From positions 558,001-622,000 of the forward strand of contig NZ_JTDN01000002.1 in NCBI RefSeq assembly GCF_000802385.1: DNA of 64,000 nucleotides. The letters are read 5' to 3'. The position numbers and the translations under genes are program-made. The notes under the pieces were generated by a model. It made no database searches, was not told where the DNA came from, and saw nothing but the letters and a program-made list of their open reading frames with translations. This DNA is from Croceibacterium mercuriale (GTDB lineage Bacteria; Pseudomonadota; Alphaproteobacteria; Sphingomonadales; Sphingomonadaceae). Of the stretch, positions 1 through 64,000 are shown in pieces. How positions within the stretch are numbered: the first letter of the stretch is position 1; each line of letters starts with the position of its first letter.

Positions 1-495
1 CACGCCGATCACCCGCGGCATGAAGGGTAGCGCCCGCTTGCGTTCCGCCGCGAACAGCCCTTCGGCCTCCAGCCGCTTGCGGGTCTTCTCCAGCAGGGCG
101 AGCAGCGCGCCTTCGCCCGCGATCTCCATGCTGTCGATCACGACCTGATATTTCGACCGGCCGGGATAGGTGGTCAGCTTGCCGGTGGCGACGACCTCGA
201 TCCCGTCCTCCGGCACGAAGCCGAGACGCTGCGCGCCGGTGCGCCACATCACCCCGTCGATGATCGCGCCGTCATCCTTCAGGCAGCAATACAGATGGCC
301 GCTGGCGGCGCGCTTCACCCCCGACAGTTCGCCGCGCAGGCGCACATGGCCGAAACGGTCCTCCACCGTGCGCTTCAGCAGGCCGGAAATCTCGGTAATG
401 GTCAGGGGCGCGGAATTGTCGCCCGGCTTGCCCTTCGCTACCAGCCCGGCGGCGGGTTCGCCGTTGTCGTCGAAAAAGGAAGTGGGGCCGGGCAT
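1..495 (-). CDS. xseA: Exodeoxyribonuclease VII large subunit (partial, 3' end off the window)
   Basis: The large subunit of exonuclease VII degrades single-stranded DNA to oligonucleotides together with XseB. The reverse strand reads without interruption for 165 codons from an ATG at 495 to the window edge. The visible part is the N-terminal OB-fold nucleic-acid-binding domain, about residues 28-130, including [18 protein letters not shown] and [20 protein letters not shown], both typical of XseA. The catalytic C-terminal part lies outside the window. The start codon overlaps the purD start codon on the opposite strand (shared CATG at 493-496), so its Shine-Dalgarno (AGGA) lies inside purD. 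The start is well supported because the conserved MPGP..FFDDN N-terminus begins here. Confidence 0.9.
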
Positions 496-1771
496 GAATA
501 TCCTGCTGCTGGGTGGGGGCGGGCGCGAGCATGCGCTGGCATGGAAGCTGGCGCAATCCCGCTTGCTGGATGATGGCGGCCGGCTGTTCGCCGCGCCGGG
601 CAATCCCGGCGTCGCGCGTCATGCGACGCTGGTGACGCTGGACATGGCCGACCATGCCGGCGTGGTCGCCTTCTGCGCGGCCGAGGCGATCGGGCTCGTG
701 GTCGTGGGGCCGGAAGCCCCGCTGGTGGACGGGCTGGCCGATTCGCTGCGCGATGCCGGCGTGGCGGTGTTCGGCCCGTCGAAGGCCGCGGCGCAGCTGG
801 AGGGGAGCAAGGGCTTCACCAAGGATCTGTGCGCCCGGCATGACATCCCCACTGCCGGCTATGTCCGGGTGGAGAGCGCCGGTGCCGCGCTGGCCGCGCT
901 GGACCGGTTCACCGCGCCATTCGTGCTGAAGGCCGATGGCCTGGCCGCGGGCAAGGGCGTGGTGATCGCCGAAACCCGCGCCGATGCCGAGGCGGCCATT
1001 GCCGACATGTTCGCCGATGCCGGCGCGGCGCTGGTGATCGAGGAATTCATGGCGGGCGAGGAGGTCAGCCTGTTCGCCATCACCGACGGCACGCACATCC
1101 TGCCCTTCGGCAGCGCGCAGGACCACAAGCGGGTGGGTGATGGCGACATCGGCCCGAACACCGGCGGCATGGGCGCCTACAGCCCCGCCCGTGTCCTGAC
1201 GCCCGAACTGCAGGCCGAAGCGCTGGAAGCGATCGTCCGGCCGACGGTGGTGGCCATGGCCGCGGAAGGAATGCCGTACAGCGGCGTGCTGTATGCCGGG
1301 CTGATGCTGACCGAGCATGGCCCCAAGCTGGTCGAGTACAACTGCCGGTTCGGCGATCCGGAATGTCAGGTGCTGATGCTGCGGCTGCAGAGCGATCTGG
1401 GCGAGTACCTGCTGGCCTGCGCGCAAGGGCGGCTGGGCGACCTGCCCCCGCCCGGATTTGCACCCGACCCGGCATTGACCGTGGTGCTGGCCGCCAGCGG
1501 CTATCCCGGTGTGCCCAGCAAGGGCGGCACGATCGGCGGGCTGGACGCGGCGGAGGCGACGGGCGCGCAGGTGTTCCATGCCGGGACCGCGCTGGACGAT
1601 GCCGGCGCGCTGGTCGCGGCCGGCGGCCGGGTGCTGAACGTCACCGCCAGCGGGGCGGATGTGCGGGCGGCGCAGGTTGCGGCATACCGCGCGGTGGATG
1701 CGATCGCATTTCCGGACGGCTTCTGCCGCCGGGATATCGGCTGGCGCGAGGTGGCGCGCGAGGAGGCCTAG
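494..1771 (+). CDS. purD: Phosphoribosylamine--glycine ligase (GARS)
   Basis: PurD joins glycine to 5-phosphoribosylamine with ATP, the second step of purine synthesis, in the cytoplasm. The protein is 425 aa, the usual length. It has the N-terminal [16 protein letters not shown] motif (about 4-19), the ATP-grasp loop [13 protein letters not shown] (about 143-155), [10 protein letters not shown] (about 221-230) and [11 protein letters not shown] (about 280-290), all family hallmarks. An in-frame upstream ATG at 170 exists, but that extension would be antisense to conserved xseA sequence. The ATG at 494 has AAAGGAAGTGGGG just upstream and gives the expected N-terminus. It is divergent from xseA with overlapping start codons. 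Confidence 0.97.
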
Positions 1772-1796
1772 TTTGCGCCAGACCGTCACATAAGTC

Positions 1797-2327
1797 TCAG
1801 CGCGCCGATGCCCGCGCCTCCGCAAGAGCCTGCAGGATGGTGCGGGTGCGCCCTTCCGCCTGCTGGCGCAGGACCGGTTCGGCGGTGGCCCAGCGATCAG
1901 GGTGGCATTGCCGCAACAGGCTGCGCGCGGCGCTTTCACAGGTAGCGCGGGGCGCATCGGCCGCCACGCCGAGCACGGTCCACCATCCCGTCTGCGGCTG
2001 ACGCACCGGCACACGCCGGGGCCGGCTGTGCCGGGGACCCCGGCCGGATGGCTGGTTGTGCCAGGACGGCGGTACCGGAGCGGTCGGCTTCGGCCCGCGC
2101 CCGTCGGCCAGGCGGACCAGCCCTTCCGCCACCAGACCGGCCGAAGTCCATAATGCGCCCAGCAATCCCAGGCCTGCCGCCAGTTCGGGCGTGGCCGGCG
2201 TGGCGCGATCGGCCAGCACCAGCGCCACGGCCGCGGAAAACACCAGGCAGCCTATGCCGATGGCCATCGCCAGTCGCGCCAGCGCCGCCACCGCGCCGAT
2301 CACCCTGCCCCTGCCGCCACCCGCCAT
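1797..2327 (-). CDS. Membrane protein with a C-terminal J-domain-like segment
   Basis: This 176-aa protein is not recognised as a named family. It has two probable membrane segments near the N-terminus (about 8-35 and 48-70), a basic proline-rich linker, and a C-terminal stretch of about 65 residues. That stretch resembles the first helices of a DnaJ domain, including the HPD tripeptide at 142-144 in SLLRQCHPDRW. In J-proteins HPD stimulates the ATPase of DnaK, so a membrane-tethered co-chaperone is possible, but this is inference. The ATG at 2327 is chosen because GGGGGGAGGC lies directly upstream; another in-frame ATG at 2345 lacks such a site. It converges with purD and follows mntR on the same strand. 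Confidence 0.6.
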   Translation of the reverse strand: MAGGGRGRVIGAVAALARLAMAIGIGCLVFSAAVALVLADRATPATPELAAGLGLLGALWTSAGLVAEGLVRLADGRGPKPTAPVPPSWHNQPSGRGPRHSRPRRVPVRQPQTGWWTVLGVAADAPRATCESAARSLLRQCHPDRWATAEPVLRQQAEGRTRTILQALAEARASAR

Positions 2328-2438
2328 GCTGCCTCCCCCCTGCAAATTCCGGCCGGCGGTAGCAGCGGCGGAGCGAAGGGCGGGTGAAGGCGGGTGGTTA
2401 CCGGCGGCTGAATCCGCGGCATGGTCCCGGCGGCGGGA

Positions 2439-2894
2439 TCAGCTGTCCGCTTGCGGGTTCCGGGCGCGCAGTTCGGCCGTCAGCGCCTGCAGCTTGCCCA
2501 GCGTCGTCTCGCTGACGTGATGCTCCATCCCCTCGGAATCCTCATGCGCGGTGGGTTCGTCCACGCCCAGTGCGCGCAGGAAGTCGAACACGACCTGGTG
2601 CCGGGCGCGCGACATGGTGGCCATCGCCTGCCCGGCCTCGCTGAGGAAGATGGAGCGGTAGCGGCGGTTCTCCACCAGCCCGTCACGGCGCAGGCGGGCG
2701 ACCACCTTGCTGGCGGTGGCCTGCGTCACGCCGACATTGTCGGCGATGTCGGTCAGGCGCGCCTCGCCATGCTGGCGGATCAGGTCGCCGATCAGCTCGA
2801 CATAATCCTCCGCCATCTCCGTCTGGTGCGCCTCGCGCACCTTGCGGAAGGCATCCGCCCGTTCGAAGACCCGTTCCGCATCCGACCCCGTCAT
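2439..2894 (-). CDS. mntR: Manganese-responsive DtxR/MntR-family transcriptional regulator
   Basis: MntR proteins bind Mn2+ and repress or activate manganese transport genes. The 151-aa product has an N-terminal winged helix-turn-helix (about 30-90) with LTDIADNVGVTQATASKVVARLRRDG as its core, here given only to place it at about 47-72. A dimerisation and metal-binding helix region follows, with candidate ligands in the His/Glu-rich segment EDSEGMEHHV (about 117-126). Length and sequence match the Gram-negative MntR group, which lacks the SH3-like domain of DtxR. No manganese transporter is adjacent, so its targets must lie elsewhere. It lies 61 bp downstream of the kinase gene on the same strand. 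Confidence 0.85.
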   Translation of the reverse strand: MTGSDAERVFERADAFRKVREAHQTEMAEDYVELIGDLIRQHGEARLTDIADNVGVTQATASKVVARLRRDGLVENRRYRSIFLSEAGQAMATMSRARHQVVFDFLRALGVDEPTAHEDSEGMEHHVSETTLGKLQALTAELRARNPQADS

Positions 2895-2955
2895 GCGGCC
2901 GACCTTATCTGCAAGCCAGTCGCAAGGCCAGAGGCGGCCGCAGGACCCGGACGGC

Positions 2956-3951
2956 TCAGCCCAGCCGCTCGGCCATCAGCTGCTTTAGGTTCACCTCCGT
3001 ACGGGCGCCGTAATGGCCGATGATCTCCGCCGCGGCAATCGCGCCCCGCCGCAGGCAGGTTGCAGGATCGTCGCCCTGCACATGGCCCCACAGGAAGCCG
3101 GCGGCGAACAGGTCGCCCGCGCCCGTCGTGTCGACCACCCGCGCGATCGGCTCCGCCGCGACTTCCGCCCGCACGCCGTCGACCAGCGCCACGGCCCCGT
3201 CCGGCCCGCGAGTCACTACCAGCACCGGCACCCTGGGGCTCAGCTGCGCCAGCCCGGCATCGAGCTCCGCCTCGCCCGTCAGCGCGGCCAGCTCGCCCTG
3301 GTTGGCGAACAGGATATCGATCTGCCCGTCCGCGATCAGCGCACGGAAATCGTCGCCATGGCGGGCGATCACGAACTCTTCCGACGGGGTGAATGCCACC
3401 AGCCGGCCCGCGGCCCGGGCCGTGGCGATCGCCCGGCGCATGGCGGCGCGGGGCTCCTCCGGATCCCACAGATATCCTTCCAGATACAGCACGCGGGCAT
3501 CGGCGATCGCTTCCTCGTCGATCAGCTCGGCCGGCAGGAACTGGCTGGCGCCCAGGAAGGTGTTCATGGTCCGCTGCCCGTCCGGGCTGACGAAGATCAG
3601 GCAGCGCGCGGTGGCCGGATCGCCGGCGCGGGCGGGCGTGTCGAAGTCGATGCCGCCGGCGCGGATGTCGTGCGCGAACACGGCACCCAGCTGGTCGTCC
3701 GCCACCTGGCCGATGAAGGCACAGCGCGCGCCCAGCGCGGCAAGCCCGGCCAGCGTGTTGGCGGCGGACCCCCCCGAGATCTCCCGCGCCGGACCCATCG
3801 CATCGTACAGCGTGTCGGCCTGTGCCTCGTCCACCAGCGTCATGCCGCCACGGTTCAGGCCCAGCCGGGCGATCAGCGCATCTTCGGCCGGGGCCATGAC
3901 ATCAACGATGGCGTTGCCGATGGCGATGACATCGTAGCGGGGTTCGGACAT
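2956..3951 (-). CDS. PfkB-family adenosine kinase
   Basis: This 331-aa protein belongs to the ribokinase/PfkB family. In alphaproteobacteria this subgroup is annotated as adenosine kinase, which phosphorylates adenosine to AMP using ATP. It has the N-terminal VIAIGNAIVDV segment, the glycine-rich GGSAANTLAGLAALG motif (about 59-73) and the C-terminal signature DTTGAGDLFAAGF (274-286) with catalytic Asp280. The ATG at 3951 begins MSEPRYDVIAIGN, as in homologues. The nearest genes do not point to one pathway. Adenosine kinase is the best guess, but another nucleoside or sugar substrate cannot be excluded from sequence alone. Confidence 0.85.
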   Translation of the reverse strand: MSEPRYDVIAIGNAIVDVMAPAEDALIARLGLNRGGMTLVDEAQADTLYDAMGPAREISGGSAANTLAGLAALGARCAFIGQVADDQLGAVFAHDIRAGGIDFDTPARAGDPATARCLIFVSPDGQRTMNTFLGASQFLPAELIDEEAIADARVLYLEGYLWDPEEPRAAMRRAIATARAAGRLVAFTPSEEFVIARHGDDFRALIADGQIDILFANQGELAALTGEAELDAGLAQLSPRVPVLVVTRGPDGAVALVDGVRAEVAAEPIARVVDTTGAGDLFAAGFLWGHVQGDDPATCLRRGAIAAAEIIGHYGARTEVNLKQLMAERLG

Positions 3952-4043
3952 TGAGATTCCACACAGCTGAGAAGGGAGACGCCGTGGCAGGCCTGCCCGG
4001 CGGGCGTTGACTTGCCCTGCCGCCCGCGCAATCGCAACCCCGT

Positions 4044-4742
4044 ATGCTGCTCGTCATCCGATCCCTGATGCTCGCCTTGCGCGAACTGGCCCGCCCCCGC
4101 GTGCTGGCCATCCTGGCGCGCAGCCTGGCCGTGTCGCTGCTGCTGTTCGCGCTGCTGGCGGGCGGCGGCTGGTGGGCGCTGGACTGGCTGTTCGCCACGC
4201 TGGGGCTGGAGGATGCGCTGTTCGCCGGCGCCGGCCCGCTGCGCGCCGCACTGTCGGTGCTGCTGGTCGGCCTCGGCCTGTGGCTCGGCTGGCGGATCGT
4301 GGCGATGGCGGTGATCGCCTTCTATGCGGACGAGGTGGTCGCGCTGGTGGAGCAGCGGCACTATCCCCATGCCGCGCAGACCGCGCGCGACCCGTCGCTG
4401 CCCACCCAGGCGCGCGTGGCGCTGGCGGGTGCGGGGCGTGCGCTGCTGGCGAACCTGCTGGTGCTGCCGGTCGCGCTGGCGCTGCTGGTGACAGGGGTTG
4501 GCACGCTGGCGCTGTTCCTGCTGGTGAACGCCGTGCTGGTGGGGCGCGAACTGCAGGACATGGTGTGGCTGCGGCATCGCGCCGATGCCGGTCAGCCCGC
4601 CCCGTTCAGCCGCGCCGAACGGTTCCTTTTGGGCGGCATGATCGCGGTCCTGCTGGCCGTGCCGGGTGTTGCGTTCATCGCCCCGCTGCTAGGGGCAGCG
4701 GCGGCCACTCACCTGCTGCATCGCAAGCTGGACAAATCATGA
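4044..4742 (+). CDS. EI24 (CysZ-like) integral membrane protein
   Basis: This 232-aa hydrophobic protein has about four to five membrane segments (roughly 24-45, 66-90, 128-165 and 195-215). Its layout matches the EI24 domain family, which includes the sulfate permease CysZ. It contains the characteristic loop region FYADEVVALVEQRHYP (about 94-109). Its transport substrate is not known, and the CysZ relationship suggests but does not prove anion transport. The stop TGA overlaps the start of the next gene (ATGA, 4739-4742), so the two are translationally coupled. The start ATG at 4044 is the first in frame. Confidence 0.75.
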   Translation: MLLVIRSLMLALRELARPRVLAILARSLAVSLLLFALLAGGGWWALDWLFATLGLEDALFAGAGPLRAALSVLLVGLGLWLGWRIVAMAVIAFYADEVVALVEQRHYPHAAQTARDPSLPTQARVALAGAGRALLANLLVLPVALALLVTGVGTLALFLLVNAVLVGRELQDMVWLRHRADAGQPAPFSRAERFLLGGMIAVLLAVPGVAFIAPLLGAAAATHLLHRKLDKS

Positions 4743-5176
4743 CCCCTCGCCTTCTTGCCCCCCTGTTGCTGACCAGCCTGGCAGCCTGCACCACCATCCC
4801 GCAGGCCGGCAATGGCGGCTCGCGCCCGCCGGCGCGTCCGCCCGTGCAGACGCAGGTGCCGCCGCCCACACGCCCGGCTCCGCCGCCGCAGACCGGCTTC
4901 CTGGCACCGCAGGTGCAGCGCCTCGCCGGGCTGGAGCGGGTGATCGAACGGGATGGAGCCACGCTGGTCCGGCAGTTCGGCCAGCCGCGGCTCGACGTGC
5001 GCGAAGGCGACATGCGCAAGCTGCAGTTCAGCAGCAGCGCCTGCGTGCTGGACGTGTTCCTGTATCCCTTGCGCCAGGGGGCGGAGCCGGTCGCCACCTG
5101 GGTGGATGCCCGCCGCGCGAGTGACGGGCAGGAAGTCGATCGCGCGGCCTGCGTGGCCGCGCTGGCGCGGGGCTAG
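4739..5176 (+). CDS. Small proline-rich lipoprotein of unknown function
   Basis: The 145-aa product begins with a lipoprotein signal peptide (MTPRLLAPLLLTSLAACTT) whose lipobox is LAAC with Cys17. A proline-rich linker follows (about 28-60), then a compact C-terminal domain (about 65-145) containing RLAGLERVIERDGATLV and QFGQPRLDVREGD. That domain resembles small lipoproteins of sphingomonads that lack an assigned function. It overlaps the EI24 gene by ATGA, implying co-expression and possibly a shared envelope role. It converges with sufA, leaving only 22 bp between them. No catalytic motif is evident. Confidence 0.75.
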   Translation: MTPRLLAPLLLTSLAACTTIPQAGNGGSRPPARPPVQTQVPPPTRPAPPPQTGFLAPQVQRLAGLERVIERDGATLVRQFGQPRLDVREGDMRKLQFSSSACVLDVFLYPLRQGAEPVATWVDARRASDGQEVDRAACVAALARG

Positions 5177-5198
5177 GTCCAGCCCCCCGCGGCGCGGG

Positions 5199-5558
5199 CT
5201 ACACCATGAAGCTTTCGCCGCAGCCACAGGCGCCCTTGGCATTGGGGTTGGTGAACACGAAGCCGGCGGTGAAGTCGTCCTCCACCCAGTCCATCGTGCT
5301 GCCCACCAGATAGAGCACGCTGGCGCCATCGATGTAGAAGGTACCGCCGGGGGTCTCGATCTTCTCGTCGAAGGCGGCTTCGGCGCTGACATAGTCGACC
5401 GAATAGGCCAGCCCCGAACAGCCGCGCCGCGGGGTGGACAGCTTCACCCCGATCGATCCTTCGGGCGCCTTGCCCATCAGCTCGGCAATGCGTGCCTCGG
5501 CTGACGGCGTCAGGTTCACCGCGGCAGGCCGGGCGCGGACAGGTGCGGTCGTCGCCAT
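5199..5558 (-). CDS. sufA: A-type iron-sulfur carrier SufA/HesB
   Basis: A-type carriers hold a nascent Fe-S cluster and pass it to target proteins. The 119-aa product has the three invariant cysteines: Cys47 in RRGCSGLAY and Cys111/Cys113 in the C-terminal GACGCGESF. The ATG at 5558 overlaps the TGA of the upstream sufT gene by one base (TGATG) and gives the standard length; an in-frame upstream ATG would only add sufT antisense-frame sequence. It is the last gene of the suf operon. A second A-type protein (erpA) is encoded at 34737, so the two probably serve different clients. Confidence 0.93.
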   Translation of the reverse strand: MATTAPVRARPAAVNLTPSAEARIAELMGKAPEGSIGVKLSTPRRGCSGLAYSVDYVSAEAAFDEKIETPGGTFYIDGASVLYLVGSTMDWVEDDFTAGFVFTNPNAKGACGCGESFMV

Positions 5559-6013
5559 CACAGCATCCCCAGTTCGAGGCGGGCCTCGTCGGTCATCTTG
5601 GACGGATCCCATGGCGGATCCCAGGTGACGTTGACCTGCGCATCGCGCACGCCGGGCAGCGCGCCCACGCGCATCTCGATCTCGCCCGGCATGGTCTCGG
5701 CCACCGGGCAATGCGGCGTGGTCAGCGTCATGGTGATCGCCACGTCGGCATCCGCCGTCACGTCCACGCCGTAGATCAGCCCCAGATCGTAGATGTTCAC
5801 CGGGATCTCCGGGTCGAAGATGTCCTTCAACGCCTCGATCACGGCATCGTACATCTGGCCGCCGGGCTCGCCCACCGGCTGCTCCGCTGGCTTCTGCGCC
5901 AGGAAGCCGGACAGGTAATCCTTCTGCCGCGGCTCTGGCTCGGGCGCGGGCAGGTCCGCATCCGACACGCGGGCGCGGGGGGGTTTGGCGAGCTGCTGTT
6001 CGTCGGGGGTCAT
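5558..6013 (-). CDS. sufT: SUF system-associated MIP18/DUF59 protein SufT
   Basis: This 151-aa protein carries a DUF59 (MIP18/PaaD-like) domain in its C-terminal 100 residues, after a charged Pro-rich N-terminus. Typical features are IYDAVIEALKDIFDPEIP-like sequence (here YDAVIEALKDIFDPEIPVN, about 55-73), NIYDLGLIYGV and MTLTTPHCPVAETMP with a conserved cysteine. SufT homologues assist Fe-S maturation under high demand. Both ends overlap neighbours: its ATG overlaps the sufS stop (ATGA), and its stop overlaps the sufA start. The ATG at 6013 is therefore preferred over the longer in-frame reading starting at 6142. Confidence 0.9.
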   Translation of the reverse strand: MTPDEQQLAKPPRARVSDADLPAPEPEPRQKDYLSGFLAQKPAEQPVGEPGGQMYDAVIEALKDIFDPEIPVNIYDLGLIYGVDVTADADVAITMTLTTPHCPVAETMPGEIEMRVGALPGVRDAQVNVTWDPPWDPSKMTDEARLELGML

Positions 6014-7212
6014 CCGAAAATCCTTCTGGTCCGCGCGATGCCGCGCAGCAGCGCGGCGACGTCGTCCTCGTCGCTGTAGAGGCCGAAGCTGGCCCGGGCC
6101 GTGGCCGGCACGTCCAGCAGTTCCATCAGCGGCTGGGCGCAATGGTGCCCGGCGCGGATGGCGACGTCCTCTTCATCCAATATGGTGCCCAGATCGTGCG
6201 GGTGAACCCCGTGCATCGCAAAGGATACGATGCCGGCGCTGTCCTCCGGTCCGAACAGGGTGATGTCGTCGAACTGCCGCAGCCCGTCGCGCAACTGCGC
6301 CACCAGCTGCGTCTCGTGCGCATGGATCACGTCACGGCCGATCCCGTCGACATAGTCGCACGCCACCGCCAGCGCGATCGCCTCCACGATGGCGGGGGTG
6401 CCGGCCTCGAACCGGGTGGGTGCCGGCAGGTAGGTGCTGGCGGCAAAGGTGACCTTGTCGATCATCGAGCCGCCACCCTGCCAGGGCGGCATCCGGTTCA
6501 GCAGCTCGCTGCGGCCCCACAGTGCACCGATCCCGGTTGGACCGTACAGCTTGTGGCCGGACAGGGCATAGAAGTCGCAGTCCAGCGCCGCCACGTCGAC
6601 CGGCAGCCGGGGGGCCGACTGGCAGCCATCCAGCAGCAGCAGCGCGCCGACATCGTGCGCCAGTGCCGCTGCCCGGGGGGCGTCCAGCACGCTGCCTAGC
6701 ACGTTGGACACATGGGCGAAGGACACCATCCGGTGCTCCGCCGTCAGCATCCGTTCGGCAGCGTCCAGGTCGATCCGGCCATCGGCGGTCAGCGGGCAGA
6801 CATCCACCTGCCAGCCGGCCAGCTGCCACGGCACGATGTTGGAGTGATGCTCCAGAGCGGAGAGCAGCACCCGGCCCCTGGTGGGCCATTGATGCGCGAC
6901 CAGGTTGATCGCCTCGGTCGCGCCACGGGTGAAGACCAGCTCGTCCTCCCGCCCGCCGATGAACGCGGCAACACGGCGGCGGGCCGCCTCGTAGCCCAGC
7001 GTCATGTCGGCGGAGCGGCCATAGACGCCGCGATGCACGGTGGCGTAGTCGGCCCCGATCGCGCGCGTCATCGCGTCGATCACCACCTGCGGCTTCTGCG
7101 AGGTGGCGGCGGTGTCGAGATAGTGCCACGGCGCGCCACTGGCGGTCCGCATGCCGGGGAAGTCGGCCTTGCGCGCACTCGTGACAGACAGGGCCGGCGC
7201 CATGCTGCTCAT
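6010..7212 (-). CDS. sufS: Cysteine desulfurase SufS
   Basis: SufS is a PLP enzyme that removes sulfur from L-cysteine as a protein persulfide for Fe-S cluster assembly. The 400-aa product has the PLP-binding Lys221 in SGHKLYGPTGIG and the catalytic Cys358 in RAGHHCAQP, as in group II desulfurases. Other marks are YLDTAATSQKP (about 31-41) and GATEAINLVAHQW. The ATG at 7212 overlaps the sufD stop (ATGA), supporting this start over the longer reading at 7407; a second ATG three codons later is also possible. No sufE gene is seen in the operon. Confidence 0.96.
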   Translation of the reverse strand: MSSMAPALSVTSARKADFPGMRTASGAPWHYLDTAATSQKPQVVIDAMTRAIGADYATVHRGVYGRSADMTLGYEAARRRVAAFIGGREDELVFTRGATEAINLVAHQWPTRGRVLLSALEHHSNIVPWQLAGWQVDVCPLTADGRIDLDAAERMLTAEHRMVSFAHVSNVLGSVLDAPRAAALAHDVGALLLLDGCQSAPRLPVDVAALDCDFYALSGHKLYGPTGIGALWGRSELLNRMPPWQGGGSMIDKVTFAASTYLPAPTRFEAGTPAIVEAIALAVACDYVDGIGRDVIHAHETQLVAQLRDGLRQFDDITLFGPEDSAGIVSFAMHGVHPHDLGTILDEEDVAIRAGHHCAQPLMELLDVPATARASFGLYSDEDDVAALLRGIARTRRIFG

Positions 7213-7955
7213 GACCGGTCCCCCAGCGCCGCCAGCGCCACGTCCATCAGCCGCGCCTGCTCGTCCTCGTCCTCCAGCGCGGCGAAGGCATCGCCGATGA
7301 AGGCCTGCACCAGCAGCTTGCGCGCCAGTTCGGGCGGCAGGCCGCGTGCCGCCATGTAGAACCGTGCGCCCTCGTCCAGCTGGCCGATGGAGGCACCGTG
7401 GGCGCACTTCACGTCGTCGGCATAGATCTCCAGCTCGGGCCGCGCATTGGTCGCCGCGCCGCGTTCCAGGATCAGGCCCTTGAAGTCCTGCGCCGCATCG
7501 GTCTTCTGCGCGTGGCGCGCCACGTCAATCCGCCCCAGGAAATTGCCGGTCGCGGTGCCCCAGTGGACAGCACGGATCACCTGGTCGCTGGTGGCGTCGG
7601 GCAGCGCATGGTCCATGCGCGTCACGATCTCACGCACCGCATTGCCGCCGCCGATGGTGACGCCGCCGAACTGGAAATGCGCACCCTTGCCGAGCGAGAC
7701 GACAACCTCGAGCCGGGCGTAGGCCTCGCCGGCCACCACACCGAACAGCTCCGCCGTGGCGCCGTCACCCACGCTGACGCGCACCCGGATCAGCTCCGGC
7801 CCGGCGCCACCGGCCACGATGACGCGGCGGGCGGTCTCGCCCGGGTCCACGGTGAAGTCGTCCCACTGGTCCAGCACGTCCGGGTCCAGGTTCGCCAGCA
7901 CCGCGCCATCGGCGTAGCGCCAGCTTTCGTCACGGGTGGTGGGAAGTGTCGCCAT
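7209..7955 (-). CDS. sufD: Fe-S cluster assembly scaffold subunit SufD (short form)
   Basis: SufD pairs with SufB in the SufBC2D scaffold on which Fe-S clusters are built. The product is 248 aa, much shorter than the about 420 aa enterobacterial form. It keeps the beta-helix core, with the conserved segment AHGASIGQLDEGARFYMAARG placed at about 190-210, and the C-terminal helix containing ARKLLVQAFIGDAF. Such short SufD proteins are usual in sphingomonads. The ATG at 7955 overlaps the sufC stop (TGATG); a GTG one codon earlier is an alternative. Its stop overlaps the sufS start. Confidence 0.9.
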   Translation of the reverse strand: MATLPTTRDESWRYADGAVLANLDPDVLDQWDDFTVDPGETARRVIVAGGAGPELIRVRVSVGDGATAELFGVVAGEAYARLEVVVSLGKGAHFQFGGVTIGGGNAVREIVTRMDHALPDATSDQVIRAVHWGTATGNFLGRIDVARHAQKTDAAQDFKGLILERGAATNARPELEIYADDVKCAHGASIGQLDEGARFYMAARGLPPELARKLLVQAFIGDAFAALEDEDEQARLMDVALAALGDRS

Positions 7956-8695
7956 CACGCCACCGCCTCGTAGCCTTCGCTTTCCAGCCGCTGTGCCAGT
8001 TCCGGCCCGCCGCTGGTGACGATGCGGCCGGCGGCCAGCACGTGCACGAAGTCGGGGCGCACGTAATCGAGCAGGCGCTGGTAGTGGGTGATCAGCAGCA
8101 CCGCCTTGTGGGGCGCGCGCATGATCGTGTTGATCCCGTCGCCCACCACCCGCAGCGCATCGATGTCGAGGCCGCTGTCGGTCTCGTCCAGCACGGCGAA
8201 GCTGGGATCCAGGATGCCCATCTGCACCATCTCCGCGCGCTTCTTCTCGCCGCCGGAGAAGCCGACATTCACGTTGCGCTTCAGCATCTCCATGTCCATC
8301 CGCAGCAGCGCGGCCTTTTCCCGCGCCAGCTTCAGGAACTCGCCGCCGGACAGCGGGGTCTCGCCCCGGGCGCCGCGCTGCGCGTTCAATGCCTCGCGCA
8401 GGAACTGCACGTTGCTGACGCCGGGGATCTCCACCGGGTACTGGAAGCCCAGGAACATGCCGGCGGCGGCGCGTTCGTGCGGATCCATGTCCAGCAGGTC
8501 CGCGCCGTTCAGCGTGACCGATCCGCCCGTCACCTCATATCCGAGACGGCCGCCCAGCACATAGGCCAGTGTCGACTTGCCGGCGCCGTTGGGTCCCATG
8601 ATCGCGTGGATCTCGCCCGCATTGACGCTGAGGGTCAGGCCCTTGAGGATCGGCTTGCCGTCGATCTCGGCATGAAGGTCGTTGATGTGCAGCAT
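7955..8695 (-). CDS. sufC: Fe-S cluster assembly ATPase SufC
   Basis: SufC is the ABC-type ATPase of the SufBCD complex. The 246-aa protein has Walker A GPNGAGKS (34-41), the family-specific insert MFLGFQYPVEIPGV, the ABC signature region FSGGEKKR, Walker B AVLDETDSGLD and the switch His in LLITHYQRLL. It is soluble. Its stop overlaps sufD. It begins 7 bp after the glycosyltransferase-like gene that interrupts the usual sufB-sufC adjacency, so it remains within one transcription unit with sufB despite two foreign-looking insertions. Confidence 0.97.
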   Translation of the reverse strand: MLHINDLHAEIDGKPILKGLTLSVNAGEIHAIMGPNGAGKSTLAYVLGGRLGYEVTGGSVTLNGADLLDMDPHERAAAGMFLGFQYPVEIPGVSNVQFLREALNAQRGARGETPLSGGEFLKLAREKAALLRMDMEMLKRNVNVGFSGGEKKRAEMVQMGILDPSFAVLDETDSGLDIDALRVVGDGINTIMRAPHKAVLLITHYQRLLDYVRPDFVHVLAAGRIVTSGGPELAQRLESEGYEAVA

Positions 8696-8702
8696 GTTCG
8701 TG

Positions 8703-9671
8703 TCAGTCCAGCAGCGGGGCGAAGCGGCGCCCCTTCAGGTGATGCGCAATGGCGCGAATGGTGTTGCGGAGGCCCTTGCGCCGGCGTGCCACATCGGCGC
8801 GCAGCTCGGCCATGAAGGCGGCAGGAACGAAGGGTCCGGCGGCCGGGCGGGCCAGCAGGTGCTTGTCTGCGGGCAGATGCAGGATCGCGCATTGCTGCGC
8901 ATCGGCCAGCCGCCCCAGCCGGCGCGTCATCGGAACCGACCACCAGCGTGCCACCAGACCGGCGGCGCCCGCATCGTTGAGGGCATAGCCATTGTCGATC
9001 AGCCGGTTCAGCGCGGCAGACAGGACCATCTCGTCGCCGCTGTGATACATGTCGCTGCCGACCGCATCGCGATAGGTGGGCCAGAGGTGCGCGACCGTCT
9101 GCCACAGGCCGGCGAAATCCGCCTGGCGCCCGGCCAGGAACTCCCCGCCGAACCAGCGTTGCGTATCCAGCGGCACGCGCGCGACCTGCTCCAGGCTGGC
9201 GATGGCCGCCCGGTGCTTCGGGCCGCCGAGGATCTCGTGCGCGATGTCATAGGCCCACAGGCCGGGCCGGTCGGGAAACTCCAGCGGTTTCAACGCGACC
9301 ACATCCAGGTCCAGCAGCGCCGGGAACGGGCCGAAGCGCCCTTCGGCGAACAGCCGCAGCAGCTCCAGCTTAAAGTGCGCGGAATAGAACCGGACACCCG
9401 GTGGCACGTCCAGCGTGAAGGCGACCTCCTCGACCGCGACCGATCCGGTGCCGCCGGCCTGCGCCACCAGGGCGTCGACCCGCGCGGCATCGTTGACCAG
9501 CAGGGTAAAGGCCTGGCCATGCTGCCGCAGCGAGCCCGCAAGCGTCAGCGCGTTCCGGACATAGAGCAGCAGCGGATCGCCGCCGCCCGTGCCCACATTG
9601 GCATGCCGTTCCGTCCGGTCGCCGCAATACAGCAGGCCGCAGATGGCGCTTGGCCGCACGGTCCCGCTCAT
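8703..9671 (-). CDS. GT-A-fold glycosyltransferase-like protein inside the suf operon
   Basis: The 322-aa product looks like a soluble GT-A nucleotide-sugar transferase. It has an N-terminal alternating beta/alpha half, then ALLDLDVVALKPL with a DLD (DxD) metal and sugar-nucleotide motif at 121-123. Acidic and glycine-rich motifs follow (WFGGEFLAG, YHSGDEMVLS) such as are seen in GT8-like families. The donor and acceptor are unknown, and it has no clear role in Fe-S assembly. It sits between the DUF559 gene (57 bp upstream) and sufC (7 bp downstream), in the same orientation. The ATG at 9671 is the first in-frame start after the DUF559 stop. It could be an operon passenger. Confidence 0.65.
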   Translation of the reverse strand: MSGTVRPSAICGLLYCGDRTERHANVGTGGGDPLLLYVRNALTLAGSLRQHGQAFTLLVNDAARVDALVAQAGGTGSVAVEEVAFTLDVPPGVRFYSAHFKLELLRLFAEGRFGPFPALLDLDVVALKPLEFPDRPGLWAYDIAHEILGGPKHRAAIASLEQVARVPLDTQRWFGGEFLAGRQADFAGLWQTVAHLWPTYRDAVGSDMYHSGDEMVLSAALNRLIDNGYALNDAGAAGLVARWWSVPMTRRLGRLADAQQCAILHLPADKHLLARPAAGPFVPAAFMAELRADVARRRKGLRNTIRAIAHHLKGRRFAPLLD

Positions 9672-9728
9672 GCCGCATCACCCGCGCCGCCAACCGGCAC
9701 GGGCCGGCGCTGCAGGGGCATGACGATC

Positions 9729-10292
9729 CTACCGCTTGTTGTCATATCCGGTCCTGCCCGGTCCCGAGCGCCCCGGCCCGCCACGCGGCGGTCCGTCGCG
9801 GCCGGGTAGGCGACCGCTGGTCTGGCCCGGATTGGCGCGGTAATGCGCCTTGCGCGCGGTCTGCTTGTCGCCGATGCGCATCCGCATGCCGGCCGCGATG
9901 CGCGGCAGCAGGGCGTCCATGTCGGTGAGGATCTCCTCGGCCTTAAGGTGCATGGTGCGGATGCCGACCGCTTCCAGGCTCTTGTCGCGCCGGTGAGTCA
10001 GCGGATCGCCTTCCTCGTCGATGGCGATCGCCATGCCCAGTTCAAGGCAGGCGAAGTCGACAATGGCGCTGCCGATCACCGGGAACTGCTTCCAGCTATA
10101 TTGCCCGAAATCGGCCTCGGCGAAGCGGTCGGCCAGCGCCTTGTGCGCGTCGGTCGGGTGCCGGCGCATGTCACGCGCCCGTTCGTGCAGCTGGTCCAGC
10201 CGGGCAGAGTTGATCTCCCACCCGCGGCCCTTCTTCTTGATGGCCGGCGGGTCGGTGGCTTCACGGACGCCAAGGGTCTTGCGTTCGGTCAC
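9729..10292 (-). CDS. DUF559 (Vsr-like endonuclease fold) protein inside the suf operon
   Basis: This 187-aa protein carries a DUF559 domain (about 30-130), a family distantly related to very-short-patch repair (Vsr) endonucleases. The domain starts at [21 protein letters not shown] and continues with [20 protein letters not shown] and [12 protein letters not shown], where acidic residues would form the putative nuclease site. The C-terminal 45 residues are Arg/Gly-rich and probably disordered. The start is a GTG at 10292 overlapping the sufB stop (GTGA). Nuclease activity has rarely been shown for this family, so a DNA role is inference. Its position between sufB and the glycosyltransferase-like gene is unusual relative to model suf operons. 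Confidence 0.75.
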
Positions 10293-11821
10293 CCCACGCT
10301 CCCTTCCAGGCTGATCGCCAGCAGCTTCTGCGCCTCGACCGCGAACTCCATCGGCAGCTCCTTCAGCACTTCCTTGGCGAAGCCGTTGACGATCAGCGCC
10401 ACGGCCGCCTCGCTGTCGAGGCCGCGCTGCATGGCGTAGAACAGCTGGTCGTCGCTGATCTTGCTGGTGGTTGCCTCATGCTCGATCTGCGCGCCGGGGT
10501 TGCGCACCTCGATATAGGGCACCGTATGCGCGCCGCATTGGTCGCCCAGCAGCAGGCTGTCGCACTGGGTGAAGTTGCGCACGCCATCGGCATTGGCGGC
10601 CACGCGCACCAGCCCGCGATAGGTGTTGTTCGACTTGCCGGCGGAGATGCCCTTGGAGATGATGGTCGAGCGCGAGCCCTTGCCATTGTGGATCATCTTG
10701 GTGCCGGTATCGGCCTGCTGGTGGTTGTTGGTGACCGCGATCGAGTAGAACTCGCCCACCGAATCCTCGCCATTCAGCACGCAGGACGGATACTTCCAGG
10801 TGACGGCGCTGCCCGTCTCCACCTGCGTCCAGCTGATCTTGGACCGGGCGCCCTGGCACAGGCCGCGCTTGGTGACGAAATTGTAGATGCCGCCCTTGCC
10901 CTCGGCGTCGCCGGGATACCAGTTCTGGACGGTGGAGTACTTGATCTCCGCATCCTCCATCGCGACCAGCTCCACCACCGCGGCGTGCAGCTGGTTCTCG
11001 TCCCGCATCGGCGCGGTGCAGCCTTCCAGGTAGCTGACATAGCTGCCCTTCTCGGCGATGATCAGCGTGCGCTCGAACTGGCCGGTATTCTCCGCATTGA
11101 TGCGGAAATAGGTCGACAGGTCCATCGGGCAGCGGACGCCTTCGGGAATGTAGACGAAGGTGCCGTCGGAAAAGACCGCGCTGTTCAGCGTGGCGAAGAA
11201 GTTGTCGCGCTGCGGCACGACCCGCCCCAGCCACTTGCGGATCAGCTCCGGATATTCGCGGATCGCCTCGCTGATCGACCGGAAGATCACGCCGGAAGCC
11301 TCCAGCTCCTTGCGGAAGGTGGTGGCGACGCTGACGCTGTCGAACACCGCATCCACCGCCACGCGGCGGGCGCCCTCGACACCGGCCAGCAGCTCCTGCT
11401 CGGCCAGCGGGATGCCCAGCTTGTCATAGACCCGGCGGATCTCGGGATCGAGCTCGTCCAGGCTTTCCAGCGTCGGCTTCTGCTTGGGCGCGGCGTAGTA
11501 GAACGCGTCCTGGTAATCGATCGGCGCGATGTTCAGCTTGGCCCAGTCGGGCGCCTCCATCGTCTGCCACAGGCGGAACGCCTTCAGCCGCCAGTCGAGC
11601 ATCCATTCCGGCTCGTTCTTCTTGGCGGAAATGAACCGCACCGTGCTCTCGTCCAGGCCCTTGGGGGCGAACTCGGTGTCGATCTCGCTGGACCAGCCAT
11701 GCTGGTAATCGGCCGCGCTCGCCGCTGCTTCGCGCGCGGCAAGATCGGTCACTTCGGGCGTGTCCCGTTCGGCCGTATCGACCAGGTCACGGGTGTCGGA
11801 GGTCAGGATAGACTCGCTCAT
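10289..11821 (-). CDS. sufB: Fe-S cluster assembly scaffold SufB
   Basis: SufB is the main scaffold subunit of SufBCD. The product is 510 aa. Family hallmarks include [75 protein letters not shown] and the C-terminal [18 protein letters not shown]. The ATG at 11821 overlaps the regulator's stop (ATGA), so expression is coupled to the Rrf2-type repressor. The longer in-frame reading from 11938 would run through the regulator gene and is rejected. It is the first structural gene of the suf operon. Confidence 0.97.
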
Positions 11822-12234
11822 GCCGGTACTTCCATCTGTGCCAGGCGGGTCAGCGGCACATCGGCCAGCGCCCCGCGCAGGGCATCGTTCACAGCGCCCC
11901 AATGCGGGCGCACGGTGCAGCAGCCATCCAGCGCACAATCATGGCGCTGCCCCTGCGTGCAATTGGTCAGGGCGATCGGCCCGTCGACGGCTTCCACGAT
12001 TTCCGCCAGCGTGATCCCCGCCGCCGGGCGCGCCAGTTGCAGGCCACCACGCGCGCCGCGTTCCGATACCAGCAGCCCGGCCGCGGCCAGCTTGCCAGCC
12101 AGCTTCTGCATGGTGGGCAGCGGCACACGGGTTTCCGCTGCCAGGCTGGCCGCGCTGAAACGCGCCCCGGTCGGCTGGCGGGCGGCGGCCGTCATCGCGA
12201 CCACCGCATAATCGGCAAGGTTGGACAAGCGCAT
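11818..12234 (-). CDS. iscR: Rrf2-family regulator of the suf operon (IscR/SufR type)
   Basis: Rrf2-family IscR proteins sense Fe-S status through a bound [2Fe-2S] cluster and control Fe-S assembly genes. The 138-aa product has an N-terminal winged helix ([18 protein letters not shown], recognition helix about 28-52) and a cysteine-rich segment with Cys92, Cys100, Cys105 and Cys106. Three of these are likely cluster ligands. It is the first gene of the operon and its stop overlaps sufB, consistent with autoregulation. A 21-bp imperfect palindrome lies 30 bp upstream (12264-12284). The ATG at 12234 matches the standard Rrf2 N-terminus. Confidence 0.92.
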
Positions 12235-12263
12235 GGTGGACCTTCGAAACTGGCGACCAGCGG

Positions 12264-12284
12264 GCGATTCTCAAATAGGATCGC
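12264..12284. promoter_or_regulatory. Imperfect palindrome upstream of iscR, candidate Rrf2 operator
   Basis: Arms GCGATTCT (12264-12271) and AGGATCGC (12277-12284) flank CAAAT and match at seven of eight positions. The site begins 30 bp before the iscR ATG, where an autoregulatory operator overlapping the promoter would be expected. The arrangement is seen directly; its use by IscR is inferred. Confidence 0.4.
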
Positions 12285-12351
12285 TGCGGTCCGATTTCAC
12301 CTAATGCCCCGGCAGATCGTTTTCAACCGGAACGATCGGGATCGCAGACGC

Positions 12352-12391
12352 AAAAAAAGGGCGGCCCATGCACGAATGCGCGGGCCGCCCT
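12352..12391 (-). terminator. Strong intrinsic terminator with a UUCG-capped stem
   Basis: Read on the minus strand, a 10-bp GC stem (AGGGCGGCCC / GGGCCGCCCT, 12382-12391 with 12358-12367) encloses a GCA-UUCG-UGC cap. Seven T residues (12352-12358) follow at once. It stands about 118 bp before iscR in the same direction, so it ends an upstream small transcript or acts as a leader terminator for suf. Confidence 0.85.
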
Positions 12392-12397
12392 GTAAAG

Positions 12398-12463
12398 TCA
12401 GAACTCGTTGCATTCCTGCCTCGAGCCCTTCGGGTCGCACAGGTCATGTAGCTGATTCGCCAT
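12398..12463 (-). CDS. Possible 21-aa leader peptide or small protein
   Basis: A 21-codon ORF from ATG 12463 to TGA 12398 starts MANQLHDLCDPKGS and ends ECNEF. It has two cysteines (positions 9 and 18). It stops seven bases before the terminator stem, a spacing reminiscent of attenuator leader peptides, and points toward the suf operon. No convincing Shine-Dalgarno precedes it, so translation is uncertain. It may simply be a chance ORF inside a structured RNA. Confidence 0.25.
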   Translation of the reverse strand: MANQLHDLCDPKGSRQECNEF

Positions 12464-12632
12464 TCAGCGGCTTGTAGGAATGCGACAGTTAGCAGGGTAA
12501 TTTTCTGACGAATGTTAGGAAAGCATCATCAGATCGCCGCCAAGGACGACAAATGGCAACTGGTGGCAGATTTGTGACGCTGCGGCGCAGCAATCGACAG
12601 CGCGGGCGCACGATGCCATAGGCGCGGCCATC

Positions 12633-13664
12633 ATGCTTTACCGGTTGCTGCGGCCCGCCCTGTTCACCATCGATCCCGAACAGGCCCACGAACTGTCCCT
12701 GAAATGGCTGGAGCATCGACGGCCGGGGCCACCCGTTGCGAATGGTACTTGCGCGATCAACGTGGCGGGGATCACCTTCCCCAATCCGGTCGGTCTGGCG
12801 GCCGGCTACGACAAGGATGCCCGCGTGCCCGATGCACTGCTGGGCATGGGCTTCGGCTTCGTGGAGGTGGGATCGATCACTCCGCGCCCGCAGGCCGGCA
12901 ACCCCAGGCCCCGGCTGTTCCGCCTCGCAGCGGACCGGGCGGTGATCAACCGCATGGGATTCAACAATGGCGGCTCTGAAATCGCGGCGCAGCGACTGGC
13001 GCGTCGAGCCGCTTCCGGCATCCTGGGCGTGAACCTGGGGGCCAACAAGGATTCGCCGGACTGGATCGCCGATTACAGCCACATGGCGCGCGTCATGGCG
13101 CCATTCGCCACCTACCTGGCGGTCAATGTGTCCAGCCCCAACACGCCGGGGCTGCGCGCGATGCAGGATGCGGGCGCGCTGGGCGCGCTGCTGGATGCGG
13201 TGCTGGCGGCACGCGGGGCGGACGGCCCGCCGGTGTTCCTGAAGGTCGCGCCCGATCTGCTGCCGGCCGACATCGACGATATCGCCCGCATCGCCATGGA
13301 CCGGCAGCTGGGCGCGCTGATCGTGTCCAACACCACGATCTCCCGCCCGGCCCTGCGATCGCCCCAGGCGGACGAGACCGGCGGGCTGTCGGGCGCGCCA
13401 CTGAAGGCGCTGGCGCTGGAACGGCTGCGTGACTTCCGCCAGGCGACCGGCGGTGCGCTGCCGCTGATCGGCGTGGGCGGGATCGGCAATGGCGTGGATG
13501 CGTGGCAACGGATCAAGGCCGGCGCCAGCCTGGTGCAGCTGTACAGCGCGCTGGTCTATCGCGGCCCGGGCATCGCCCGCACCATGGCCGACGATCTGGA
13601 GCGGCTGATGCAGCGCGAAGGCTTCGCCACCCTAGCCGAGGCCGTCGGCAGCGAGGCCGGTTAG
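12633..13664 (+). CDS. pyrD: Class 2 dihydroorotate dehydrogenase (quinone)
   Basis: PyrD oxidises dihydroorotate to orotate with FMN and passes electrons to membrane quinone, in pyrimidine synthesis. The 343-aa protein has the class 2 N-terminal helical extension (MLYRLLRPALFTIDPEQAHEL), PNPVGLAAGYDKDA (about 50-63), NRMGFNNGG, the active-site segment NVSSPNTPGLR (about 165-175, with the catalytic serine) and the FMN phosphate loop GVGGIGNG. The extension implies peripheral inner-membrane association. Its stop codon overlaps the stop of the convergent gamma-glutamyltransferase gene (TTAG at 13661-13664). The ATG at 12633 matches homologues. Confidence 0.96.
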   Translation: MLYRLLRPALFTIDPEQAHELSLKWLEHRRPGPPVANGTCAINVAGITFPNPVGLAAGYDKDARVPDALLGMGFGFVEVGSITPRPQAGNPRPRLFRLAADRAVINRMGFNNGGSEIAAQRLARRAASGILGVNLGANKDSPDWIADYSHMARVMAPFATYLAVNVSSPNTPGLRAMQDAGALGALLDAVLAARGADGPPVFLKVAPDLLPADIDDIARIAMDRQLGALIVSNTTISRPALRSPQADETGGLSGAPLKALALERLRDFRQATGGALPLIGVGGIGNGVDAWQRIKAGASLVQLYSALVYRGPGIARTMADDLERLMQREGFATLAEAVGSEAG

Positions 13665-15409
13665 GGCTGCCGCGGCGCCGTTTCCGCCACCGCGCGCCCT
13701 TCGCGCCGGGGGTCGTAGCCGCCGTCGAACACGCCATTGCGGATCATCACCGCATGCACACCCGAATCCTCGCCTTGACCGGGCTTGAGGTCGATGCCGC
13801 GTGCGGCCAGCCCGGCCAGCAGCTCCGGCGTGAACTTCGTCACCTCCCCCTGGAAGGCATTGCCGCGCGCGACCAGGTTGGGCAGCGCCAGCGCGTCCTG
13901 CGCCGGCAGGCCCCAGTCGATCGCCGCGACCAGGCTCTTGCCGACATAGGCGAGAATCGAATTACCCCCGGCCGATCCCATCGCGCCGGCAAAGCGCCCC
14001 TGCCCGTCCACCAGCACCAGCGGCGTCATGGAGGATCGCGGCCGCCTGCCCGGCGTCACCGCATTGGCCGCCGCCGTGCCGTCGGGCAGCAGCGGGGCGA
14101 AGGCGAAGTCGGTCATCTGGTTGTTCAGGAAGAAACCGTCGACCATGCGGCCGCTGCCGAAGATCGATTCCACGGTGGTGGTCATGGACACCACGTTGCC
14201 CTGCGCATCGCCCACCACGAAATGCGTGGTGCCGGCAGGCTCCCGCGTGCGGTCGGCCGCGCGGGCGGGAGCCCCCGGCGGGGTGCCGGCCACCGGTGCC
14301 GGCCCGGCGCGCTCGCCGATCAGCCGTGCCCGCGACGCGACATAGGCCGGGTCCAGCAGCCCCGCGACCGGCACGTCGACAAAGGCGCTGTCGCCCACAT
14401 ACAGGTCGCGATCGGCATACATCAGCCGGCTCGCCTCCGCGAACAGGAACCAGCCCTGCGGATCCTGCGGGCCGCGCTCCGCGATGTCGGTCCGTTCGAG
14501 CAGCGCCAGCAATTGCAGAAGGCCCACGCCGCTGGACGGCGGCGGCGGCACGCAGACCATGTACACCCGGTAGCTGCCGCACACCGCATCGCGCTTCAGC
14601 GGCTGGTAGCCGGCGAGATCGGCGAGAGTCATGGTGCCCCCCAGCGGGCCGGCCTGGGTCCGGGCGACGATCCGTTGCGCCGTCTCCCCGCGATACAGCG
14701 CATCGGTGCCCTGCGTGGCTAGGCGGCGCAGGAACGCAGCGTAGGCCGGGTTGCGCAGGGTATCGCCGGGATCGAGCAGCGTGCCGTCCGCCTCCGCGAA
14801 ATAGGCCCGCACGTCAGGCGCCTGCAGCTGCGGGAAGCCGCCCCCCAGGAAACGGCCGAGCCGGGGGGAGACGGTGAAGCCGTCCTCCGCCGTGCGGATC
14901 GCATCGGCGAACAGCCCGTCCCACGACAGTTCGCCATGTTCGCCCTGCACCATCGCCAGCATCCGCACCGCGCCGGGCACGCCCGTCGCGCGCCCGCTGG
15001 TGACCGCGGCGGAGAAGTCCAGCGGGCGGCCATTGTCGTCCAGGAACATGTCGGCCGTCGCGCCGGCGGGGGCGGTCTCCCGCCCGTCATAGATCGCGAC
15101 CTCACCAGTCTCGCCGTCGAACCAGGTCATGAAGGCGCCACCGCCCACGCCGCTGCTTTGCGGTTCCACCAGCGAAAGCATCGCCTGCACCGCCACCGCC
15201 GCATCCGCCGCGCTGCCACCGCGACGCAGCACGGCCATGCCGGCCTCCACCGCCAGCGGATTGGCGGCGGACACGAAGATCTGCGGCTCTGCCAGTGCCG
15301 ACGTGGTGACCGGACCCCGGGTCGCCAGTGAGGCATCCGCCGGCAAGGTCGCGCAGGCGGTGGTGAACAGCGCGCCGATCAGCGCCGCGAATGTGCCAAG
15401 CCGTGCCAT
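13661..15409 (-). CDS. ggt: Gamma-glutamyltransferase, probably a periplasmic lipoprotein
   Basis: GGT cleaves gamma-glutamyl bonds such as that in glutathione. The 582-aa precursor starts with a signal peptide ending in a lipobox-like TACA sequence (Cys19). It has the typical large-subunit region (NPLAVEAGMAVLRRGGSAADAAV) and the autoprocessing site PAGTTHFVV, with nucleophile Thr394 becoming the N-terminus of the small subunit. DGFFLNNQMTDF and SSMTPLVLVDG are further small-subunit marks. The ATG at 15409 is preceded by GGGGAACAGGTG and gives a proper export signal; the longer in-frame reading to 15835 would run over the divergent synthetase gene. It converges with pyrD with overlapping stops. 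Confidence 0.93.
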   Translation of the reverse strand: MARLGTFAALIGALFTTACATLPADASLATRGPVTTSALAEPQIFVSAANPLAVEAGMAVLRRGGSAADAAVAVQAMLSLVEPQSSGVGGGAFMTWFDGETGEVAIYDGRETAPAGATADMFLDDNGRPLDFSAAVTSGRATGVPGAVRMLAMVQGEHGELSWDGLFADAIRTAEDGFTVSPRLGRFLGGGFPQLQAPDVRAYFAEADGTLLDPGDTLRNPAYAAFLRRLATQGTDALYRGETAQRIVARTQAGPLGGTMTLADLAGYQPLKRDAVCGSYRVYMVCVPPPPSSGVGLLQLLALLERTDIAERGPQDPQGWFLFAEASRLMYADRDLYVGDSAFVDVPVAGLLDPAYVASRARLIGERAGPAPVAGTPPGAPARAADRTREPAGTTHFVVGDAQGNVVSMTTTVESIFGSGRMVDGFFLNNQMTDFAFAPLLPDGTAAANAVTPGRRPRSSMTPLVLVDGQGRFAGAMGSAGGNSILAYVGKSLVAAIDWGLPAQDALALPNLVARGNAFQGEVTKFTPELLAGLAARGIDLKPGQGEDSGVHAVMIRNGVFDGGYDPRREGRAVAETAPRQP

Positions 15410-15545
15410 CACCTGTTCCCCTGCGTGCAAACCCTTGGCGTCCGTGATGGGGCAGTCCGTTCGCAGGTGCAAGGTAGCAGCCGCTTGCCCGGCTGGCGGG
15501 CGTGCCGTAACCCCGCTGCACCGGCACGACATGGCCGGGCAGAGG

Positions 15546-17351
15546 ATGAAAGGGGCTTTGTTGCAACTCGCGGATTTTCCCGCCGCCAGCAGCCTGGTGC
15601 GCCTGTTCTTCGATCGCGCCGATGCCTTGCGCGATGCTCCCTTCCTAGGTCGCAAGCATGGCGGCACGTGGACGACGCTGAGCTGGGCGGAGGCGGCCGA
15701 CCGGGTCTGCCTGCTGGCGCAGGCGTTACGCGAACTGGACCTCGCCACCGGGGACCGGGTGCTGATCGTGGCGGAGAACCGGCCCGAATGGTGCATCGCC
15801 GACATCGCGATCATGGCCGCGGGGCTGGTCACCACCCCTGCCTACATCACCAACACCGCCGCAGATCACGCGCATATCCTGGCCGATAGCGGCGCGCGCG
15901 CGGTGATCGTCAGCGGCGGCAAGCTGCTGGCACCGCTGCTGCAGGCGATGCGCGAAACCGGCGTGGCACAGCATCTGGTGGTGATGGACGGCGACCTGCC
16001 CGATGCCACCGCGCAGCCCTTCGCCGTGCACCGCTGGGCCGACCTGGTCGATCCGGGCGCGCCGGAGGACGGCCGCGCCGCACATGCCCGCACCGCTGCG
16101 GAACTGCGCCAGTCGGGCGTGGGGCGGACCGATCTTGCCTGCATCATCTACACCAGCGGCACCGGCGGGGTGCCGCGCGGGGTGATGCTGTCGCATGGTG
16201 CGATCCTGGCCAATGTCGCCGGCGCCGCGACCGCGCTGGTGGGCGATTATGGCTGGCACACCGAACGGTTCCTGTCCTTCCTGCCGCTCAGCCACGCCTA
16301 CGAGCATACGGCCGGGCAATGGCTGCCGGTCGGGCTGGGCGCGGAGATCTGGTACGCCGAAAGCCTGGAGAAGCTGGCCGGCAACATGGCGGAGGCATCC
16401 CCCACGCTGATGGTGGTGGTGCCCCGCCTGTTCGAGGTGCTGCGCGCGCGGATCATCAAGCAGGTGGCCGGCCAGGGCAAGCTGGCGCAGCGTCTGATGG
16501 ATCAGGCGCTGGCGCTGGGCACGCGGCAGGCGGCGGGCACGTACCGGCTGGGCGACAAGCTGCTGGACCTGGCGCTGGACCGCACGCTGCGCCCCAAGAT
16601 CCGTGCGCGGTTCGGCGGGCGGATCAAGGCGCTGGTGTCGGGCGGGGCGCCGCTCAACCCGGAGGTCGGACGCTTCTTCCAGTCGCTCGGCCTGCCGCTG
16701 CTGCAGGGCTATGGCCAGACGGAGGCGGCGCCGGTGATCAGCTGCAACTATCCCAGCGCCGGCATCGCCATGGAAACGGTCGGCCCCCCGCTGCAGGGCA
16801 ACGAGGTGCGCGTGGCGCCCGATGGCGAGCTGCTGGTGCGCGGCGAGCTGGTGATGAACGGTTACTGGAACAATCCGGAGGAAACAGCCAAGGCGCTGAT
16901 CGATGGCTGGCTGCACACCGGCGACATCGGCCATTTCGATCATCGTGGCCGGATCGTCATCACCGATCGCAAGAAGGACCTGATCGTCAACGACAAGGGC
17001 GACAATGTCGCGCCGCAGCGGGTGGAAGGCATGCTGACCCTGCAGCCGGAAATCGCGCAGGCGATGCTGTATGGCGACCGCCGCCCCTACATGGTGGCGC
17101 TGCTGGTGCCCGATGCCGAATGGCTGACCGAACGCGGCATCACGGAGCCGGAGGCAATCCGCAGCGTGCTGGACGTGGCGGTATCCCGGGTGAATGCATC
17201 GCTGGGGGTGGTGGAACGCATCCGCCGCTTCACCCTGGCGGACGCGCCCTTCGCGATCGACAATGGCGAGCTGACGCCCAGCATGAAGATCCGCCGCCAC
17301 ATGATCCGCGCCCGGTACGAGGACCGGCTGGGCGCGCTGTACCGCAGCTAG
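15546..17351 (+). CDS. AMP-forming long-chain acyl-CoA synthetase-like enzyme
   Basis: This about 601-aa protein is an ANL-superfamily adenylating enzyme, closest in layout to long-chain fatty acyl-CoA synthetases. The AMP-binding P-loop is IIYTSGTGGVPRGVMLSH (about 200-217; the usual T/K-rich T-G-x-P-K has GGVPRG here). Also present are LSFLPLSHAYEH, GYGQTEAAPVIS (about 389-400) and the hinge region WLHTGDIGHFDHRGRIVITDRKKDLI. The start is uncertain: ATG 15546 is used, ATG 15531 is in frame, and TTG codons at 15558/15561 sit 5 bases after AAAGGGG. It is divergent from ggt. The fatty acid substrate is inferred, not shown. Confidence 0.88.
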   Translation: MKGALLQLADFPAASSLVRLFFDRADALRDAPFLGRKHGGTWTTLSWAEAADRVCLLAQALRELDLATGDRVLIVAENRPEWCIADIAIMAAGLVTTPAYITNTAADHAHILADSGARAVIVSGGKLLAPLLQAMRETGVAQHLVVMDGDLPDATAQPFAVHRWADLVDPGAPEDGRAAHARTAAELRQSGVGRTDLACIIYTSGTGGVPRGVMLSHGAILANVAGAATALVGDYGWHTERFLSFLPLSHAYEHTAGQWLPVGLGAEIWYAESLEKLAGNMAEASPTLMVVVPRLFEVLRARIIKQVAGQGKLAQRLMDQALALGTRQAAGTYRLGDKLLDLALDRTLRPKIRARFGGRIKALVSGGAPLNPEVGRFFQSLGLPLLQGYGQTEAAPVISCNYPSAGIAMETVGPPLQGNEVRVAPDGELLVRGELVMNGYWNNPEETAKALIDGWLHTGDIGHFDHRGRIVITDRKKDLIVNDKGDNVAPQRVEGMLTLQPEIAQAMLYGDRRPYMVALLVPDAEWLTERGITEPEAIRSVLDVAVSRVNASLGVVERIRRFTLADAPFAIDNGELTPSMKIRRHMIRARYEDRLGALYRS

Positions 17352-17358
17352 GCCGCGA

Positions 17359-18069
17359 TCAGCTCGTCACCAGCGGCCCCGCCGCGATCACTTCGCCGGT
17401 CGGCAGTCCCGTGGGGGACCCGCCAGCGGGCTCGATCGAGATGGCAATCGTCTCGTCCGGCTGCAGCACCAAGTCACCCTCGATGCGGATGGTGGCGCGA
17501 TTGCCGGGGCTCAGCAGGCCCAGCGCCCGCGGCACATTGTCGCTGCCGATGCGCCACAGTTCCGCGGCGCGGTCCGCCGGCACGGTGATGGTGGCGGTCA
17601 GGCGCAGGGTCCGGGTCTGCTGGTCGTACACGGCGGCGACCGGTGCGCGGTCGATGCCCTTGCCTGGTGCCAGCACGGCGACCAGCGGCGGTGGCGCAGC
17701 CACGGGCACCTCGACCACGCGCTCCGTCACGCGCTCGATCACCTCCGGCCCGGGCATCAGCAGCAGCGCCGCCAGCCCCGCGGCCAGCGCGCCCGACAGC
17801 ATCCCGCCGCCGAACCACGGCCATGGGCGGCGGGCGGAGACAACCCGCACCGGAGCAGTCAGCCGTTCCTCGATCCCCTCCAGCAGGCCGGCGGGCGGAT
17901 CGGCAGGCACCGCATCGTCGGCCAGACCGGCGAACTGTTCCTGCCACCACGCGGTCTCCGCCGCGAACTCCGCATCGGTCAGCAGGCGTGCGCGCGCGGC
18001 GACCAGCTCCGGCCCTTCCAGCAAGCCCAGCGCGAGCTCGGCGGCGAGGAATTGATCGTCAGGATTCAT
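17359..18069 (-). CDS. RskA-type anti-sigma factor
   Basis: The 236-aa product is a single-pass membrane anti-sigma factor. The cytoplasmic N-terminus (about 1-80) carries an anti-sigma helix bundle with [15 protein letters not shown] membrane segment lies at about 86-105, and the periplasmic part (about 110-236) is the RskA C-terminal domain with the [17 protein letters not shown]-type core. Such proteins hold an ECF sigma factor until proteolysis releases it. Its start overlaps the 3' end of the sigma gene by 11 bp, a typical translational coupling of sigma/anti-sigma pairs. It converges with the acyl-CoA synthetase gene, leaving 7 bp. Confidence 0.9.
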
Positions 18070-18682
18070 TGTTCAGGCACTTCCGCAACTGGAGCAGCCC
18101 CCGCCGCACCGTGCTCTTCATGGTTGCCAGCGGCACGCCTTCGCGCCGGGCAAGGTCGCTGTAGGTCAGGCCGCCCAGGAACGCCGCGCGGATCGCCCGG
18201 CGCGGCTTGTCCTCCAGGATCATCAGGCAGTCATGCAGCTGCTGCACCTCCTGCTGCCGGATCATCGCTTGGTCGGCCGGAACAGCATCGTCCGCCGCAT
18301 CGTGGGCCCGGGCACTCCCGTCCCCGGAGACTGCGGGTGCAAAGCGGCCATTCGCCCGTTTCCAGTCGATCGCCCGGTTGCGGGCGATGGTTGCCATCCA
18401 GGTGATCGGACTGGCGCGGGCCGCATCGAAGCTGGAGGCACGGCGCCAGATGATCACATATACCTCCTGCAGCACATCCTCGGCCGCCTGCCGCTCCCCA
18501 CAGATACGCAGGCAGATGCCGAACAGCTTCGCCGCGGTCAGCTGGTACAGCAGCTTGAAGGCTTGCCGGTCCTGCATGCCGGTGGCGATCAAGGCACCCT
18601 GCAGAGTGCTGCGGCGGGAGGATTCAGGCGTATCCGGGTTGCCCGGCTGCAAGGTGGCGGGCTGATCGATTCCGATGCCCAT
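18059..18682 (-). CDS. ECF sigma factor (SigK-like)
   Basis: The 207-aa protein is a group 4 sigma factor. Region 2 is about 45-115 ([16 protein letters not shown] ... [16 protein letters not shown] ... [18 protein letters not shown]) and region 4 about 145-205 ([33 protein letters not shown]). It is paired with the downstream RskA-type anti-sigma factor. The divergent neighbour, 108 bp away, is the first of two exported ferritin-like proteins, which makes those genes the most likely local targets. I could not recognise a clear ECF -35/-10 pair in the 108-bp gap. Confidence 0.92.
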
Positions 18683-18790
18683 TATTTATTTGCTCGCAAT
18701 TGCATCCGCAACGACCCCCCAGGCGTAGTTGAGAAAGCCCGCACGACCATAACCGTTCCCCAACAGCTGGCGGGCACACGGGAGGTGCCA

Positions 18791-19774
18791 ATGACGTTGC
18801 CACAAGAACAGGTCATGGAAGCGTTCGAATCGCGTGCGGAACGCCGCGCCGACCGGCGGGCTTTCTTCACCGCCGCAGTAGGTGCCGCCGCAGTCGGCTC
18901 CGCCTTTGCCTATTCCAACCCGGCCGCCGCTCAGGCTGCCGTGACCGATGCCGATGTGCTGAACTTCGCGCTCAATCTCGAATATCTCGAGGCACAGTTC
19001 TACCTCTTTGCCGTGAACGGCGCCGGCCTCCCGGCCAACCTGACCACCAGCGGCAGCGGCGCAGCTGGCGGCACCGTTACGGGCGGCGCATTGGTGAACT
19101 TCACCAGCGACCCGCTGACCGGCGCCTATGCGCGCGAGATCGCAGCGGACGAGCAGGCGCATGTCGCCTTCCTGCGCACTGCGCTGGGTTCCGCTGCAGT
19201 CGCGATGCCCAACATCAACATCTCCGGCGATGCCAACGGCCCGTTCACCGCTGCTGCGCGTGCGGCCGGCGTGGTGCCTGCAGGCGGGGTGTTCAATCCC
19301 TATTCCTCGCCGGAGAACTTCCTGCTGGGCGCGTTCATCTTCGAGGATGTCGGCGTCACCGCGTACAAGGGCGCAGCCCCGCTGCTCACCAACAAGACCT
19401 TCCTGGAAGCCGCTGCCGGCATCCTGGCGGTCGAGGCCTATCATGCGGCGATCGTGCGCACGACGCTGTATGCCAAGGGCATCCCGGCACTGATCGACGC
19501 GACGGAGCAGATCTCCAACGCGCGTGACACGCTGGACGGCACCGTCACCGACGACCTGATCCGGGGCATCGGCGCCGATGCCGACCAGGGCATCCGTCCC
19601 ACCGGCAGCGGCAGCACGCTGACTTCCAACATTGCCCCGCTCAACAGCAATGGCTTGGCCTACAGCCGGACCACGGGACAGGTGTTGAAGATCGTCTATC
19701 TCAACGCCGGCACCACCACGATGGGCGGCTTCTTCCCCAACGGCGTGAACGGCACCATCCGCTCGACCACCTGA
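18791..19774 (+). CDS. Exported ferritin-like (PCC13-62/Rds1-type) protein, copy 1
   Basis: This 327-aa protein belongs to the ferritin-like domain family that includes plant desiccation-related protein PCC13-62. The N-terminus has a Tat-like signal ([16 protein letters not shown], about 21-36) ending near PAAAQA. The mature part has the family motif [11 protein letters not shown] (62-72), with metal-ligand-type Glu residues. A second helix pair contains [14 protein letters not shown], and a third contains [16 protein letters not shown]. Metal binding is therefore plausible. The ATG at 18791 is preceded by GGGAGGTGCCA. It lies beside an ECF sigma factor and is followed by a close paralogue, so both are probably stress genes. 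Confidence 0.85.
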
Positions 19775-19824
19775 GCGACCGGGACCGATCCGTTTCACGA
19801 CCAGTCTACAGGGAATATTTCACC

Positions 19825-20877
19825 ATGATCGACCCAAGCAATGCACTCGATATCCTCGCCGCCGCACAGGCCCGCAAGGGCGCCCGCCGCCAGTTCCTGA
19901 AGATCGCCGGCGGCAGTTCGCTGGCGGTCGGCGGCCTCGCCATGCTGGGCGGCTGCTTCGGCGACGATGACGATGGCGAAGTCATCGTCCCGGCGCCGAC
20001 GCCGACCCCCGCCCCCTCCGCACCGACCGACGCGGACATCCTGAACCTGGCGCTGAACCTCGAATATCTCGAGGCGCAGTTCTACCTGTTCGCGATCAAT
20101 GGCGCGGGCCTGCCCGCCAACCTGACCGCGAGCGGAACAGGCACCGCCGGCGGTACCGTCACCGGGGGATCGCAGGTCAACTTTACCGCCGATCCGCTGG
20201 TGGGTGCCTATGCCCGCGAGATCGCGGCCGAAGAACAGCAGCACGTCGCCTTCCTGCGCGCCGCGCTTGGCAGCGCCGCCGTGGCGATGCCCAACATCAA
20301 CATCTCGGGCGATGCCAATGGCGCCTTCACCGCGGCGGCCCGGGCGGCCGGCGTGGTCGGCGCGACCGAGACGTTCAATCCCTACGCTTCGCCCAACAAC
20401 TTCCTGCTCGGGGCCTTCATCTTCGAGGATGTGGGCGTCACGGCATACAAGGGCGCGGCCCCGCTGCTGACCAGCAAGGTCTTCCTGGAAGCGGCAGCCG
20501 GCATCCTGGCAGCAGAAGCCTATCACGCCGGGCTGGTCCGCACGGTACTGACGGCCCGGGGGGTCAACACCGCAGCGCTGGTCACCGCGGCGGAGCGTAT
20601 CTCCAATGCCCGTGATACGCTGGATGGAGCGCCGGCGGACGATCTGATCCGCGGCATCGGTGCCGACGACGATCAGGGCATCACCCTGACCGGCAGCGGC
20701 AACACGCTGACGGCGAACCTGGTGCCGACCAACTCCAATGGTCTCGCCTACAGCCGCTCCAGCCAGCAGGTGCACAACATCGTGTACCTGAACGCCACGG
20801 GGACCAACCGCACTGGCGGCGGGTTCTTCCCCAACGGGACGAATAACGGCAACCCGGCTCTGCGCGTCGGTCTCTGA
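19825..20877 (+). CDS. Exported ferritin-like (PCC13-62/Rds1-type) lipoprotein, copy 2
   Basis: This 350-aa protein is a paralogue of the preceding gene, with long identical stretches such as [13 protein letters not shown] and [18 protein letters not shown]. The N-terminus differs: a Tat motif RRQFLK (21-26) and a lipobox LGGC (Cys44), followed by an Asp-rich then Pro-rich linker (46-68). It may therefore be membrane-anchored, whereas copy 1 is soluble. The ferritin-like motifs [11 protein letters not shown] (78-88), [14 protein letters not shown] and [11 protein letters not shown] are kept. It starts 50 bp after copy 1 and is probably co-transcribed. Its function in desiccation or oxidative stress is inferred from the family. 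Confidence 0.85.
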
Positions 20878-20891
20878 TCGTCCTTCAACCC

Positions 20892-20932
20892 TTTCGGGGC
20901 GGCACCTCCCCTGTTTCAGGCCGCCCCGGAAA
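20892..20932. terminator. GC-rich hairpin between convergent genes
   Basis: TTTCGGGGCGGC (20892-20903) pairs with GCCGCCCCGGAAA (20920-20932), with one bulged G. It lies between the ends of the ferritin-like gene (+) and hemE (-). There is no U-tract on either side, so a bidirectional terminator is likely but not certain. Confidence 0.45.
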
Positions 20933-20935
20933 CCC

Positions 20936-21964
20936 CTAGCTACGCTGCCACCCCCGCGCCGCCGCCAGCAGGCGGTCAACGTGGGGGATCGGCGTTTCCT
21001 TGTCGATCCCATGTCCCAGGTTGAAGACATGCGGCCGGTCGGCAAAGGCATCCAGGATCGCATGGGTGCGTTCCTCCAGATCCGCGGTGCCAGCCAGCAG
21101 CAGCAGGGGGTCCAGATTGCCCTGCACCGGCATGTTCGCTGGCAGCTCGCGCGCTGCCCATAGCGGGTCGACCGTCTCGTCCACGCCTACCGCATCCACA
21201 CCCGTTTCCCGCGCATAGGCCGGCAGCTTGGCACCCGCCCCCTTGGGGAAGCCGATCACCGGCACATCGGGGCAGCGCGCCTTGAAGGCGGAGACGATGG
21301 CGGCATTGGGCGCGATCACCCAGCGTTCGAACTCGGCCGGGGCCAGGCTGCCGGCCCAGCTGTCGAACAGCTGCACCGCCTCGGCCCCCGCCTCCGCCTG
21401 CTTCACCAGATATTCGACCGTACAGCCGATGATCGCATCCACGATCGCCTGCACCGCCGCCGGGTCGCGATAGGCCAGGGCGCGGGCGACGTGCTGGTCA
21501 CGGCTGCCCTCGCCCGCGATCATGTAGGTGGCCACCGTCCATGGACTGCCGGCAAAGCCCAGCAAGGTCACCTCCGGCGCCAGTTGCGCCCGCACCAGGG
21601 CCACGGTGCGATACACCGGCTCAAGGCGCTGTGGCACGGCTTCCAGCCCTCCCAGCGTGGCATCCACCAGCCGCGGGGAGAGCCGGGGCCCTTCGCCGGC
21701 CATGAATTGCAGATCCTGACCCAGCGCATGCGGCACCACCAGAATGTCCGAAAACAGGATTGCCCCGTCCAGCCCGAAGCGGCGGATCGGCTGTACCGTC
21801 ACCTCCGCGGCGGCCGGTGAATCATGCACCAGCGCCAGGAACCCGCCCTTCTCCGCCCGCAAGGCCCGGTACTCGGGCAGGTAGCGACCGGCCTGGCGCA
21901 TCATCCAGATCGGGCGACGGGGGCTGTTGAGCCCATGGAGCGTGTCGAGAAGAAGACCGGGCAT
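20936..21964 (-). CDS. hemE: Uroporphyrinogen decarboxylase
   Basis: HemE decarboxylates uroporphyrinogen III to coproporphyrinogen III in heme synthesis. The 342-aa protein has the signatures PIWMMRQAGRYLPEYR (18-33), with the two catalytic-site arginines, and GFAGSPWTVATYMI. It also has the C-terminal FNLGHGIDKETP. The ATG at 21962-21964 gives the standard length. In several alphaproteobacteria hemE flanks the chromosome replication origin, and here the 294-bp gap to ppsR carries origin-like features. hemE points away from that gap, leftward. Confidence 0.97.
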   Translation of the reverse strand: MPGLLLDTLHGLNSPRRPIWMMRQAGRYLPEYRALRAEKGGFLALVHDSPAAAEVTVQPIRRFGLDGAILFSDILVVPHALGQDLQFMAGEGPRLSPRLVDATLGGLEAVPQRLEPVYRTVALVRAQLAPEVTLLGFAGSPWTVATYMIAGEGSRDQHVARALAYRDPAAVQAIVDAIIGCTVEYLVKQAEAGAEAVQLFDSWAGSLAPAEFERWVIAPNAAIVSAFKARCPDVPVIGFPKGAGAKLPAYARETGVDAVGVDETVDPLWAARELPANMPVQGNLDPLLLLAGTADLEERTHAILDAFADRPHVFNLGHGIDKETPIPHVDRLLAAARGWQRS

Positions 21965-21967
21965 GTC

Positions 21968-21976
21968 TGATCCACA
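21968..21976 (+). promoter_or_regulatory. DnaA box, G-box type (TGATCCACA)
   Basis: One mismatch from TTATCCACA, with G at position 2. This form corresponds to the moderate-affinity G-boxes described at the Caulobacter origin. It lies four bases before the hemE start codon, next to an AT-rich stretch. Confidence 0.6.
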
Positions 21977-22017
21977 TAATAACTAGATTAGAGTCTGGTG
22001 ATTGAGTCTGTTGGCCC

Positions 22018-22026
22018 TGTGGAAAA
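22018..22026 (-). promoter_or_regulatory. DnaA box (TTTTCCACA on the minus strand)
   Basis: One mismatch from the consensus TTATCCACA, reading on the minus strand within the proposed origin. Confidence 0.55.
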
Positions 22027-22125
22027 CGGGGACAAGCCGCCCTGCCCCATTTTATCCCGGGCGGCCAGCAGCGGCGACCCGGTGCGACTCCCGCCCTCCC
22101 CTGAGTCGAGTCAAGGTTTTGCGCC

Positions 22126-22134
22126 TTATCCCCA
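22126..22134 (+). promoter_or_regulatory. DnaA box (TTATCCCCA)
   Basis: One mismatch from consensus (C instead of A at position 7), in the centre of the proposed origin. Confidence 0.5.
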
Positions 22135-22250
22135 GCCTGTGGAGGGAAAACTGCACCTGTGCATTTGGCGCGGTGCGAATCAGCCGACAGTGGGTACGAG
22201 AGTCATTGCCGAACTTGTCCCCAGGCTTGTCCCGTGGTTTATGCCTGGAT

Positions 22251-22259
22251 CTATCCACA
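22251..22259 (+). promoter_or_regulatory. DnaA box (CTATCCACA) touching the ppsR start
   Basis: One mismatch from consensus at position 1. Its last A is the first base of the proposed ppsR ATG, so DnaA binding could affect ppsR expression. Confidence 0.5.
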
Positions 22260-23113
22260 TGGCCCTGCACCTCCATCTTCTCTCGGACTCCACCGGCGAA
22301 ACGCTGGAGATGATCGCCAAGGCCGCGCTGGCCCTGTTCGACAATCCGCGGGTGGTGCGCCATTTCTGGCCCATGGTGCGCAGCCAGCAGCATCTGGACC
22401 GTATCGTGGAGGAACTGGCGCTGCACCCCGGCCTGGTACTCTATACCCTGATCAATCCGGAGAACCGTGCCCGGCTGGAAGAACGCTGCCGCGCGCTGGG
22501 CATCGGCCATATCGCCCCGCTCGACCCTGTGACCCGGATGCTGGAAGGGCAGCTGGGACAGATGGCCGGCGGCGGTCGCCCCGGCCGCCAGCACGTGATG
22601 GACGAGGCGTATTTCGCACGGGTCGATGCCATCCAGTTCACCATCGCGCATGATGACGGGATCGGGTGGGAAAACTGGGAAGAGGCGGACATCCTGCTGG
22701 CGGGTGTGTCGCGTTCGTCCAAGACGCCGACCTCCATCTACCTGGCCAATCGCGGCTACAAGGTCGCCAACATCCCGCTGGTGGTGGAAAGCCCGCCGCC
22801 GGCGCAGCTCTATGGCCTGCGCCATCCGCTGGTGGTGGGGCTGACCACCGCGCCCAAGCGCCTGGTGGAGATCCGCCGCAACCGCCTGCTGTCGCTGAAC
22901 GAGAAGGTGGAGACCGCCTATGTCGACCAGGACCGGGTGGAGGAGGAGGTGGCGCTGGCTCGCCGCATGTTCGCCGACAATGGCTGGCCGGTGATCGACG
23001 TCACCCGCCGCTCGATCGAGGAAACGGCTGCGGCCATCATCAAGCTGTACAACGAACGCCAGGCGCGCATCGCCGAAGGGCGGCAGGCGGCCCCTGGACC
23101 ACGGCCGATATGA
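22259..23113 (+). CDS. ppsR: Pyruvate, phosphate dikinase / PEP synthase regulatory protein
   Basis: This DUF299 family is a bifunctional Ser/Thr kinase-phosphorylase that switches PPDK or PEP synthase with ADP and phosphate. The 284-aa product has HLHLLSDSTGETLEMIAKAAL at its start and the P-loop-like GVSRSSKTPTSIYLANRGYKV (about 155-175). MDEAYFARVDAIQFTIAHDDG is also conserved. The ATG at 22259 gives the family N-terminus; an in-frame ATG at 22241 would add six residues, and longer readings would run through the origin. Its stop overlaps maf (ATGA). It heads a rightward run of genes leaving oriC. Confidence 0.92.
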   Translation: MALHLHLLSDSTGETLEMIAKAALALFDNPRVVRHFWPMVRSQQHLDRIVEELALHPGLVLYTLINPENRARLEERCRALGIGHIAPLDPVTRMLEGQLGQMAGGGRPGRQHVMDEAYFARVDAIQFTIAHDDGIGWENWEEADILLAGVSRSSKTPTSIYLANRGYKVANIPLVVESPPPAQLYGLRHPLVVGLTTAPKRLVEIRRNRLLSLNEKVETAYVDQDRVEEEVALARRMFADNGWPVIDVTRRSIEETAAAIIKLYNERQARIAEGRQAAPGPRPI

Positions 23114-23694
23114 TCGTGCTCGCATCCGGCAGCGCCAGCCGTCGCGCCATGCTGAAGGCGGCGGGCGTCGCCTTCACCGCCATCCCGCCGGCGCTGGACG
23201 AACGCGCGCTGGAAGCCTCGCTGGAAGGCGCCGCGCCTCCGGCAGTCGCCCTCGCGCTGGCCGAGGCAAAGGCGCAGGCGGTCGCGGCCGGGCAGCCCGA
23301 TGCACTGGTGCTGGGCAGCGATTCACTGGTGGTGGTGGAAGGACAACGGTTCGACAAGCCGGCCAGCCGGCAGGCGGCCGAGGCGCATCTGTCCCACTTC
23401 TCCGGCCGCACCATGGAACTGCATTCGGCCGCGGCGCTGGTGCGCGATGGTGCGGTGGTGTGGCGCCATGCGGCGGTGGCGCGGCTGCAGGTCCGGCCGC
23501 TGACCGACGCCTTCATCGATCATTATCTCGATCGCGAATGGCCGGCGATCGGCGGCTGCGTCGGCGCCTTCCGTATCGAAGGGCCGGGCGTGCAGCTGTT
23601 CGATTCCGTCGACGGCGATCACTTCACCATCCTGGGCATGCCGCTGCTGCCGGTCCTGGGTGCGTTGCGCGACCAGGGTGTGCTGCCGGCATGA
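23110..23694 (+). CDS. maf: Maf-family nucleotide pyrophosphatase
   Basis: Maf proteins hydrolyse non-canonical or standard nucleoside triphosphates to monophosphates and have been linked to cell-division arrest. The 194-aa protein has the opening MIVLASGSASRRAMLKAAGV, the GSDSLVVVEGQRFDKP motif with the acidic metal ligand, and GGCVGAFRIEGPGVQLFDSVDGD-type sequence (about 151-173). It overlaps ppsR upstream and aroE downstream, both by ATGA, so it is part of a tight operon. Whether it is of the dTTP/UTP or the CTP/UTP subtype was not resolved. Confidence 0.92.
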   Translation: MIVLASGSASRRAMLKAAGVAFTAIPPALDERALEASLEGAAPPAVALALAEAKAQAVAAGQPDALVLGSDSLVVVEGQRFDKPASRQAAEAHLSHFSGRTMELHSAAALVRDGAVVWRHAAVARLQVRPLTDAFIDHYLDREWPAIGGCVGAFRIEGPGVQLFDSVDGDHFTILGMPLLPVLGALRDQGVLPA

Positions 23695-24557
23695 TTCCCT
23701 ACGCAGAGGTGATCGGTGATCCGATCGCCCAGTCCAAGTCGCCGGTGATCCATGGCCACTGGCTGGATCGTGCCGGCATCGCAGGCGAGTATCGCCGCTG
23801 CCTGGTTACTGCGGACGGGCTGGCCGACTATCTTGCCACCCGGCGCGCCGATCCGGCTTGGCGTGGCTGTAACGTGACCATGCCGCACAAGCAGGCGGTG
23901 CTGCCGCTGCTGGACCGGGTCAGCCCGCTGGCGGCGCGGATCGGCGCGGTGAACACGATCGTGCGCGGCGAAGATGGCACGCTCACCGGCCATAACACCG
24001 ATGCGCCCGGCTTCCTGGAGCCGCTGCGCCCGCTGCTGGCGGAACGGCACCTGCTGCGCATGGCGCGGGTGCTGGGCACCGGCGGGGCGGCGCGGGCGAT
24101 CGTGGCGGCGCTGGCGGACGAGGGGTTCGTGCTGGTGCTCGCCGGGCGCGATCCGGCCAAGGCCCGCGCGCTGCTGGACGAGCTGGCGCCGGTGCATGGC
24201 GGGCTGGAGCATCACGCGGTGGCGCTGGACCACTTTGCCGGTGCGACCGGTTTCGCCTTCGACGACCGGCATGGGATCCTGGACCTGGTGGTCAATGCCA
24301 GCCCACTGGGCATGGCGGGGCAGCCGCCGCTGGCGCTCGACCTCAGCCATGTGCCGCCCGGCAGCATCGTCTATGACATCGTCACCCATCCTGCCCGCAC
24401 CCCGCTGCTGGACGAAGCCGCTGCCGCTGGATTGCCGACGGTGGATGGCCTGACGATGCTGATCGGGCAGGCGGCGGAGGCGTTCGCGCTGTTCTTCGGC
24501 GCGCCTGCCCCGCGGCAGGATGGCGATGCGGAGCTGCGCGCGCTGCTGGCCGCATGA
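23691..24557 (+). CDS. aroE: Shikimate dehydrogenase (NADP+)
   Basis: AroE reduces 3-dehydroshikimate to shikimate in aromatic amino acid synthesis. The 288-aa protein has the substrate-site SKSPVIHGHWL (15-25), catalytic Lys67 in NVTMPHK and Asp104 in GHNTDAPGF. The dinucleotide-binding GTGGAARAI (about 129-137) and the C-terminal DGLTMLIGQAAEAFALFFG complete the family pattern. It overlaps maf (ATGA at its start) and coaE (ATGA at its end). All catalytic residues are present, so the enzyme should be functional. Confidence 0.96.
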   Translation: MIPYAEVIGDPIAQSKSPVIHGHWLDRAGIAGEYRRCLVTADGLADYLATRRADPAWRGCNVTMPHKQAVLPLLDRVSPLAARIGAVNTIVRGEDGTLTGHNTDAPGFLEPLRPLLAERHLLRMARVLGTGGAARAIVAALADEGFVLVLAGRDPAKARALLDELAPVHGGLEHHAVALDHFAGATGFAFDDRHGILDLVVNASPLGMAGQPPLALDLSHVPPGSIVYDIVTHPARTPLLDEAAAAGLPTVDGLTMLIGQAAEAFALFFGAPAPRQDGDAELRALLAA

Positions 24558-25165
24558 AGGTGCTGGGCCTGACCGGCTCCATCGGCATGGGCAAGTCCAC
24601 TGTCGCCGCCATGTTCGCCGAAGCCGGCGTGCCGGTGTTCGATGCCGATGCCGCCGTGCGCGCGCTGCAGGGTCCCGGCGGTCCGCTGCTGCCTGCCATC
24701 GAAGCTGCGTTCCCCGGCACCACCGGCCCCGCCGGCGTGGACCGCCCGGCACTGGGCGCGGCGGTGTTCGGCGAAGCGGCGGCGCTCGCCCGGCTGGAGG
24801 GGATCGTGCATCCGGTGGTGCGGGAGGCGCGCGCGGCCTTCCTGCAGGCCCATGCCGCCGCGCCGCTGGTGCTGTTCGACATACCGCTGCTGTTCGAGAC
24901 CGGCGCCACGCAGGAAGTCGACGCCGTGCTGGTCGTCTCCGCACCGGCACAGGTGCAGCGCGCGCGGGTGCTGGCGCGGCCGGGCATGACAATCGACAGG
25001 TTCGAGGCGATCCTGGCACGCCAGCTGCCCGATGCGGAGAAGCGCGCTCGCGCCGACCACCTGATCGACACCGGCACCAGCCACGAGGAGACCCGCGCGG
25101 CGGTGCGGGCGTTGGTGGAGAAGCTGACCGCCCCGCTTGCCAGCGACGTCGGATCACGCACATAG
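24554..25165 (+). CDS. coaE: Dephospho-CoA kinase
   Basis: CoaE phosphorylates dephospho-CoA, the last step of coenzyme A synthesis. The 203-aa protein has Walker A GSIGMGKST (8-16), the FDADAAVRAL motif (about 34-43), HPVVREARAAF, and DIPLLFETG in the lid/CoA region. The C-terminal ADHLIDTGTSHEETRAAV is typical. It begins inside the aroE stop (ATGA) and ends 5 bp before dnaQ. This order (maf-aroE-coaE-dnaQ) is widely conserved in alphaproteobacteria. Confidence 0.95.
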   Translation: MKVLGLTGSIGMGKSTVAAMFAEAGVPVFDADAAVRALQGPGGPLLPAIEAAFPGTTGPAGVDRPALGAAVFGEAAALARLEGIVHPVVREARAAFLQAHAAAPLVLFDIPLLFETGATQEVDAVLVVSAPAQVQRARVLARPGMTIDRFEAILARQLPDAEKRARADHLIDTGTSHEETRAAVRALVEKLTAPLASDVGSRT

Positions 25166-25170
25166 GCACC

Positions 25171-25875
25171 ATGCGCGAAATCGTGTTCGATACCGAAACC
25201 ACCGGCGTGGACCCCGCCACCGGCGACCGCATGGTGGAGATCGGCTGCATCGAGCTGGTCAACCGCATCCCCACCGGGCGCACCTATCACGCCTATTTCA
25301 ATCCCGGCCGCCCCATGCCGGCGGAGGCGGAGCGGATCCACGGGCTGGGCGATGCCTTCCTGGCGGAACAGCGGGCGTTCCATCACCATGTGATGGAGCT
25401 GATCGAGTTCCTGGGCGATTGCCCGCTGGTGGCGCACAATGCGCAGTTCGACTTCGGCTTCCTCAATCACGAACTGCGCCTGTGCGAACATCCGCTGGTG
25501 GCGATGGACCGCATGGTCGACACGCTGGCGCTGGCCCGCAAGCGGCATCCGGGTGCCAAGCATTCGCTGGACGCGCTGTGCAGCCGCTACGGCATCGACC
25601 GCAGCCACCGCGTGCTGCACGGCGCGCTGCTGGATGCGGAGCTGCTGGCGCAGGTCTATGTCGAGCTGACCGGCGGACGGCAGATCGGCCTGGGGCTGAT
25701 GGGCGAGGCGGCGGTGCGGGCCGTGGCGGCCGGCGAGGCGCCTGTTGCGGGCAGCGGCTTCCAGCCCAACCGCCGCGCCTACCGCACGCCCCGGCCGCAT
25801 GGTCCTACACCGGACGAGCTGGCGCGGCACAAAGCCTTCGTCGGGACGTTAAGTTCTCCACTCTGGACGCAATAA
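25171..25875 (+). CDS. dnaQ: DNA polymerase III epsilon subunit (proofreading exonuclease)
   Basis: DnaQ is the 3'-5' proofreading exonuclease of the replicative polymerase. The 234-aa protein starts MREIVFDTETTGVDP with ExoI ligands Asp7 and Glu9. ExoII is HNAQFDFGFLNHEL and ExoIII includes HGALLDAELLAQVY. The C-terminal tail (about 185-234) probably contacts the alpha subunit. The ATG at 25171 lies 5 bp after coaE; the longer in-frame reading from 24520 is coaE antiframe sequence. Its position by the origin suits a replication gene but is also simply the conserved gene order. Confidence 0.95.
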   Translation: MREIVFDTETTGVDPATGDRMVEIGCIELVNRIPTGRTYHAYFNPGRPMPAEAERIHGLGDAFLAEQRAFHHHVMELIEFLGDCPLVAHNAQFDFGFLNHELRLCEHPLVAMDRMVDTLALARKRHPGAKHSLDALCSRYGIDRSHRVLHGALLDAELLAQVYVELTGGRQIGLGLMGEAAVRAVAAGEAPVAGSGFQPNRRAYRTPRPHGPTPDELARHKAFVGTLSSPLWTQ

Positions 25876-25963
25876 GAGCGGCGGGCGCATACTGGTGACA
25901 GGTCGCGGGCGCCGACTCCGAAGCGGCCGGGCGACACAAGAACCAGAAGGAGAACCCCCACCC

Positions 25964-26533
25964 ATGGAGATCCGCATTTCCGGCCACCAGATGGACACTG
26001 GTGCAGCCTTGCAGGAACATGCCACCGAGCGGCTGGAGGCGATCGCTGAAAAGTATTTCAGCCGGACCCTGTCTTCCACCGTCACCTTCGGCAAGGCGCC
26101 GTCAGCGGCGTTCACCTGCGACATCGTGATGCATGTGAACCAGGGACTGATCCTGAAGAGCCACGGCTCCGCCACGGATGTCCACCAGGCCTTCGATCAG
26201 GCGGCCGCCAAGGTGGAAAAGCAGCTGCGCCGCTACAAGCGCCGGCTGACCGACCGCAGCGAGCAGCACGAGTTCACCGCGGCGGAGCACGACGCCGCCT
26301 ACACCGTCTTCGCGGCGGAGGAGCAGGAGGACGAGCTCACCACCGATGCACCGCTGGTGATTGCCGAGACCCGCATCGACGTGCCGGATGTCAGCGTGTC
26401 CGACGCAGTGATGCTGCTGGACCTGCGCCACACGGCGGCACTGTTCTTCAAGAATGCCGGCACCGGACGCCACAACATGGTCTATCGCCGGGACGACGGT
26501 TCGATCGGCTGGGTGGAACCCGCGCAGGCCTGA
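25964..26533 (+). CDS. hpf: Long-form ribosome hibernation promoting factor
   Basis: Long HPF dimerises 70S ribosomes into inactive 100S particles in stationary phase. The 189-aa protein has the N-terminal S30AE domain (about 1-100: MEIRISGHQMDTGAALQEHA ... DVHQAFDQAAAKVEKQLRRYK). A linker follows, then the C-terminal dimerisation domain (about 130-189) with VSDAVMLLDLRHTAALFFKN. The ATG at 25964 follows AGAAGGAGAA; the upstream in-frame reading lacks family similarity. In many proteobacteria hpf follows rpoN; here it follows dnaQ, and ptsN comes next. Confidence 0.93.
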   Translation: MEIRISGHQMDTGAALQEHATERLEAIAEKYFSRTLSSTVTFGKAPSAAFTCDIVMHVNQGLILKSHGSATDVHQAFDQAAAKVEKQLRRYKRRLTDRSEQHEFTAAEHDAAYTVFAAEEQEDELTTDAPLVIAETRIDVPDVSVSDAVMLLDLRHTAALFFKNAGTGRHNMVYRRDDGSIGWVEPAQA

Positions 26534-26540
26534 CCGATCC

Positions 26541-26592
26541 CGCTCGCGTTGCCGGTGCCTGCGGCTCCGGTAGCGCGAGCACAACTTTTGTT
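26541..26592 (+). terminator. Possible weak terminator after hpf
   Basis: GCTCGCG (26542-26548) pairs with CGCGAGC (26574-26580), with an inner CCGG/CCGG pairing. ACAACTTTTG follows, giving only four T residues. Confidence 0.35.
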
Positions 26593-26653
26593 GCCGCACT
26601 TCCGACCCGCGCACGGGTAGCGCCAGCTGGCAGGGCGGCCTACAGGCCATGGC

Positions 26654-27115
26654 ATGAGCCCCTTTTTCACCCTCGCGCCGGAGGCGGTCAGCATTGCCAC
26701 CCTGCCCGACAAGCCAGCCGTGCTGCGCGCGCTGGCCGGGCAGTTCACGCGCGCCTGGGGCCTGGATAGCGGCGCGGTGCTGGATGCGCTGGAGGAACGC
26801 GAGCAGCTGGGCAGCACCGGCTTCGGCCGCGGCGTGGCCATGCCGCATTCGCGCATTCCCGGCATTGCCCGCCCGGTGGTCGCGGTGATCCGCCTGAAGC
26901 AGCCGATCGACTTCGCCGCGGCCGACGGCATGCCGGTCGGCCTGGTGTTCGGCCTGCTGTCCCCGACCAACAGCGGCGCCACCCATCTGCATGCGCTGGC
27001 CGCCCTGTCGCGCCTGGTGCGTGACGAACGCGTACATGAGTCGCTGCTGGATGCCCCCGATGCGGAGGTGCTGTACGGTCTGCTGGCCAATGCCACCGAC
27101 CGGGATGCCGCCTGA
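26654..27115 (+). CDS. ptsN: Nitrogen-type PTS EIIA component (EIIA-Ntr)
   Basis: EIIA-Ntr is the last phosphoacceptor of the nitrogen PTS and regulates potassium, nitrogen and stress responses rather than moving sugar. The 153-aa protein has the phosphorylatable His65 in GVAMPHSRIPG and the family segments REQLGSTGFGRG and THLHALAALSRLVRD. It follows hpf after 120 bp and is followed directly (no gap) by a DUF1491 gene. The partner genes ptsO and ptsP are not in the window. Confidence 0.93.
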   Translation: MSPFFTLAPEAVSIATLPDKPAVLRALAGQFTRAWGLDSGAVLDALEEREQLGSTGFGRGVAMPHSRIPGIARPVVAVIRLKQPIDFAAADGMPVGLVFGLLSPTNSGATHLHALAALSRLVRDERVHESLLDAPDAEVLYGLLANATDRDAA

Positions 27116-27439
27116 ATGGATGCCCGCCTGCCCACCCATCTGGAGGTCGGCGGGCTGATCCGCGCAGTGCAGGCCGCCGGCGGCTTCGCCACCGTCATCG
27201 CCACCGGGGAGCGGGATGCCGGCACGCTGATGCTGGTACTGAGCGAGCGCGGCGCGCCGGCGCGCGCGTTCGAGCGGATGCCGCAGCCGGACGGAACGCG
27301 TCGCTGGGTGCCGAGTCGCGCACAGGACATGGAGGACCCGCGGGCATTCTGGGACTGGTGCGATCGGCGTCACCGGCAGGACAGCGATCTGTGGGTGCTG
27401 GAGCTCGACGTCGCTGACGCAGAACGCCTCATCGGCTGA
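27116..27439 (+). CDS. DUF1491 family protein
   Basis: This 107-aa protein matches the alphaproteobacterial DUF1491 family of unknown function. Visible family features are the start ARLPTHLEVGGLIRAVQAAGG, the central GTLMLVLSERG and the C-terminal DLWVLELDVADAERLI. It is predicted soluble with mixed alpha/beta structure and no cysteine pair or obvious active site. Its ATG follows the ptsN stop immediately (TGA then ATG), so the two are co-translated and may be linked functionally, although no role is known. Confidence 0.8.
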   Translation: MDARLPTHLEVGGLIRAVQAAGGFATVIATGERDAGTLMLVLSERGAPARAFERMPQPDGTRRWVPSRAQDMEDPRAFWDWCDRRHRQDSDLWVLELDVADAERLIG

Positions 27440-27464
27440 TCCTGCCACAAAGGCGCCACAAAGC

Positions 27465-27492
27465 TTGACTCGATGTCGGTGGGGGTTAAAGG
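27465..27492 (+). promoter_or_regulatory. Possible sigma-70-type promoter before the cell-wall hydrolase
   Basis: TTGACT (27465-27470), a 16-bp spacer, then TAAAGG (27487-27492). It lies in a 239-bp gap otherwise without a recognisable gene, about 190 bp before the hydrolase ATG. Confidence 0.4.
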
Positions 27493-27678
27493 CCCCGCCA
27501 CTTCGACAGCGCAGGCAGTGCGGGTGCGGCAGGACGCCGTTCCGCATCGGCGCGCAGACGGGGGGTGGCCGTCAGGCTGCCGGACGGATCGTACGGGTTC
27601 ACAGCGGCAAGCCATCGGCCTGCCCTGCCCGGTCCGCCGGCCCTGGGCAGGCGCCAACCGCCCTGAGTACCAGGATCA

Positions 27679-28344
27679 ATGTCTTTTACTTCTACCCGCG
27701 TCAGGGTGACCGCCCTTGCGCTGACACTGTTTGCTACGCTTTTCGGCGCCACCGGTTCCGGCGCCATCGCCCAGGATGATCTGGGCCCCTATTCCGGCCT
27801 TGCCGCGGCCCCTGTGGCGGTTACCCCGCCCGCGCCGCCGGTCCTTGATGAAGCTGCCCAGGACGCAGATGCGCCGCGCTTCGTCGCCGAACCCGTGATC
27901 CAGCAATTGCCCGTACCGGCCCAGGCTGACAGCCTGGCCGAGCTGGTGGCGATCCTGCCGACCGAAGCCGACCTGTCCGACGAGATGCAGTGCCTGGCGC
28001 AGGCAATCTACTGGGAAGCCCGCGGCGAGGACCTGGACGGCCAGCTGGCCGTGGCCCAGGTCATCATCAACCGGAGCGAGAACCGCCGCTTCCCCGGCAA
28101 TTATTGCGGCGTGGTGACCCAGCCGGCGCAATTCTCCTTCGTGCAGGGTGGCCGGATCCCCGCCGTGCGCAGCGGCACCCGCGCGTGGCATCGCGCAAAG
28201 GCGATCGCCCAGATCGCGCATGACGATCTGTGGGACAGCGAAGTCGGCGATGCGCTGTATTTCCATGCCCGCCGCGTGCGCCCCAGCTGGGCCCACACCA
28301 AACTGGCCCGCGCAACGATCGACAGCCACATCTTCTATCGCTGA
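27679..28344 (+). CDS. Exported cell wall hydrolase (SleB/Hydrolase_2 family)
   Basis: The 221-aa product has a Sec signal peptide (about 1-31, ending GAIAQ), a Pro/Ala-rich linker (32-90) and a C-terminal Hydrolase_2 domain (about 98-221), related to the SleB cortex-lytic enzyme. Its core is CLAQAIYWEARGED with Glu113, GQLAVAQVIINR, PAQFSFV and ALYFHARRVRPSW. Members act on peptidoglycan, probably as lytic transglycosylases or amidases. No spore genes are present, so a role in cell-wall remodelling is expected. AGGATCA precedes the ATG. Confidence 0.88.
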   Translation: MSFTSTRVRVTALALTLFATLFGATGSGAIAQDDLGPYSGLAAAPVAVTPPAPPVLDEAAQDADAPRFVAEPVIQQLPVPAQADSLAELVAILPTEADLSDEMQCLAQAIYWEARGEDLDGQLAVAQVIINRSENRRFPGNYCGVVTQPAQFSFVQGGRIPAVRSGTRAWHRAKAIAQIAHDDLWDSEVGDALYFHARRVRPSWAHTKLARATIDSHIFYR

Positions 28345-28403
28345 GCAGGCGTCCTGCGACAGGCTCCGGACCGGCAGGTCGAAGCGCTGGCCCGGAACCG
28401 GCC

Positions 28404-29180
28404 CTATCGCCCGGCCATGGCCTTGACCCGGCGCAGATAGGTCCGGCCGATCCGCAGCGCCGTGCCGTCCGCCAGTTCCACGCACCACACGCCCAGTCCT
28501 TCGTGCCGCAGGCCGTGGATGCGGTCGCGGCGCAGGATGGTGGAACGGTGGATGCGGATGAACTGCTGCGGATCCAGCCGCCCTTCCAGCCCGGCGATGG
28601 TCTGCAGCAGCAGATGGCTGCGGCCTTCCCCGCCGCCGACATGCAGCCGCACATAGTCACGCTCCGCATCGATGCGCTCGACCTGATCGACCTCGATGCG
28701 CAGCAGCTCGGACCGGTGCGGCACCCAGAACTCGCGCAGCCAGCCGGCACCGTCCGCCGCCTCGCCGGCGCCGTTCCGCTCCCGCCGGGTCAGCGCCCGC
28801 TCCACCGCGCGGGCCAGGCGGTCGGCGGCGACGGGTTTCAGCACATAGTCCACCGCATCGATGTCGAAGGCCTGCACCGCGAAATCGCCATGCGCGGTGA
28901 CGAAGATGACGGCGGCATCCGGTACCCGCCTGGCCAGCTGGCGCGCAGTGGCCAGGCCGTCCAGCCCGGGCATGGTCATGTCCAGCAGCAGCAGGTCGGG
29001 CCGCAGCCGGTCCGCCAGCCGCAGCGCGGACTCGCCATCGCTGGCCGTGCCGATCACCTGCAGGCCGGACAGCCCGGCGCACAGCACCTGCATCCGTTCG
29101 ATCGCCAGCGGCTCGTCATCCACGATCAGCGTGCGCAAGGCGCCCCCGTCCGCACCCGTGCCTTCGTCCATGCCGTTCAT
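28404..29180 (-). CDS. LytTR-family response regulator
   Basis: The 258-aa protein combines a receiver domain (about 17-135) with a LytTR DNA-binding domain (about 155-255). The receiver has acidic Asp21/Asp22, phosphoacceptor Asp67 in LLLLDMTMPG and Lys115 in YVLKPV. The LytTR part includes IDAERDYVRLHV and FIRIHRSTILRRDRI. The ATG at 29180 overlaps the stop of the upstream sensor kinase (ATGA), so the two form a two-component system of the LytS/LytR type. In-frame ATGs at 29171 and 29225 are alternatives. Its targets are unknown. Confidence 0.92.
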   Translation of the reverse strand: MNGMDEGTGADGGALRTLIVDDEPLAIERMQVLCAGLSGLQVIGTASDGESALRLADRLRPDLLLLDMTMPGLDGLATARQLARRVPDAAVIFVTAHGDFAVQAFDIDAVDYVLKPVAADRLARAVERALTRRERNGAGEAADGAGWLREFWVPHRSELLRIEVDQVERIDAERDYVRLHVGGGEGRSHLLLQTIAGLEGRLDPQQFIRIHRSTILRRDRIHGLRHEGLGVWCVELADGTALRIGRTYLRRVKAMAGR

Positions 29181-30643
29181 TCCCCCATGTCTTCGCCAAC
29201 CAGTGGCAGGTCCAGCCGCGTGCAATAACCGCCGCCGGCTGCCGGGCCGAATGTCACCTGCGCCGCGCTGCCGAAGCGCGCCGCCAGCCGGTCGCGCACA
29301 TTGGCGAGCCCGATGCCGAACCCGCGATGCGCCGGCGCGGCACCCTCCGGCCGGCCCGGCCCGTCATCGGACACCTCCAGCAGCAGCCGGTCGCCCTCCG
29401 CCCGGGCCGCGATGGTGATGGTCACCGTCTGCGTGGTCGGGGCCAGGGCGTGCAGGATGCTGTTCTCCACCAGCGGCTGCAGGATCATGCCGGGCACGCG
29501 CACGCCTTCCAGCCCGGCCGGCAGGTCGTAGCGGGTGCGCAGGCGTTGCGGGAAACGCACCGCCTCGATGTCGAGATACAGGCGCTGCAGCTCCAGTTCC
29601 TGCCGCAGGGGCACGTCGCCGGTGGGATCGTCGGCCAGCGAATGGCGGTAGAAGGTCGACATGGTGCCGATCATCCGTTCCGCATCCTCCGTGCGCCCGG
29701 TCAGCACCAGCGCGGACAGCGAGTTGAGCGTGTTGAACAGGAAATGCGGGTTCACCTGATAGCGCAGCGATCGCAGCTCCGCCGCGCGTGCCGCCCGGCG
29801 GTAGGCGCTTTCGCGCCGCTCGGATGCGCGGGCGGCGACGCCGGTCAGCAGCGCCAGGTACAGCGCGCACCAGGCCAGCATCATGAAATACCGGCTGAAC
29901 ACCACCTCCACCAAATAATGCCACGGATCGCCGCGCAGCGATGCGGCGGGCAGGGTAATGCTCTGCCCGGCTGCGGTGATGGCGGGCACCGCGGGCGGCG
30001 GCGGCACGGGCGGGACCGGGTCGCCCGGTTCCGGTTCCGGGGCCGGTGGCGGGGGTGGTGCCGGCGGGGCGGGCAGGTCGGGTATGTCGACCAGCAGGTC
30101 GCCATTGGGGAACTGGCTGACCGTGAACCCGCGCCGTTCCGCCTCCCGCGTGAAGACGCGTTCCTCCAGCGACTGGAACACCAGCCGGTTGCTCTGCGCC
30201 AGCGCCACCGACACGGGCAGCGACAGCAGCAGCGCGGCGATGATCTTCACTGGCAGCGGACGGTGATCGAACAGGCGCAGCACCAGCCACAACGCCAGCG
30301 TGATCAGCACGCCGATCGCGCAGGCCAGCGCGCGCCGCCACAGCGTCTCCGCCGGGAAGCCGAAATCCATCAGTTGCGCGCGCAGCGTGCTGAGCAGGAA
30401 ATAGCACAGCCACAATCCCACGGCGGAGGCGAGCACCGTGCGAATGGCACGCCGCCATGCGGTGCGGGATCTTCGATGGTCGGGGCGCGGTCCATGGCAC
30501 CGTGTAACGGCGGCGGGGCGGGCGGCGCCAGCGCCGTTGTCGGACGTGGTCGGCCGCTGGTCGATCGCTGGTGGCCGCCGGGCGATCGGGCCCGTCAAAC
30601 CGCTTGGCGCAGGGCAGGATTCTGTCCTAATGCGCCGCAACAA
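29177..30643 (-). CDS. LytS-type sensor histidine kinase with proline-rich loop
   Basis: The protein has three to four membrane segments. Between them is a periplasmic-type region (about 155-235) containing an extreme Pro/Glu-rich tract. The HisKA_7TM/His_kinase domain follows, with phosphoacceptor motif YQVNPHFLFNTLNSLSAL, and a C-terminal ATPase domain with LQPLVENSILHAL, DDGPG and GIGLANVRDRL. It is coupled by ATGA overlap to the LytTR regulator. The start is uncertain: TTG 30643 is the furthest reading, but the first 60 residues look unlike coding sequence, and GTG 30436 is an alternative. It is divergent from the PCMT-like gene with a very short gap. Confidence 0.85.
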   Translation of the reverse strand: MLRRIRTESCPAPSGLTGPIARRPPAIDQRPTTSDNGAGAARPAAVTRCHGPRPDHRRSRTAWRRAIRTVLASAVGLWLCYFLLSTLRAQLMDFGFPAETLWRRALACAIGVLITLALWLVLRLFDHRPLPVKIIAALLLSLPVSVALAQSNRLVFQSLEERVFTREAERRGFTVSQFPNGDLLVDIPDLPAPPAPPPPPAPEPEPGDPVPPVPPPPAVPAITAAGQSITLPAASLRGDPWHYLVEVVFSRYFMMLAWCALYLALLTGVAARASERRESAYRRAARAAELRSLRYQVNPHFLFNTLNSLSALVLTGRTEDAERMIGTMSTFYRHSLADDPTGDVPLRQELELQRLYLDIEAVRFPQRLRTRYDLPAGLEGVRVPGMILQPLVENSILHALAPTTQTVTITIAARAEGDRLLLEVSDDGPGRPEGAAPAHRGFGIGLANVRDRLAARFGSAAQVTFGPAAGGGYCTRLDLPLVGEDMGE

Positions 30644-30669
30644 TTCCTTTCATTGCGACCGGACAGCCT

Positions 30670-31302
30670 GTGACCATTGTCGAAGACCGCACGCCCACCC
30701 GTACCGTTGCCGCCGACTTCGCCGTCGCGCGCAGGGCGATGATCGACTCCCAGCTGCGCCCCAGCGGCGTCAGCGCACCATGGGTGCTGGAACGGATGGC
30801 GGAGCTCCCGCGCGAAGATTTCGTGCCGCCCGCCCGCCGCGCCGTCGCCTACATGGATCGCGCCGTGCCGCTGGCCGGCGGTCGCTGGCTGGCCCCGGCC
30901 ACGGTACACGGCCTGATGGTGCAGGAAGCGCGCCCCCGCGCCGACGACCGCGTGCTGGTGGTGGACGGCGGCAGCGGCTACCTGCCCACGCTGATCCGCC
31001 CGCTGGCGGGTTCGGTGGAGGTCATCGGGGTGGAGGCGGCAAGTGCCGGCACCGTGGCGGCCGACGGAGCCGGGGGCGGCTACACGCTGCTGCTGGTCGA
31101 TGGCGCGGCGGAGCAGCTGCCCGCCCCCCTGCTGGCCACGCTGGCACCGGGCGCGCGGATCGTCACCGGGCTGGTGGAATCCGGTGTGACCCGGCTGGCG
31201 GCGGGACAGGCGGTGGACGGGCGCGCGGCGCTGCTGCCGTTGATGGAGATCGGCATTCCCGTGCTGCCCGAATTCGCCGCCCCCCGCGTCTGGAGCTTCT
31301 GA
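30670..31302 (+). CDS. Protein-L-isoaspartate O-methyltransferase-like protein, degenerate
   Basis: The 210-aa product aligns with PCMT at its N-terminus (DFAVARRAMIDSQLRPSGV, PREDFVPPARRAVAYMD), where the fold begins. The SAM-binding motif I, usually DVGTGSGY, reads VVDGGSGYLPTL here. The following region up to the next strand appears shortened by several tens of residues compared with typical enzymes, so catalysis is doubtful. The start is a GTG at 30670. It lies 4 bp before the tolC start, a neighbourhood common in alphaproteobacteria, and the pair is surely co-transcribed. A structural or regulatory role linked to TolC is speculation. Confidence 0.75.
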   Translation: MTIVEDRTPTRTVAADFAVARRAMIDSQLRPSGVSAPWVLERMAELPREDFVPPARRAVAYMDRAVPLAGGRWLAPATVHGLMVQEARPRADDRVLVVDGGSGYLPTLIRPLAGSVEVIGVEAASAGTVAADGAGGGYTLLLVDGAAEQLPAPLLATLAPGARIVTGLVESGVTRLAAGQAVDGRAALLPLMEIGIPVLPEFAAPRVWSF

Positions 31303-31306
31303 GCCG

Positions 31307-32875
31307 GTGACCCGTACCCCTGTCGGTAACGGCCTGCACCGTGCGGTCCGATTGCGCGGTCTGGCGGGCGGGTCACTGGCCCTGGCGCTGGTGCTGGGCG
31401 GTCCGCCCGCCCGGGCGGACACGCTGGAACAGGCGCTGATCGCCGCCTACACCAACAATCCCACGCTGAATGCCGCCCGCGCGGACCAGCGCGCGGTGGA
31501 CGAGAACGTGCCGATCCAGCGTTCGGCCGGCCGGCCGACGGTCAACGGCACCGTTACCCTGATCGAGTTCCTGAAGCAGGCGCAGGTGAACTTCATCGCG
31601 CCGGAGCGGGCGCTGAATGCCGGGCTGGACCTGGCCGTGCCGCTGTATCAGGGAGGCGCGGTCCGCAACGGCATCCGCGCGGCGCAGGAGCGGGTCGCCG
31701 CCGGCCGGGCCGATCTGCGGTCGACCGAAAGCGTCATCTTCAGCCAGGTGGTCACGGCCTACATGGACGTGATCGGGAACGAGGCGATCGCATCCCTGTC
31801 CGCCAATCAGGTGGAGGTGCTGGAGATCAACCTGCAGGCCACCAGCGACCGGTTCGAGATCGGCGACCTGACCCGGACCGACGTGGCGCAGTCCGAGTCG
31901 CGCCTGGCCATTGCCCGCGGCGACCTGGAAAATGCCCGTGCCAACCTGGTGGGCGCCCGCGAACGCTACATCCAGCTGGTCGGCCTGGCGCCGACCGACC
32001 TGCAGCCGCCGCCCCCGCTGGCCAACCTGCCGCTGGTGGTGGACGATGCGGTCGACGTGGCGGTGCAGAACAATCCGGACGTGATCGCCGCGATCGAACG
32101 GGCGGAAGCGGCCGGCTTCGACATCCGCGTGGCGGGTGCCGGGCGGCTGCCGCGGCTGGATGCCTTTACGCAAGGATCCTACCAGAATTTCCTCGGTACT
32201 CTGGGCTCGGTGCCGGGCACCGGGAGCTCGAACCAGGTCGCGACCGACCTGCAGGCCGGGGTGCGGCTGACGCTGCCGCTATATCAGGGCGGGCAGTTCG
32301 CCGCCCAGCGGCGGCAGGCGCAGGCGCAGGCGGCCAGCACGCTGGAGAACGCCGTCGCCATCGAACGCGACGTGGTGCAGCAGACCCGCTCGGCCTTCAC
32401 CAGCTGGCGCGCGGCGCTGGCGGTGATCGAATCCAGCCAGGTGGCGGTCGATGCGGCGGAGCTGAGCCTGGAAGGCGTGCAGGCGGAAAACACCGTCGGC
32501 AACCGGACCATCCTCGACATCCTCGACGCGCAGCGGGAATTGCTGATCGCACAGGTCGATCTCGTCACCGCGCGGCGCAACGCCTATGTCGCGGCCTTCA
32601 CCCTGCTGGCGGCGATGGGCCGGGCGGAGGCGCGCGACCTGGGGCTGGCGGATGATGTCCCGTTCTATGACCCGGCAGCCAATTACGAACGCGTACAGGG
32701 CAAGTGGTGGGACTGGGACACCGACCCGAACCCCACCGTGCAGAGCCCGCGCACGGTTGACATTCCGGCGCAGGCGGCGGACGTTCCCACCGAAGATCAG
32801 GCCGGTTCCGGGGCGCAGGACATCCTGGAGGATACCAAGGCGGGCGAGCAGCCGGCGGTGGCGCCACAGCCTTGA
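31307..32875 (+). CDS. tolC: TolC-family outer membrane efflux protein
   Basis: TolC forms the outer-membrane exit duct of type I secretion and efflux systems. The 522-aa precursor has a signal peptide (about 1-37, cleaved near ARA-DT). Two outer-membrane efflux repeats follow, with LEQALIAAYTNNPTLNAARA, PLYQGGAVRNGIRAAQERV, the second-repeat PLYQGGQFAAQRRQAQAQ and NRTILDILDAQRELL. The C-terminal 70 residues are acidic and Pro-rich, beyond the barrel. The start is GTG 31307, 4 bp after the PCMT-like gene. No inner-membrane pump gene is adjacent. Confidence 0.93.
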   Translation: MTRTPVGNGLHRAVRLRGLAGGSLALALVLGGPPARADTLEQALIAAYTNNPTLNAARADQRAVDENVPIQRSAGRPTVNGTVTLIEFLKQAQVNFIAPERALNAGLDLAVPLYQGGAVRNGIRAAQERVAAGRADLRSTESVIFSQVVTAYMDVIGNEAIASLSANQVEVLEINLQATSDRFEIGDLTRTDVAQSESRLAIARGDLENARANLVGARERYIQLVGLAPTDLQPPPPLANLPLVVDDAVDVAVQNNPDVIAAIERAEAAGFDIRVAGAGRLPRLDAFTQGSYQNFLGTLGSVPGTGSSNQVATDLQAGVRLTLPLYQGGQFAAQRRQAQAQAASTLENAVAIERDVVQQTRSAFTSWRAALAVIESSQVAVDAAELSLEGVQAENTVGNRTILDILDAQRELLIAQVDLVTARRNAYVAAFTLLAAMGRAEARDLGLADDVPFYDPAANYERVQGKWWDWDTDPNPTVQSPRTVDIPAQAADVPTEDQAGSGAQDILEDTKAGEQPAVAPQP

Positions 32876-32907
32876 GGTCGGCCTGGCAAAGGGCAGGGAA
32901 CAGCAGC

Positions 32908-33357
32908 ATGCAACTGGGTAACGAGGCGTCGGTGGAGGACATCCTGGCCTCCATCAAGCGGGTGATCGCGCGCGACCCGCCGCCGCCGCGTCCGGCCGCG
33001 CCGGCACCGGTCCCGGTCCCGCCCGCTGCTGCTGCCGCGCCGACCATGCGTGATCCGGAGCCGGTGGAGCCCGCCGATGCGGAGGAAGCCGCCGAGGTGC
33101 TGGCCGTGGTCGAGGCAGCGGTGCAGCCCGATCCGGCGCCGCTGACCAGCGATGCGACAGATGGTGCGCTGCGCGCCTCCTTCTCGCAACTGACCGCGAT
33201 TGCCGGCCTGACGCAGGACGGCGCGGCGCCGCTGGACGATGCCGTGCAGCAGGCGCTGCGGCCGCTGCTGGCGCAATGGCTGGACGCCCATCTGCCGGCC
33301 CTGGTCGAGCGTCTGGTGCGCGAGGAGATCGCGCGTATCGCCGGCCCGCGTGGCTGA
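32908..33357 (+). CDS. PopZ-like DUF2497 protein
   Basis: PopZ in Caulobacter forms polar condensates that anchor the ParB-centromere complex. The 149-aa protein shows the family architecture: a short N-terminal helix ASVEDILASIKRVIARD (about 6-22), a Pro/Glu-rich disordered middle (23-95) and a C-terminal oligomerisation segment QALRPLLAQWLDAHLPALVE, continuing RLVREEIARIA. The ATG at 32908 has AGGGAACAG upstream and gives the proper N-terminus. valS, the usual downstream neighbour in many alphaproteobacteria, is absent; a ferredoxin-like gene follows with an 8-bp overlap. Confidence 0.82.
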   Translation: MQLGNEASVEDILASIKRVIARDPPPPRPAAPAPVPVPPAAAAAPTMRDPEPVEPADAEEAAEVLAVVEAAVQPDPAPLTSDATDGALRASFSQLTAIAGLTQDGAAPLDDAVQQALRPLLAQWLDAHLPALVERLVREEIARIAGPRG

Positions 33358-33778
33358 CACCCCGCCCACCAGCGAGACGGAAGCCGAATGGGCGGCCGGC
33401 GCACTGGCCCGCGCAGGCCGGGCGCTGGCGGCGGTCGGCGGGGAAGCGATCCACCGACATATCTTCCTGTGCGGCATTTCCGACAAGCAGCAATGCTGCT
33501 CCCGCCCGGAAGGGGAGGAGGCGTGGAACTTCCTGAAGGCCCGGCTGAAGCAGCTGGGCCTGACCGCGCCGGGCAGGGAAGGCGGCATCGTGCGGCGGAC
33601 CAAGGCCGATTGCCTGCAGATCTGCCATGCGGGGCCGATCGCGCTGATCTGGCCGGACCGGGTCTGGTATCATTCCTGCACGCCCGCGGTGCTGGAACGG
33701 ATTATCCAGCAGCACCTGATCGACGGCGTGCCGGTCGCCGAATACCGGCTGCTGCCGGCGGATCAGTCGGGCGCCTGA
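33350..33778 (+). CDS. (2Fe-2S) thioredoxin-like ferredoxin protein
   Basis: The 142-aa product resembles the thioredoxin-fold 2Fe-2S ferredoxins. Candidate cluster cysteines are in HIFLCGISDKQQCCSR (about 37-52) and DCLQICHAGP (about 88-97), the typical C-x(8-12)-C ... C-x3-C pattern. The start is GTG 33350, overlapping the PopZ-like gene by 8 bp; no ATG is available in frame nearby without leaving the family. Its electron partner is unknown. It converges with a small membrane-protein gene, with a 16-bp coding overlap. Confidence 0.8.
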   Translation: MADTPPTSETEAEWAAGALARAGRALAAVGGEAIHRHIFLCGISDKQQCCSRPEGEEAWNFLKARLKQLGLTAPGREGGIVRRTKADCLQICHAGPIALIWPDRVWYHSCTPAVLERIIQQHLIDGVPVAEYRLLPADQSGA

Positions 33779-34062
33779 TCCTCGCCGTCCAGCCGGTGGT
33801 TCACCGAATGGTCGTGGCCGGTGCCGTTGGACAGGAAGACCAGCCCCATCAGCGCGCTCATCAGCAGCATGGTCAGGCCGATGCCCAGGGCAGACGCGAT
33901 GAAGAAGTGCACGGACACCAGCGCCCCCTGCTGCCACAGCACCAGCATGGCGATCACCACCACGGCGATCGTCAGCGCCAGCATCAGCCACATCAGCCGG
34001 CGGAACCTCGCCCAGGCATGGGCGGCGGCATGCGGATCGTCGAGTGGGGAGCGGCGGGCCAT
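33763..34062 (-). CDS. Small two-helix membrane protein
   Basis: The 99-aa product has two clear membrane segments (about 22-44 and 52-77) and a His/Asp-rich C-terminal tail (GTGHDHSVNHRLDGED). The N-terminus (MARRSPLDDPHAAAHAWARFRRLM) is polar. It resembles small conserved hypothetical proteins of sphingomonads without a known role. The ATG at 34062 is chosen because longer in-frame readings to 34710 would run through the CBS protein gene. Its 3' end overlaps the ferredoxin gene by 16 bp in antisense. Confidence 0.6.
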   Translation of the reverse strand: MARRSPLDDPHAAAHAWARFRRLMWLMLALTIAVVVIAMLVLWQQGALVSVHFFIASALGIGLTMLLMSALMGLVFLSNGTGHDHSVNHRLDGEDQAPD

Positions 34063-34186
34063 GAAACCGCTTGTGCCCGTTCCGCATGGTCCGCGCAACA
34101 ACATGGGGCAAAGGCCGCTGGCGGGGCGGGCACGATCATGGCATCCTCCCCAGCCCGAGGATAATAATACCAGGGGAGAGGAAGCC

Positions 34187-34645
34187 ATGACCATCGCCGC
34201 CATCCTGCAAGAGCGCGACCACGAGATTGTCCATTGCACCCCCGGCACCAGCGTGGGCGATGCCGCCCGGCTGCTGGCCGAGCGCCGCATCGGCGCGCTG
34301 CCGGTGATGGCCGCGCCGGACGGCGGCACCAGCGGCGCGGTGCAGGGCATCTTTTCCGAACGGGACCTGCTGTATTGCCTGGCGCATGAAGGCGTGGCCG
34401 TGCTGGACCGCCCGGTGGCGGAGGTGATGACCAGTCCGGTCATCAGCGTGCGGCGCGACACCGCCGTGCTGGATGCGCTTGCGCTGATGACCGAACAGCG
34501 CGTCCGCCACCTGCCGGTGCTGGAAGGCGATGGCGGGGACGGGGTGCTGGTCGGCTTCCTGTCGATCGGCGACCTGGTGAAGTACCGGCTGGAGAAGATG
34601 GAGCGCGAGGCGGAGGCGATGCGCGAATATATCCGCAGCGCGTGA
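34187..34645 (+). CDS. Two-CBS-domain protein
   Basis: This 152-aa stand-alone protein consists of a pair of CBS domains (about 8-75 and 80-142). These typically bind AMP/ATP or S-adenosyl ligands and act as energy sensors. The first has PGTSVGDAARLLAERRIGALPVM, cited only for place, and the second VMTSPVISVRRDTAV ... RVRHLPVLEGDGG. The C-terminal helix EKMEREAEAMREYI is common in this family. The ATG at 34187 follows GGGGAGAGGAAGCC, an excellent ribosome site. Ligand and partner are unknown. Confidence 0.88.
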   Translation: MTIAAILQERDHEIVHCTPGTSVGDAARLLAERRIGALPVMAAPDGGTSGAVQGIFSERDLLYCLAHEGVAVLDRPVAEVMTSPVISVRRDTAVLDALALMTEQRVRHLPVLEGDGGDGVLVGFLSIGDLVKYRLEKMEREAEAMREYIRSA

Positions 34646-34736
34646 TCCTTCGACAGGCCCCGGACGGAGCGGGGTTGTGGGAGAGCCGCACCCCGCGCCG
34701 CTTGAGCCATGGCTGCCGCCCCCCTACATTGCCCGC

Positions 34737-35096
34737 ATGAGCAGCGCCCCCGCCACCGTCGCCCCCGATTCCGCCATCCCCGTGCTGACCCCCGCCGCCG
34801 CGGCGCGGGTGCAGGCGATCGCCGCGAAGCTGGGCAAGCCCGCCGTGCTGCGGCTGGCGGTGGAAGGGGGCGGCTGTTCCGGATTCCAGTACCGCTTCGG
34901 CCTGGCCGATGGCGTGGACGCCGATGACCGGGTGAGCGAGACGGGCGGCGTGCGGCTGGCGGTCGACCCGGTCAGCCTGGACCTGGTGGCCGGCTGCACG
35001 GTCGATTTCGTCGAGTCGCTGGGCGGTGCGGCGTTCAAGGTGGACAATCCACAGGCAGCGGCCGGCTGCGGCTGCGGCTCCAGCTTCGGCATCTGA
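34737..35096 (+). CDS. erpA: Iron-sulfur cluster insertion protein ErpA
   Basis: ErpA is an A-type carrier delivering Fe-S clusters to client apoproteins. The 119-aa protein has the conserved cysteines in GGGCSGFQYRFG and the C-terminal GCGCGSSFGI. The LTPAAAARVQAI start of the HesB domain is also clear. It is separate from the suf-linked sufA at 5199. The ATG at 34737 gives standard length. It is followed 13 bp later by the exonuclease III gene, so they are probably co-transcribed. Confidence 0.92.
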   Translation: MSSAPATVAPDSAIPVLTPAAAARVQAIAAKLGKPAVLRLAVEGGGCSGFQYRFGLADGVDADDRVSETGGVRLAVDPVSLDLVAGCTVDFVESLGGAAFKVDNPQAAAGCGCGSSFGI

Positions 35097-35109
35097 GCCG
35101 GAACGGCCG

Positions 35110-35880
35110 ATGCGGATCGCCAGCTTCAACATCAATGGCGTCAAGGCGCGCCTGCCGCGGCTGCTGGAATGGCTGGAGGAGCGTCGCCCGGCGGTCGCCT
35201 GCCTGCAGGAGATCAAGAGCCAGGACGAGACCTTCCCGGCCGAGGAATTCGCGAAGATCGGCTACCACGCGATCTGGCACGGGCAGAAGGGCTTCAACGG
35301 AGTGGCGATCCTGGCTGACGGCGCGCCGCCGGTGGAGATCGCCCGCGGCCTGCCCGGCGACCCGGAGGACGTGCAGTCCCGCCTGATCGAGGCGGAGGTG
35401 AACGGGGTGCATATCGTCAACCTGTACCTGCCGAACGGCAATCCGCAGCCCGGCCCGAAATTCGACTACAAGCTGGCCTGGATGGCGCGCCTGCGCACCC
35501 GGATGCAGGAACTGCTGGCGGCGGAGCGGCCGACCGTGGTGCTGGGCGACTACAATGTCATCCCGCATGACCGCGATACCTTCAGCGTGCGGGCCATGGC
35601 AGCCGATGCGCTGATGCAGCCGGAAAGCCGGGACGCGTATTTCCGCCTGCTGGCGGATGGCTGGACGGACGCGATCGACACGCTGAACCCGCAAGGCGGG
35701 GTGTGGACCTTCTGGGACTATCAGGCCGGCGCCTGGCAGCGGGACCACGGTTTCCGCATCGATCACCTGCTGCTGAGTCCGCAGGCAGCGGACCGGCTGG
35801 TCGCAGCCGGGGTGGACAAGGATTATCGTGGACGGGAAAAGGCCAGCGATCACGCGCCCGTCTGGGTGGAGCTGGCCTGA
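35110..35880 (+). CDS. xth: Exodeoxyribonuclease III (AP endonuclease family)
   Basis: The 256-aa product is an exonuclease III/AP endonuclease of the endonuclease-exonuclease-phosphatase fold, repairing abasic sites. Motifs are MRIASFNINGVKARL, metal-binding Glu34 in CLQEIKSQ, NLYLPNGNP, LGDYNVIPHDRD and the catalytic SDHAPVWVEL at the C-terminus. The ATG at 35110 is 13 bp from erpA. The active-site residues are all present. Typical length for the Xth family is 250-270 aa. Confidence 0.93.
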   Translation: MRIASFNINGVKARLPRLLEWLEERRPAVACLQEIKSQDETFPAEEFAKIGYHAIWHGQKGFNGVAILADGAPPVEIARGLPGDPEDVQSRLIEAEVNGVHIVNLYLPNGNPQPGPKFDYKLAWMARLRTRMQELLAAERPTVVLGDYNVIPHDRDTFSVRAMAADALMQPESRDAYFRLLADGWTDAIDTLNPQGGVWTFWDYQAGAWQRDHGFRIDHLLLSPQAADRLVAAGVDKDYRGREKASDHAPVWVELA

Positions 35881-35909
35881 TCCGTCGGCAGCCGCAGCAC
35901 GGGCTGTCC

Positions 35910-36227
35910 TTACCCGCCGCGTCCGACCCGGTCGGTCATGACCTCGGCGAACTGCACCGCCACATCGCGCCGCGCCTGGCGGTAGCAACGGGCCTCGTTC
36001 TGGGTGCTCAGCAGCGTCTGGTTCGTGGGATAGCGGCAGACCTGCTTCGCAGCGCGGTTCAGCCGGCGCTGCAGCGTGACCTGCCCGTCCTGGGTGGCGA
36101 GGTCGAGATCGTCGTGCATCACGGCGACGCTCACGGTCTCGCGGCCGTCGGCGGCGGCGGCCGGCAGGGCCAGGGTGCCGCTCGCGGCGACGGCGGCGGC
36201 GATCAGGGTGGCGGTGGTCTTGAACAT
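35910..36227 (-). CDS. UrcA family exported protein
   Basis: UrcA proteins are small exported proteins of unknown function common in sphingomonads and relatives. The 105-aa precursor has a signal peptide (about 1-26, ending LPAAAADG), then ETVSVAVMHDDLDLATQDGQ and LQRRLNRAAKQVCRYP. Cys62 and Cys79 are likely to form a disulfide. RRDVAVQFAEVM closes the domain. The ATG at 36227 follows AAGGAGAGAGGCATC, a strong ribosome site. A long perfect hairpin lies 41-80 bp upstream, in the presumed leader. Confidence 0.85.
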   Translation of the reverse strand: MFKTTATLIAAAVAASGTLALPAAAADGRETVSVAVMHDDLDLATQDGQVTLQRRLNRAAKQVCRYPTNQTLLSTQNEARCYRQARRDVAVQFAEVMTDRVGRGG

Positions 36228-36267
36228 GATGCCTCTCTCCTTGTTGGTGCGGTTCGGGTCGTGCGGT

Positions 36268-36307
36268 GTGCCCCGCCGGGCCCGGGACTGATGAGCCGGC
36301 GGGGCAC
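36268..36307. repeat. Perfect 12-bp inverted repeat upstream of the UrcA gene
   Basis: GTGCCCCGCCGG (36268-36279) and CCGGCGGGGCAC (36296-36307) match perfectly around a 16-nt loop. There is no U-tract on either strand. It lies in a 225-bp gap between the UrcA gene (-) and a small membrane-protein gene (+), and may be a leader structure, an operator or a terminator-like element. Confidence 0.6.
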
Positions 36308-36452
36308 GAGTCACGGGATAGGCGGTTGCCGCGCCCCTCGCCTGCTGCCATCGATCGGCCATGGACGGCGTTCGACCACGGGCAGGCAGGATGGGTGAAC
36401 GGCCGCATGCGCCCGCCAAAGCGCGTTTGTGGCCCGACGGGCGGCGTGCCGC

Positions 36453-36707
36453 ATGGCGCTGATCGTCGCCTTCCTGCTCGGCATCGCCAATTTCGCGCTG
36501 CACGCCGCGGTGCTGGAACGGCGCCGGCAGCTGCTGGCGGGCATGGGCTGGCCACAATGGGCCGGGCGGGCCAGCATGGTGGCGGAGTTCGCCGTGCTGC
36601 TGGGCGCGCTGCTCCTGGTGCAGGGTGGTTACCCCCAGTGGGTGTGGCTGTATGCCGGCTATACGCTGGTCAATGCGGCGGGCGGCTGGCTGCTGCTGCG
36701 GCAGTAA
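36453..36707 (+). CDS. Small hydrophobic membrane protein of unknown function
   Basis: This 84-aa protein has three predicted membrane segments (about 2-20, 37-57 and 60-82) joined by short polar loops (ERRRQLLAGMGWPQWAG). It is not recognised as a named family. The ATG at 36453 is preferred; a GTG at 36429 would add eight residues. It precedes the lipid-kinase-like gene by 57 bp in the same direction. The amphipathic positive loop after helix 1 suggests an inner-membrane location. Confidence 0.55.
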   Translation: MALIVAFLLGIANFALHAAVLERRRQLLAGMGWPQWAGRASMVAEFAVLLGALLLVQGGYPQWVWLYAGYTLVNAAGGWLLLRQ

Positions 36708-36764
36708 TGACGGGGGCGGCATCACGATGCGCGGGAACAGGCAGGCGCGCCGGCGCTTTGGCGG

Positions 36765-37616
36765 ATGATGGCTGAACCTCGCGCCCTATGGCTGGTCAAC
36801 AATGCCTCCAGCGGCAGCAATGATGACGATGCGCTCCAGGCGCTCGACAAGTGTTGCGGCACGCATGGCGTGCGCGTGGCGCAGCGGACGACATTCCCCA
36901 AGCATGACCTGCCCACACCGGCGATGCTGGATGCGGCCGGAATCGGGCTGGTGGCGGTGTTTGCCGGCGACGGCACGATAAACGCCACGATCAGCGCGCT
37001 GGCCGGCTGGGGCGGGGAGGTGCTGGTCCTGCCGGGCGGCACCATGAACCTGCTGTTCCACCGCCTGCATGGCGATCGCACCATGGACCAGGTGATCGCC
37101 GACGCCGCCGCCGGCCGCTATCAGGCGCGCCGCCCAGGCCTTGCCCGCAGCGATGCGGGCGACGCACTGGCGGGCGTGCTGGCCGGGCCGGGCACCAGCT
37201 GGAACCAGGTGCGCGAGGCGATGCGCGATGTCGCGGTGCTCGACCTGGCTGCGGGAGCGGTGGCGGCCGTCAGCGATTCGCTGGCGGGCGACATGATCGC
37301 CTGTGCCGACCCGGCGCTGGGCCGGGCGGAAGGATACCCGCTGCTGATGCTGACACCGACGGACGAGGGATTGCAGGTCGACGCCTACCGGGCCGAGACC
37401 GTCGGCGATTATCTGCAGCAGGGCTGGGCTTTGATGCGCCGCAATTTCCGCGACGGACCGCACGAAAAGCTGGGCACCGTCGACCAGGTCAGCTTCACCA
37501 GCCTGTCGGGCAAGCCGTTCGGCATGCTGATCGATGGCGAGCCGGCCGAGCCTGCCCCGAGAGCCACATTTACTCTGGCCCGATGCGAGGTTGACCTGAT
37601 AGCGACCGCTGCATGA
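36765..37616 (+). CDS. Diacylglycerol kinase-family (YegS/DagK-like) protein
   Basis: The 283-aa protein has the DAGK catalytic fold. Its nucleotide-binding motif is VFAGDGTINATISAL (about 65-79), where the usual GGDGT is AGDGT, and PGGTMNLLFHRL (about 92-103) matches PxGTxN. The N-terminal ALWLVNNASSGS matches the family's N-P-x-SG loop. Members phosphorylate diacylglycerol, sphingosine or other lipids; sphingolipid-making bacteria could use it that way, but the substrate is unknown. Its stop overlaps the next gene (ATGA), so the two are coupled. Confidence 0.8.
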   Translation: MMAEPRALWLVNNASSGSNDDDALQALDKCCGTHGVRVAQRTTFPKHDLPTPAMLDAAGIGLVAVFAGDGTINATISALAGWGGEVLVLPGGTMNLLFHRLHGDRTMDQVIADAAAGRYQARRPGLARSDAGDALAGVLAGPGTSWNQVREAMRDVAVLDLAAGAVAAVSDSLAGDMIACADPALGRAEGYPLLMLTPTDEGLQVDAYRAETVGDYLQQGWALMRRNFRDGPHEKLGTVDQVSFTSLSGKPFGMLIDGEPAEPAPRATFTLARCEVDLIATAA

Positions 37617-38470
37617 GTACCGAGACCCTGCTGTTCCATATCAGTGACGTGCATTTCGGGCTGGAGGACAGCCGTGCCGTCAACTGGGCGCGGGACGAGA
37701 TCGCCCGGCAGCAGCCCGACGGCGTGGCGTTGACCGGCGATCTGACGATGCGCGCGCGCAGCCATGAATTCACCGCCGCCTGCCGCTGGATCCAGTCGCT
37801 GGACGCGCCGGTGACCGTCGGCGTCGGCAATCACGACCTGCCCTATTTCAACCTGCTGGAGCGGTTCTTCGCGCCCTATCGCCGGTTCGGCGCGGTGCAG
37901 GCGCTGGTGGAGCGGGAACTGGACCTGCCCGGCCTGGCGATCGTGCCGCTGAAGACCGCCATCCGCGCGCAACCGCGCTTCAACTGGTCCAAGGGCTGGG
38001 TGACGAAGGCCGCATTGCGCCGCTGCCTGGCCGCGATCGATGCCTTGCCGGCAGGCACCCGCGCGCTGGTGGCGGTGCACCACCCCTTGCGGGAGGTCGG
38101 CACGAAAGGCACCGCGCTGACCCATGGCGGCAGCCATGCACTGGCCCAGCTGGCGAAGCGGAACGTGCTGGGCGTGCTGAGCGGCCATGTGCACGACCCG
38201 TTCGACATCGTGGAGCAGACGCCGCACGGGCCGGTGCGGATGATCGGCGCCGGCACCCTGTCGCAGCGGGTCCGTTCCACCCCGCCATCCTTCAACGAAT
38301 TGCGGTGGGACGGGCAGACGCTGCAGGTGCGCGCACGTAACCTGGCGGAGGTGCCAACGCCGGAGATGCAGATCGACGACGTGCCGGAAGACGCCATGCC
38401 CCCCCGTACACCCGGCGAGCCGGTCGCCCCGGTGGGTGCGGTGCCGGCGGTCGATCCGCCGGTGCATTGA
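37613..38470 (+). CDS. Calcineurin-like metallophosphoesterase
   Basis: This 285-aa protein is a cytoplasmic metallophosphoesterase with the standard metal-binding motifs: HISDVHFG (Asp12, His14), TGDLTMR, VGVGNHDLPYF and the C-terminal LSGHVHDP. No signal peptide is seen. It is translationally coupled to the lipid-kinase-like gene, which suggests a shared phospholipid or phosphate substrate pathway, possibly UDP-diacylglucosamine-like or cyclic-nucleotide chemistry, but the substrate cannot be read from sequence. Its C-terminal about 40 residues are Pro-rich and probably flexible. Confidence 0.82.
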   Translation: MSTETLLFHISDVHFGLEDSRAVNWARDEIARQQPDGVALTGDLTMRARSHEFTAACRWIQSLDAPVTVGVGNHDLPYFNLLERFFAPYRRFGAVQALVERELDLPGLAIVPLKTAIRAQPRFNWSKGWVTKAALRRCLAAIDALPAGTRALVAVHHPLREVGTKGTALTHGGSHALAQLAKRNVLGVLSGHVHDPFDIVEQTPHGPVRMIGAGTLSQRVRSTPPSFNELRWDGQTLQVRARNLAEVPTPEMQIDDVPEDAMPPRTPGEPVAPVGAVPAVDPPVH

Positions 38471-38489
38471 ACAGTGGCTGAGGCGGCGG

Positions 38490-38762
38490 TCAGTCCGCCG
38501 TTGCCAGCATTGCCCAGACCAGCACGGCCAGAGCCAGCACAGCCAGCAGCGCCGCGATACGCAGCCCTGCCGGGCGGATGCGACGCGCCCCTTCGACCAG
38601 CACGCCCGTGCCCAGCAGCAGCACGGCCAGCGCGGCAAAATCCTCTACCCCCCAGCGCATCGCCGAGGTGAAGCGCATGGCGAGCGCCGGCAGGAGCAGC
38701 AGCGCGGCGGCACCGATCCACAACGGGTGACTCGACAGGCGGGCGGGGGTGGTGCTGACCAT
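38490..38762 (-). CDS. Small membrane protein of unknown function
   Basis: This 90-aa product has three hydrophobic stretches (about 14-30, 40-56 and 68-86), with conserved-looking Arg/Trp between them (AMRFTSAMRWGVEDF). It is similar in kind to short integral membrane proteins annotated only as hypothetical. It converges with the metallophosphoesterase gene and lies beyond the rplM-rpsI terminator. There is nothing in it to suggest an enzymatic role. The ATG at 38762 is the first in frame. Confidence 0.5.
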   Translation of the reverse strand: MVSTTPARLSSHPLWIGAAALLLLPALAMRFTSAMRWGVEDFAALAVLLLGTGVLVEGARRIRPAGLRIAALLAVLALAVLVWAMLATAD

Positions 38763-38797
38763 GCGGGCAGGCTGCGCCCGGCGCTGCGGCCGGGCAA

Positions 38798-38830
38798 CAA
38801 AAAAGGGCGGCCCCGCAGGACCGCCCTTTC
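38798..38830 (-). terminator. Intrinsic terminator of the rplM-rpsI operon
   Basis: On the minus strand AAAGGGCGG (38821-38829) pairs with CCGCCCTTT (38802-38810) around TCCTGCGGGG, followed by a run of T residues. It lies 20 bp after the rpsI stop codon. Confidence 0.9.
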
Positions 38831-38849
38831 TGTGTTCGGAGAAGACCGA

Positions 38850-39383
38850 TCAGCGCTTGGAGAACTGGAAGCTCCGGCGCGCCTTGGCGCGGCCATACTT
38901 CTTGCGTTCCACGGTGCGGCTGTCGCGGGTCAGGAACCCGGCGGCCTTGACGGCGGCGCGCAGGGCCGGCTCGTACTTGGTCAGCGCCTGGCTGATGCCA
39001 TGCTTGACCGCGCCGGCCTGGCCGGACAGGCCGCCGCCCTTGACGGTGGCGATCACGTCGTACTGGCCTTCACGCTCCGCCACCTGGAACGGCTGGTTGA
39101 TCACCAGGCGCAGGGTGGGACGTGCGAAGTAGCTTTCCTGCTCGCGGCCATTGACCACGACCTTGCCGCTGCCGGGCTTGATCCACACGCGGGCGACGGC
39201 ATCCTTGCGGCGGCCGGTCGCATAGGCACGGCCCTGCGCGTCGATGATCTGCTCCCGCAGGGGCATGGTGGACACGCGCGGCGTGTTGACGGTGGCTTCG
39301 CCGGCATCGTCGCCGCCATTGCTGGCAGCGCCCAGATCCTGCAGATCGGCCAGGTCGGTGACGGTGTTGGTGGTGTCGGCCAT
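38850..39383 (-). CDS. rpsI: 30S ribosomal protein S9
   Basis: S9 is a small-subunit ribosomal protein whose C-terminal tail reaches the P-site tRNA. The 177-aa product has the conserved core [20 protein letters not shown] (about 54-73), [15 protein letters not shown], and [19 protein letters not shown]. The basic tail is RRSFQFSKR. An acidic N-terminal extension of about 45 residues is present, usual in alphaproteobacteria but longer than the 130-aa E. coli protein. Its ATG overlaps the rplM stop (TAATG). Confidence 0.97.
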
Positions 39384-39862
39384 TACGCGGCAGCCTTGTT
39401 CTTGCGGTTCATGGAAGCGACGTCGAGCGCGGCGGGCTGCTGCCCGGCATGCGGATGATCGGTACCGGCATACAAGTGCAGGGCGCGCATCTGGTCACGA
39501 CCCAGCGGGCCGCGCGGAATCATGCGCTCCACGGCCTTCTCCAGCACACGCTCCGGGAAGCGGCCGTCCAGCACCTTGGCTGCGGTCGTAGCCTTGATGC
39601 CGCCGGCATAGCCGGTGTGCTTGTAGTAGGTCTTCTGATCACGCTTGTTGCCGGTGAAGCGGACCTTGTCGGCATTGATGACGATCACGTGGTCGCCGCA
39701 ATCGACATGCGGGGTGTAGCTCGGCTTGTGCTTGCCGCGCAGATGGTTGGCGACGATCACCGCCAGGCGGCCCACGACCAGCCCCTCGGCATCGATCACA
39801 TGCCACTTCTTTTCGACTTCGGCCGGCTTGATCGACCGTGTCTGCTTGCTCAGCGCCTTCAT
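39383..39862 (-). CDS. rplM: 50S ribosomal protein L13
   Basis: L13 is an early-assembling large-subunit protein. The 159-aa product has [20 protein letters not shown] (about 20-39), [33 protein letters not shown] and [18 protein letters not shown], all characteristic. The ATG at 39862 follows GGAGCAGCC; an in-frame upstream ATG at 39910 is rejected because it falls between the promoter and this good ribosome site and adds non-family sequence. It is the first gene of the rplM-rpsI operon, with a clear promoter upstream (39942-39970). Confidence 0.97.
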
Positions 39863-39941
39863 GGCTGCTCCGTTTGCTTGAACTGCTTGAGTGATTCGCT
39901 CGGGGCGCACGGCAGGGCCGGTCCTTGGCGAAGTGGCCGCG

Positions 39942-39970
39942 CTTTAAGCTGCGGCACCGCAAACGGTCAA
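39942..39970 (-). promoter_or_regulatory. Promoter of rplM-rpsI
   Basis: On the minus strand TTGACC (39970-39965), a 17-bp spacer, then TTAAAG (39947-39942). It lies about 80 bp before the rplM start, giving a leader of about 70 nt. This is the clearest sigma-70-type promoter seen in the window. Confidence 0.75.
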
Positions 39971-40022
39971 GGTTTTCCGCCGGTTTGCGGGCCGGTAAAA
40001 TAATACCGTGCCGCCGGATGCG

Positions 40023-40799
40023 TCAGGAAAGCGGGCGCAAGGTCCAGCTTTCCACCGTGCGCTTGTGGTGGCCGCCGACCTCCGTGATGATCTCCCGCTG
40101 CGCTTCCGTCAGCAGGCCGGTCTCCGGCGTGCGCGCCATGTGATAGCTGGCGGTGACCACGCCTTCGCTGCCATCCGGCAGGTTCACCGTGCGGCTTTCG
40201 TGATGCTGCGCGCGCTCGGGCGCGAACAGGTCCGGGGGCAGGGTGGTCAGCAGCAGCAGCGCGTTCTCGTGGATAGCGCGGGCGAAGCGGGCCAGCTCCT
40301 CGGCATCCTTGGGCACCTTCGCCGCTTCGCCGATGGTGGTCAGCACCTGCGTGATCGCCTCGTTCAGCTGCGGCGCCTCTTGCACTTCGTTCAGGCCGAC
40401 GATGTGCCCGGTATCGGTCAGGTGCAGGGGAAACAGGCCCTGCTCCACCCGCTGCCGCTCCAGCTGCACGAACCGGTCCAGCTGCGGCGGGGCGTCCACC
40501 TCCACCCCGACCTGTTCCCCGGTGACGAGGTAGCCATCCTCCGCCCGCTCGAACCGGATCGCGAAGGATCGGGTGACCACGAACAGCTTGCCGTCGCGCA
40601 GCTCCCGCTGCAGGCGGCGGGTATAGAGCATGGGCGTGGCCGGCGGCTCGAAGCGGAGCGATGGCCTGTCCGCCGGCGGCGGCGCCAGCGCCTGGTCCGA
40701 TCCGCTGGCCAGCACCGGTACCGGCAGCACCAGCAGAGCGAGCAGCGCGGCCTGCCCGATGGCGGAACGGCCGGTCAGGGCATGGCGCGGCGTCGTCAC
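40023..40799 (-). CDS. Exported protein of unknown function coupled to ctaA
   Basis: This 258-aa protein has a likely signal peptide (about 1-32, ending VPVLASG) and a soluble periplasmic domain rich in charged residues. Examples are FEPPATPMLYTRRLQRELRDG, DAPPQLDRFVQLERQRVEQG and LTTIGEAAKVPKDAEELARF. No known family or catalytic motif is recognised. The start is GTG 40799, overlapping the ctaA stop (GTGA), which strongly suggests co-translation; the longer in-frame reading runs across ctaA and is rejected. A role in heme A or cytochrome oxidase assembly is only suggested by position. Confidence 0.65.
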   Translation of the reverse strand: MTTPRHALTGRSAIGQAALLALLVLPVPVLASGSDQALAPPPADRPSLRFEPPATPMLYTRRLQRELRDGKLFVVTRSFAIRFERAEDGYLVTGEQVGVEVDAPPQLDRFVQLERQRVEQGLFPLHLTDTGHIVGLNEVQEAPQLNEAITQVLTTIGEAAKVPKDAEELARFARAIHENALLLLTTLPPDLFAPERAQHHESRTVNLPDGSEGVVTASYHMARTPETGLLTEAQREIITEVGGHHKRTVESWTLRPLS

Positions 40800-41899
40800 G
40801 CGCCGCGCCTCCCGATCACATGCACGCCCCAGGCGGTGGCTATCACCAGCAGCGCGCCGACCAGCTGGTGCAGCACCGCGATCCACAGCGCGACACCCGT
40901 CAGCACGGTGGCGATCCCCAGCAGGATCTGCGTGCCGAAGGCGCAATGGATGGCGACGGATGCCGGCCGCGAGCCTGCCTTGCGCACGCGCCGCGCCAGC
41001 ACCACCAGCGCCGCCACCGCGACAAAGGCCCACCAGCGATGCAGCCAGTGGACCGCGAACGGATCGCTGGTCAGCGCCCGCAACGCACCCCCGCCCAGGC
41101 CCAGGTCCGGCACCAGCCGTCCACCCATCAGCGGCCAGCTGTCGCTGGCATGGCCGGCATCCAGCCCGGCGACCCAGGCGCCCAGCAGCAGCTGCACGAA
41201 CAGCACCGTCGCCACCAGCAGGCCGGTACCGGTCAGCCGCGCGTGCGTTGCCGCATCCCGCGTCAGCTGCAGCCGGCGCAGGTCCAGCGCGGTCCAGACC
41301 AGCCCCGCCAGCGTGAACAGGGCGGTCAGCAGATGGATCGACAGCCAGAAATGGCTGACGCTGGTGCGCGTACCCGCCAGGCCAGACCGGACCATGAACC
41401 AGCCGAATACCCCCTGCAGCGCCCCGAGCGCCAGCAGCGCCAGCAGCCGCGGCAGATATCCGGCCGGGATCGCCCGCCGCAACCAGAACCAGGCCAGCGG
41501 CAGCGCGAACGCCAGGCCGATCACCCGGCCCAGCAGGCGGTGGGCCCATTCCCAGAAATAGATGAACTTGTAGTCGGCCAGTGTCATGCCGGCGGGCCCG
41601 GTGACCTGCCGGTACTCGGGGATCTGGCGATAGGCGGCGAACTCCGCCTCCCACTGGCCTTGCGTCAGCGGGGGGATCGCGCCGGTCACCGGCTTCCATT
41701 CGGTGATCGACAGGCCGCTTTCGGTCAGCCGGGTAATGCCGCCCACCACCACCATCAGCACCACCAGCGTCGCCACGATCCACAGCCATCGCGCCACCGC
41801 CAGCGGCCGTGCGGTAGCATGCGGAGCGTCGCGGGCAGGGGCAGTGGCGGGGCCATTGCTGGGATGGGCATGCGCATTGCCCGGGATGCGAGTGACCAT
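40796..41899 (-). CDS. ctaA: Heme A synthase (COX15/CtaA family)
   Basis: CtaA oxidises heme O to heme A for cytochrome c oxidase. The 367-aa protein has eight predicted membrane segments and the conserved histidine-containing motifs FWEWAHRLLGR, SHFWLSIHLLTAL, VHWLHRWWAFV and AVLHQLVGAL, which ligate heme b and substrate heme. GGITRLTESGLSITEW is the signature of the alphaproteobacterial (type 2) form. The N-terminal 35 residues are His/Pro/Ala-rich and probably cytoplasmic. It is coupled to a downstream unknown gene. No oxidase subunit genes are in the window. Confidence 0.95.
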   Translation of the reverse strand: MVTRIPGNAHAHPSNGPATAPARDAPHATARPLAVARWLWIVATLVVLMVVVGGITRLTESGLSITEWKPVTGAIPPLTQGQWEAEFAAYRQIPEYRQVTGPAGMTLADYKFIYFWEWAHRLLGRVIGLAFALPLAWFWLRRAIPAGYLPRLLALLALGALQGVFGWFMVRSGLAGTRTSVSHFWLSIHLLTALFTLAGLVWTALDLRRLQLTRDAATHARLTGTGLLVATVLFVQLLLGAWVAGLDAGHASDSWPLMGGRLVPDLGLGGGALRALTSDPFAVHWLHRWWAFVAVAALVVLARRVRKAGSRPASVAIHCAFGTQILLGIATVLTGVALWIAVLHQLVGALLVIATAWGVHVIGRRGA

Positions 41900-41997
41900 G
41901 AAGGTGTGTTGGCATACGCAGGGAAAATCGCAAGTGGCACTGCACGCGGTTGATTATCTGCCGACGAAAGTTGCGCGGGTGCTTGTGGTGCGGCCGG

Positions 41998-42030
41998 GCG
42001 GCGGGCAGGCAGCTGGCATCTGCCCGCCGC
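41998..42030. repeat. Perfect 11-bp inverted repeat before the DUF885 gene
   Basis: GCGGCGGGCAG (41998-42008) and CTGCCCGCCGC (42020-42030) enclose an 11-nt loop. The hairpin ends about 20 bp before the DUF885 start and would sit in its mRNA leader. There is no U-tract. Confidence 0.55.
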
Positions 42031-42052
42031 CGCCAACCGGAGTTTGCCGCCC

Positions 42053-43840
42053 TTGCGTCCGATCGCCTATCTGCTGCCGCTGTTCCTGCCATTCGCCGCC
42101 ATGCCGGCCCTGGCGCAGGAAGCGTCCGCCACCAGCGTGGCGGCCAGCCGGACCGACACTGATGCCGACGCCCGCCTGCGTGCCTTGTACGAGCGGGAGT
42201 GGGCCTGGCGGCAGGAGCAGTTCGCGCGGATCACCGACGCATCGGGTGGCGACAAGCCGGCCGACCACCTGCCCCGCGTCGATCCCGCCGTCCAGGCCGC
42301 ACGCCTGGCCTACTGGCAGGCGGCGCTGGCGGAACTGGACGCCATCCCCGTCGACCGGCTGAGCGAGGAGGAGCAGGTCAACGCCGCCGTGCTGCGCACC
42401 AGCCTGGAGGCGTTTGTGGCCGATGGCCGGTATCGCGGCTGGGAGATGCCGCTCAACGCCGACAGCAATTTCTGGTCCTATCTGGCGGAGCAGCGCCCGC
42501 TCGCCGATGCGGAGGAGTATCGCCGGTATCTGGGCCGGATGCGCGACGTGCCGCGTTACTTCGACGAGCAGATCGCCAACATGCGGGCCGGCCTCGCCCG
42601 CGGGTTCAGCGTGCCGCGCGTGACGCTGGCCGGACGGGATGCCTCCATCGCCGCCCATGCAGTGGCCGGGCCGCAGGACAACCCCTTCTGGGCGCCGTTC
42701 GCCGCCATGCCGGCGAGCATCCCGGCGGCCGAGCAGGCGGCATTGCGGGCCGAGGCCGAGCGTGCGATCGGCGAGGCTGTCGTCCCGGCCTACACGAAGC
42801 TGCTGGCCTTCTTCCGCGACGAATACCTGCCGGGCACCCGCACCACGCTGGCGGCGCGCGACCTGCCGGACGGTGCGGCCTATTATGCCGCGCAGATCCG
42901 CGAATACACCACGCTGGACCTGTCGGCGGAGGAGATCCACGCGATCGGCCTGGCCGAGGTGGCGCGGATCGAGGCGGAGATGCAGCTCACCATGGCGGAG
43001 GCCGGCCATACCGGCACCTTTGCCGAGTTCCTGCAGTTCCTGCGCACCGACCCGCGCTTCATCGCCCGCGATGGCGACGAGCTGCTGGGCTATGCCGCGC
43101 TGGTCAGCAAGCGGGCCGATGGCGAGTTGAAGAACGTGATCGGCCGCCTGCCGCGCTACCGCTTTACCATCCTGCCGGTGCCGGATGCGATCGCGCCATT
43201 CTACACCGCCGGGCGCGGCGGGCTGGAGGCGTGCTACATGAACACGCACGATCTGCCGTCGCGCCCGCTCTACAACATCCCCGCGCTGGTGCTGCACGAA
43301 TGCAATCCGGGCCACAGCCTGCAGGCGGCGCTGGCGCTGGAAGGGCCGGCGCGGCCCGCCTTCCGCCGGCAGGCCTATTTCAGCGGCTATGGCGAGGGGT
43401 GGGGCCTGTATGTCGAATGGCTGGGCACGAGCATGGGCATCTACCGCACGCCATATGAAAGGTTCGGGCGGCAGACCTACGAGATGTGGCGCGCCGCGCG
43501 GCTGGTGATCGACACGGGGGTGCACCATCATGGCTGGAGCCGGGAGCAGGCGATCGCCTATCTGGCGGACCGCACCGCCCTGTCGCGACACGAGGTCGAG
43601 ACGGAGGTCGACCGCTACATCAGCTGGCCCGGACAGGCGCTGGCCTACAAGCTGGGCGAGCTGACGCTGCGGCGAAAGCGCGCCGATGCCGAGGCGGCGC
43701 TGGGTGCAGGCTTCGACCAGCGGCGCTTCCACGATCTGGTGCTGGATCTCGGCTCCGTCCCGCTGCCGGTGCTGGAGGCGCGGATCGACCGCTGGATCGC
43801 CGCGGGCGGGCCGGCCGTCTACCCGGAGGAAGGCGCATGA
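42053..43840 (+). CDS. DUF885-family exported zinc-peptidase-like protein
   Basis: The about 595-aa protein has a signal peptide (MRPIAYLLPLFLPFAAMPALAQ) and a DUF885 domain over most of its length. It carries the metallopeptidase-like motif LVLHECNPGHSLQAAL (H-E-x-x-x-G-H form, about 420-435), followed by FSGYGEGWGLYVEWLG with a third potential ligand. DUF885 proteins resemble carboxypeptidase Taq/M32-like enzymes, but few have known substrates. The start is a TTG: 42053 gives the best signal peptide and sits 10 bp after GGAG; TTG 42044 is also in frame. Its stop overlaps the NUDIX gene (ATGA). Confidence 0.82.
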   Translation: MRPIAYLLPLFLPFAAMPALAQEASATSVAASRTDTDADARLRALYEREWAWRQEQFARITDASGGDKPADHLPRVDPAVQAARLAYWQAALAELDAIPVDRLSEEEQVNAAVLRTSLEAFVADGRYRGWEMPLNADSNFWSYLAEQRPLADAEEYRRYLGRMRDVPRYFDEQIANMRAGLARGFSVPRVTLAGRDASIAAHAVAGPQDNPFWAPFAAMPASIPAAEQAALRAEAERAIGEAVVPAYTKLLAFFRDEYLPGTRTTLAARDLPDGAAYYAAQIREYTTLDLSAEEIHAIGLAEVARIEAEMQLTMAEAGHTGTFAEFLQFLRTDPRFIARDGDELLGYAALVSKRADGELKNVIGRLPRYRFTILPVPDAIAPFYTAGRGGLEACYMNTHDLPSRPLYNIPALVLHECNPGHSLQAALALEGPARPAFRRQAYFSGYGEGWGLYVEWLGTSMGIYRTPYERFGRQTYEMWRAARLVIDTGVHHHGWSREQAIAYLADRTALSRHEVETEVDRYISWPGQALAYKLGELTLRRKRADAEAALGAGFDQRRFHDLVLDLGSVPLPVLEARIDRWIAAGGPAVYPEEGA

Positions 43841-44469
43841 CGGGCGAGGCGCGGATCGTCGGCCGCACGCGGGTCTATGATGGATGGTACCGGCTGGACC
43901 GGCTGGCACTGGCGCTCCCCGGCGGGGTGGTGGCGGAACGGCACCTGCTGGACAATGGCAGTGCGGTCGCGGTGCTGCCCTACGATCCGGAACGGCGTGT
44001 CTGCCTGCTGGTCAGCCAGCCGCGCGCGCCGGTGATCGACGCGGGTGCGCCGCCGCTGCTGGAGGTGATCGCCGGCGGGCTGGACGGGGCCGGCGCGGCG
44101 GAGCGGATCGTCGAGGAGGCGTGGGAGGAGGCCGGTCTGCGGCTCGGCATGCTGGAGCCGGTGTGCAACATCTGGCCGATGTGCCCGGTGTCAACGGAGC
44201 GGGTGCAGCTGTACCTGGCGCCCTATTCGGCCGCCCAGCGCGAAGGGCCGGGCGGCGGGTCGGAGCCGGACGAGCTGATCGAGGTGCACGAGATCGGGTT
44301 GGACGCCCTGCGCGAGCAGGCGTTGAACGGGGCCCTGGTCGACGCCAAGACGCTGATCCTGGCGCAGGCGCTGCTGCTGCGGCATCCGGGATTGTGGCAG
44401 GCGGACGGCGCGGCGGACCCTTCGTCAGCGTTGCAATTGGGCGGAACGCCTCGCATGACAGCGCCATGA
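43837..44469 (+). CDS. NUDIX hydrolase (ADP-ribose pyrophosphatase-like)
   Basis: The 210-aa protein has the NUDIX fold with LLEVIAGGLDGAGAAERIV followed by EEAWEEAGL (about 77-105). Compared with the consensus G-x5-E-x7-REUxEExGU, the box is one residue short and the Arg is replaced by Glu, but the metal-binding EE pair is kept. The surrounding sequence (VAVLPYDPERRVCLLVSQPR, MCPVSTERVQLYLAPY) resembles ADP-ribose/GDP-mannose pyrophosphatases. It overlaps both neighbours by ATGA (DUF885 and the GntR regulator), so the three genes form an operon. The substrate is uncertain. Confidence 0.8.
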   Translation: MTGEARIVGRTRVYDGWYRLDRLALALPGGVVAERHLLDNGSAVAVLPYDPERRVCLLVSQPRAPVIDAGAPPLLEVIAGGLDGAGAAERIVEEAWEEAGLRLGMLEPVCNIWPMCPVSTERVQLYLAPYSAAQREGPGGGSEPDELIEVHEIGLDALREQALNGALVDAKTLILAQALLLRHPGLWQADGAADPSSALQLGGTPRMTAP

Positions 44470-45257
44470 GCGACACGGGCAGGATAGCGGGCGCAACGGT
44501 GCAGGGCGGCGTGCCGGGCCGGCGCGACCGGCTGTATCAGGAACTGGCGCGTACCCTGATGGCCGATTTCGGAGCCGCGGGCCACAAGCCCGGCGATCGC
44601 CTGCCACCCGAACGCGAGCTGTCGCAACGCTACGATGTCAGCCGCCCGACCGTGCGGGAGGCGCTGATCGCGCTGGAGGTGCAGGGCCTGATCGAGGTGC
44701 GCATCGGCTCCGGCGCCTATCTGAAGGCGTTGCCCGATGATGACGCGCCGGCCACCTTCGCCGTCAGCGCGTTCGAGGTGACGGAGGCGCGGCTGCTGGT
44801 GGAGCCGGAGGTGGCCGGTCTGGCCGCGGCGCAGATCGACCGGCAGGAGCTGGCGCAGCTGGCCGCGCTGGTGGACGGGATCGCGCAGGAGAATGCGCGC
44901 CACGCCGGGACGGAAAGCGCCGACCGGGAGTTCCACCTGCTGATCGCGCGCGCCAGCCGCAATGCCGCGCTGCTGCGCATCGTGGAGGATCTGTGGACGC
45001 TGCGCGCCGCCTCGCCCGAGACGGCGCTGCTTTATGCCAAGGCACGGGCGGCCAACATCCAGCCGGTGGTGGAGGAGCACACCGCCATTCTGCGGGCACT
45101 GGAGGCCGGCGATGCGACGGCTTCCCGCGCCGCAATGCGCGCACATCTGAACGCGGTGCTGGACAGTCTGCTGTTCGCGACGGAGGAACGCGCGATCGAG
45201 GAAGCGCGGCGGGCCTCCCGGTCGCGCAAGGCCCGCATCGCGCACACGATCGACTGA
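44466..45257 (+). CDS. FadR-type GntR-family transcriptional regulator
   Basis: The 263-aa protein has an N-terminal GntR winged helix (about 22-88) with PGDRLPPERELSQRYDVSRP and VREALIALEVQGLIEVRIGSG, cited to place it. The all-helical FCD ligand-binding domain (about 100-245) includes EARLLVEPEVAGLAA, EFHLLIARASRN and PVVEEHTAILRALEAGD, whose Asp/His residues often bind a metal and a carboxylate ligand. FCD regulators often control uronate or sugar-acid catabolism, so it may act on the adjoining rhamnogalacturonan locus. It is translated in an operon with the NUDIX gene. Confidence 0.88.
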   Translation: MSDTGRIAGATVQGGVPGRRDRLYQELARTLMADFGAAGHKPGDRLPPERELSQRYDVSRPTVREALIALEVQGLIEVRIGSGAYLKALPDDDAPATFAVSAFEVTEARLLVEPEVAGLAAAQIDRQELAQLAALVDGIAQENARHAGTESADREFHLLIARASRNAALLRIVEDLWTLRAASPETALLYAKARAANIQPVVEEHTAILRALEAGDATASRAAMRAHLNAVLDSLLFATEERAIEEARRASRSRKARIAHTID

Positions 45258-45263
45258 GCGGGC

Positions 45264-45285
45264 GCCCTCTCCCGCAGGAGAGGGC
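45264..45285. terminator. Perfect hairpin between convergent genes
   Basis: GCCCTCTCC (45264-45272) pairs perfectly with GGAGAGGGC (45277-45285) around CGCA. It lies between the ends of the GntR gene (+) and the rhamnose dehydrogenase gene (-). It resembles REP-like or terminator hairpins but has no U-tract. Confidence 0.45.
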
Positions 45286-45293
45286 CGACCGCC

Positions 45294-46061
45294 CTACTGC
45301 AGGTTCACGTAAGCGCCGCCATCGACCAGCAGCGATGCGCCGGTGACGTACTTCGCCAGGTCGGATGCCAGGAACACGATCGGCCCCGCCAGATCGTCCG
45401 GCTCGCCCAGCCGGCCCAGCGGCACGCGCGCGGCCATGCGGTCGCGCTTCTCCTGGTCGGCCAGATCGTCCTTGTTGATGTCCGTCAGGATGGTGCCCGG
45501 CAGCACGGAATTGCAGCGGATGCCATGCCGGCCCAGCGCAATGGCGGTGGACTGCATCAGCGAGTGCAGGCCCGCCTTGGTCGGGGTGTAGTGCGTCTGG
45601 TACTCGCCGCCGACCAGCGCGCTGATGGAGGACACGGCGATGATCGCGCCGCCATGGCCCTGGTTCACCATCTGGTTCGCGGCGGCCTGCACCATGAAAT
45701 AGGCGCCGTGCAGGTTGACCCGCATGGTCCGCTCGAACGTCTCCACCGGCATGTCCAGGAAGGCATGGAAGGGGCAGATGCCGGCATTGTTGACGAACAC
45801 GTCCACCTTGCCAAATGCGTCGGTCGCCGCCTTGACGAAGGCGGTCGCGGTTTCGGGGTCCGACACGTCGCCCTGTACCGCCAGCCCGCGCTGACCCAGT
45901 GCCTCGATCTCCTTTACCGCGGCCTCGGCTCCGGCGGTGTCGCGGCTGAAATTGATCGCCACATCGGCGCCATGGCGTGCAGCGCCGATCGCGGCGGCGC
46001 GGCCGATGCCGGCCGATGCGCCGGTAACGAGCACGGTCTTGCCTTCCAGCAAACGGGTCAT
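45294..46061 (-). CDS. L-rhamnose 1-dehydrogenase-like SDR
   Basis: This 255-aa short-chain dehydrogenase has the cofactor motif TGASAGIGR (13-21), NNAG (91-94), catalytic Ser145/146, Tyr158 and Lys162 in YTPTK, and the C-terminal GASLLVDGGAYVNLQ. In the Sphingomonas non-phosphorylating rhamnose route the first step is oxidation of L-rhamnose to L-rhamnono-lactone by such an SDR (LRA1). Every other enzyme of that route lies nearby, so this assignment is strong by context though not by residue evidence alone. It lies 29 bp downstream of the IclR gene, with GAAGGAGTGG before the ATG. Confidence 0.82.
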   Translation of the reverse strand: MTRLLEGKTVLVTGASAGIGRAAAIGAARHGADVAINFSRDTAGAEAAVKEIEALGQRGLAVQGDVSDPETATAFVKAATDAFGKVDVFVNNAGICPFHAFLDMPVETFERTMRVNLHGAYFMVQAAANQMVNQGHGGAIIAVSSISALVGGEYQTHYTPTKAGLHSLMQSTAIALGRHGIRCNSVLPGTILTDINKDDLADQEKRDRMAARVPLGRLGEPDDLAGPIVFLASDLAKYVTGASLLVDGGAYVNLQ

Positions 46062-46072
46062 TCATCCACTCC

Positions 46073-46087
46073 TTCGTATATGTGAAA
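46073..46087. promoter_or_regulatory. Half-matching copy of the IclR-locus operator
   Basis: TTCGTATATGTGAAA keeps the right half (ATGTGAAA) of the 15-bp motif found at four other places in this locus, but its left half is poor. It lies in the 29-bp gap between iclR and the rhamnose dehydrogenase gene. Confidence 0.3.
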
Positions 46088-46090
46088 GCT

Positions 46091-46918
46091 TCAGGGTTGC
46101 GAAGAACCGCTCCAGCCCAGATCGCCGCTGATCGCCTGCGCGGTGTTCACCACGTCGCGGGTTAGTGCCTCCATCCGGGTGTCGTCCATATATTGCGCGG
46201 CGCTCGACACGCTCAGCGCACCGACGATGCGCCCGCCGACATCGCGCACGGGGGCAGCGACGCAGCGGATCTGGTCTTCGTTCTCCTCCAGATCGAACGC
46301 GCGGCCGATCGCGACATAGCCCTGCATCCGGTCCAGCCACTTGCGCCAGTCGATCGGCACCGCGCCGCCTGCCTGATCGGCCGCGAACAGCGCCTGCCAG
46401 CCGGCCTCGGGCTCGTCGATCAGCAGCGCCTTGCCGAGACCTGTGGCGGTCAGCGCGTGACGGTCGCCCACCCGGCTGGAGATGGCGATCCGCCGCCGGC
46501 CGGGGATCTTGTCGAGGTACAGCACGCGGTCACCGTCACGCACACCCAGATGCACGGTATCCTCCGTCCGGTCGGCCAGCTGCGCCAGCCGCGCATGGGC
46601 AACCTGCACCAGGTCGATCTGCTGCTGCGCGCAGAAGCCCAGTTCCAGCAGCTTGGGGCCGAGCTGATAGCCGCGGCCCGGCGCCATCGCCAGATACCGC
46701 CGCTCGATCAGGGCATTCGCCAGCCGGTGGGTGGTGGAGCGGGTCAGCCCGAGCCCACCCGCCAGGTCGCTGAGCGAGACCGGGCCGGCAACCACCGCCT
46801 CCAGCACGTCCAGCCCGCGCAACAGCGTCTGGCTGCCGGCCGGAACCTTGCCGGCCTTGCCATCATCGTCGCTTTCGCCTTCACCCATGCGGGAGTCGAT
46901 TGACTGGACTTGTTCCAT
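46091..46918 (-). CDS. IclR-family regulator of the rhamnose/RG-I locus
   Basis: The 275-aa product has the IclR N-terminal winged helix (about 28-90: QTLLRGLDVLEAV ... LSDLAGGLGLTRSTTHRLANAL). The effector-binding GAF-like domain follows (about 105-265), with RIAISSRVGDRHALTATGLGKALL and AAPVRDVGGRIVGALSVSS. It lies between the rhamnose dehydrogenase gene and the divergent rhamnonate dehydratase gene. Two operator-like palindromes are in the 144-bp divergent promoter (46933 and 47019), so it probably regulates itself and the locus. The effector is likely a rhamnose-pathway intermediate, by inference. The ATG at 46918 has a weak ribosome site. Confidence 0.9.
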   Translation of the reverse strand: MEQVQSIDSRMGEGESDDDGKAGKVPAGSQTLLRGLDVLEAVVAGPVSLSDLAGGLGLTRSTTHRLANALIERRYLAMAPGRGYQLGPKLLELGFCAQQQIDLVQVAHARLAQLADRTEDTVHLGVRDGDRVLYLDKIPGRRRIAISSRVGDRHALTATGLGKALLIDEPEAGWQALFAADQAGGAVPIDWRKWLDRMQGYVAIGRAFDLEENEDQIRCVAAPVRDVGGRIVGALSVSSAAQYMDDTRMEALTRDVVNTAQAISGDLGWSGSSQP

Positions 46919-46932
46919 CTAATAATACCCTA

Positions 46933-46947
46933 TCCCATTATGTGAAA
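46933..46947. promoter_or_regulatory. IclR-locus operator copy upstream of iclR
   Basis: TCCCATTATGTGAAA, 15 bp, matches the palindromic motif T(C/G)CCA-N5-TG(A/G)(A/G)A. It lies 14 bp before the iclR ATG, where binding would block its transcription or translation start. Confidence 0.5.
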
Positions 46948-47018
46948 GGCGCAAGACCGGACATGCGGGTGTCGCATGGGCGGGTGCACAAGACACATTA
47001 TTTGGATGTAAACCTGCG

Positions 47019-47033
47019 TCCCATGATGTGGGA
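47019..47033. promoter_or_regulatory. IclR-locus operator, best palindromic copy
   Basis: TCCCATGATGTGGGA lies within the longer palindrome CGTCCCATGATGTGGGACG (47017-47035), with 7-bp perfect arms around TGATG. It lies 29 bp before the rhamnonate dehydratase ATG. Confidence 0.6.
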
Positions 47034-47062
47034 CGTATAGGGTTGAGGGGGAGACTGCCAGC

Positions 47063-48250
47063 ATGAATTTGCCCCGGATCAAGCATGTCCGTGCCTTTGT
47101 GGCGCGCGGCAAGGGCGCGGATTACCATGACCAGCCCGGCGGTCACTGGATCGACGACCACATCGCCACGCCGATGGCCCGCTATCCCGAATATCGCGAA
47201 AGCCGGCAGAGCTTCGGCATCAACGTGCTGGGCACGCTGGTGGTGGAGATCGAGGCGGAAGACGGCACGATCGGCTTCGCCGTGACCACCGGTGGCGAGC
47301 CGGCCTGCTACATCGTCGAAAAGCACCTCGCGCGCTTCCTGGAAGGTCGCAATCCGGTCGAGGTCGAGAAGATCTGGGACCAGATGTACTTCTCCACCCA
47401 GTATTACGGCCGCAAGGGCCTGGTCATCAACGCGATTTCCGGCGTGGACCTGGCGCTGTGGGACCTGCTGGGCAAGCTGCGCGGCGAACCCGTCTATCAC
47501 ATGCTGGGCGGCGCCGTGCGCGACGAGCTGCAGTTCTACGCCACCGGCGCGCGGCCTGACGTGGCCAAGGAGCTGGGCTTCATCGGCGGCAAGCTGCCGC
47601 TGCATCACGGCCCGGCCGAAGGGCTGGAGGGGATGGACAAGAACATCGCCCTGCTGGCCGACATGCGCAGCAAGTGCGGCGACGATTTCTGGCTGATGTA
47701 CGATTGCTGGATGTCGCTCGACATCGACTACGCCACCCGGCTGGCGCACCGCGCCTACAAGGAATGCGGCCTGAAGTGGATCGAGGAGGCGCTGAGCCCC
47801 GACGATTACTGGGGCTACCAGCAGCTGAAGAAGAACGCCCCCCCGGGCCTGCTGGTCACCACCGGCGAGCATGAGGCAACCCGCTGGGGCTTCCGCATGC
47901 TGATGGACATGGAATGCTGCGACATCATCCAGCCGGATGTGGGCTGGTGCGGTGGCGTGACCGAACTGATCAAGATCGCCAATTACGCCGACAGCCGCGG
48001 CGTGATGATGATCCCGCACGGATCGTCCGTCTATTCCTACCACTTCGTCATCACGCGCCACAATTCGCCCTTCGCCGAATTCCTGATGATGCATCCGGGG
48101 CCGACGGAAGTGGTGCCGATGTTCGCGCCGCAGCTGCTGGGCGAACCGGTGCCGGTGAACGGCCGCATCCGCGCCAGCGAACTCGACAAGCCCGGCTTCG
48201 GCGTGGAACTGAACCGCGACGTGCCGCTGCACCGCCCCTATACGCGATAA
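47063..48250 (+). CDS. L-rhamnonate dehydratase
   Basis: This 395-aa enolase-superfamily enzyme dehydrates L-rhamnonate to 2-keto-3-deoxy-L-rhamnonate (L-KDR). The N-terminal lid has [20 protein letters not shown] (about 19-38) and [19 protein letters not shown], closely like known rhamnonate dehydratases (RhmD/LRA3). Candidate Mg2+ ligands are Asp214 (YDCWMSLD), Glu241 (WIEEAL) and Glu269 (TGEHEAT), with [10 protein letters not shown] near the C-terminus. The ATG at 47063 follows GAGGGGGAG. It is the first gene of the dehydratase-hydrolase-dehydrogenase-lactonase operon and has a palindromic operator just upstream. Confidence 0.94.
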
Positions 48251-48263
48251 GGATACCAGACCC

Positions 48264-49121
48264 ATGAAGCTGTGCCGTTACGGCCCCGCCGGCGCCGAGA
48301 AGCCGGGCCTGATCGACTCCGACGGGAAGCTGCGCGATCTGTCGGGTACCGTATCCGACATCACCGTCGACACCCTGGCCGACCTCGCCGGCGTCGACGC
48401 TTCCAGCCTGCCGCTGGTCGAAGGGGAGCAGCGCCTGGGCGTGCCGTTCGCCGGCGCGACCAAGATCGTCGCCATCGGCCTGAACTATCGCGACCACGCG
48501 ATCGAATCGAACCTGCCGATCCCGACCGAACCGATGATGTTCATGAAGGCGCTGTCCAGCCTGTCTGGCCCGTATGACGACGTGATGCTGCCCAAGGGCA
48601 GCACGCATGGCGACTGGGAAGTCGAGCTGGGCGTGGTGATCGGCAAGACCTGCCGCTACGTCAGCCAGGAAGAGGCGCTGGACGCCGTGGCCGGCTACAC
48701 GCTGGTGAACGACGTGTCCGAACGCTTCAACCAGAAGGAGCGTGGCAGCCAGTGGTCCAAGGGCAAGGGGCATGACACCTTCTGCCCGACTGGCCCATGG
48801 CTGGTGACGCCGGACGAGGTGGGCGACGCGCAGGAACTGGACATGAGCCTGGACGTCAACGGCCAGCGCATGCAGACCGGCAACACCCGCACGATGATCT
48901 TCAACCTGGCTGAGCTGATCAGCTATGTCAGCGAGTACATCACGCTGCTGCCGGGCGACCTGCTGATCACCGGCACGCCCCCGGGCGTGGGCGAGGGCAA
49001 GAAGCCGGACAAGATCTTCCTGAAGGACGGCGACGTGATGGAACTGGCGATCGAGAAGCTGGGCACGCAGCGCCAGCAGGTCGTGGCGTTCGATCCCGCC
49101 CGCCTGGGGAAGCTGGCATGA
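48264..49121 (+). CDS. 2,4-diketo-3-deoxy-L-rhamnonate hydrolase (FAH family)
   Basis: This 285-aa protein belongs to the fumarylacetoacetate hydrolase family. Typical metal-site segments are IGLNYRDHAIESNLPIP, GDWEVELGVVIGK, YTLVNDVSERF and GDLLITGTPPGVGEGKKP. In the Sphingomonas rhamnose route the LRA6 enzyme of this family splits 2,4-diketo-3-deoxy-L-rhamnonate into pyruvate and L-lactate. The assignment rests on family plus immediate context: rhamnonate dehydratase ends 13 bp upstream and an SDR starts in its stop codon (ATGA). Another FAH-type activity is possible but less likely. Confidence 0.88.
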   Translation: MKLCRYGPAGAEKPGLIDSDGKLRDLSGTVSDITVDTLADLAGVDASSLPLVEGEQRLGVPFAGATKIVAIGLNYRDHAIESNLPIPTEPMMFMKALSSLSGPYDDVMLPKGSTHGDWEVELGVVIGKTCRYVSQEEALDAVAGYTLVNDVSERFNQKERGSQWSKGKGHDTFCPTGPWLVTPDEVGDAQELDMSLDVNGQRMQTGNTRTMIFNLAELISYVSEYITLLPGDLLITGTPPGVGEGKKPDKIFLKDGDVMELAIEKLGTQRQQVVAFDPARLGKLA

Positions 49122-49873
49122 GCACCGCCTATTCCGGCCGCTTCGCCGGCCGCCGTGCGGTGATTACCGGCGGAGCGTCGGGCCTTGGGCTGGCGGTCGC
49201 CACCCGCATCGTGGCGGAGGGCGGCAACGTCGTCCTGTGGGACATGAACCCCGATGCGCTTGCCACCGCCAAGGACCAGTCGGGCGCGACCCATGTGGTG
49301 GCGTTGGACGTGTCTGATCAGGCGGCCGTGGAGCAGGCGGCGGCGGACAGCCGTGATGCGCTGGGCGGCGGGATCGACATCCTGATCGCATCCGCCGGCA
49401 TCACCGGCGCCACCGCACCGGTGCATGAATTCCCGCTCGACAGCTGGCGCCGGGTGATCGACGTCAACGTCAACGGCCTGTTCTACTGCAACCGCGCGAT
49501 CGTGCCGGTCATGCTGGAGGGCGGCTATGGCCGGATCGTCAATGTTGCCAGCGTGGCAGGCAAGGAAGGCAATCCGAACGCCTCCGCCTATTCCGCATCC
49601 AAGGCGGCCGTGATCGGCCTGACCAAGAGCCTGGGCAAGGAACTGGCGGGCAAGGGCGTGATCGCCAACGCGCTGACGCCGGCCACCTTCGAAAGCCCGA
49701 TCCTGGCGCAGCTGCCGCAGAGCCAGGTCGATTACATGCGGTCCAAGATCCCCATGGGCCGGCTGGGCGAAGTGAGCGAAAGCGCCGCGATGGTCTGCTT
49801 CATGGCCAGCGAGGAATGCTCCTTCACCACCGCGTCCGTGTTCGACACGTCGGGCGGACGCACCACCTACTGA
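49118..49873 (+). CDS. 2-keto-3-deoxy-L-rhamnonate 4-dehydrogenase-like SDR
   Basis: This 251-aa short-chain dehydrogenase has TGGASGLGLAVATRI (about 13-27), the NVASVAGKEGNPNAS segment with the catalytic Ser, YSASKAAVIG with catalytic Tyr and Lys, and a C-terminal SVFDTSGGRTTY. By context it is the LRA5 enzyme, which oxidises L-KDR at C4 to the 2,4-diketo compound that the upstream FAH-family enzyme hydrolyses. It overlaps that gene by ATGA and is followed 17 bp later by the lactonase gene. The two SDRs of this locus are only distantly similar, which fits different substrates. Confidence 0.85.
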   Translation: MSTAYSGRFAGRRAVITGGASGLGLAVATRIVAEGGNVVLWDMNPDALATAKDQSGATHVVALDVSDQAAVEQAAADSRDALGGGIDILIASAGITGATAPVHEFPLDSWRRVIDVNVNGLFYCNRAIVPVMLEGGYGRIVNVASVAGKEGNPNASAYSASKAAVIGLTKSLGKELAGKGVIANALTPATFESPILAQLPQSQVDYMRSKIPMGRLGEVSESAAMVCFMASEECSFTTASVFDTSGGRTTY

Positions 49874-49890
49874 TACCGGGAGTTCAGGCG

Positions 49891-50796
49891 ATGCGCGTTC
49901 CCTTCGTGGATGCCCACATCCATCTGTGGCAGCTGGATCGCCTGCACTACCCCTGGCTGATGCCGCCATTCGCCGATGACGGCCCCAACGGGAGCGTCGA
50001 GGCGATTGCGCGGCATTATGCCCCGGCCGACTACCTGGCCGATCTCGACGGCTGGAACCTGGCCGGCAGCGTGCATGTGGATGCCGGCGCCGACGCGGTC
50101 CATGCGGTGGAGGAAACCGAGTGGCTGGAAGGGCTGGCCGCCGGAACCGGCGTGCCCACCGGCATCGTCGCCTATGCTCCGCTGCACGATCCCGCCGTCG
50201 GCAATCTGCTGGCGCGGCAGGCGGGGCACCGCCGGGTGCGCGGCATCCGCCAGATCGTGAACTGGCATGCCGATCCGCGCCGCAGCTACACCCCGCAGGA
50301 CTGGACGCGCGACCCGCAATGGCAGGCGGGCTATGCCCTGCTCGCCAGGCACGGGCTGCGCTTCGACCTGCAGTGCTACCCCGCGCAGATGCCGGGAATG
50401 GCCGAAGTGGCGGCAAGGAACCCGGACGTGCCGGTGATCATCAATCACATGGGCATGCCGGTGCTGGGCGATCCCGATGGCATGGCTGACTGGCGCACCG
50501 GCATGGCGGCGCTGGCGGCGCAGCCGCATGTGGCGGTGAAGCTGTCGGGACTGGGCTTCGTGGACCGCCACTGGACCCCCGATGCGCTGCGGCCGCTGCT
50601 GCTGGAGGCGATCGACCTGTTCGGCACGCATCGCTGCATGTTCGCCAGCGACACGCCGACCGACAAGCTGTTCGCGCCACTGGGCACCTATCTGGAATTC
50701 TACGAATCCATCACCGACACGCTGTCGGATGATGAGCGGCGCGACCTGTGGGGGCGCAACGCCAACCGGATCTACGGCCTGGGCCTGACGATCTGA
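49891..50796 (+). CDS. L-rhamnono-gamma-lactonase (amidohydrolase family)
   Basis: This 301-aa protein is a TIM-barrel amidohydrolase of the COG3618 type. It starts MRVPFVDAHIHLWQLDRLHYPWL with the metal-binding HIH pair (about 9-11). It also has GIRQIVNW, VIINHMGMP and CMFASDTPTDKL with the terminal catalytic Asp. Members open sugar lactones; the rhamnose route needs L-rhamnono-1,4-lactonase (LRA2) between the dehydrogenase and dehydratase, which fits this gene. The ATG at 49891 follows GGGAGTTCAGGCG; the longer reading from 49816 overlaps the SDR gene and is rejected. Confidence 0.86.
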   Translation: MRVPFVDAHIHLWQLDRLHYPWLMPPFADDGPNGSVEAIARHYAPADYLADLDGWNLAGSVHVDAGADAVHAVEETEWLEGLAAGTGVPTGIVAYAPLHDPAVGNLLARQAGHRRVRGIRQIVNWHADPRRSYTPQDWTRDPQWQAGYALLARHGLRFDLQCYPAQMPGMAEVAARNPDVPVIINHMGMPVLGDPDGMADWRTGMAALAAQPHVAVKLSGLGFVDRHWTPDALRPLLLEAIDLFGTHRCMFASDTPTDKLFAPLGTYLEFYESITDTLSDDERRDLWGRNANRIYGLGLTI

Positions 50797-50867
50797 TGAC
50801 CTGACGATCTGCCCGGACGCCGACACCCGCACAAGCGGGGCGGAGTTGTCATGAGAGGACCACATCA

Positions 50868-53630
50868 ATGCCCATCAGCCGCCGCCGCTTCGTGCAATCC
50901 ACCGCGCTCGCCAGCTGTGCCGCCCTCGCCATCAGCCCGGGCGCGCTGCTGGCCCAAGGCGCACGCAGCCGGACGCAGGCGCTGCGCTGGCTGGATGGCT
51001 CCCCGCCCCCGGCGCAGGACGGGGTGACCTGCGGCGCCGCCTGGCCGCAGGGCGCGCTGCCCGCCCGCACCAGCTTCGCCGCCATCGCCGCCAGTGGCGA
51101 TGCCGTGCCGATGCAGAGCTGGGTCACCGCCCGCTGGCCGGACGGCACGGTCAAGTGGACCGCCCACGCCTTTCCCGGCGGCAGCGGCGATCCCGCCACC
51201 CTGACCATCGCCCCTGGCCGCCCCGCCGCGCCGGCAGAGCCGGTCCGCGCGGTCGTGCGTGGCGACGCGATCGAGATCAGCAACGGCCCGGTGGTCTGGA
51301 CAGTGGGCCGCAGCGGGCAGGCCATCATCCGCTCTGCCCGGCGCGGTGATGCCGAGGTGCTGCGCGACGTGGGCCTGACCGCCAGCAGCCAGAGCGAGGC
51401 CGAGGCCGAACTGGGCGAGGGCACGCCGCTGACCCGGTTCGACGGGATGATCCAGAGCGCCGAGATCGAGCAGGGCGGCCCCGTGCGCGTCACGATCCGT
51501 GTGTCCGGCGTTCACCAGGGTGCCGGGCGCGAATGGCTGCCCTTCACGCTGCGGCTGTATTTCCACGCCGGATCCCCGGCCGTGCGGATCGTCCATTCCT
51601 TCGTGTTCGATGGCGATGCCGCGACCGACTTCATCCGCGGGCTGGGCTTGACCGGGCAGGTGCCGCTGCGCGGCGCCACCTACGACCGCCATGTGCGCTT
51701 CGCCGGCAGCAATGACGGCATCTGGGCGGAGGCGGTGCGCCCGCTGACCGGCCTGCGCCGCGATCCGGGCGCCGCCTTCCGGCAGGCGCAGGTGGCCGGG
51801 CAGGCCACGCCGCCGCTGGAGCAGATGGGCGACAGTGTGCGCGAGAACCTGCAGTTCATTCCCGAATGGGGCGACTTCACCCTCTCGCAGCCCAATGCCG
51901 ACGGCTTCACCATCGTGAAGCGCACCAAGGCCGGCCATGGCTGGATCGACGTGGATGGCGGCGAGCGCGCCCGCGGGCTGGGCTATGTCGGCAGCCCGAG
52001 CGGCGGCGTCGCCTTCGGGCAGGGCGATTTCTGGCAGCGCTGCCCGGTGCGGCTCGACATCCGCGATGCGCACACCGATAGCGCCACCTTCCGCCTGTGG
52101 TACCATGCGCCCGATGCGCCGGCGATGGACCTGCGCTTCTACCATGACGGGCTGGGCATGGAGTCCTACGTCGACCAGAACCGCGGGCTGGACGTCACCT
52201 ACGAGGATTACGAGCCCGGCTACGGATCGCCGACCGGCATCGCCCGCACCACCGAGTTCACCCTGTGGGCATTGCCCGCGACGCCTTCGGCCGAGCGGCT
52301 GGCGCAGATGGCGCATAACCTCGCCACGCCTGCCCGGCTGATGCCGGAACCGGCTGCGCTGCACGCCGCCGGCCTGTTCGGCGACTGGTCGCCGGTCGAT
52401 CGCTCCACGCCCGCAAAGGCGGAGATCGAGGACCAGAACCACTTCCTGCTGACCTTCTACCGCGATCAGGTGGAGCAGCGCCGGTGGTACGGCTTCTGGT
52501 CCTATGGCGACTGGATGCATTCCTACGACCGGGACCGGCATGTCTGGAAGTACGACATCGGCGGGTTCGCCTGGGCCAACAGCGAGCTCTCGCCCGATCT
52601 GTGGCTGTGGTATTCGTACCTGCGCAGCGGCGATGCGGCGACCTTCCGCCTGGCCGAGGCGATGACCCGGCACACGGGCGAGGTCGACTGCTACCATCTG
52701 GGCCCATGGAAGGGGCTGGGCACGCGCCATGGCGTGCAGCACTGGGCGGACAGCTCCAAGCAGCCGCGCGTCTCCACCGCCGCCTACCGCCGGATCTACT
52801 ATTACCTGACCGCGGACGAGCGCACCGGCGACCTGCTGCGCGAGGCGCTGGCGGGCGACGAGGCGCTGACCCGCGTGGATATCGGCCGCAAGGTCGGTGC
52901 GCGCCCCGGTGGCGTGATCGCCGCGGGCACCGGGGCCACGGTGCGGTCCAACCCGCGCGCCGGCGAGGTGGAGATGAGCTTCGGCACCTCGTGGTGCTCG
53001 CTGGCGGCGGCGTGGCTGACGGAATGGGAGCGGACCGGCGACACGCGCTGGCGCGACCGGATCGTGGCGGGGATGACCACCATTGCCGCCCTGCCCAAGG
53101 GGTGGTTCGCGGGCGGCGCCAATTACGACCTTGCCACCGGGCGCTTCACCGGGCCGGGGGACGAGGTCAGCATGAGCCATCTCAATGCCGTGTTCGGCGC
53201 GGTCGAGGTGAACTCCGAGCTGCTGAGCCTGCTGGACGTGCCGGCCTATCGCCGCACCTGGCTGGATTACTGCGTCGCCTACAACGCATCGGACGAGGAG
53301 TTCCAGGCGATGACCGGCGCCCGCCGGCGCGGGCGCAATCTGGGGCAGGGCCATTCCCGCCTGACCGCCTATGCCGCACGCCAGCTGGGCGATGCGGCGC
53401 TGGCGCAGCGTGCCTGGAGCGAATTCTACGACGCGGATGCCGGTCTGCGCATGGATGTGGCGGGCAGCCAGCGCCAGCTGCACGGCCCGGCCGTGCTGCG
53501 CCCCGTGGACGAGGTGGCGAATGTCAGCACCAATGGCGCCAGCCAGTGGGGCCTTGCCGCGATCCAGAATCTGGCGCTGATCGGCGATCAGCTGGGAACG
53601 CTGACGCCGGTCTTACCGCCCCGCCGATAG
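50868..53630 (+). CDS. Tat-exported putative rhamnogalacturonan exolyase (PL26-like)
   Basis: The 920-aa precursor begins with a Tat signal (MPISRRRFVQSTALASCAAL, cleaved near LLAQG). It lacks obvious Pfam-type catalytic signatures to the eye. Its layout is an N-terminal beta-rich half (about 40-470) and a C-terminal alpha/alpha-barrel-like half (about 480-900) with many aromatic, His and Asp residues (WYGFWSYGDWMHSYDRDRHV, WKGLGTRHGVQHWAD). This resembles bacterial Tat-signal proteins related to fungal rhamnogalacturonan exolyase PL26. The context (GH105, rhamnose route, CE12) supports an RG-I backbone lyase. The exact family is not certain. It starts 71 bp after the lactonase gene. Confidence 0.6.
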   Translation: MPISRRRFVQSTALASCAALAISPGALLAQGARSRTQALRWLDGSPPPAQDGVTCGAAWPQGALPARTSFAAIAASGDAVPMQSWVTARWPDGTVKWTAHAFPGGSGDPATLTIAPGRPAAPAEPVRAVVRGDAIEISNGPVVWTVGRSGQAIIRSARRGDAEVLRDVGLTASSQSEAEAELGEGTPLTRFDGMIQSAEIEQGGPVRVTIRVSGVHQGAGREWLPFTLRLYFHAGSPAVRIVHSFVFDGDAATDFIRGLGLTGQVPLRGATYDRHVRFAGSNDGIWAEAVRPLTGLRRDPGAAFRQAQVAGQATPPLEQMGDSVRENLQFIPEWGDFTLSQPNADGFTIVKRTKAGHGWIDVDGGERARGLGYVGSPSGGVAFGQGDFWQRCPVRLDIRDAHTDSATFRLWYHAPDAPAMDLRFYHDGLGMESYVDQNRGLDVTYEDYEPGYGSPTGIARTTEFTLWALPATPSAERLAQMAHNLATPARLMPEPAALHAAGLFGDWSPVDRSTPAKAEIEDQNHFLLTFYRDQVEQRRWYGFWSYGDWMHSYDRDRHVWKYDIGGFAWANSELSPDLWLWYSYLRSGDAATFRLAEAMTRHTGEVDCYHLGPWKGLGTRHGVQHWADSSKQPRVSTAAYRRIYYYLTADERTGDLLREALAGDEALTRVDIGRKVGARPGGVIAAGTGATVRSNPRAGEVEMSFGTSWCSLAAAWLTEWERTGDTRWRDRIVAGMTTIAALPKGWFAGGANYDLATGRFTGPGDEVSMSHLNAVFGAVEVNSELLSLLDVPAYRRTWLDYCVAYNASDEEFQAMTGARRRGRNLGQGHSRLTAYAARQLGDAALAQRAWSEFYDADAGLRMDVAGSQRQLHGPAVLRPVDEVANVSTNGASQWGLAAIQNLALIGDQLGTLTPVLPPRR

Positions 53631-53640
53631 GAGCGGGGTG

Positions 53641-53669
53641 GTCCGGGATGTCGTACGGACATCCCGGAC
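53641..53669. terminator. Perfect 12-bp hairpin between convergent genes
   Basis: GTCCGGGATGTC (53641-53652) pairs perfectly with GACATCCCGGAC (53658-53669) around GTACG. It lies between the lyase gene (+) and the transporter gene (-). It is a probable bidirectional terminator without a U-tract. Confidence 0.55.
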
Positions 53670-53678
53670 GGATGGCCA

Positions 53679-55193
53679 TCAACCCAGCGGGTTGCGGCCC
53701 CACAGCTGGTTGTGCCGCCAGCCGGTCAGGTCTTCGGTGATCGCCACGGTCGCCGCGTCGGGCGTGCCGGTGCCGCCGGCCTTGAAGCGGTCGATCTCCG
53801 TCATCAGCACCTGGTGCGTCTGCGCGTTGAGGCGGAAGCGGAGCGACACCAGCACGCCGAAGATCAGCATGGCGATGGTACCGATGCCCAGCACCAGAGC
53901 CAGCGTGTTGATCGCCTGCTCGCTCTGCACCTGGGCGCCCGAGACGAAGCCACCGAAGCTCATCACCGCGGTGACGCCGGCCACCGCGGCCGATTGGGTC
54001 ACCTTGCGCACGAAGGTCATCACCCCGGCAAAGGCGCCCTCGCGCCGGCGTCCGGTGACCAGTTCGTCCACGTCGGCCATGTAGTTGTAGGTGGCCCAGG
54101 GAATGAAGTTCAGCGCCCCGCGGCCAAGGCCCGCGAACAGGATCGGCACCCACAGCAGCATGCTGCCGGAGCGCACGCCGGCCGACCACATGGCCAGCAG
54201 GACGATCACGCCGATGGCGAAGCTGAGCGCCGCCAGCTGATAGGCCCGCGCCGGGCTGGAACGCAGCGCCATGGTGATGGCGATCATCACCGCCACGAAC
54301 TGCACGATGTACATCGTGCCCAGCAGGGTGGAGGCGGTGGAGATGGTCCCCGCCAGCGCGAACACCACGAAGAAGGTGAAGGCGGCGTTGAACACGTCCT
54401 GGCTGATATAGCCGCCCAGATACATGCCCAGATGCAGGCGGAACGCCCGGATGCGCAGGGTGGAGAACAGGTTGGCGTAGAGCGCGCGGAACGCCTGCCA
54501 CAGGCTCAGCTTGTCGCCGTCGGGCCGGATCGCGGCGACCTCTGCCGGCGTGCGTTCCCAGCTGAACAGGAACAGCAGCGTGGCGGTCACCATGAACAGC
54601 ACCGCGAACAGGATGCCCATGTACAGGAAGGTGTCGGCGCTCTGTTCGCCCAGTGCCTCGATCAGCATGCCCGGCAGGAAGCCCGCGAGGATGGCGCTGG
54701 CCTGCGCGAACAGGATGCGGATGCCGGCGAACTTGGCCTTGGTCTTGTAATCCTTGCCCATTTCGGCGGCGAGCGTCTCGTACGGGATGATCTCCATCGC
54801 GTAGACCAGCTCGAACAGAACATAGGTGGCGAGATAGTACCAGAAGCTCTGCCCGCTGACCCACATGATGGCGAACGAAGGCAGCAGCGGGATGGCGGCA
54901 AGGATGAAGATCCGCCGTCGGCCGATCGTCTGACCGATCCGCGTATGCGACATGTTGTCGGAGATATGGCCGATCAGCGGGGATGCGATCGCATCCAGGA
55001 TGCGCGCCACGGTGAAGATCAGGCCGGCCTGCCATGCCTCCAGGCCGCAGAAGGTGGTGTAGAAGAACAGCACCCAGCCGCTGATGACCGCCATGGAGCC
55101 GGCGCCCATGATGTCGTTCGCGCCATAGGCGGCGAAGTTGTACCAGCGGACCGGCCGCGTTCCGGTGATGGCGAAGTTGCCGGTCAGGGCCAT
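53679..55193 (-). CDS. GPH-family sugar:cation symporter
   Basis: This 504-aa protein has twelve predicted membrane segments and the glycoside-pentoside-hexuronide (GPH/MFS) signature: NFAAYGANDIMGAGSMAV at the start and RILDAIASPLIGHISDNMSHTRIG in loop 2-3, mentioned only to place it at about 60-83. A central charged loop (about 210-235) is also present. Related carriers import melibiose, xylosides or unsaturated galacturonides. With a cytoplasmic GH105 encoded next to it, uptake of the unsaturated GalA-Rha disaccharide is the likely role. It is the last gene of the minus-strand operon, 100 bp after GH105. Confidence 0.85.
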   Translation of the reverse strand: MALTGNFAITGTRPVRWYNFAAYGANDIMGAGSMAVISGWVLFFYTTFCGLEAWQAGLIFTVARILDAIASPLIGHISDNMSHTRIGQTIGRRRIFILAAIPLLPSFAIMWVSGQSFWYYLATYVLFELVYAMEIIPYETLAAEMGKDYKTKAKFAGIRILFAQASAILAGFLPGMLIEALGEQSADTFLYMGILFAVLFMVTATLLFLFSWERTPAEVAAIRPDGDKLSLWQAFRALYANLFSTLRIRAFRLHLGMYLGGYISQDVFNAAFTFFVVFALAGTISTASTLLGTMYIVQFVAVMIAITMALRSSPARAYQLAALSFAIGVIVLLAMWSAGVRSGSMLLWVPILFAGLGRGALNFIPWATYNYMADVDELVTGRRREGAFAGVMTFVRKVTQSAAVAGVTAVMSFGGFVSGAQVQSEQAINTLALVLGIGTIAMLIFGVLVSLRFRLNAQTHQVLMTEIDRFKAGGTGTPDAATVAITEDLTGWRHNQLWGRNPLG

Positions 55194-55293
55194 GGCCGCT
55201 GCTCTCCTGTTGGTGCGGCCGGTCTGCTGCCTGCGCGCGGGTTCGATGTTGCGGCAATGGCCGGCGGGTCATGTCCCCGCCGGCCGCTCGCCA

Positions 55294-56409
55294 TCAGATG
55301 TAGGTGCGCAGGAACTCGGCCAGTGCCAGCACGGCCAGGCTCTGGCCGTAGGGCATGGAGGTCAGCGCGATGTCCTTGTAGAACTGCTGGGTGTCGCCCA
55401 TCGCCGTGCCGAAGGACACCTGCTGCAGCTCGCCGGACTCGTCGATATTGGCCAGCACGCCCTCGACCGCCTTGATGCCGACAGCCTCGTATTCGCGCGG
55501 CAGGTAGCCCTTCCGAACCGACTTCAGGATGCCGTAGGCGAAGCCGGCCGTGGCGGATGCTTCCAGATAGCTGGAAGGATCGACGATCAGCGTGTGCCAC
55601 AGGCCGGTTTCGGCGTCCTGCGTCTCGGCCAGGGTCTTCACCTGGGCGGCCAGCGTGTCGATCAGGAAGGTGCGGAACGCATCGCCCGGCTTCAGGTCGA
55701 GGATCTCGATGATCTCGGGAATGGCGATGGTGACCCAGCAATTGCCGCGCGCCCACAGCGCCTCGGCGAAATTGTGCCGGCCGTTGAAGTCCCAGCCGTG
55801 GAACCACAGGCCGGTCTTCTTGTCGAACAGGTACTTGATGTGGATCAGGAACTGGCGCTTGGCCTCCTCCACATAATGCGGGCGGTCCAGCAGCAGGCCG
55901 ATCTTGGCCAGCGGCAGCACGCTCATCATCAGCGTGTCGTCCCACATCTCGCCCGGGTTCACATCGTTGTAGACGATGTGCTGGAAACCGCCTTCCTCCG
56001 TCTTGGGCAGGCCGTCCGGTGCCATCAGCCATTCGGCCCAGGTGTCCAGATAGGGGATGTAGGACGGGTTCGGCTCCCGCTCGTACAGGTAGGCGAGCGT
56101 GATGAACGGAGCCATCGTGTTGATGTTCTTGGTCGGCGTGCCTTCCGCGAAGCGATCGGCGAACCAGCCCTTGATGATGTCGAGCGCGGCGGTGTCGCCC
56201 GTCTGCTCGTAATAGCGCCACATGCCGAACAGGCCGACGCCGTGGGTCCATTCCCAGCCGGCCCAGCCCTTGGTGTCGATGATGCGACCATCTTCCAGGT
56301 GCAGCAGGAATTCGCCGGTCTCGTCCTTGATGTTGACGAGATTGTGCATCAGCCGCCCGATCGCGTCGGTCACCTGGGCTTGCGGGATGTCGTGAGTGAG
56401 GGCGGCCAC
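55294..56409 (-). CDS. GH105 unsaturated rhamnogalacturonyl hydrolase
   Basis: GH105 enzymes (YteR-like) remove the unsaturated galacturonyl residue from lyase products, here releasing L-rhamnose. The 371-aa protein has the (alpha/alpha)6 motif DTKGWAGWEWTHGVGLFGMW (about 45-64), the catalytic-Asp region GEMWDDTLMM (Asp157/158), WARGNCWV and the late SYLEASATAGFAYG. There is no signal peptide, so it acts in the cytoplasm. The start is chosen as GTG 56409, 10 bp after AGGAG; the longer ORF from 56469 would overlap the galactanase gene end. It lies 28 bp downstream of the GH53 gene. Confidence 0.9.
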   Translation of the reverse strand: MAALTHDIPQAQVTDAIGRLMHNLVNIKDETGEFLLHLEDGRIIDTKGWAGWEWTHGVGLFGMWRYYEQTGDTAALDIIKGWFADRFAEGTPTKNINTMAPFITLAYLYEREPNPSYIPYLDTWAEWLMAPDGLPKTEEGGFQHIVYNDVNPGEMWDDTLMMSVLPLAKIGLLLDRPHYVEEAKRQFLIHIKYLFDKKTGLWFHGWDFNGRHNFAEALWARGNCWVTIAIPEIIEILDLKPGDAFRTFLIDTLAAQVKTLAETQDAETGLWHTLIVDPSSYLEASATAGFAYGILKSVRKGYLPREYEAVGIKAVEGVLANIDESGELQQVSFGTAMGDTQQFYKDIALTSMPYGQSLAVLALAEFLRTYI

Positions 56410-56437
56410 GTCTGGGTAACTCCTGTTGGAAATGCGG

Positions 56438-57670
56438 TCAGCGACGGATCGGCTGGCCCAGCACGCCATAATCGCGTGCCATCTGACGGTAGAGATTAAC
56501 GAATGCGGGATCGGCGTCGAACCGGCCGCCTGGATTGACCCGGTGTTCGGCCGGCGGTCCGGTCGTGGGGGTGGCGCCGGGCGCCTCTGCGCTGTTCAGC
56601 CCCTGGCTCAGCAGGTCGGGCTTGGGGCCTTCGCCGGCGCTGACGCCGTCCTGCAGGAAGATCGCCTCCTGGTGGCGGGTCGGCTCCCAGATGAAGCTGC
56701 CCCAGCCATTGGGATGCGCCTGCACCAGGTCGTTGAGGTAGCGCTTGCGGCTGGAATATTCGATCGCGAAGAAGCCGTGATCGGGATAGCGGCGGCTGAA
56801 TTCCGCAAAGGTCCGCTCCCAGTCGCCCTGCGCCTGCTGCTGGTAGCAGGACATGCCCAGCGCATCGAAGCGCACGTCGCGTTCGATCAGGCTGTCGGTC
56901 CAGTGGCGGGTGATCTGCCAGTGGCGGCCCAGATGATTGTGCAGCGCCACCGGCACGTCGGGCAGCACCGCTCGGCTGGCGGCGATGCCGGCCTTCAGCA
57001 GCGCGGCGAAGCGGTCCATGCCGCCGGGCATGGCCTCGCTCATATGCTCGGCATCGGTGACCGGGTTGCCGGTGGCGAAGGGCAGCGGGATGCGCCCTTC
57101 CGGCCACAGCATGCCGAACGTGGTCTCGTTGCCCAGCACCACCATGTCGGGGGCGACGCCCGCGGCCTTCATCCTCGACAGGGCGTCATCCGTGTGCCGG
57201 TGGACCGCATCGACCAGCTGCGTGAAGGGCAGGTCGGCCCAGGCGGCCGGCTTGTTCTGCTTCTGCGGATCGGCCCAGGTGTCGGAATAATGCAGCGTCA
57301 GCGACAGGTGCATGCCGGCCGTGCGGATGCGGCGGGCAAAGGCGATGGTGCTGTCGATGCTGCCCCACGGCCCGCCCGGCTTGCCCCGCGAGTAGCCGTT
57401 TTCCGGATTGACGAAGGTGCGCAGCTTGATGGCGTTGAACCCGGCATCGGCGAAGATCGCCAGCGGATCGCGCTGCACGCCATCCTGCCAGTAGGTGGCG
57501 CCGATCGCCTCGTCCTCCGGCACCCAGGTGATGTCCGCGCCCAGCAGGTACGGCCAGGGTCGCCTGCCGCCCGCGGTCTGCGCCGGGACGGTCGCGCAGG
57601 CGCCCAGCGCCGCGCTACCGGCAGCAAGGCCCGCAGCGGCGGCGAACTGACGGCGGGACAGATCGATCAT
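56438..57670 (-). CDS. GH53 endo-beta-1,4-galactanase, Tat lipoprotein
   Basis: GH53 enzymes cut the beta-1,4-galactan side chains of RG-I. The 410-aa precursor has a Tat motif LSRRQFAAAAG and lipobox LGAC (Cys25), so it is likely membrane-anchored. The catalytic part has GADITWVPEDEA (44-55), FNAIKLRTFVNPENGYS, LSLTLHYSDTWADPQKQNKP, acid/base Glu182 in VVLGNETTFG and a candidate nucleophile Glu304 in FFAIEYSSR. The ATG at 57670 overlaps the rhaM stop (ATGA). The in-frame reading to 57754 is rejected as it enters rhaM. Confidence 0.92.
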   Translation of the reverse strand: MIDLSRRQFAAAAGLAAGSAALGACATVPAQTAGGRRPWPYLLGADITWVPEDEAIGATYWQDGVQRDPLAIFADAGFNAIKLRTFVNPENGYSRGKPGGPWGSIDSTIAFARRIRTAGMHLSLTLHYSDTWADPQKQNKPAAWADLPFTQLVDAVHRHTDDALSRMKAAGVAPDMVVLGNETTFGMLWPEGRIPLPFATGNPVTDAEHMSEAMPGGMDRFAALLKAGIAASRAVLPDVPVALHNHLGRHWQITRHWTDSLIERDVRFDALGMSCYQQQAQGDWERTFAEFSRRYPDHGFFAIEYSSRKRYLNDLVQAHPNGWGSFIWEPTRHQEAIFLQDGVSAGEGPKPDLLSQGLNSAEAPGATPTTGPPAEHRVNPGGRFDADPAFVNLYRQMARDYGVLGQPIRR

Positions 57671-57981
57671 GCGAGATGGAACATCGGGGTCAGCGGCCAT
57701 TCGGACGGCTTGTTGTCCGGTTCCACCTGCATGATGTCGGCCATGTGGTCCCACCAGCGGCGCATCACCGGATGACCGGGCAGCGCATCGCGCTTGTTCT
57801 GCTCCGCCAGGCGCAGGGTGGCGAACAGCGCATCGGTCTGCTCGTCCAGGAAGATGTGGTAGTCGCTGATGCCTGCATCGTGCAGCAGGTCGACCAGCTC
57901 CGGCCAGATCTCGTCATGCCGGCGGCGATATTCGTCGGCCATGCCGGGCAGCAATTGCATACGGAAGGCGTGAACCTGCAC
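57667..57981 (-). CDS. rhaM: L-rhamnose mutarotase
   Basis: RhaM interconverts the alpha and beta anomers of L-rhamnose, helping the dehydrogenase step. The 104-aa protein has the family segments FRMQLLPGMADEYRRRHDEIWPEL (about 6-29), with the catalytic His22, HDAGISDYHIFLDEQTDALFA and the C-terminal VMRRWWDHMADIM. It overlaps the GH53 gene by ATGA. An operator-like palindrome (58051-58065) lies 70 bp before the ATG. Confidence 0.93.
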   Translation of the reverse strand: MQVHAFRMQLLPGMADEYRRRHDEIWPELVDLLHDAGISDYHIFLDEQTDALFATLRLAEQNKRDALPGHPVMRRWWDHMADIMQVEPDNKPSEWPLTPMFHLA

Positions 57982-58050
57982 CGGGCGCTCCTCTCTTGTC
58001 TCCGCCCGTGCTTATGCCGCATGGGGGCGGATGCGTAAAGTGGGACTGCT

Positions 58051-58065
58051 TCCCAATTTATGGAA
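58051..58065. promoter_or_regulatory. IclR-locus operator copy upstream of rhaM
   Basis: TCCCAATTTATGGAA, with flanking TTCC...GGAA symmetry, fits the same 15-bp motif as the copies at 46933 and 47019. It lies in the 93-bp gap between the esterase gene and rhaM. Confidence 0.5.
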
Positions 58066-58074
58066 TGGAGCGGC

Positions 58075-59256
58075 TCAGCTGCCTGCCTGCCCGGCGTTCG
58101 ACCGGATGATGCTGGGCGGCAGGGTGAAGCTGGCAGGCAGCGGCGGGTTGGCCGGGTCGTAGGTGCGGAACGCGGGCGCGACATGCTCGCCCAGTTCCGG
58201 CACCTGCGCCATGCCGGCCGCGATGATCCGCGCCAGCTGGTACGCGCCATAGGTGTTGTGATGCGTCCGGTCGCGGCCTTCGTCGGCAAAGGCCTTGGCG
58301 GCTTCGTCCGGCCCCAGCGCCTCGTAGAAGGCAATGGTGCCTTCGGTCAGTTCCACCAGCGGCACGGACTGCGCCCGTGCGACCTGCCGCACGGCGGCGG
58401 GATAGCCGGCCAGCGACGGGACGATCCGCCCGGCCTCGTCATAGTTGCGGCGTTCGGGCGAGTTGATCAGCACCGGGGTCGCCCCGCGCAGCCGCACCTC
58501 CGCGATATAGGCGGCGAGCCAGGCATCATAGGTACTGCCGGCCGCGACATAGGTCTGCGGCCATTGCGCCTTCTGGTCGTTATGGCCGAACTGCATGGCC
58601 ACGACGTCACCCGGCTGCACCAGCGACAGCACCTTGGCCAGGCGGTAATTGGTGGCGAAGCTCTTCAGCGTCTCCCCCGACCAGGCATGGTTGGCCACCG
58701 CGATGTCGTCCGCCATGAAGCGGGTGAGCATCTGCCCCCAGCTGGCGGCGGGATCGTCCGGCTGGTCGGTGACGGTGGAATCGCCCAGCAGGTAGAGCGT
58801 CGGCACGGTGACCGGTTCCACCGACACGGCCCGCACCGCGGCACGATCGCTCAGGAACTCGAGTGTCAGCCGGTCATCCCAGTTGAGGCTGGTCTGCTCG
58901 CGCGCGGACAGCCGGACGCCGCTGGCGCCGGGGGCATTGCGCTCGGGCGCGGGCAGGGTCGCGTCGCGGACATTGACGATGAAGCTGTGCCGGGCGGTCT
59001 CGCCAGCGGCGACGGCCACGTCCTCCAGCATCAGGCGACGTGATTCCGCCATCACGCTGATCCGGGCGGTGCCGGTGATCGTCAGCGTGACGCGGTAATT
59101 GCCGGGCGCGGCCCTGACCGACCAACGCTGCGCATCCTCCCACCCTTCGCCCGTCGCATCGCTGTAGGCGGCGGCGTCGGTCAGGTCGTGCTGCACGGGT
59201 TGCGCCATGGCGTGGGTCGCGCCCAGCAGGGCCAGCGCGATCAGCGCCGCCTTCAA
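58075..59256 (-). CDS. Rhamnogalacturonan acetylesterase (CE12-like SGNH hydrolase)
   Basis: The 393-aa precursor has a signal peptide (about 1-19, ending AMAQ), an N-terminal beta domain (about 25-150) and a C-terminal SGNH esterase domain with Ser160 in [10 protein letters not shown], Asn226/Asp227 in FGHNDQK and the DxxH pair Asp329/His332 in GRDRTHHN. This matches rhamnogalacturonan acetylesterases (CE12), which deacetylate RG-I so the lyase can act. The start is a TTG (59256) overlapping the LldD stop (TTGA); no ATG gives a signal peptide in place. It is translated together with the lactate dehydrogenase gene. Confidence 0.88.
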
Positions 59257-60410
59257 TGCCCGTCGCCGGGGATGTGCAGCATGGTCGGGCTGATGTCGGC
59301 GATCCTGGTGGTGCCGGTCAGTGCCATGGCGACGCGCATCTCCGCGCGCATCAGGTCCAGCATGTGCGTGATCGCGGTCTCGCCACCAGCGGCCAGGGCG
59401 TAGACCCAGGCGCGGCCCAGCAGCACGCAATCGGCGCCCAGCGCCAGCAGGCGGATGACGTCGAGGCCGGAACGGACCCCGCCATCGGCCATCACCACCA
59501 GCTGGTTACCCACGGCATCGGCGATCGGCGGCAATGCGCGGGCGCTGGACAGCGCGCCGTCCAGCTGACGCCCGCCATGGTTGGACACCACGATGCCGTC
59601 CGCCCCGGCCTGCACCGCCTCGCGCGCATCTTCCGGATCGAGGATGCCCTTGATGACGATCTCGCCCGCCCACTGGCTGCGGATCCAGGCGATGTCGTCC
59701 CAGCCCACGGCTGGTTCGAAATTGTCCCGCATCCAGGCAAAGAAGTCCTCCAGCCCGGTGTTCGGCCCCAGCACCGGCGCGACGTTGCCCAGCGCGTGCG
59801 GGCGGCCATGCACGCCGACATCCCACGCCCAGCGCGGCCGGCGCATCGCCTGGATCATGCGTCGTGCACCGCCCGCCAGCCCCGGCGCACCCGCCAGGCC
59901 GGAACGGTAATCGCGATAGCGGCTGCCCGGCACCGGCATGTCGACGGTGAACACCAGCGTGGTGCAGCCGGCTGCGGCCGCCTGCGCCAGCAGGTCGCGC
60001 ATGAAGCCGCGGTCGCGGATCATGTAGAGCTGGAACCAGAACGGCTTCTTCGCCGCCGCCGCAACCTCCGGAATGGGGCAGGCGGACACGGTGGACAGGG
60101 TGAAGGGAATGCCCGCTTTGTCCGCCGCGCGCACCGCCTGCACCTCGCCGCGGCGGGCGTTCATGCCGGCCAGGCCGATCGGGGCCAGCGCCACCGGCAT
60201 GGCCAGTTCCTGCCCGAACAGGGTGGTGCTGAGGTCGATCTGCGACACGTCCTTCAGCACCCGCTGGCGCAGTGCGATCGCCTCCAGATCGGCGACGTTC
60301 CGTTTCAGCGTAACCTCGGCATAGGAACCCCCGTCGATATATTCGAACAGGAAGTTCGGCAGGCGACGCCGGGCGAGGTCGCGGTAGTCGATCGCAGAAG
60401 CGGCCTTCAT
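59253..60410 (-). CDS. lldD: FMN-dependent L-lactate dehydrogenase-like enzyme
   Basis: This 385-aa protein is an FMN-dependent alpha-hydroxy acid dehydrogenase of the LldD type. It has [15 protein letters not shown] (15-29), [26 protein letters not shown], Lys254 in IVIKGI, and catalytic His278 and Arg281 in [10 protein letters not shown]. LldD oxidises L-lactate to pyruvate with quinone. L-lactate is one of the two products of the rhamnose route encoded here, which explains its place in the operon. The ATG at 60410 follows GAGAGGACTATC. Other alpha-hydroxy acids remain possible substrates. It starts the minus-strand operon that runs down to the transporter. Confidence 0.87.
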
Positions 60411-60438
60411 GATAGTCCTCTCAAATCCGGCCCTGTGA

Positions 60439-60453
60439 TGCCACAATATGAGA
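60439..60453. promoter_or_regulatory. IclR-locus operator copy in the lldD/GH2 divergent promoter
   Basis: TGCCACAATATGAGA fits the 15-bp motif with some deviation. It lies 28 bp before lldD and about 100 bp before the GH2 gene, in a 143-bp divergent gap. Confidence 0.4.
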
Positions 60454-60553
60454 TCGCTTGCTAGATTTTGATAAAAGTCGGCCGCATGGCAATTGCCAGA
60501 TTGGTCAGGACAATTTACCTTCTCGGTCAACCAGAACCGGCGGAGAGGCCTTG

Positions 60554-63500
60554 ATGCGTTTGAAGTTCCTTGCCCTTGCCGGCGCCTGCCTAGCGCTGCC
60601 GGCTCCGATCATGGCGCAGGACGCCTCCGTCCACGTCGCCAGCCCGCGCCAGACCTTCAACTTCAACAGCGACTGGCGGATGCACCATGGCGAGCTGCAA
60701 GGCGCCTCCGCACCGCGCTTCGACGATGCCGGCTGGCAGGCGGTGGTGCTGCCCAATGCCTTCAACGAGAAGGAGGCTTTTGCCCGCGACATCCGCGAAC
60801 ATTCCACCGGCATCACCTGGTACCGCAAGCGCTTCACCCTGCCGGCGGACGCACCGGGCAAGGCGCTGCTGGAGTTCGAGGGCGTGCGCCAAGCGGCCGA
60901 GGTGTGGGTCAACGGGACGCAGGTCGTGCTGTCGGAGAACGGCGCGATGGCCTTCGGTGCGGATATCACCGCGGCGCTGCGTGCCGGCGAGAACGTGGTC
61001 GCGGTGCGGATCGACAATTCGTGGACCTACAAGGAGCGGGCCACCGGCAGCCCGTTCCAGTGGAACGATCGCAATTTCAACGTGAACTATGGCGGCATCA
61101 CCAAGAATGTCCGCCTCCACCTGACCGGTCCGACCTACCAGACGCTGCCGCTCTGGTCCGGCCTCGGCACCACCGGGCAATATGTCTGGGCGGATGGATT
61201 CGACCTGCCGACCCGCAGCGCCACGGTCCATGCGCAGAGCGAGGTGCGCAACGAGGCCGGCGCGCCGCGCACGCTGACCCTGCGGGCGGAGCTGCGCGAT
61301 CGCGACGGCACCTTGCGCGCCACGTTCGACAGCGCGCCGCAGGTGGTCGGTGCCGGGGCGACCGCCACATTGGCGGCGCAGCAGCAGGTGGCCGACCTGA
61401 CCTGGTGGAGCTGGGGCCATGGCTACCTCTACACCGTCACCACCACCCTGCTTGACGGCGACCGGCCGATCGACAGCGTCGATGTGGTCACCGGCTTCCG
61501 CAAGCTGGATTTCGGGCAGGGCATGGTGCAGCTGAACGGCCGCACGATCCAGATGCACGGTTATGCCCAGCGTTCTTCCAACGAATGGCCGGCGGTGGGC
61601 GTGTCGATCCCGCCGTGGATCAGCGATTTCTCCAACCAGCTGATGGTCGACAGCGGCGGCAATCTGGTGCGCTGGATGCACATCACCCCGTCGAAGCAGG
61701 ACGTGGAATCCGCCGATCGCGTCGGCCTGCTGCAGGCCATGCCGGCCGGCGATGCCGAGCGCGATCCCGATGGCCGGCGCTGGGAATTGCGAACGGAGCT
61801 GATGCGCGACGCCATCATCTACAACCGCAACAATCCCAGTGTGGTGTTCTGGGAAGGCGGGAACGAGAGCATCAGCGAGGCGCACATGGCCGAGCTGAAG
61901 GCGATCCGCGACCGGTATGATCCCCATGGCGGGCGGGCGATCGGCAGCCGCGAGATGCTGGACAGCACGATCGCCGAGTATGGCGGGGAGATGCTGTACA
62001 TCAACAAGAGCGGCGACATCCCCATGTGGTCGATGGAATATTCGCGCGATGAATCGGCCCGGGCGTATCAGGACAACTGGACCCCGCCGTTCCATCAGGA
62101 CGCGCCCGACTACAACCGCAACGGCGACAGCCAGGCGGCGGAGGATGTGCGGCGCTGGTGGGAATATTACCGCGTGCGTCCGGGCACCGGCACTCGCGTC
62201 AGTTCGGGCGGGGTCAACATCATCTGGTCCGACAGCAACACCCATTTCCGCGGCGACAACAATTACCGCCGCTCCGGCGAGGTCGATGCGGTGCGCCTGC
62301 CAAAGCCCAGTTTTTTCGCCCATCAGGTGATGTGGAACGGCTGGGTCGATCCGGCGCCGGGCACATATATCGTCGGCCACTGGAACTACGCCCCCGGCGT
62401 GGTGAAGCCGCAGATGGTGGTTTCCACCGGCGAGCGGGTGGAGCTGTTCCTGAACGGCCGCTCGCTGGGCCTGGGGGAGCGGAGCAACGGCTTCCTGTTC
62501 ACCTGGCCGGACGTGGTGTGGAACGGCGGTGTGCTGGAGGCGGTGGCCACCCATGCGGATGGCGCCGTGACCCGGCACACGGTGGAGACGACCGGCGCGC
62601 CGGCCGCACTGAAGCTGACGCCGCATACCAGCCCCCGCGGGCTGGTGCTGGACGGCGCCGACATCGCGCTGGTCGATGTGGAAGTGGTGGATGATGCCGG
62701 GCGCCGCGTGCCGGTGGCCGACAACATGATCCGCTGGACGGTGGAAGGCCCGGCCGAGTGGCGCGGTGGCATCGCGCAGGGCGACAGCTCCGGCAAGCCG
62801 CGCGCGGCGGAAGCGGTACAGCCGGAGAACATCCCCGGCACCACCAGCCATCCGGGCACCGCGCGGGAGGAGGACAACTTCATCCTGTCGCCGAACCTGC
62901 CGGTTGAAGGCGGCATCAACCGCGTGCTGGTGCGCGCCGGTACCGGCAGCGGGACCGTGCGGCTGACCGCGATTGCGGACGGCATGGCCCCGGTCACGAT
63001 CGAGCTGCCAACGGCGCAACCCGAAGCCGCCAGTGCCGGCCTGTCGCGCGACTTCCCCGAACGGCACCAGACCGCCAGCCTGTCGCGCGGACCGACGCCG
63101 AACGGGCCGTCCTTCACGCCGACCCGCACCACGCACCAGCCGGTGGCCGTCAGCGCGGCCGACAATGCGGGCGAGGTCGGTTTCGCGCATGACGACAACG
63201 AACTGACCCGCTGGTCCAGCACCGGTACGCCCGATGGGGCCGTAATCAGCTTCGATTTCGGCAAACCGGTGCTGTTGAGCGAGGTGGACCTGAAGCTGGT
63301 CGGCTGGCGCACCCGCGCCTACCCGCTGCGGTTCGAACTGGACGGCCGGACCATCTGGGAAGGCGATACGGAGCGGACGCTCGGCTACGCCAACGTCGCC
63401 TTCCCCCCGGCGCAGGGCCGGGTGCTGCGCATCGTGCAGACCGCGCCGGTCGCCGATCGCGACGCGTTCGGGCAGATCGTGGAACTTGCCACCGCGCGGC

Positions 63501-63592
63501 AGGCCGGCGACACCGGTGCGAACGAGGTGCCGCCCGGCTGGAACCTGGGCATCGTGGAGGCAGACTTCCACGGACCGGCGGGCGCCTGGTAG
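60554..63592 (+). CDS. GH2-family exported beta-galactosidase-like enzyme with C-terminal discoidin-type domain
   Basis: The 1012-aa precursor has a signal peptide (about 1-21, ending IMAQ). GH2 domains follow in order: sugar-binding jelly roll (about 28-185, [19 protein letters not shown]), immunoglobulin-like (about 190-300) and TIM barrel (about 305-530), with acid/base Glu438 in [11 protein letters not shown] and candidate nucleophile Glu495 in [10 protein letters not shown]. The DUF4982/Ig-like region (about 560-690) has [21 protein letters not shown]. The C-terminus (about 870-990) looks like an F5/8 discoidin carbohydrate-binding fold. It would remove terminal beta-galactose from RG-I side chains. 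GGAGAGG precedes the ATG. Confidence 0.85.
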
Positions 63593-63605
63593 ACGGGAGC
63601 AGGGC

Positions 63606-64000
63606 ATGAAGGTCGGACGGGCATTTGCGGGCGGGGTGCTGCTGTGGCTGGCGCTGCCGGCGGCGGCGCAGCAGGATACGGCGGAGACGCACTGGATTGC
63701 CGGCTGGACGCAGCCGATGATGGCGGCGGCGGAGGCGGGCAGCGCACCGCCTGCGGACAGCACGGTACGCGTGCAGGTGCTGGTCACCGCCACCGGCCCG
63801 CGCATCCGCCTGCGCTTCAGCAACGCCTTCGGGACGGAGCCGCTGCTGCTGCAACAGGTGCGCGTGGCCCATGCCACGCAGCCGGGGCAGGACCTGGTCG
63901 ATCCGGCCAGCACGCAGGCGGTCGCCTTCGGCGGTTCCGCGTGGGTCATCATCCCGCCGGGCGCGGAGTACCTGTCCGATCCGGTGGCGTTGCCGGCGAC
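63606..64000 (+). CDS. Exported SGNH/GDSL hydrolase (partial, cut by the right edge)
   Basis: The first 131 codons of a secreted protein are present. A signal peptide (MKVGRAFAGGVLLWLALPAAAQ) is followed by HWIAGWTQPM and VRVQVLVTATGPRIRLRFSN, then AFGTEPLLLQQVRVAHA. This N-terminal beta domain is typical of a family of SGNH/GDSL esterases whose catalytic domain lies further on, outside the window. It starts 13 bp after the GH2 gene in the same direction, with GGGAGCAGGG upstream, so it is probably co-transcribed. In this locus a carbohydrate deacetylase role is a reasonable guess. Confidence 0.7.
   Translation, partial: MKVGRAFAGGVLLWLALPAAAQQDTAETHWIAGWTQPMMAAAEAGSAPPADSTVRVQVLVTATGPRIRLRFSNAFGTEPLLLQQVRVAHATQPGQDLVDPASTQAVAFGGSAWVIIPPGAEYLSDPVALPA

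Follow-up and report, generated by a model that had tools for sequence, protein, structure and literature searches.

The window (the whole 64,000-nucleotide stretch of Croceibacterium DNA, Sphingomonadales, analysed here; its last base is C2:622000 in contig coordinates) contains at 45294-63592 a cluster of 14 genes comprising L-rhamnose oxidation genes, a PL26 lyase, a GPH transporter, a GH105 hydrolase, a GH53 enzyme, a CE12-like esterase, a GH2 enzyme, and an IclR-family regulator. Profile searches with Pfam and NCBIfam HMMs recovered, at the positions given below, the families that a first-pass annotation of this DNA had named. Genes were called by our own codon-score script; start codons are approximate, and operator-to-gene distances depend on them.

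The core of a diketo-hydrolase route for L-rhamnose is represented by three NCBIfam equivalogs above cut-off: an L-rhamnose 1-dehydrogenase of the Lra1 type (RhaDH; 45294-46061, minus strand; NF053807, 464 bits, cut-off 400), an L-rhamnonate dehydratase of the MR_MLE family (47063-48250, plus; NF011968, 750 bits, cut-off 393), and a 2,4-didehydro-3-deoxy-L-rhamnonate hydrolase of the FAH family (48264-49121, plus; NF053535, 522 bits, cut-off 500). Two further genes match general families only and reach no specific NCBIfam cut-off: an SDR (49118-49873, plus), probably the 2-keto-3-deoxy-L-rhamnonate 4-dehydrogenase given its operon position, and an amidohydrolase-type lactonase (49891-50796, plus; PF04909, below the NCBIfam fuconolactonase cut-off), probably the L-rhamnonolactonase. 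For the lactonase, as for the SDR, the role is assigned from position. From the dehydratase to the lactonase the gaps are 13, -4, and 17 bp, with 71 bp more to the PL26 gene. The cluster also encodes an L-rhamnose mutarotase, RhaM (57667-57981, minus; PF05336), just under the NCBIfam cut-off (98.9 vs. 99.6 bits), and an LldD-type FMN L-lactate dehydrogenase (59253-60410, minus; NF033901, 588 bits, cut-off 550).

The PL26 rhamnogalacturonan exolyase (50868-53630, plus) has a twin-arginine signal (SRRRF near the start) and the three-domain PcRGLX architecture over its full length, all three Pfam domains scoring above cut-off (602, 481, and 92 bits). It aligns over residues 35-910 with the PcRGLX structures (5xq3 and others; 722 bits) and is predicted to yield unsaturated GalA-Rha by exo-cleavage. 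On the minus strand lie a GPH-family sugar transporter with a putative RhiT-like role (53679-55193; PF13347, MFS_2; TIGR00792 below cut-off) and a RhiN-like GH105 unsaturated rhamnogalacturonyl hydrolase (55294-56409; PF07470), in which we see no signal peptide by eye. The GH105 protein matches 3qwt (531 bits), 3pmm (518 bits), and YteR (91 bits) in the PDB, and two of its three closest entries are named GH105 family proteins. Asp143 of YteR (1nc5; Asn in 2gh4), which we take to be the catalytic residue, aligns with an Asp of an MWDD stretch, and Asp88 aligns with an Asn. The same protein matches NF051900 (beta-galactosidase, BglB; 478 bits, cut-off 420), a label on which no paper appeared among the open-literature matches listed.

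A GH53 endo-beta-1,4-galactanase-like protein (56438-57670, minus; PF07745, profile positions 2-232 of 340, and GH53 matches in the PDB) starts with what reads by eye as a Tat signal and a lipobox-like stretch. The SGNH/GDSL esterase (58075-59256, minus; PF13472) carries the motifs GDS, GHND, and DRTH and is a CE12-like candidate for a rhamnogalacturonan acetylesterase; its match to the acetylesterase 1deo is weak and partial (E = 4e-7, residues 153-228), and its best PDB match is YxiM. The GH2 galactosidase-like enzyme (60554-63592, plus) has GH2 domains with GGNE and MEYS stretches, a Sec-type start by eye, and a C-terminal F5/8-type match below cut-off (26.4 vs. 28.2 bits).

The first-pass annotation let the cluster end at 64000, and from the lack of a TonB receptor and of galacturonate genes it drew a contrast with Bacteroidetes-style loci. 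Both absences prove to be effects of the window edge, and the contrast does not hold at the level of the genome. A second GDSL esterase gene, of which the window holds only the start (63636-64000; C2:621636-622853, plus; PF13472), spans the window end; the search beyond 64 kb that the annotation had proposed finds both missing parts, a TonB receptor beginning 2.3 kb past the window and then UxaC-UxaA-UxuB. The cluster is the start of a pectin island of ~96 kb, which reaches C2:699552, 77.6 kb past the window end, with rhaT at its far end. KduI lies ~530 kb from the cluster on the same contig. We rejected a SusC/SusD-type PUL as far as the island was scanned: The Pfam scan, which left out the genes crossing locus borders (C2:657866-658801, 676912-678528, and 697203-698417) as well as those of efflux, TetR, and TrmL-like type, found no SusD-type lipoprotein among the proteins it covered. 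A GH106 assignment for the 1037-residue protein at C2:662190-665303 was likewise dropped, as Pfam gives it only weak GH2-N-type and MG2 matches.

The content of the island bears on the substrate. The GH105 and GH2 families each act on several substrates, the GH105 protein carries the BglB label, and GH53, GH43, and GH127 enzymes could act on arabinogalactan; the target might then be another glycan of rhamnose and uronate, such as arabinogalactan protein, a gum, or a microbial exopolysaccharide. Against this, PL26 and PL11, both rhamnogalacturonan lyase families, occur together here, and PL10, CE8, GH127, GH53, UxaC, and UxaA are encoded in the same island. We therefore regard a substrate other than RG-I as quite improbable.

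The IclR-family regulator (46091-46918, minus; HTH_IclR and IclR_C) is proposed as the controller of the set from co-occurrence and promoter comparison. A 15-bp inverted repeat is found in all three upstream promoter regions of the cluster. Two copies, proposed operators 1 and 2, lie in the iclR/dehydratase divergent promoter (46933-46947, plus) and before the dehydratase operon (47019-47033, plus); both are conserved in relatives and served as training sites for a score matrix, which was built from the rhamnonate-dehydratase promoter of six genomes only. The other two were found by the matrix without being training sites: one before the rhaM-GH53-GH105-GPH operon (58051-58065, plus; score 20.4), seen also in the relatives G125 and G045, and one in the lldD/GH2 divergent promoter (60439-60453, plus; 19.8). 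Further nontraining sites precede rhaT, PL11, GH35, and a receptor gene. Across 180 kb of this genome there are eight matches of at least 13 bits, all intergenic and six of them nontraining, where 1.0 is expected (10 Markov shuffles). The rhaT site (C2:699623) is 95 kb from iclR; that of the receptor gene (C2:645100) scores weakly, at a distance of ~0.5 kb from the start as called. No site of at least 13 bits lies directly before PL26 or GPH in this genome, so both would depend on read-through.

Plain matching of TYCCANNNNNTGRRA over the whole genome was rejected as too loose, with 26 of 35 rows outside the island (five rows in the backward control). A tighter pattern, composed after the sites were known and so biased towards them, occurs exactly at four places, three in the cluster; with one mismatch it gives 42 rows (backward control, nine) at 40 distinct places. 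The 96-kb island contains eight of the 40, including one inside the PL11 gene.

PL26 is present in 11 of 298 genomes of the family (this one included), and the GH105 orthologue occurs in the identical 11, from which we conclude that the grouping is not due to chance. The relevant alternative is that a common type of rhamnose operon lies by coincidence next to unrelated hydrolases and forms no functional unit with them. It could draw on the rhamnonate dehydratase, which is found in 18 family genomes and lacks PL26 in seven of them, and which in most of 22 named alphaproteobacterial loci is not found within 10 kb of PL26. Yet PL26 has the same orientation as the rhamnose operon, from which the 71-bp gap separates it, the relative G045 keeps everything from RhaDH to the second esterase as one block between other genes, and the genome sets of PL26 and GH105 coincide, making such a coincidence highly improbable. 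The compact layout itself is not general: Within 10 kb of PL26, the 22 named loci have GH105 in two, GPH in one, and the dehydratase in one. TonB receptors in the homologous loci of relatives are confirmed by Pfam in G045 and G052 and indicated by similarity in others.

The regulator occurs in 13 of the 298 genomes, including 10 of the 11 with PL26 (hypergeometric P = 2.4e-15, uncorrected for kinship, and related genomes are not independent). In all 13 IclR genomes (7/7 among those held out), the repeat at the dehydratase promoter scores at least 15.1 bits, and in the five dehydratase genomes without the regulator the best score is at most 10.4 bits. Over 523,591 bases from ten relatives, the matrix gives 40 matches (nine training sites), 38 of them intergenic, although intergenic DNA is 10% of the sequence; three shuffles gave eight, eight, and seven. 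In a sample of the class, PL26 is present in three of 376 genomes (our own included), all three with the regulator. A site of at least 14 bits is present in 18 of the 21 named loci L046-L066 and three have no site, a count taken without a shuffle background; all eight Caulobacter loci have a site 97-99 bp before PL26.

Several genomes depart from this pattern. G436 has an IclR protein of 57% identity and no site within about 1.5 kb, and next to the IclR gene of G470 no score exceeds 13.0. In G347, a 51% IclR protein is accompanied by a strong site (25.6) amid genes that do not resemble a rhamnose locus, which may mean that the repeat is common to a broader group of IclR proteins. G155 has PL26 and GH105 and no close IclR protein (best 44%), yet a TonB receptor gene and rhaM are both preceded by sites there. 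This last case would suit a different regulator binding the repeat in the same RG-I and rhamnose locus, with IclR riding along; the GntR/FCD gene (44499-45257) that adjoins RhaDH, in a position kept in G125 and G045, is a candidate. The repeat is nevertheless kept in G043, G123, G052, and G029, where the stretches compared contain GntR matches of ~30% (G043 and G123) or none (G052 and G029), and at the dehydratase promoter it tracks IclR (13/13 with, 0/5 without). We consider control by another regulator unlikely. The marks of an IclR regulon are present, with HTH_IclR and IclR_C beside the targets and a palindromic repeat conserved at them, and the IclR-family protein is predicted to bind the repeat and would probably turn the set on through it.

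Gene families, synteny, co-occurrence, and the conserved repeat together point to an RG-I and L-rhamnose utilisation regulon under an IclR-family regulator in this Croceibacterium (probability about 0.8), and it is from them that we infer substrates, transport, the binding and sign of the regulator, and its inducer. RG-I pieces would enter through the TonB receptor beyond the window, and periplasmic esterases, galactanase, and galactosidases would remove side groups. PL11, also beyond the window, and the Tat-exported PL26 would cut the backbone to unsaturated galacturonyl-rhamnose, which the GPH symporter would import and the cytoplasmic GH105 split. This sequence of depolymerisation, disaccharide uptake, and cytoplasmic rhamnose release had been suggested from the window itself; it is supported in part, fitting the genes and the RhiT-RhiN-RhiE precedent of Erwinia. 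Rhamnose would be converted in turn by RhaM, RhaDH, lactonase, dehydratase, SDR, and diketo hydrolase, ending in pyruvate and L-lactate, the latter oxidised by LldD. Unsaturated galacturonate would go to KduI elsewhere on the chromosome; free galacturonate would be handled within the island by UxaC, a UxuB-type reductase, and UxaA. The IclR-family protein would probably be a repressor, released by an intermediate of rhamnose or rhamnonate breakdown, with the three cluster promoter regions and the rhaT, PL11, GH35, and receptor genes as its targets.

It also seems fairly likely that this IclR type is a common switch for the RG-I backbone and L-rhamnose in PL26-bearing Alphaproteobacteria (Sphingomonadales, Caulobacter, and the Niveispirillum/Azospirillum group), reading one conserved 15-bp inverted repeat upstream of receptor genes, the PL26 and PL11 genes, rhaT, and the RhiN-like and oxidative rhamnose operons. 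It would then add a further type to the rhamnose and RG-I regulators described in 2013, which belong to the LacI, DeoR, and AraC types. To our knowledge, the RG-I loci known in detail are those of gut Bacteroidetes, soft-rot enterobacteria, and Bacillus. An alphaproteobacterial regulon with a defined operator would offer a direct sequence-based way to find RG-I users, help to assign unknown genes (DUF6250, GH2, esterases) to steps of the pathway, and make it possible to test the coordination between the rhamnose half and the galacturonate half. The rarity of the PL26-GH105 pair (11 of 298) suggests a niche marker rather than a family trait.

The enzymes and the pathway are of known kinds; what is new is the 15-bp repeat shared by the cluster promoters. 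Sphingomonas sp. has a nonphosphorylated L-rhamnose route with a diketo-hydrolase branch, reportedly described by Watanabe and Makino in 2009. The present locus shares its RhaDH, dehydratase, and diketo hydrolase (the NCBIfam equivalogs) but has them in one apparent operon with PL26, near LldD and inside a pectin island. TonB-dependent carbohydrate utilisation loci occur in Proteobacteria, and the island resembles them in having a receptor without SusD among the scanned proteins, differing in its RG-I substrate set and lineage. Rhamnose and rhamnogalacturonan regulons are described under regulators of the LacI, DeoR, and AraC types (RhaR, RhiR, RhgR, and the LacI-type RhmR of Chloroflexus), which in some lineages, as proposed here, govern the uptake of oligosaccharides together with the breakdown of rhamnose; the main text of that survey of ten groups does not mention IclR, and the lineages named there are not known to include Sphingomonadales (PMC3870299). 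Among the open-licence PMC matches listed, none concerns an RG-I locus of a sphingomonad, and the one IclR-type regulator of rhamnose or RG-I is YfaX (RhmR) of E. coli. YfaX is described as an IclR-like regulator of rhamnonate catabolism, and we liken the two regulators by role, since both are associated with a rhamnonate dehydratase; the E. coli operons of this kind comprise a transporter, an aldolase, and a dehydratase, whereas here the repeat is found at lyases, an esterase, hydrolases, receptors, and RhaT (PMC12445098). Another close parallel is the rhiTN-rhiE rhamnogalacturonate system of Erwinia, controlled by RhaS: As given in the main text of the survey, it has an external lyase, a dedicated transporter for unsaturated rhamnogalacturonides, the cytoplasmic hydrolase RhiN, and control shared with rhamnose catabolism, but it uses an AraC-type regulator and a phosphorylated rhamnose route, where the Croceibacterium locus has an IclR-type regulator, PL26 and PL11, TonB receptors, and an oxidative route to pyruvate and lactate (PMC3870299).

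The locus proposed by the first-pass annotation is real: window positions 45294-63592 hold 14 genes with families confirmed by HMMs, and it is likely a locus for rhamnogalacturonan I (RG-I). The window spans C2:558001-622000 in a genome of 3.48 Mb on 10 contigs, taken to be a Croceibacterium (Sphingomonadales). The enzymes of the locus belong to known types. Four of them score above the NCBIfam cut-off for a specific name: rhamnose dehydrogenase, rhamnonate dehydratase, diketo-rhamnonate hydrolase, and LldD. For the lactonase and for the SDR at 49118, assignment stops at family level. The intergenic gaps suggest five transcription units: rhaDH-iclR (leftwards), dehydratase-hydrolase-SDR-lactonase-PL26 (rightwards), rhaM-GH53-GH105-GPH (leftwards, with a gap of 100 bp at GPH), lldD-SGNH (leftwards), and GH2 (rightwards). 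The gene for PL26, a rhamnogalacturonan exolyase, follows the rhamnose genes after 71 bp on the same strand, which ties the lyase to catabolism. Its protein begins with SRRRF. In the PL26 frames of eight comparison genomes (G125, G045, G043, G123, G057, G286, G171, and G029), two adjacent arginines can be made out by eye near the start; none was seen there in G052 and G155, where the start position is ambiguous. Since the GH105 hydrolase (55294-56409) carries Asn at the position aligning with Asp88 of YteR (1nc5), this branch may differ from YteR in mechanism; Asn is also present in PDB entries 3qwt, 3pmm, and 4xuv. The cluster borders on two genes (43837-45257), one NUDIX-like and the other encoding a GntR/FCD protein that is possibly a second regulator; both occupy the same place in G125, of the same genus, and G045. 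The window's sole tRNA by ARAGORN, tRNA-Ala(cgc) at 41466-41541 on the minus strand, lies within a gene-like frame (40796-41797, minus strand) and is probably a false call.

The cluster opens a pectin island of ~96 kb. Past the window edge come, in order, a GDSL esterase, an MR_MLE dehydratase, a TonB receptor, GH5-like and GH43 genes, a dicarboxylate symporter, and an efflux-like set; then GH2, LacI, UxaC, UxaA, a UxuB-type mannitol dehydrogenase, an MFS transporter, and a second receptor; then GH43-like, GH127, PL11, DUF6250, GDSL, PL10, CE8, GH3, and GH95; and finally a fucose-type oxidation set, a second PL10, a third receptor, GH31, GH35, and the closing gene, RhaT (C2:698458-699552; PF06379, 220 bits). 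KduI (C2:75456-76292) adjoins GH28 and a GH88-DUF4861 protein, near a receptor-like and a PL10-like gene, both assigned by similarity only. The genome thus has both a TonB receptor and a galacturonate branch, cut off by the window end; looking beyond 64 kb, as the first-pass annotation advised, recovers them, and the contrast that it drew from a lack of galacturonate genes falls away. By eye, the efflux-pump-like set (C2:630784-634839) consists of an MFS protein, a membrane-fusion protein, and an outer-membrane factor; it is conserved in C. ferulae. The fucose-type set (C2:668368-676908) comprises GH95, MR_MLE, SDRs, MFS, and Zn-ADH and comes with a further, second IclR regulator of its own. 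The DUF6250 protein (C2:655111-655728) adjoins PL11, is also close to PL26 in several sphingomonads, and is a candidate for an as yet uncharacterised role in RG-I use. Right of the island, C2:715000-730000 falls to 61% GC with transposase-like genes (by eye), possibly a mobile region.

Alignment of the iclR/dehydratase promoter reveals two conserved 15-bp inverted repeats. A matrix trained on this promoter alone (11 sites, six genomes) finds eight matches of at least 13 bits in 180 kb of its own genome, all eight intergenic, against 1.0 expected. Two are training sites; the others lie at rhaM (window 58051), lldD/GH2 (window 60439), rhaT (C2:699623), PL11 (C2:655068), GH31/GH35 (C2:693606), and ~0.5 kb before the called start of the second TonB receptor (C2:645100). 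Off the island, a 20.3-bit site (C2:117958) precedes a TonB receptor and a GH43-like gene. Across the first 40 kb of the window, genuine upstream sequences of 49 genes score no higher than 3.0 bits. Ten relatives yield 40 matches of at least 13 bits (38 intergenic; nine of the 40 are training sites; three shuffles gave 8, 8, and 7), with IclR/dehydratase, rhaM, lldD, PL26, PL11, receptors, and GH35 downstream and, in G043, a KduI-like frame (identity by eye). Among named alphaproteobacterial loci, 18 of 21 have a site of at least 14 bits, and all eight Caulobacter loci share one 97-99 bp upstream of PL26.

At the dehydratase promoter, the repeat follows the IclR gene. It scores at least 15.1 bits there in 13 of 13 genomes with IclR (seven outside training; kinship ignored) and at most 10.4 bits in all five with the dehydratase and no IclR. 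IclR (E<=1e-60) occurs in 13 of 298 family genomes, namely 10 of the 11 with PL26 plus G110, G217, and G293 (kinship ignored). In a class sample, PL26 is found in three of 376 genomes, own included, all three with IclR (kinship ignored); four further genomes have IclR (E<=1e-50) without PL26. There are counter-cases, however: G155 has PL26 and sites with an IclR at only 44%; G436 has IclR with no site nearby; G470, with PL26, reaches just 13.0 bits next to its IclR; and G347 has a 25.6-bit repeat (L180:2401-2415) near a 51% IclR in a different, sugar-acid-like neighborhood (kinase- and aldolase-like by eye). In view of these cases, the repeat may be typical of a broader IclR subgroup with a common operator code.

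PL26 (PF21346) occurs in 11 of the 298 family genomes, own included, and seven of 96 genera. The GH105 orthologue (E<=1e-100) is confined to exactly these 11, and rhamnonate dehydratase (E<=1e-150) occurs in 18, all 11 among them. Within 20-40 kb around PL26, seven of the ten other genomes hold GH105, GPH, and RhaM (G052, G125, G045, G057, G171, G155, and G029). In G043 and G123, PL26 adjoins the rhamnose operon on short contigs with GH105 on a different contig; in G286, GH105 is on the PL26 contig but far off. G045 has a self-standing block running from RhaDH through the second esterase, with a TonB receptor between GPH and PL26; the right-hand part of the island is absent from the 60 kb examined. 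Among the best 80 of 144 named relatives, 22 are Alphaproteobacteria by title; RhaM and PL11 each lie within 10 kb of PL26 in nine of these 22 loci, GH105 in two, and GPH and the dehydratase in one each. The compact arrangement seen in the window is thus a feature of Croceibacterium, whereas its single pieces recur more widely.

Passages of PMC3870299 describe an Erwinia system that already combines transporter, unsaturated-galacturonyl hydrolase, and lyase under rhamnose control, and name LacI, DeoR, and AraC regulators of rhamnose use; IclR does not occur in the main text of this 2013 survey. An IclR gene beside rhamnonate dehydratase has a precedent in E. coli YfaX/RhmR, which part of PMC12445098 presents as an IclR-like regulator of rhamnonate catabolism. 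The distant KduI gene also fits, since GH105 products supply DHU to KduI or DhuI, as stated in a portion of PMC12838403. What the present analysis adds is a testable regulon of regulator, predicted operator, and members. IclR control of a whole RG-I pathway, as predicted here, appears in none of the open-licence PMC matches listed.
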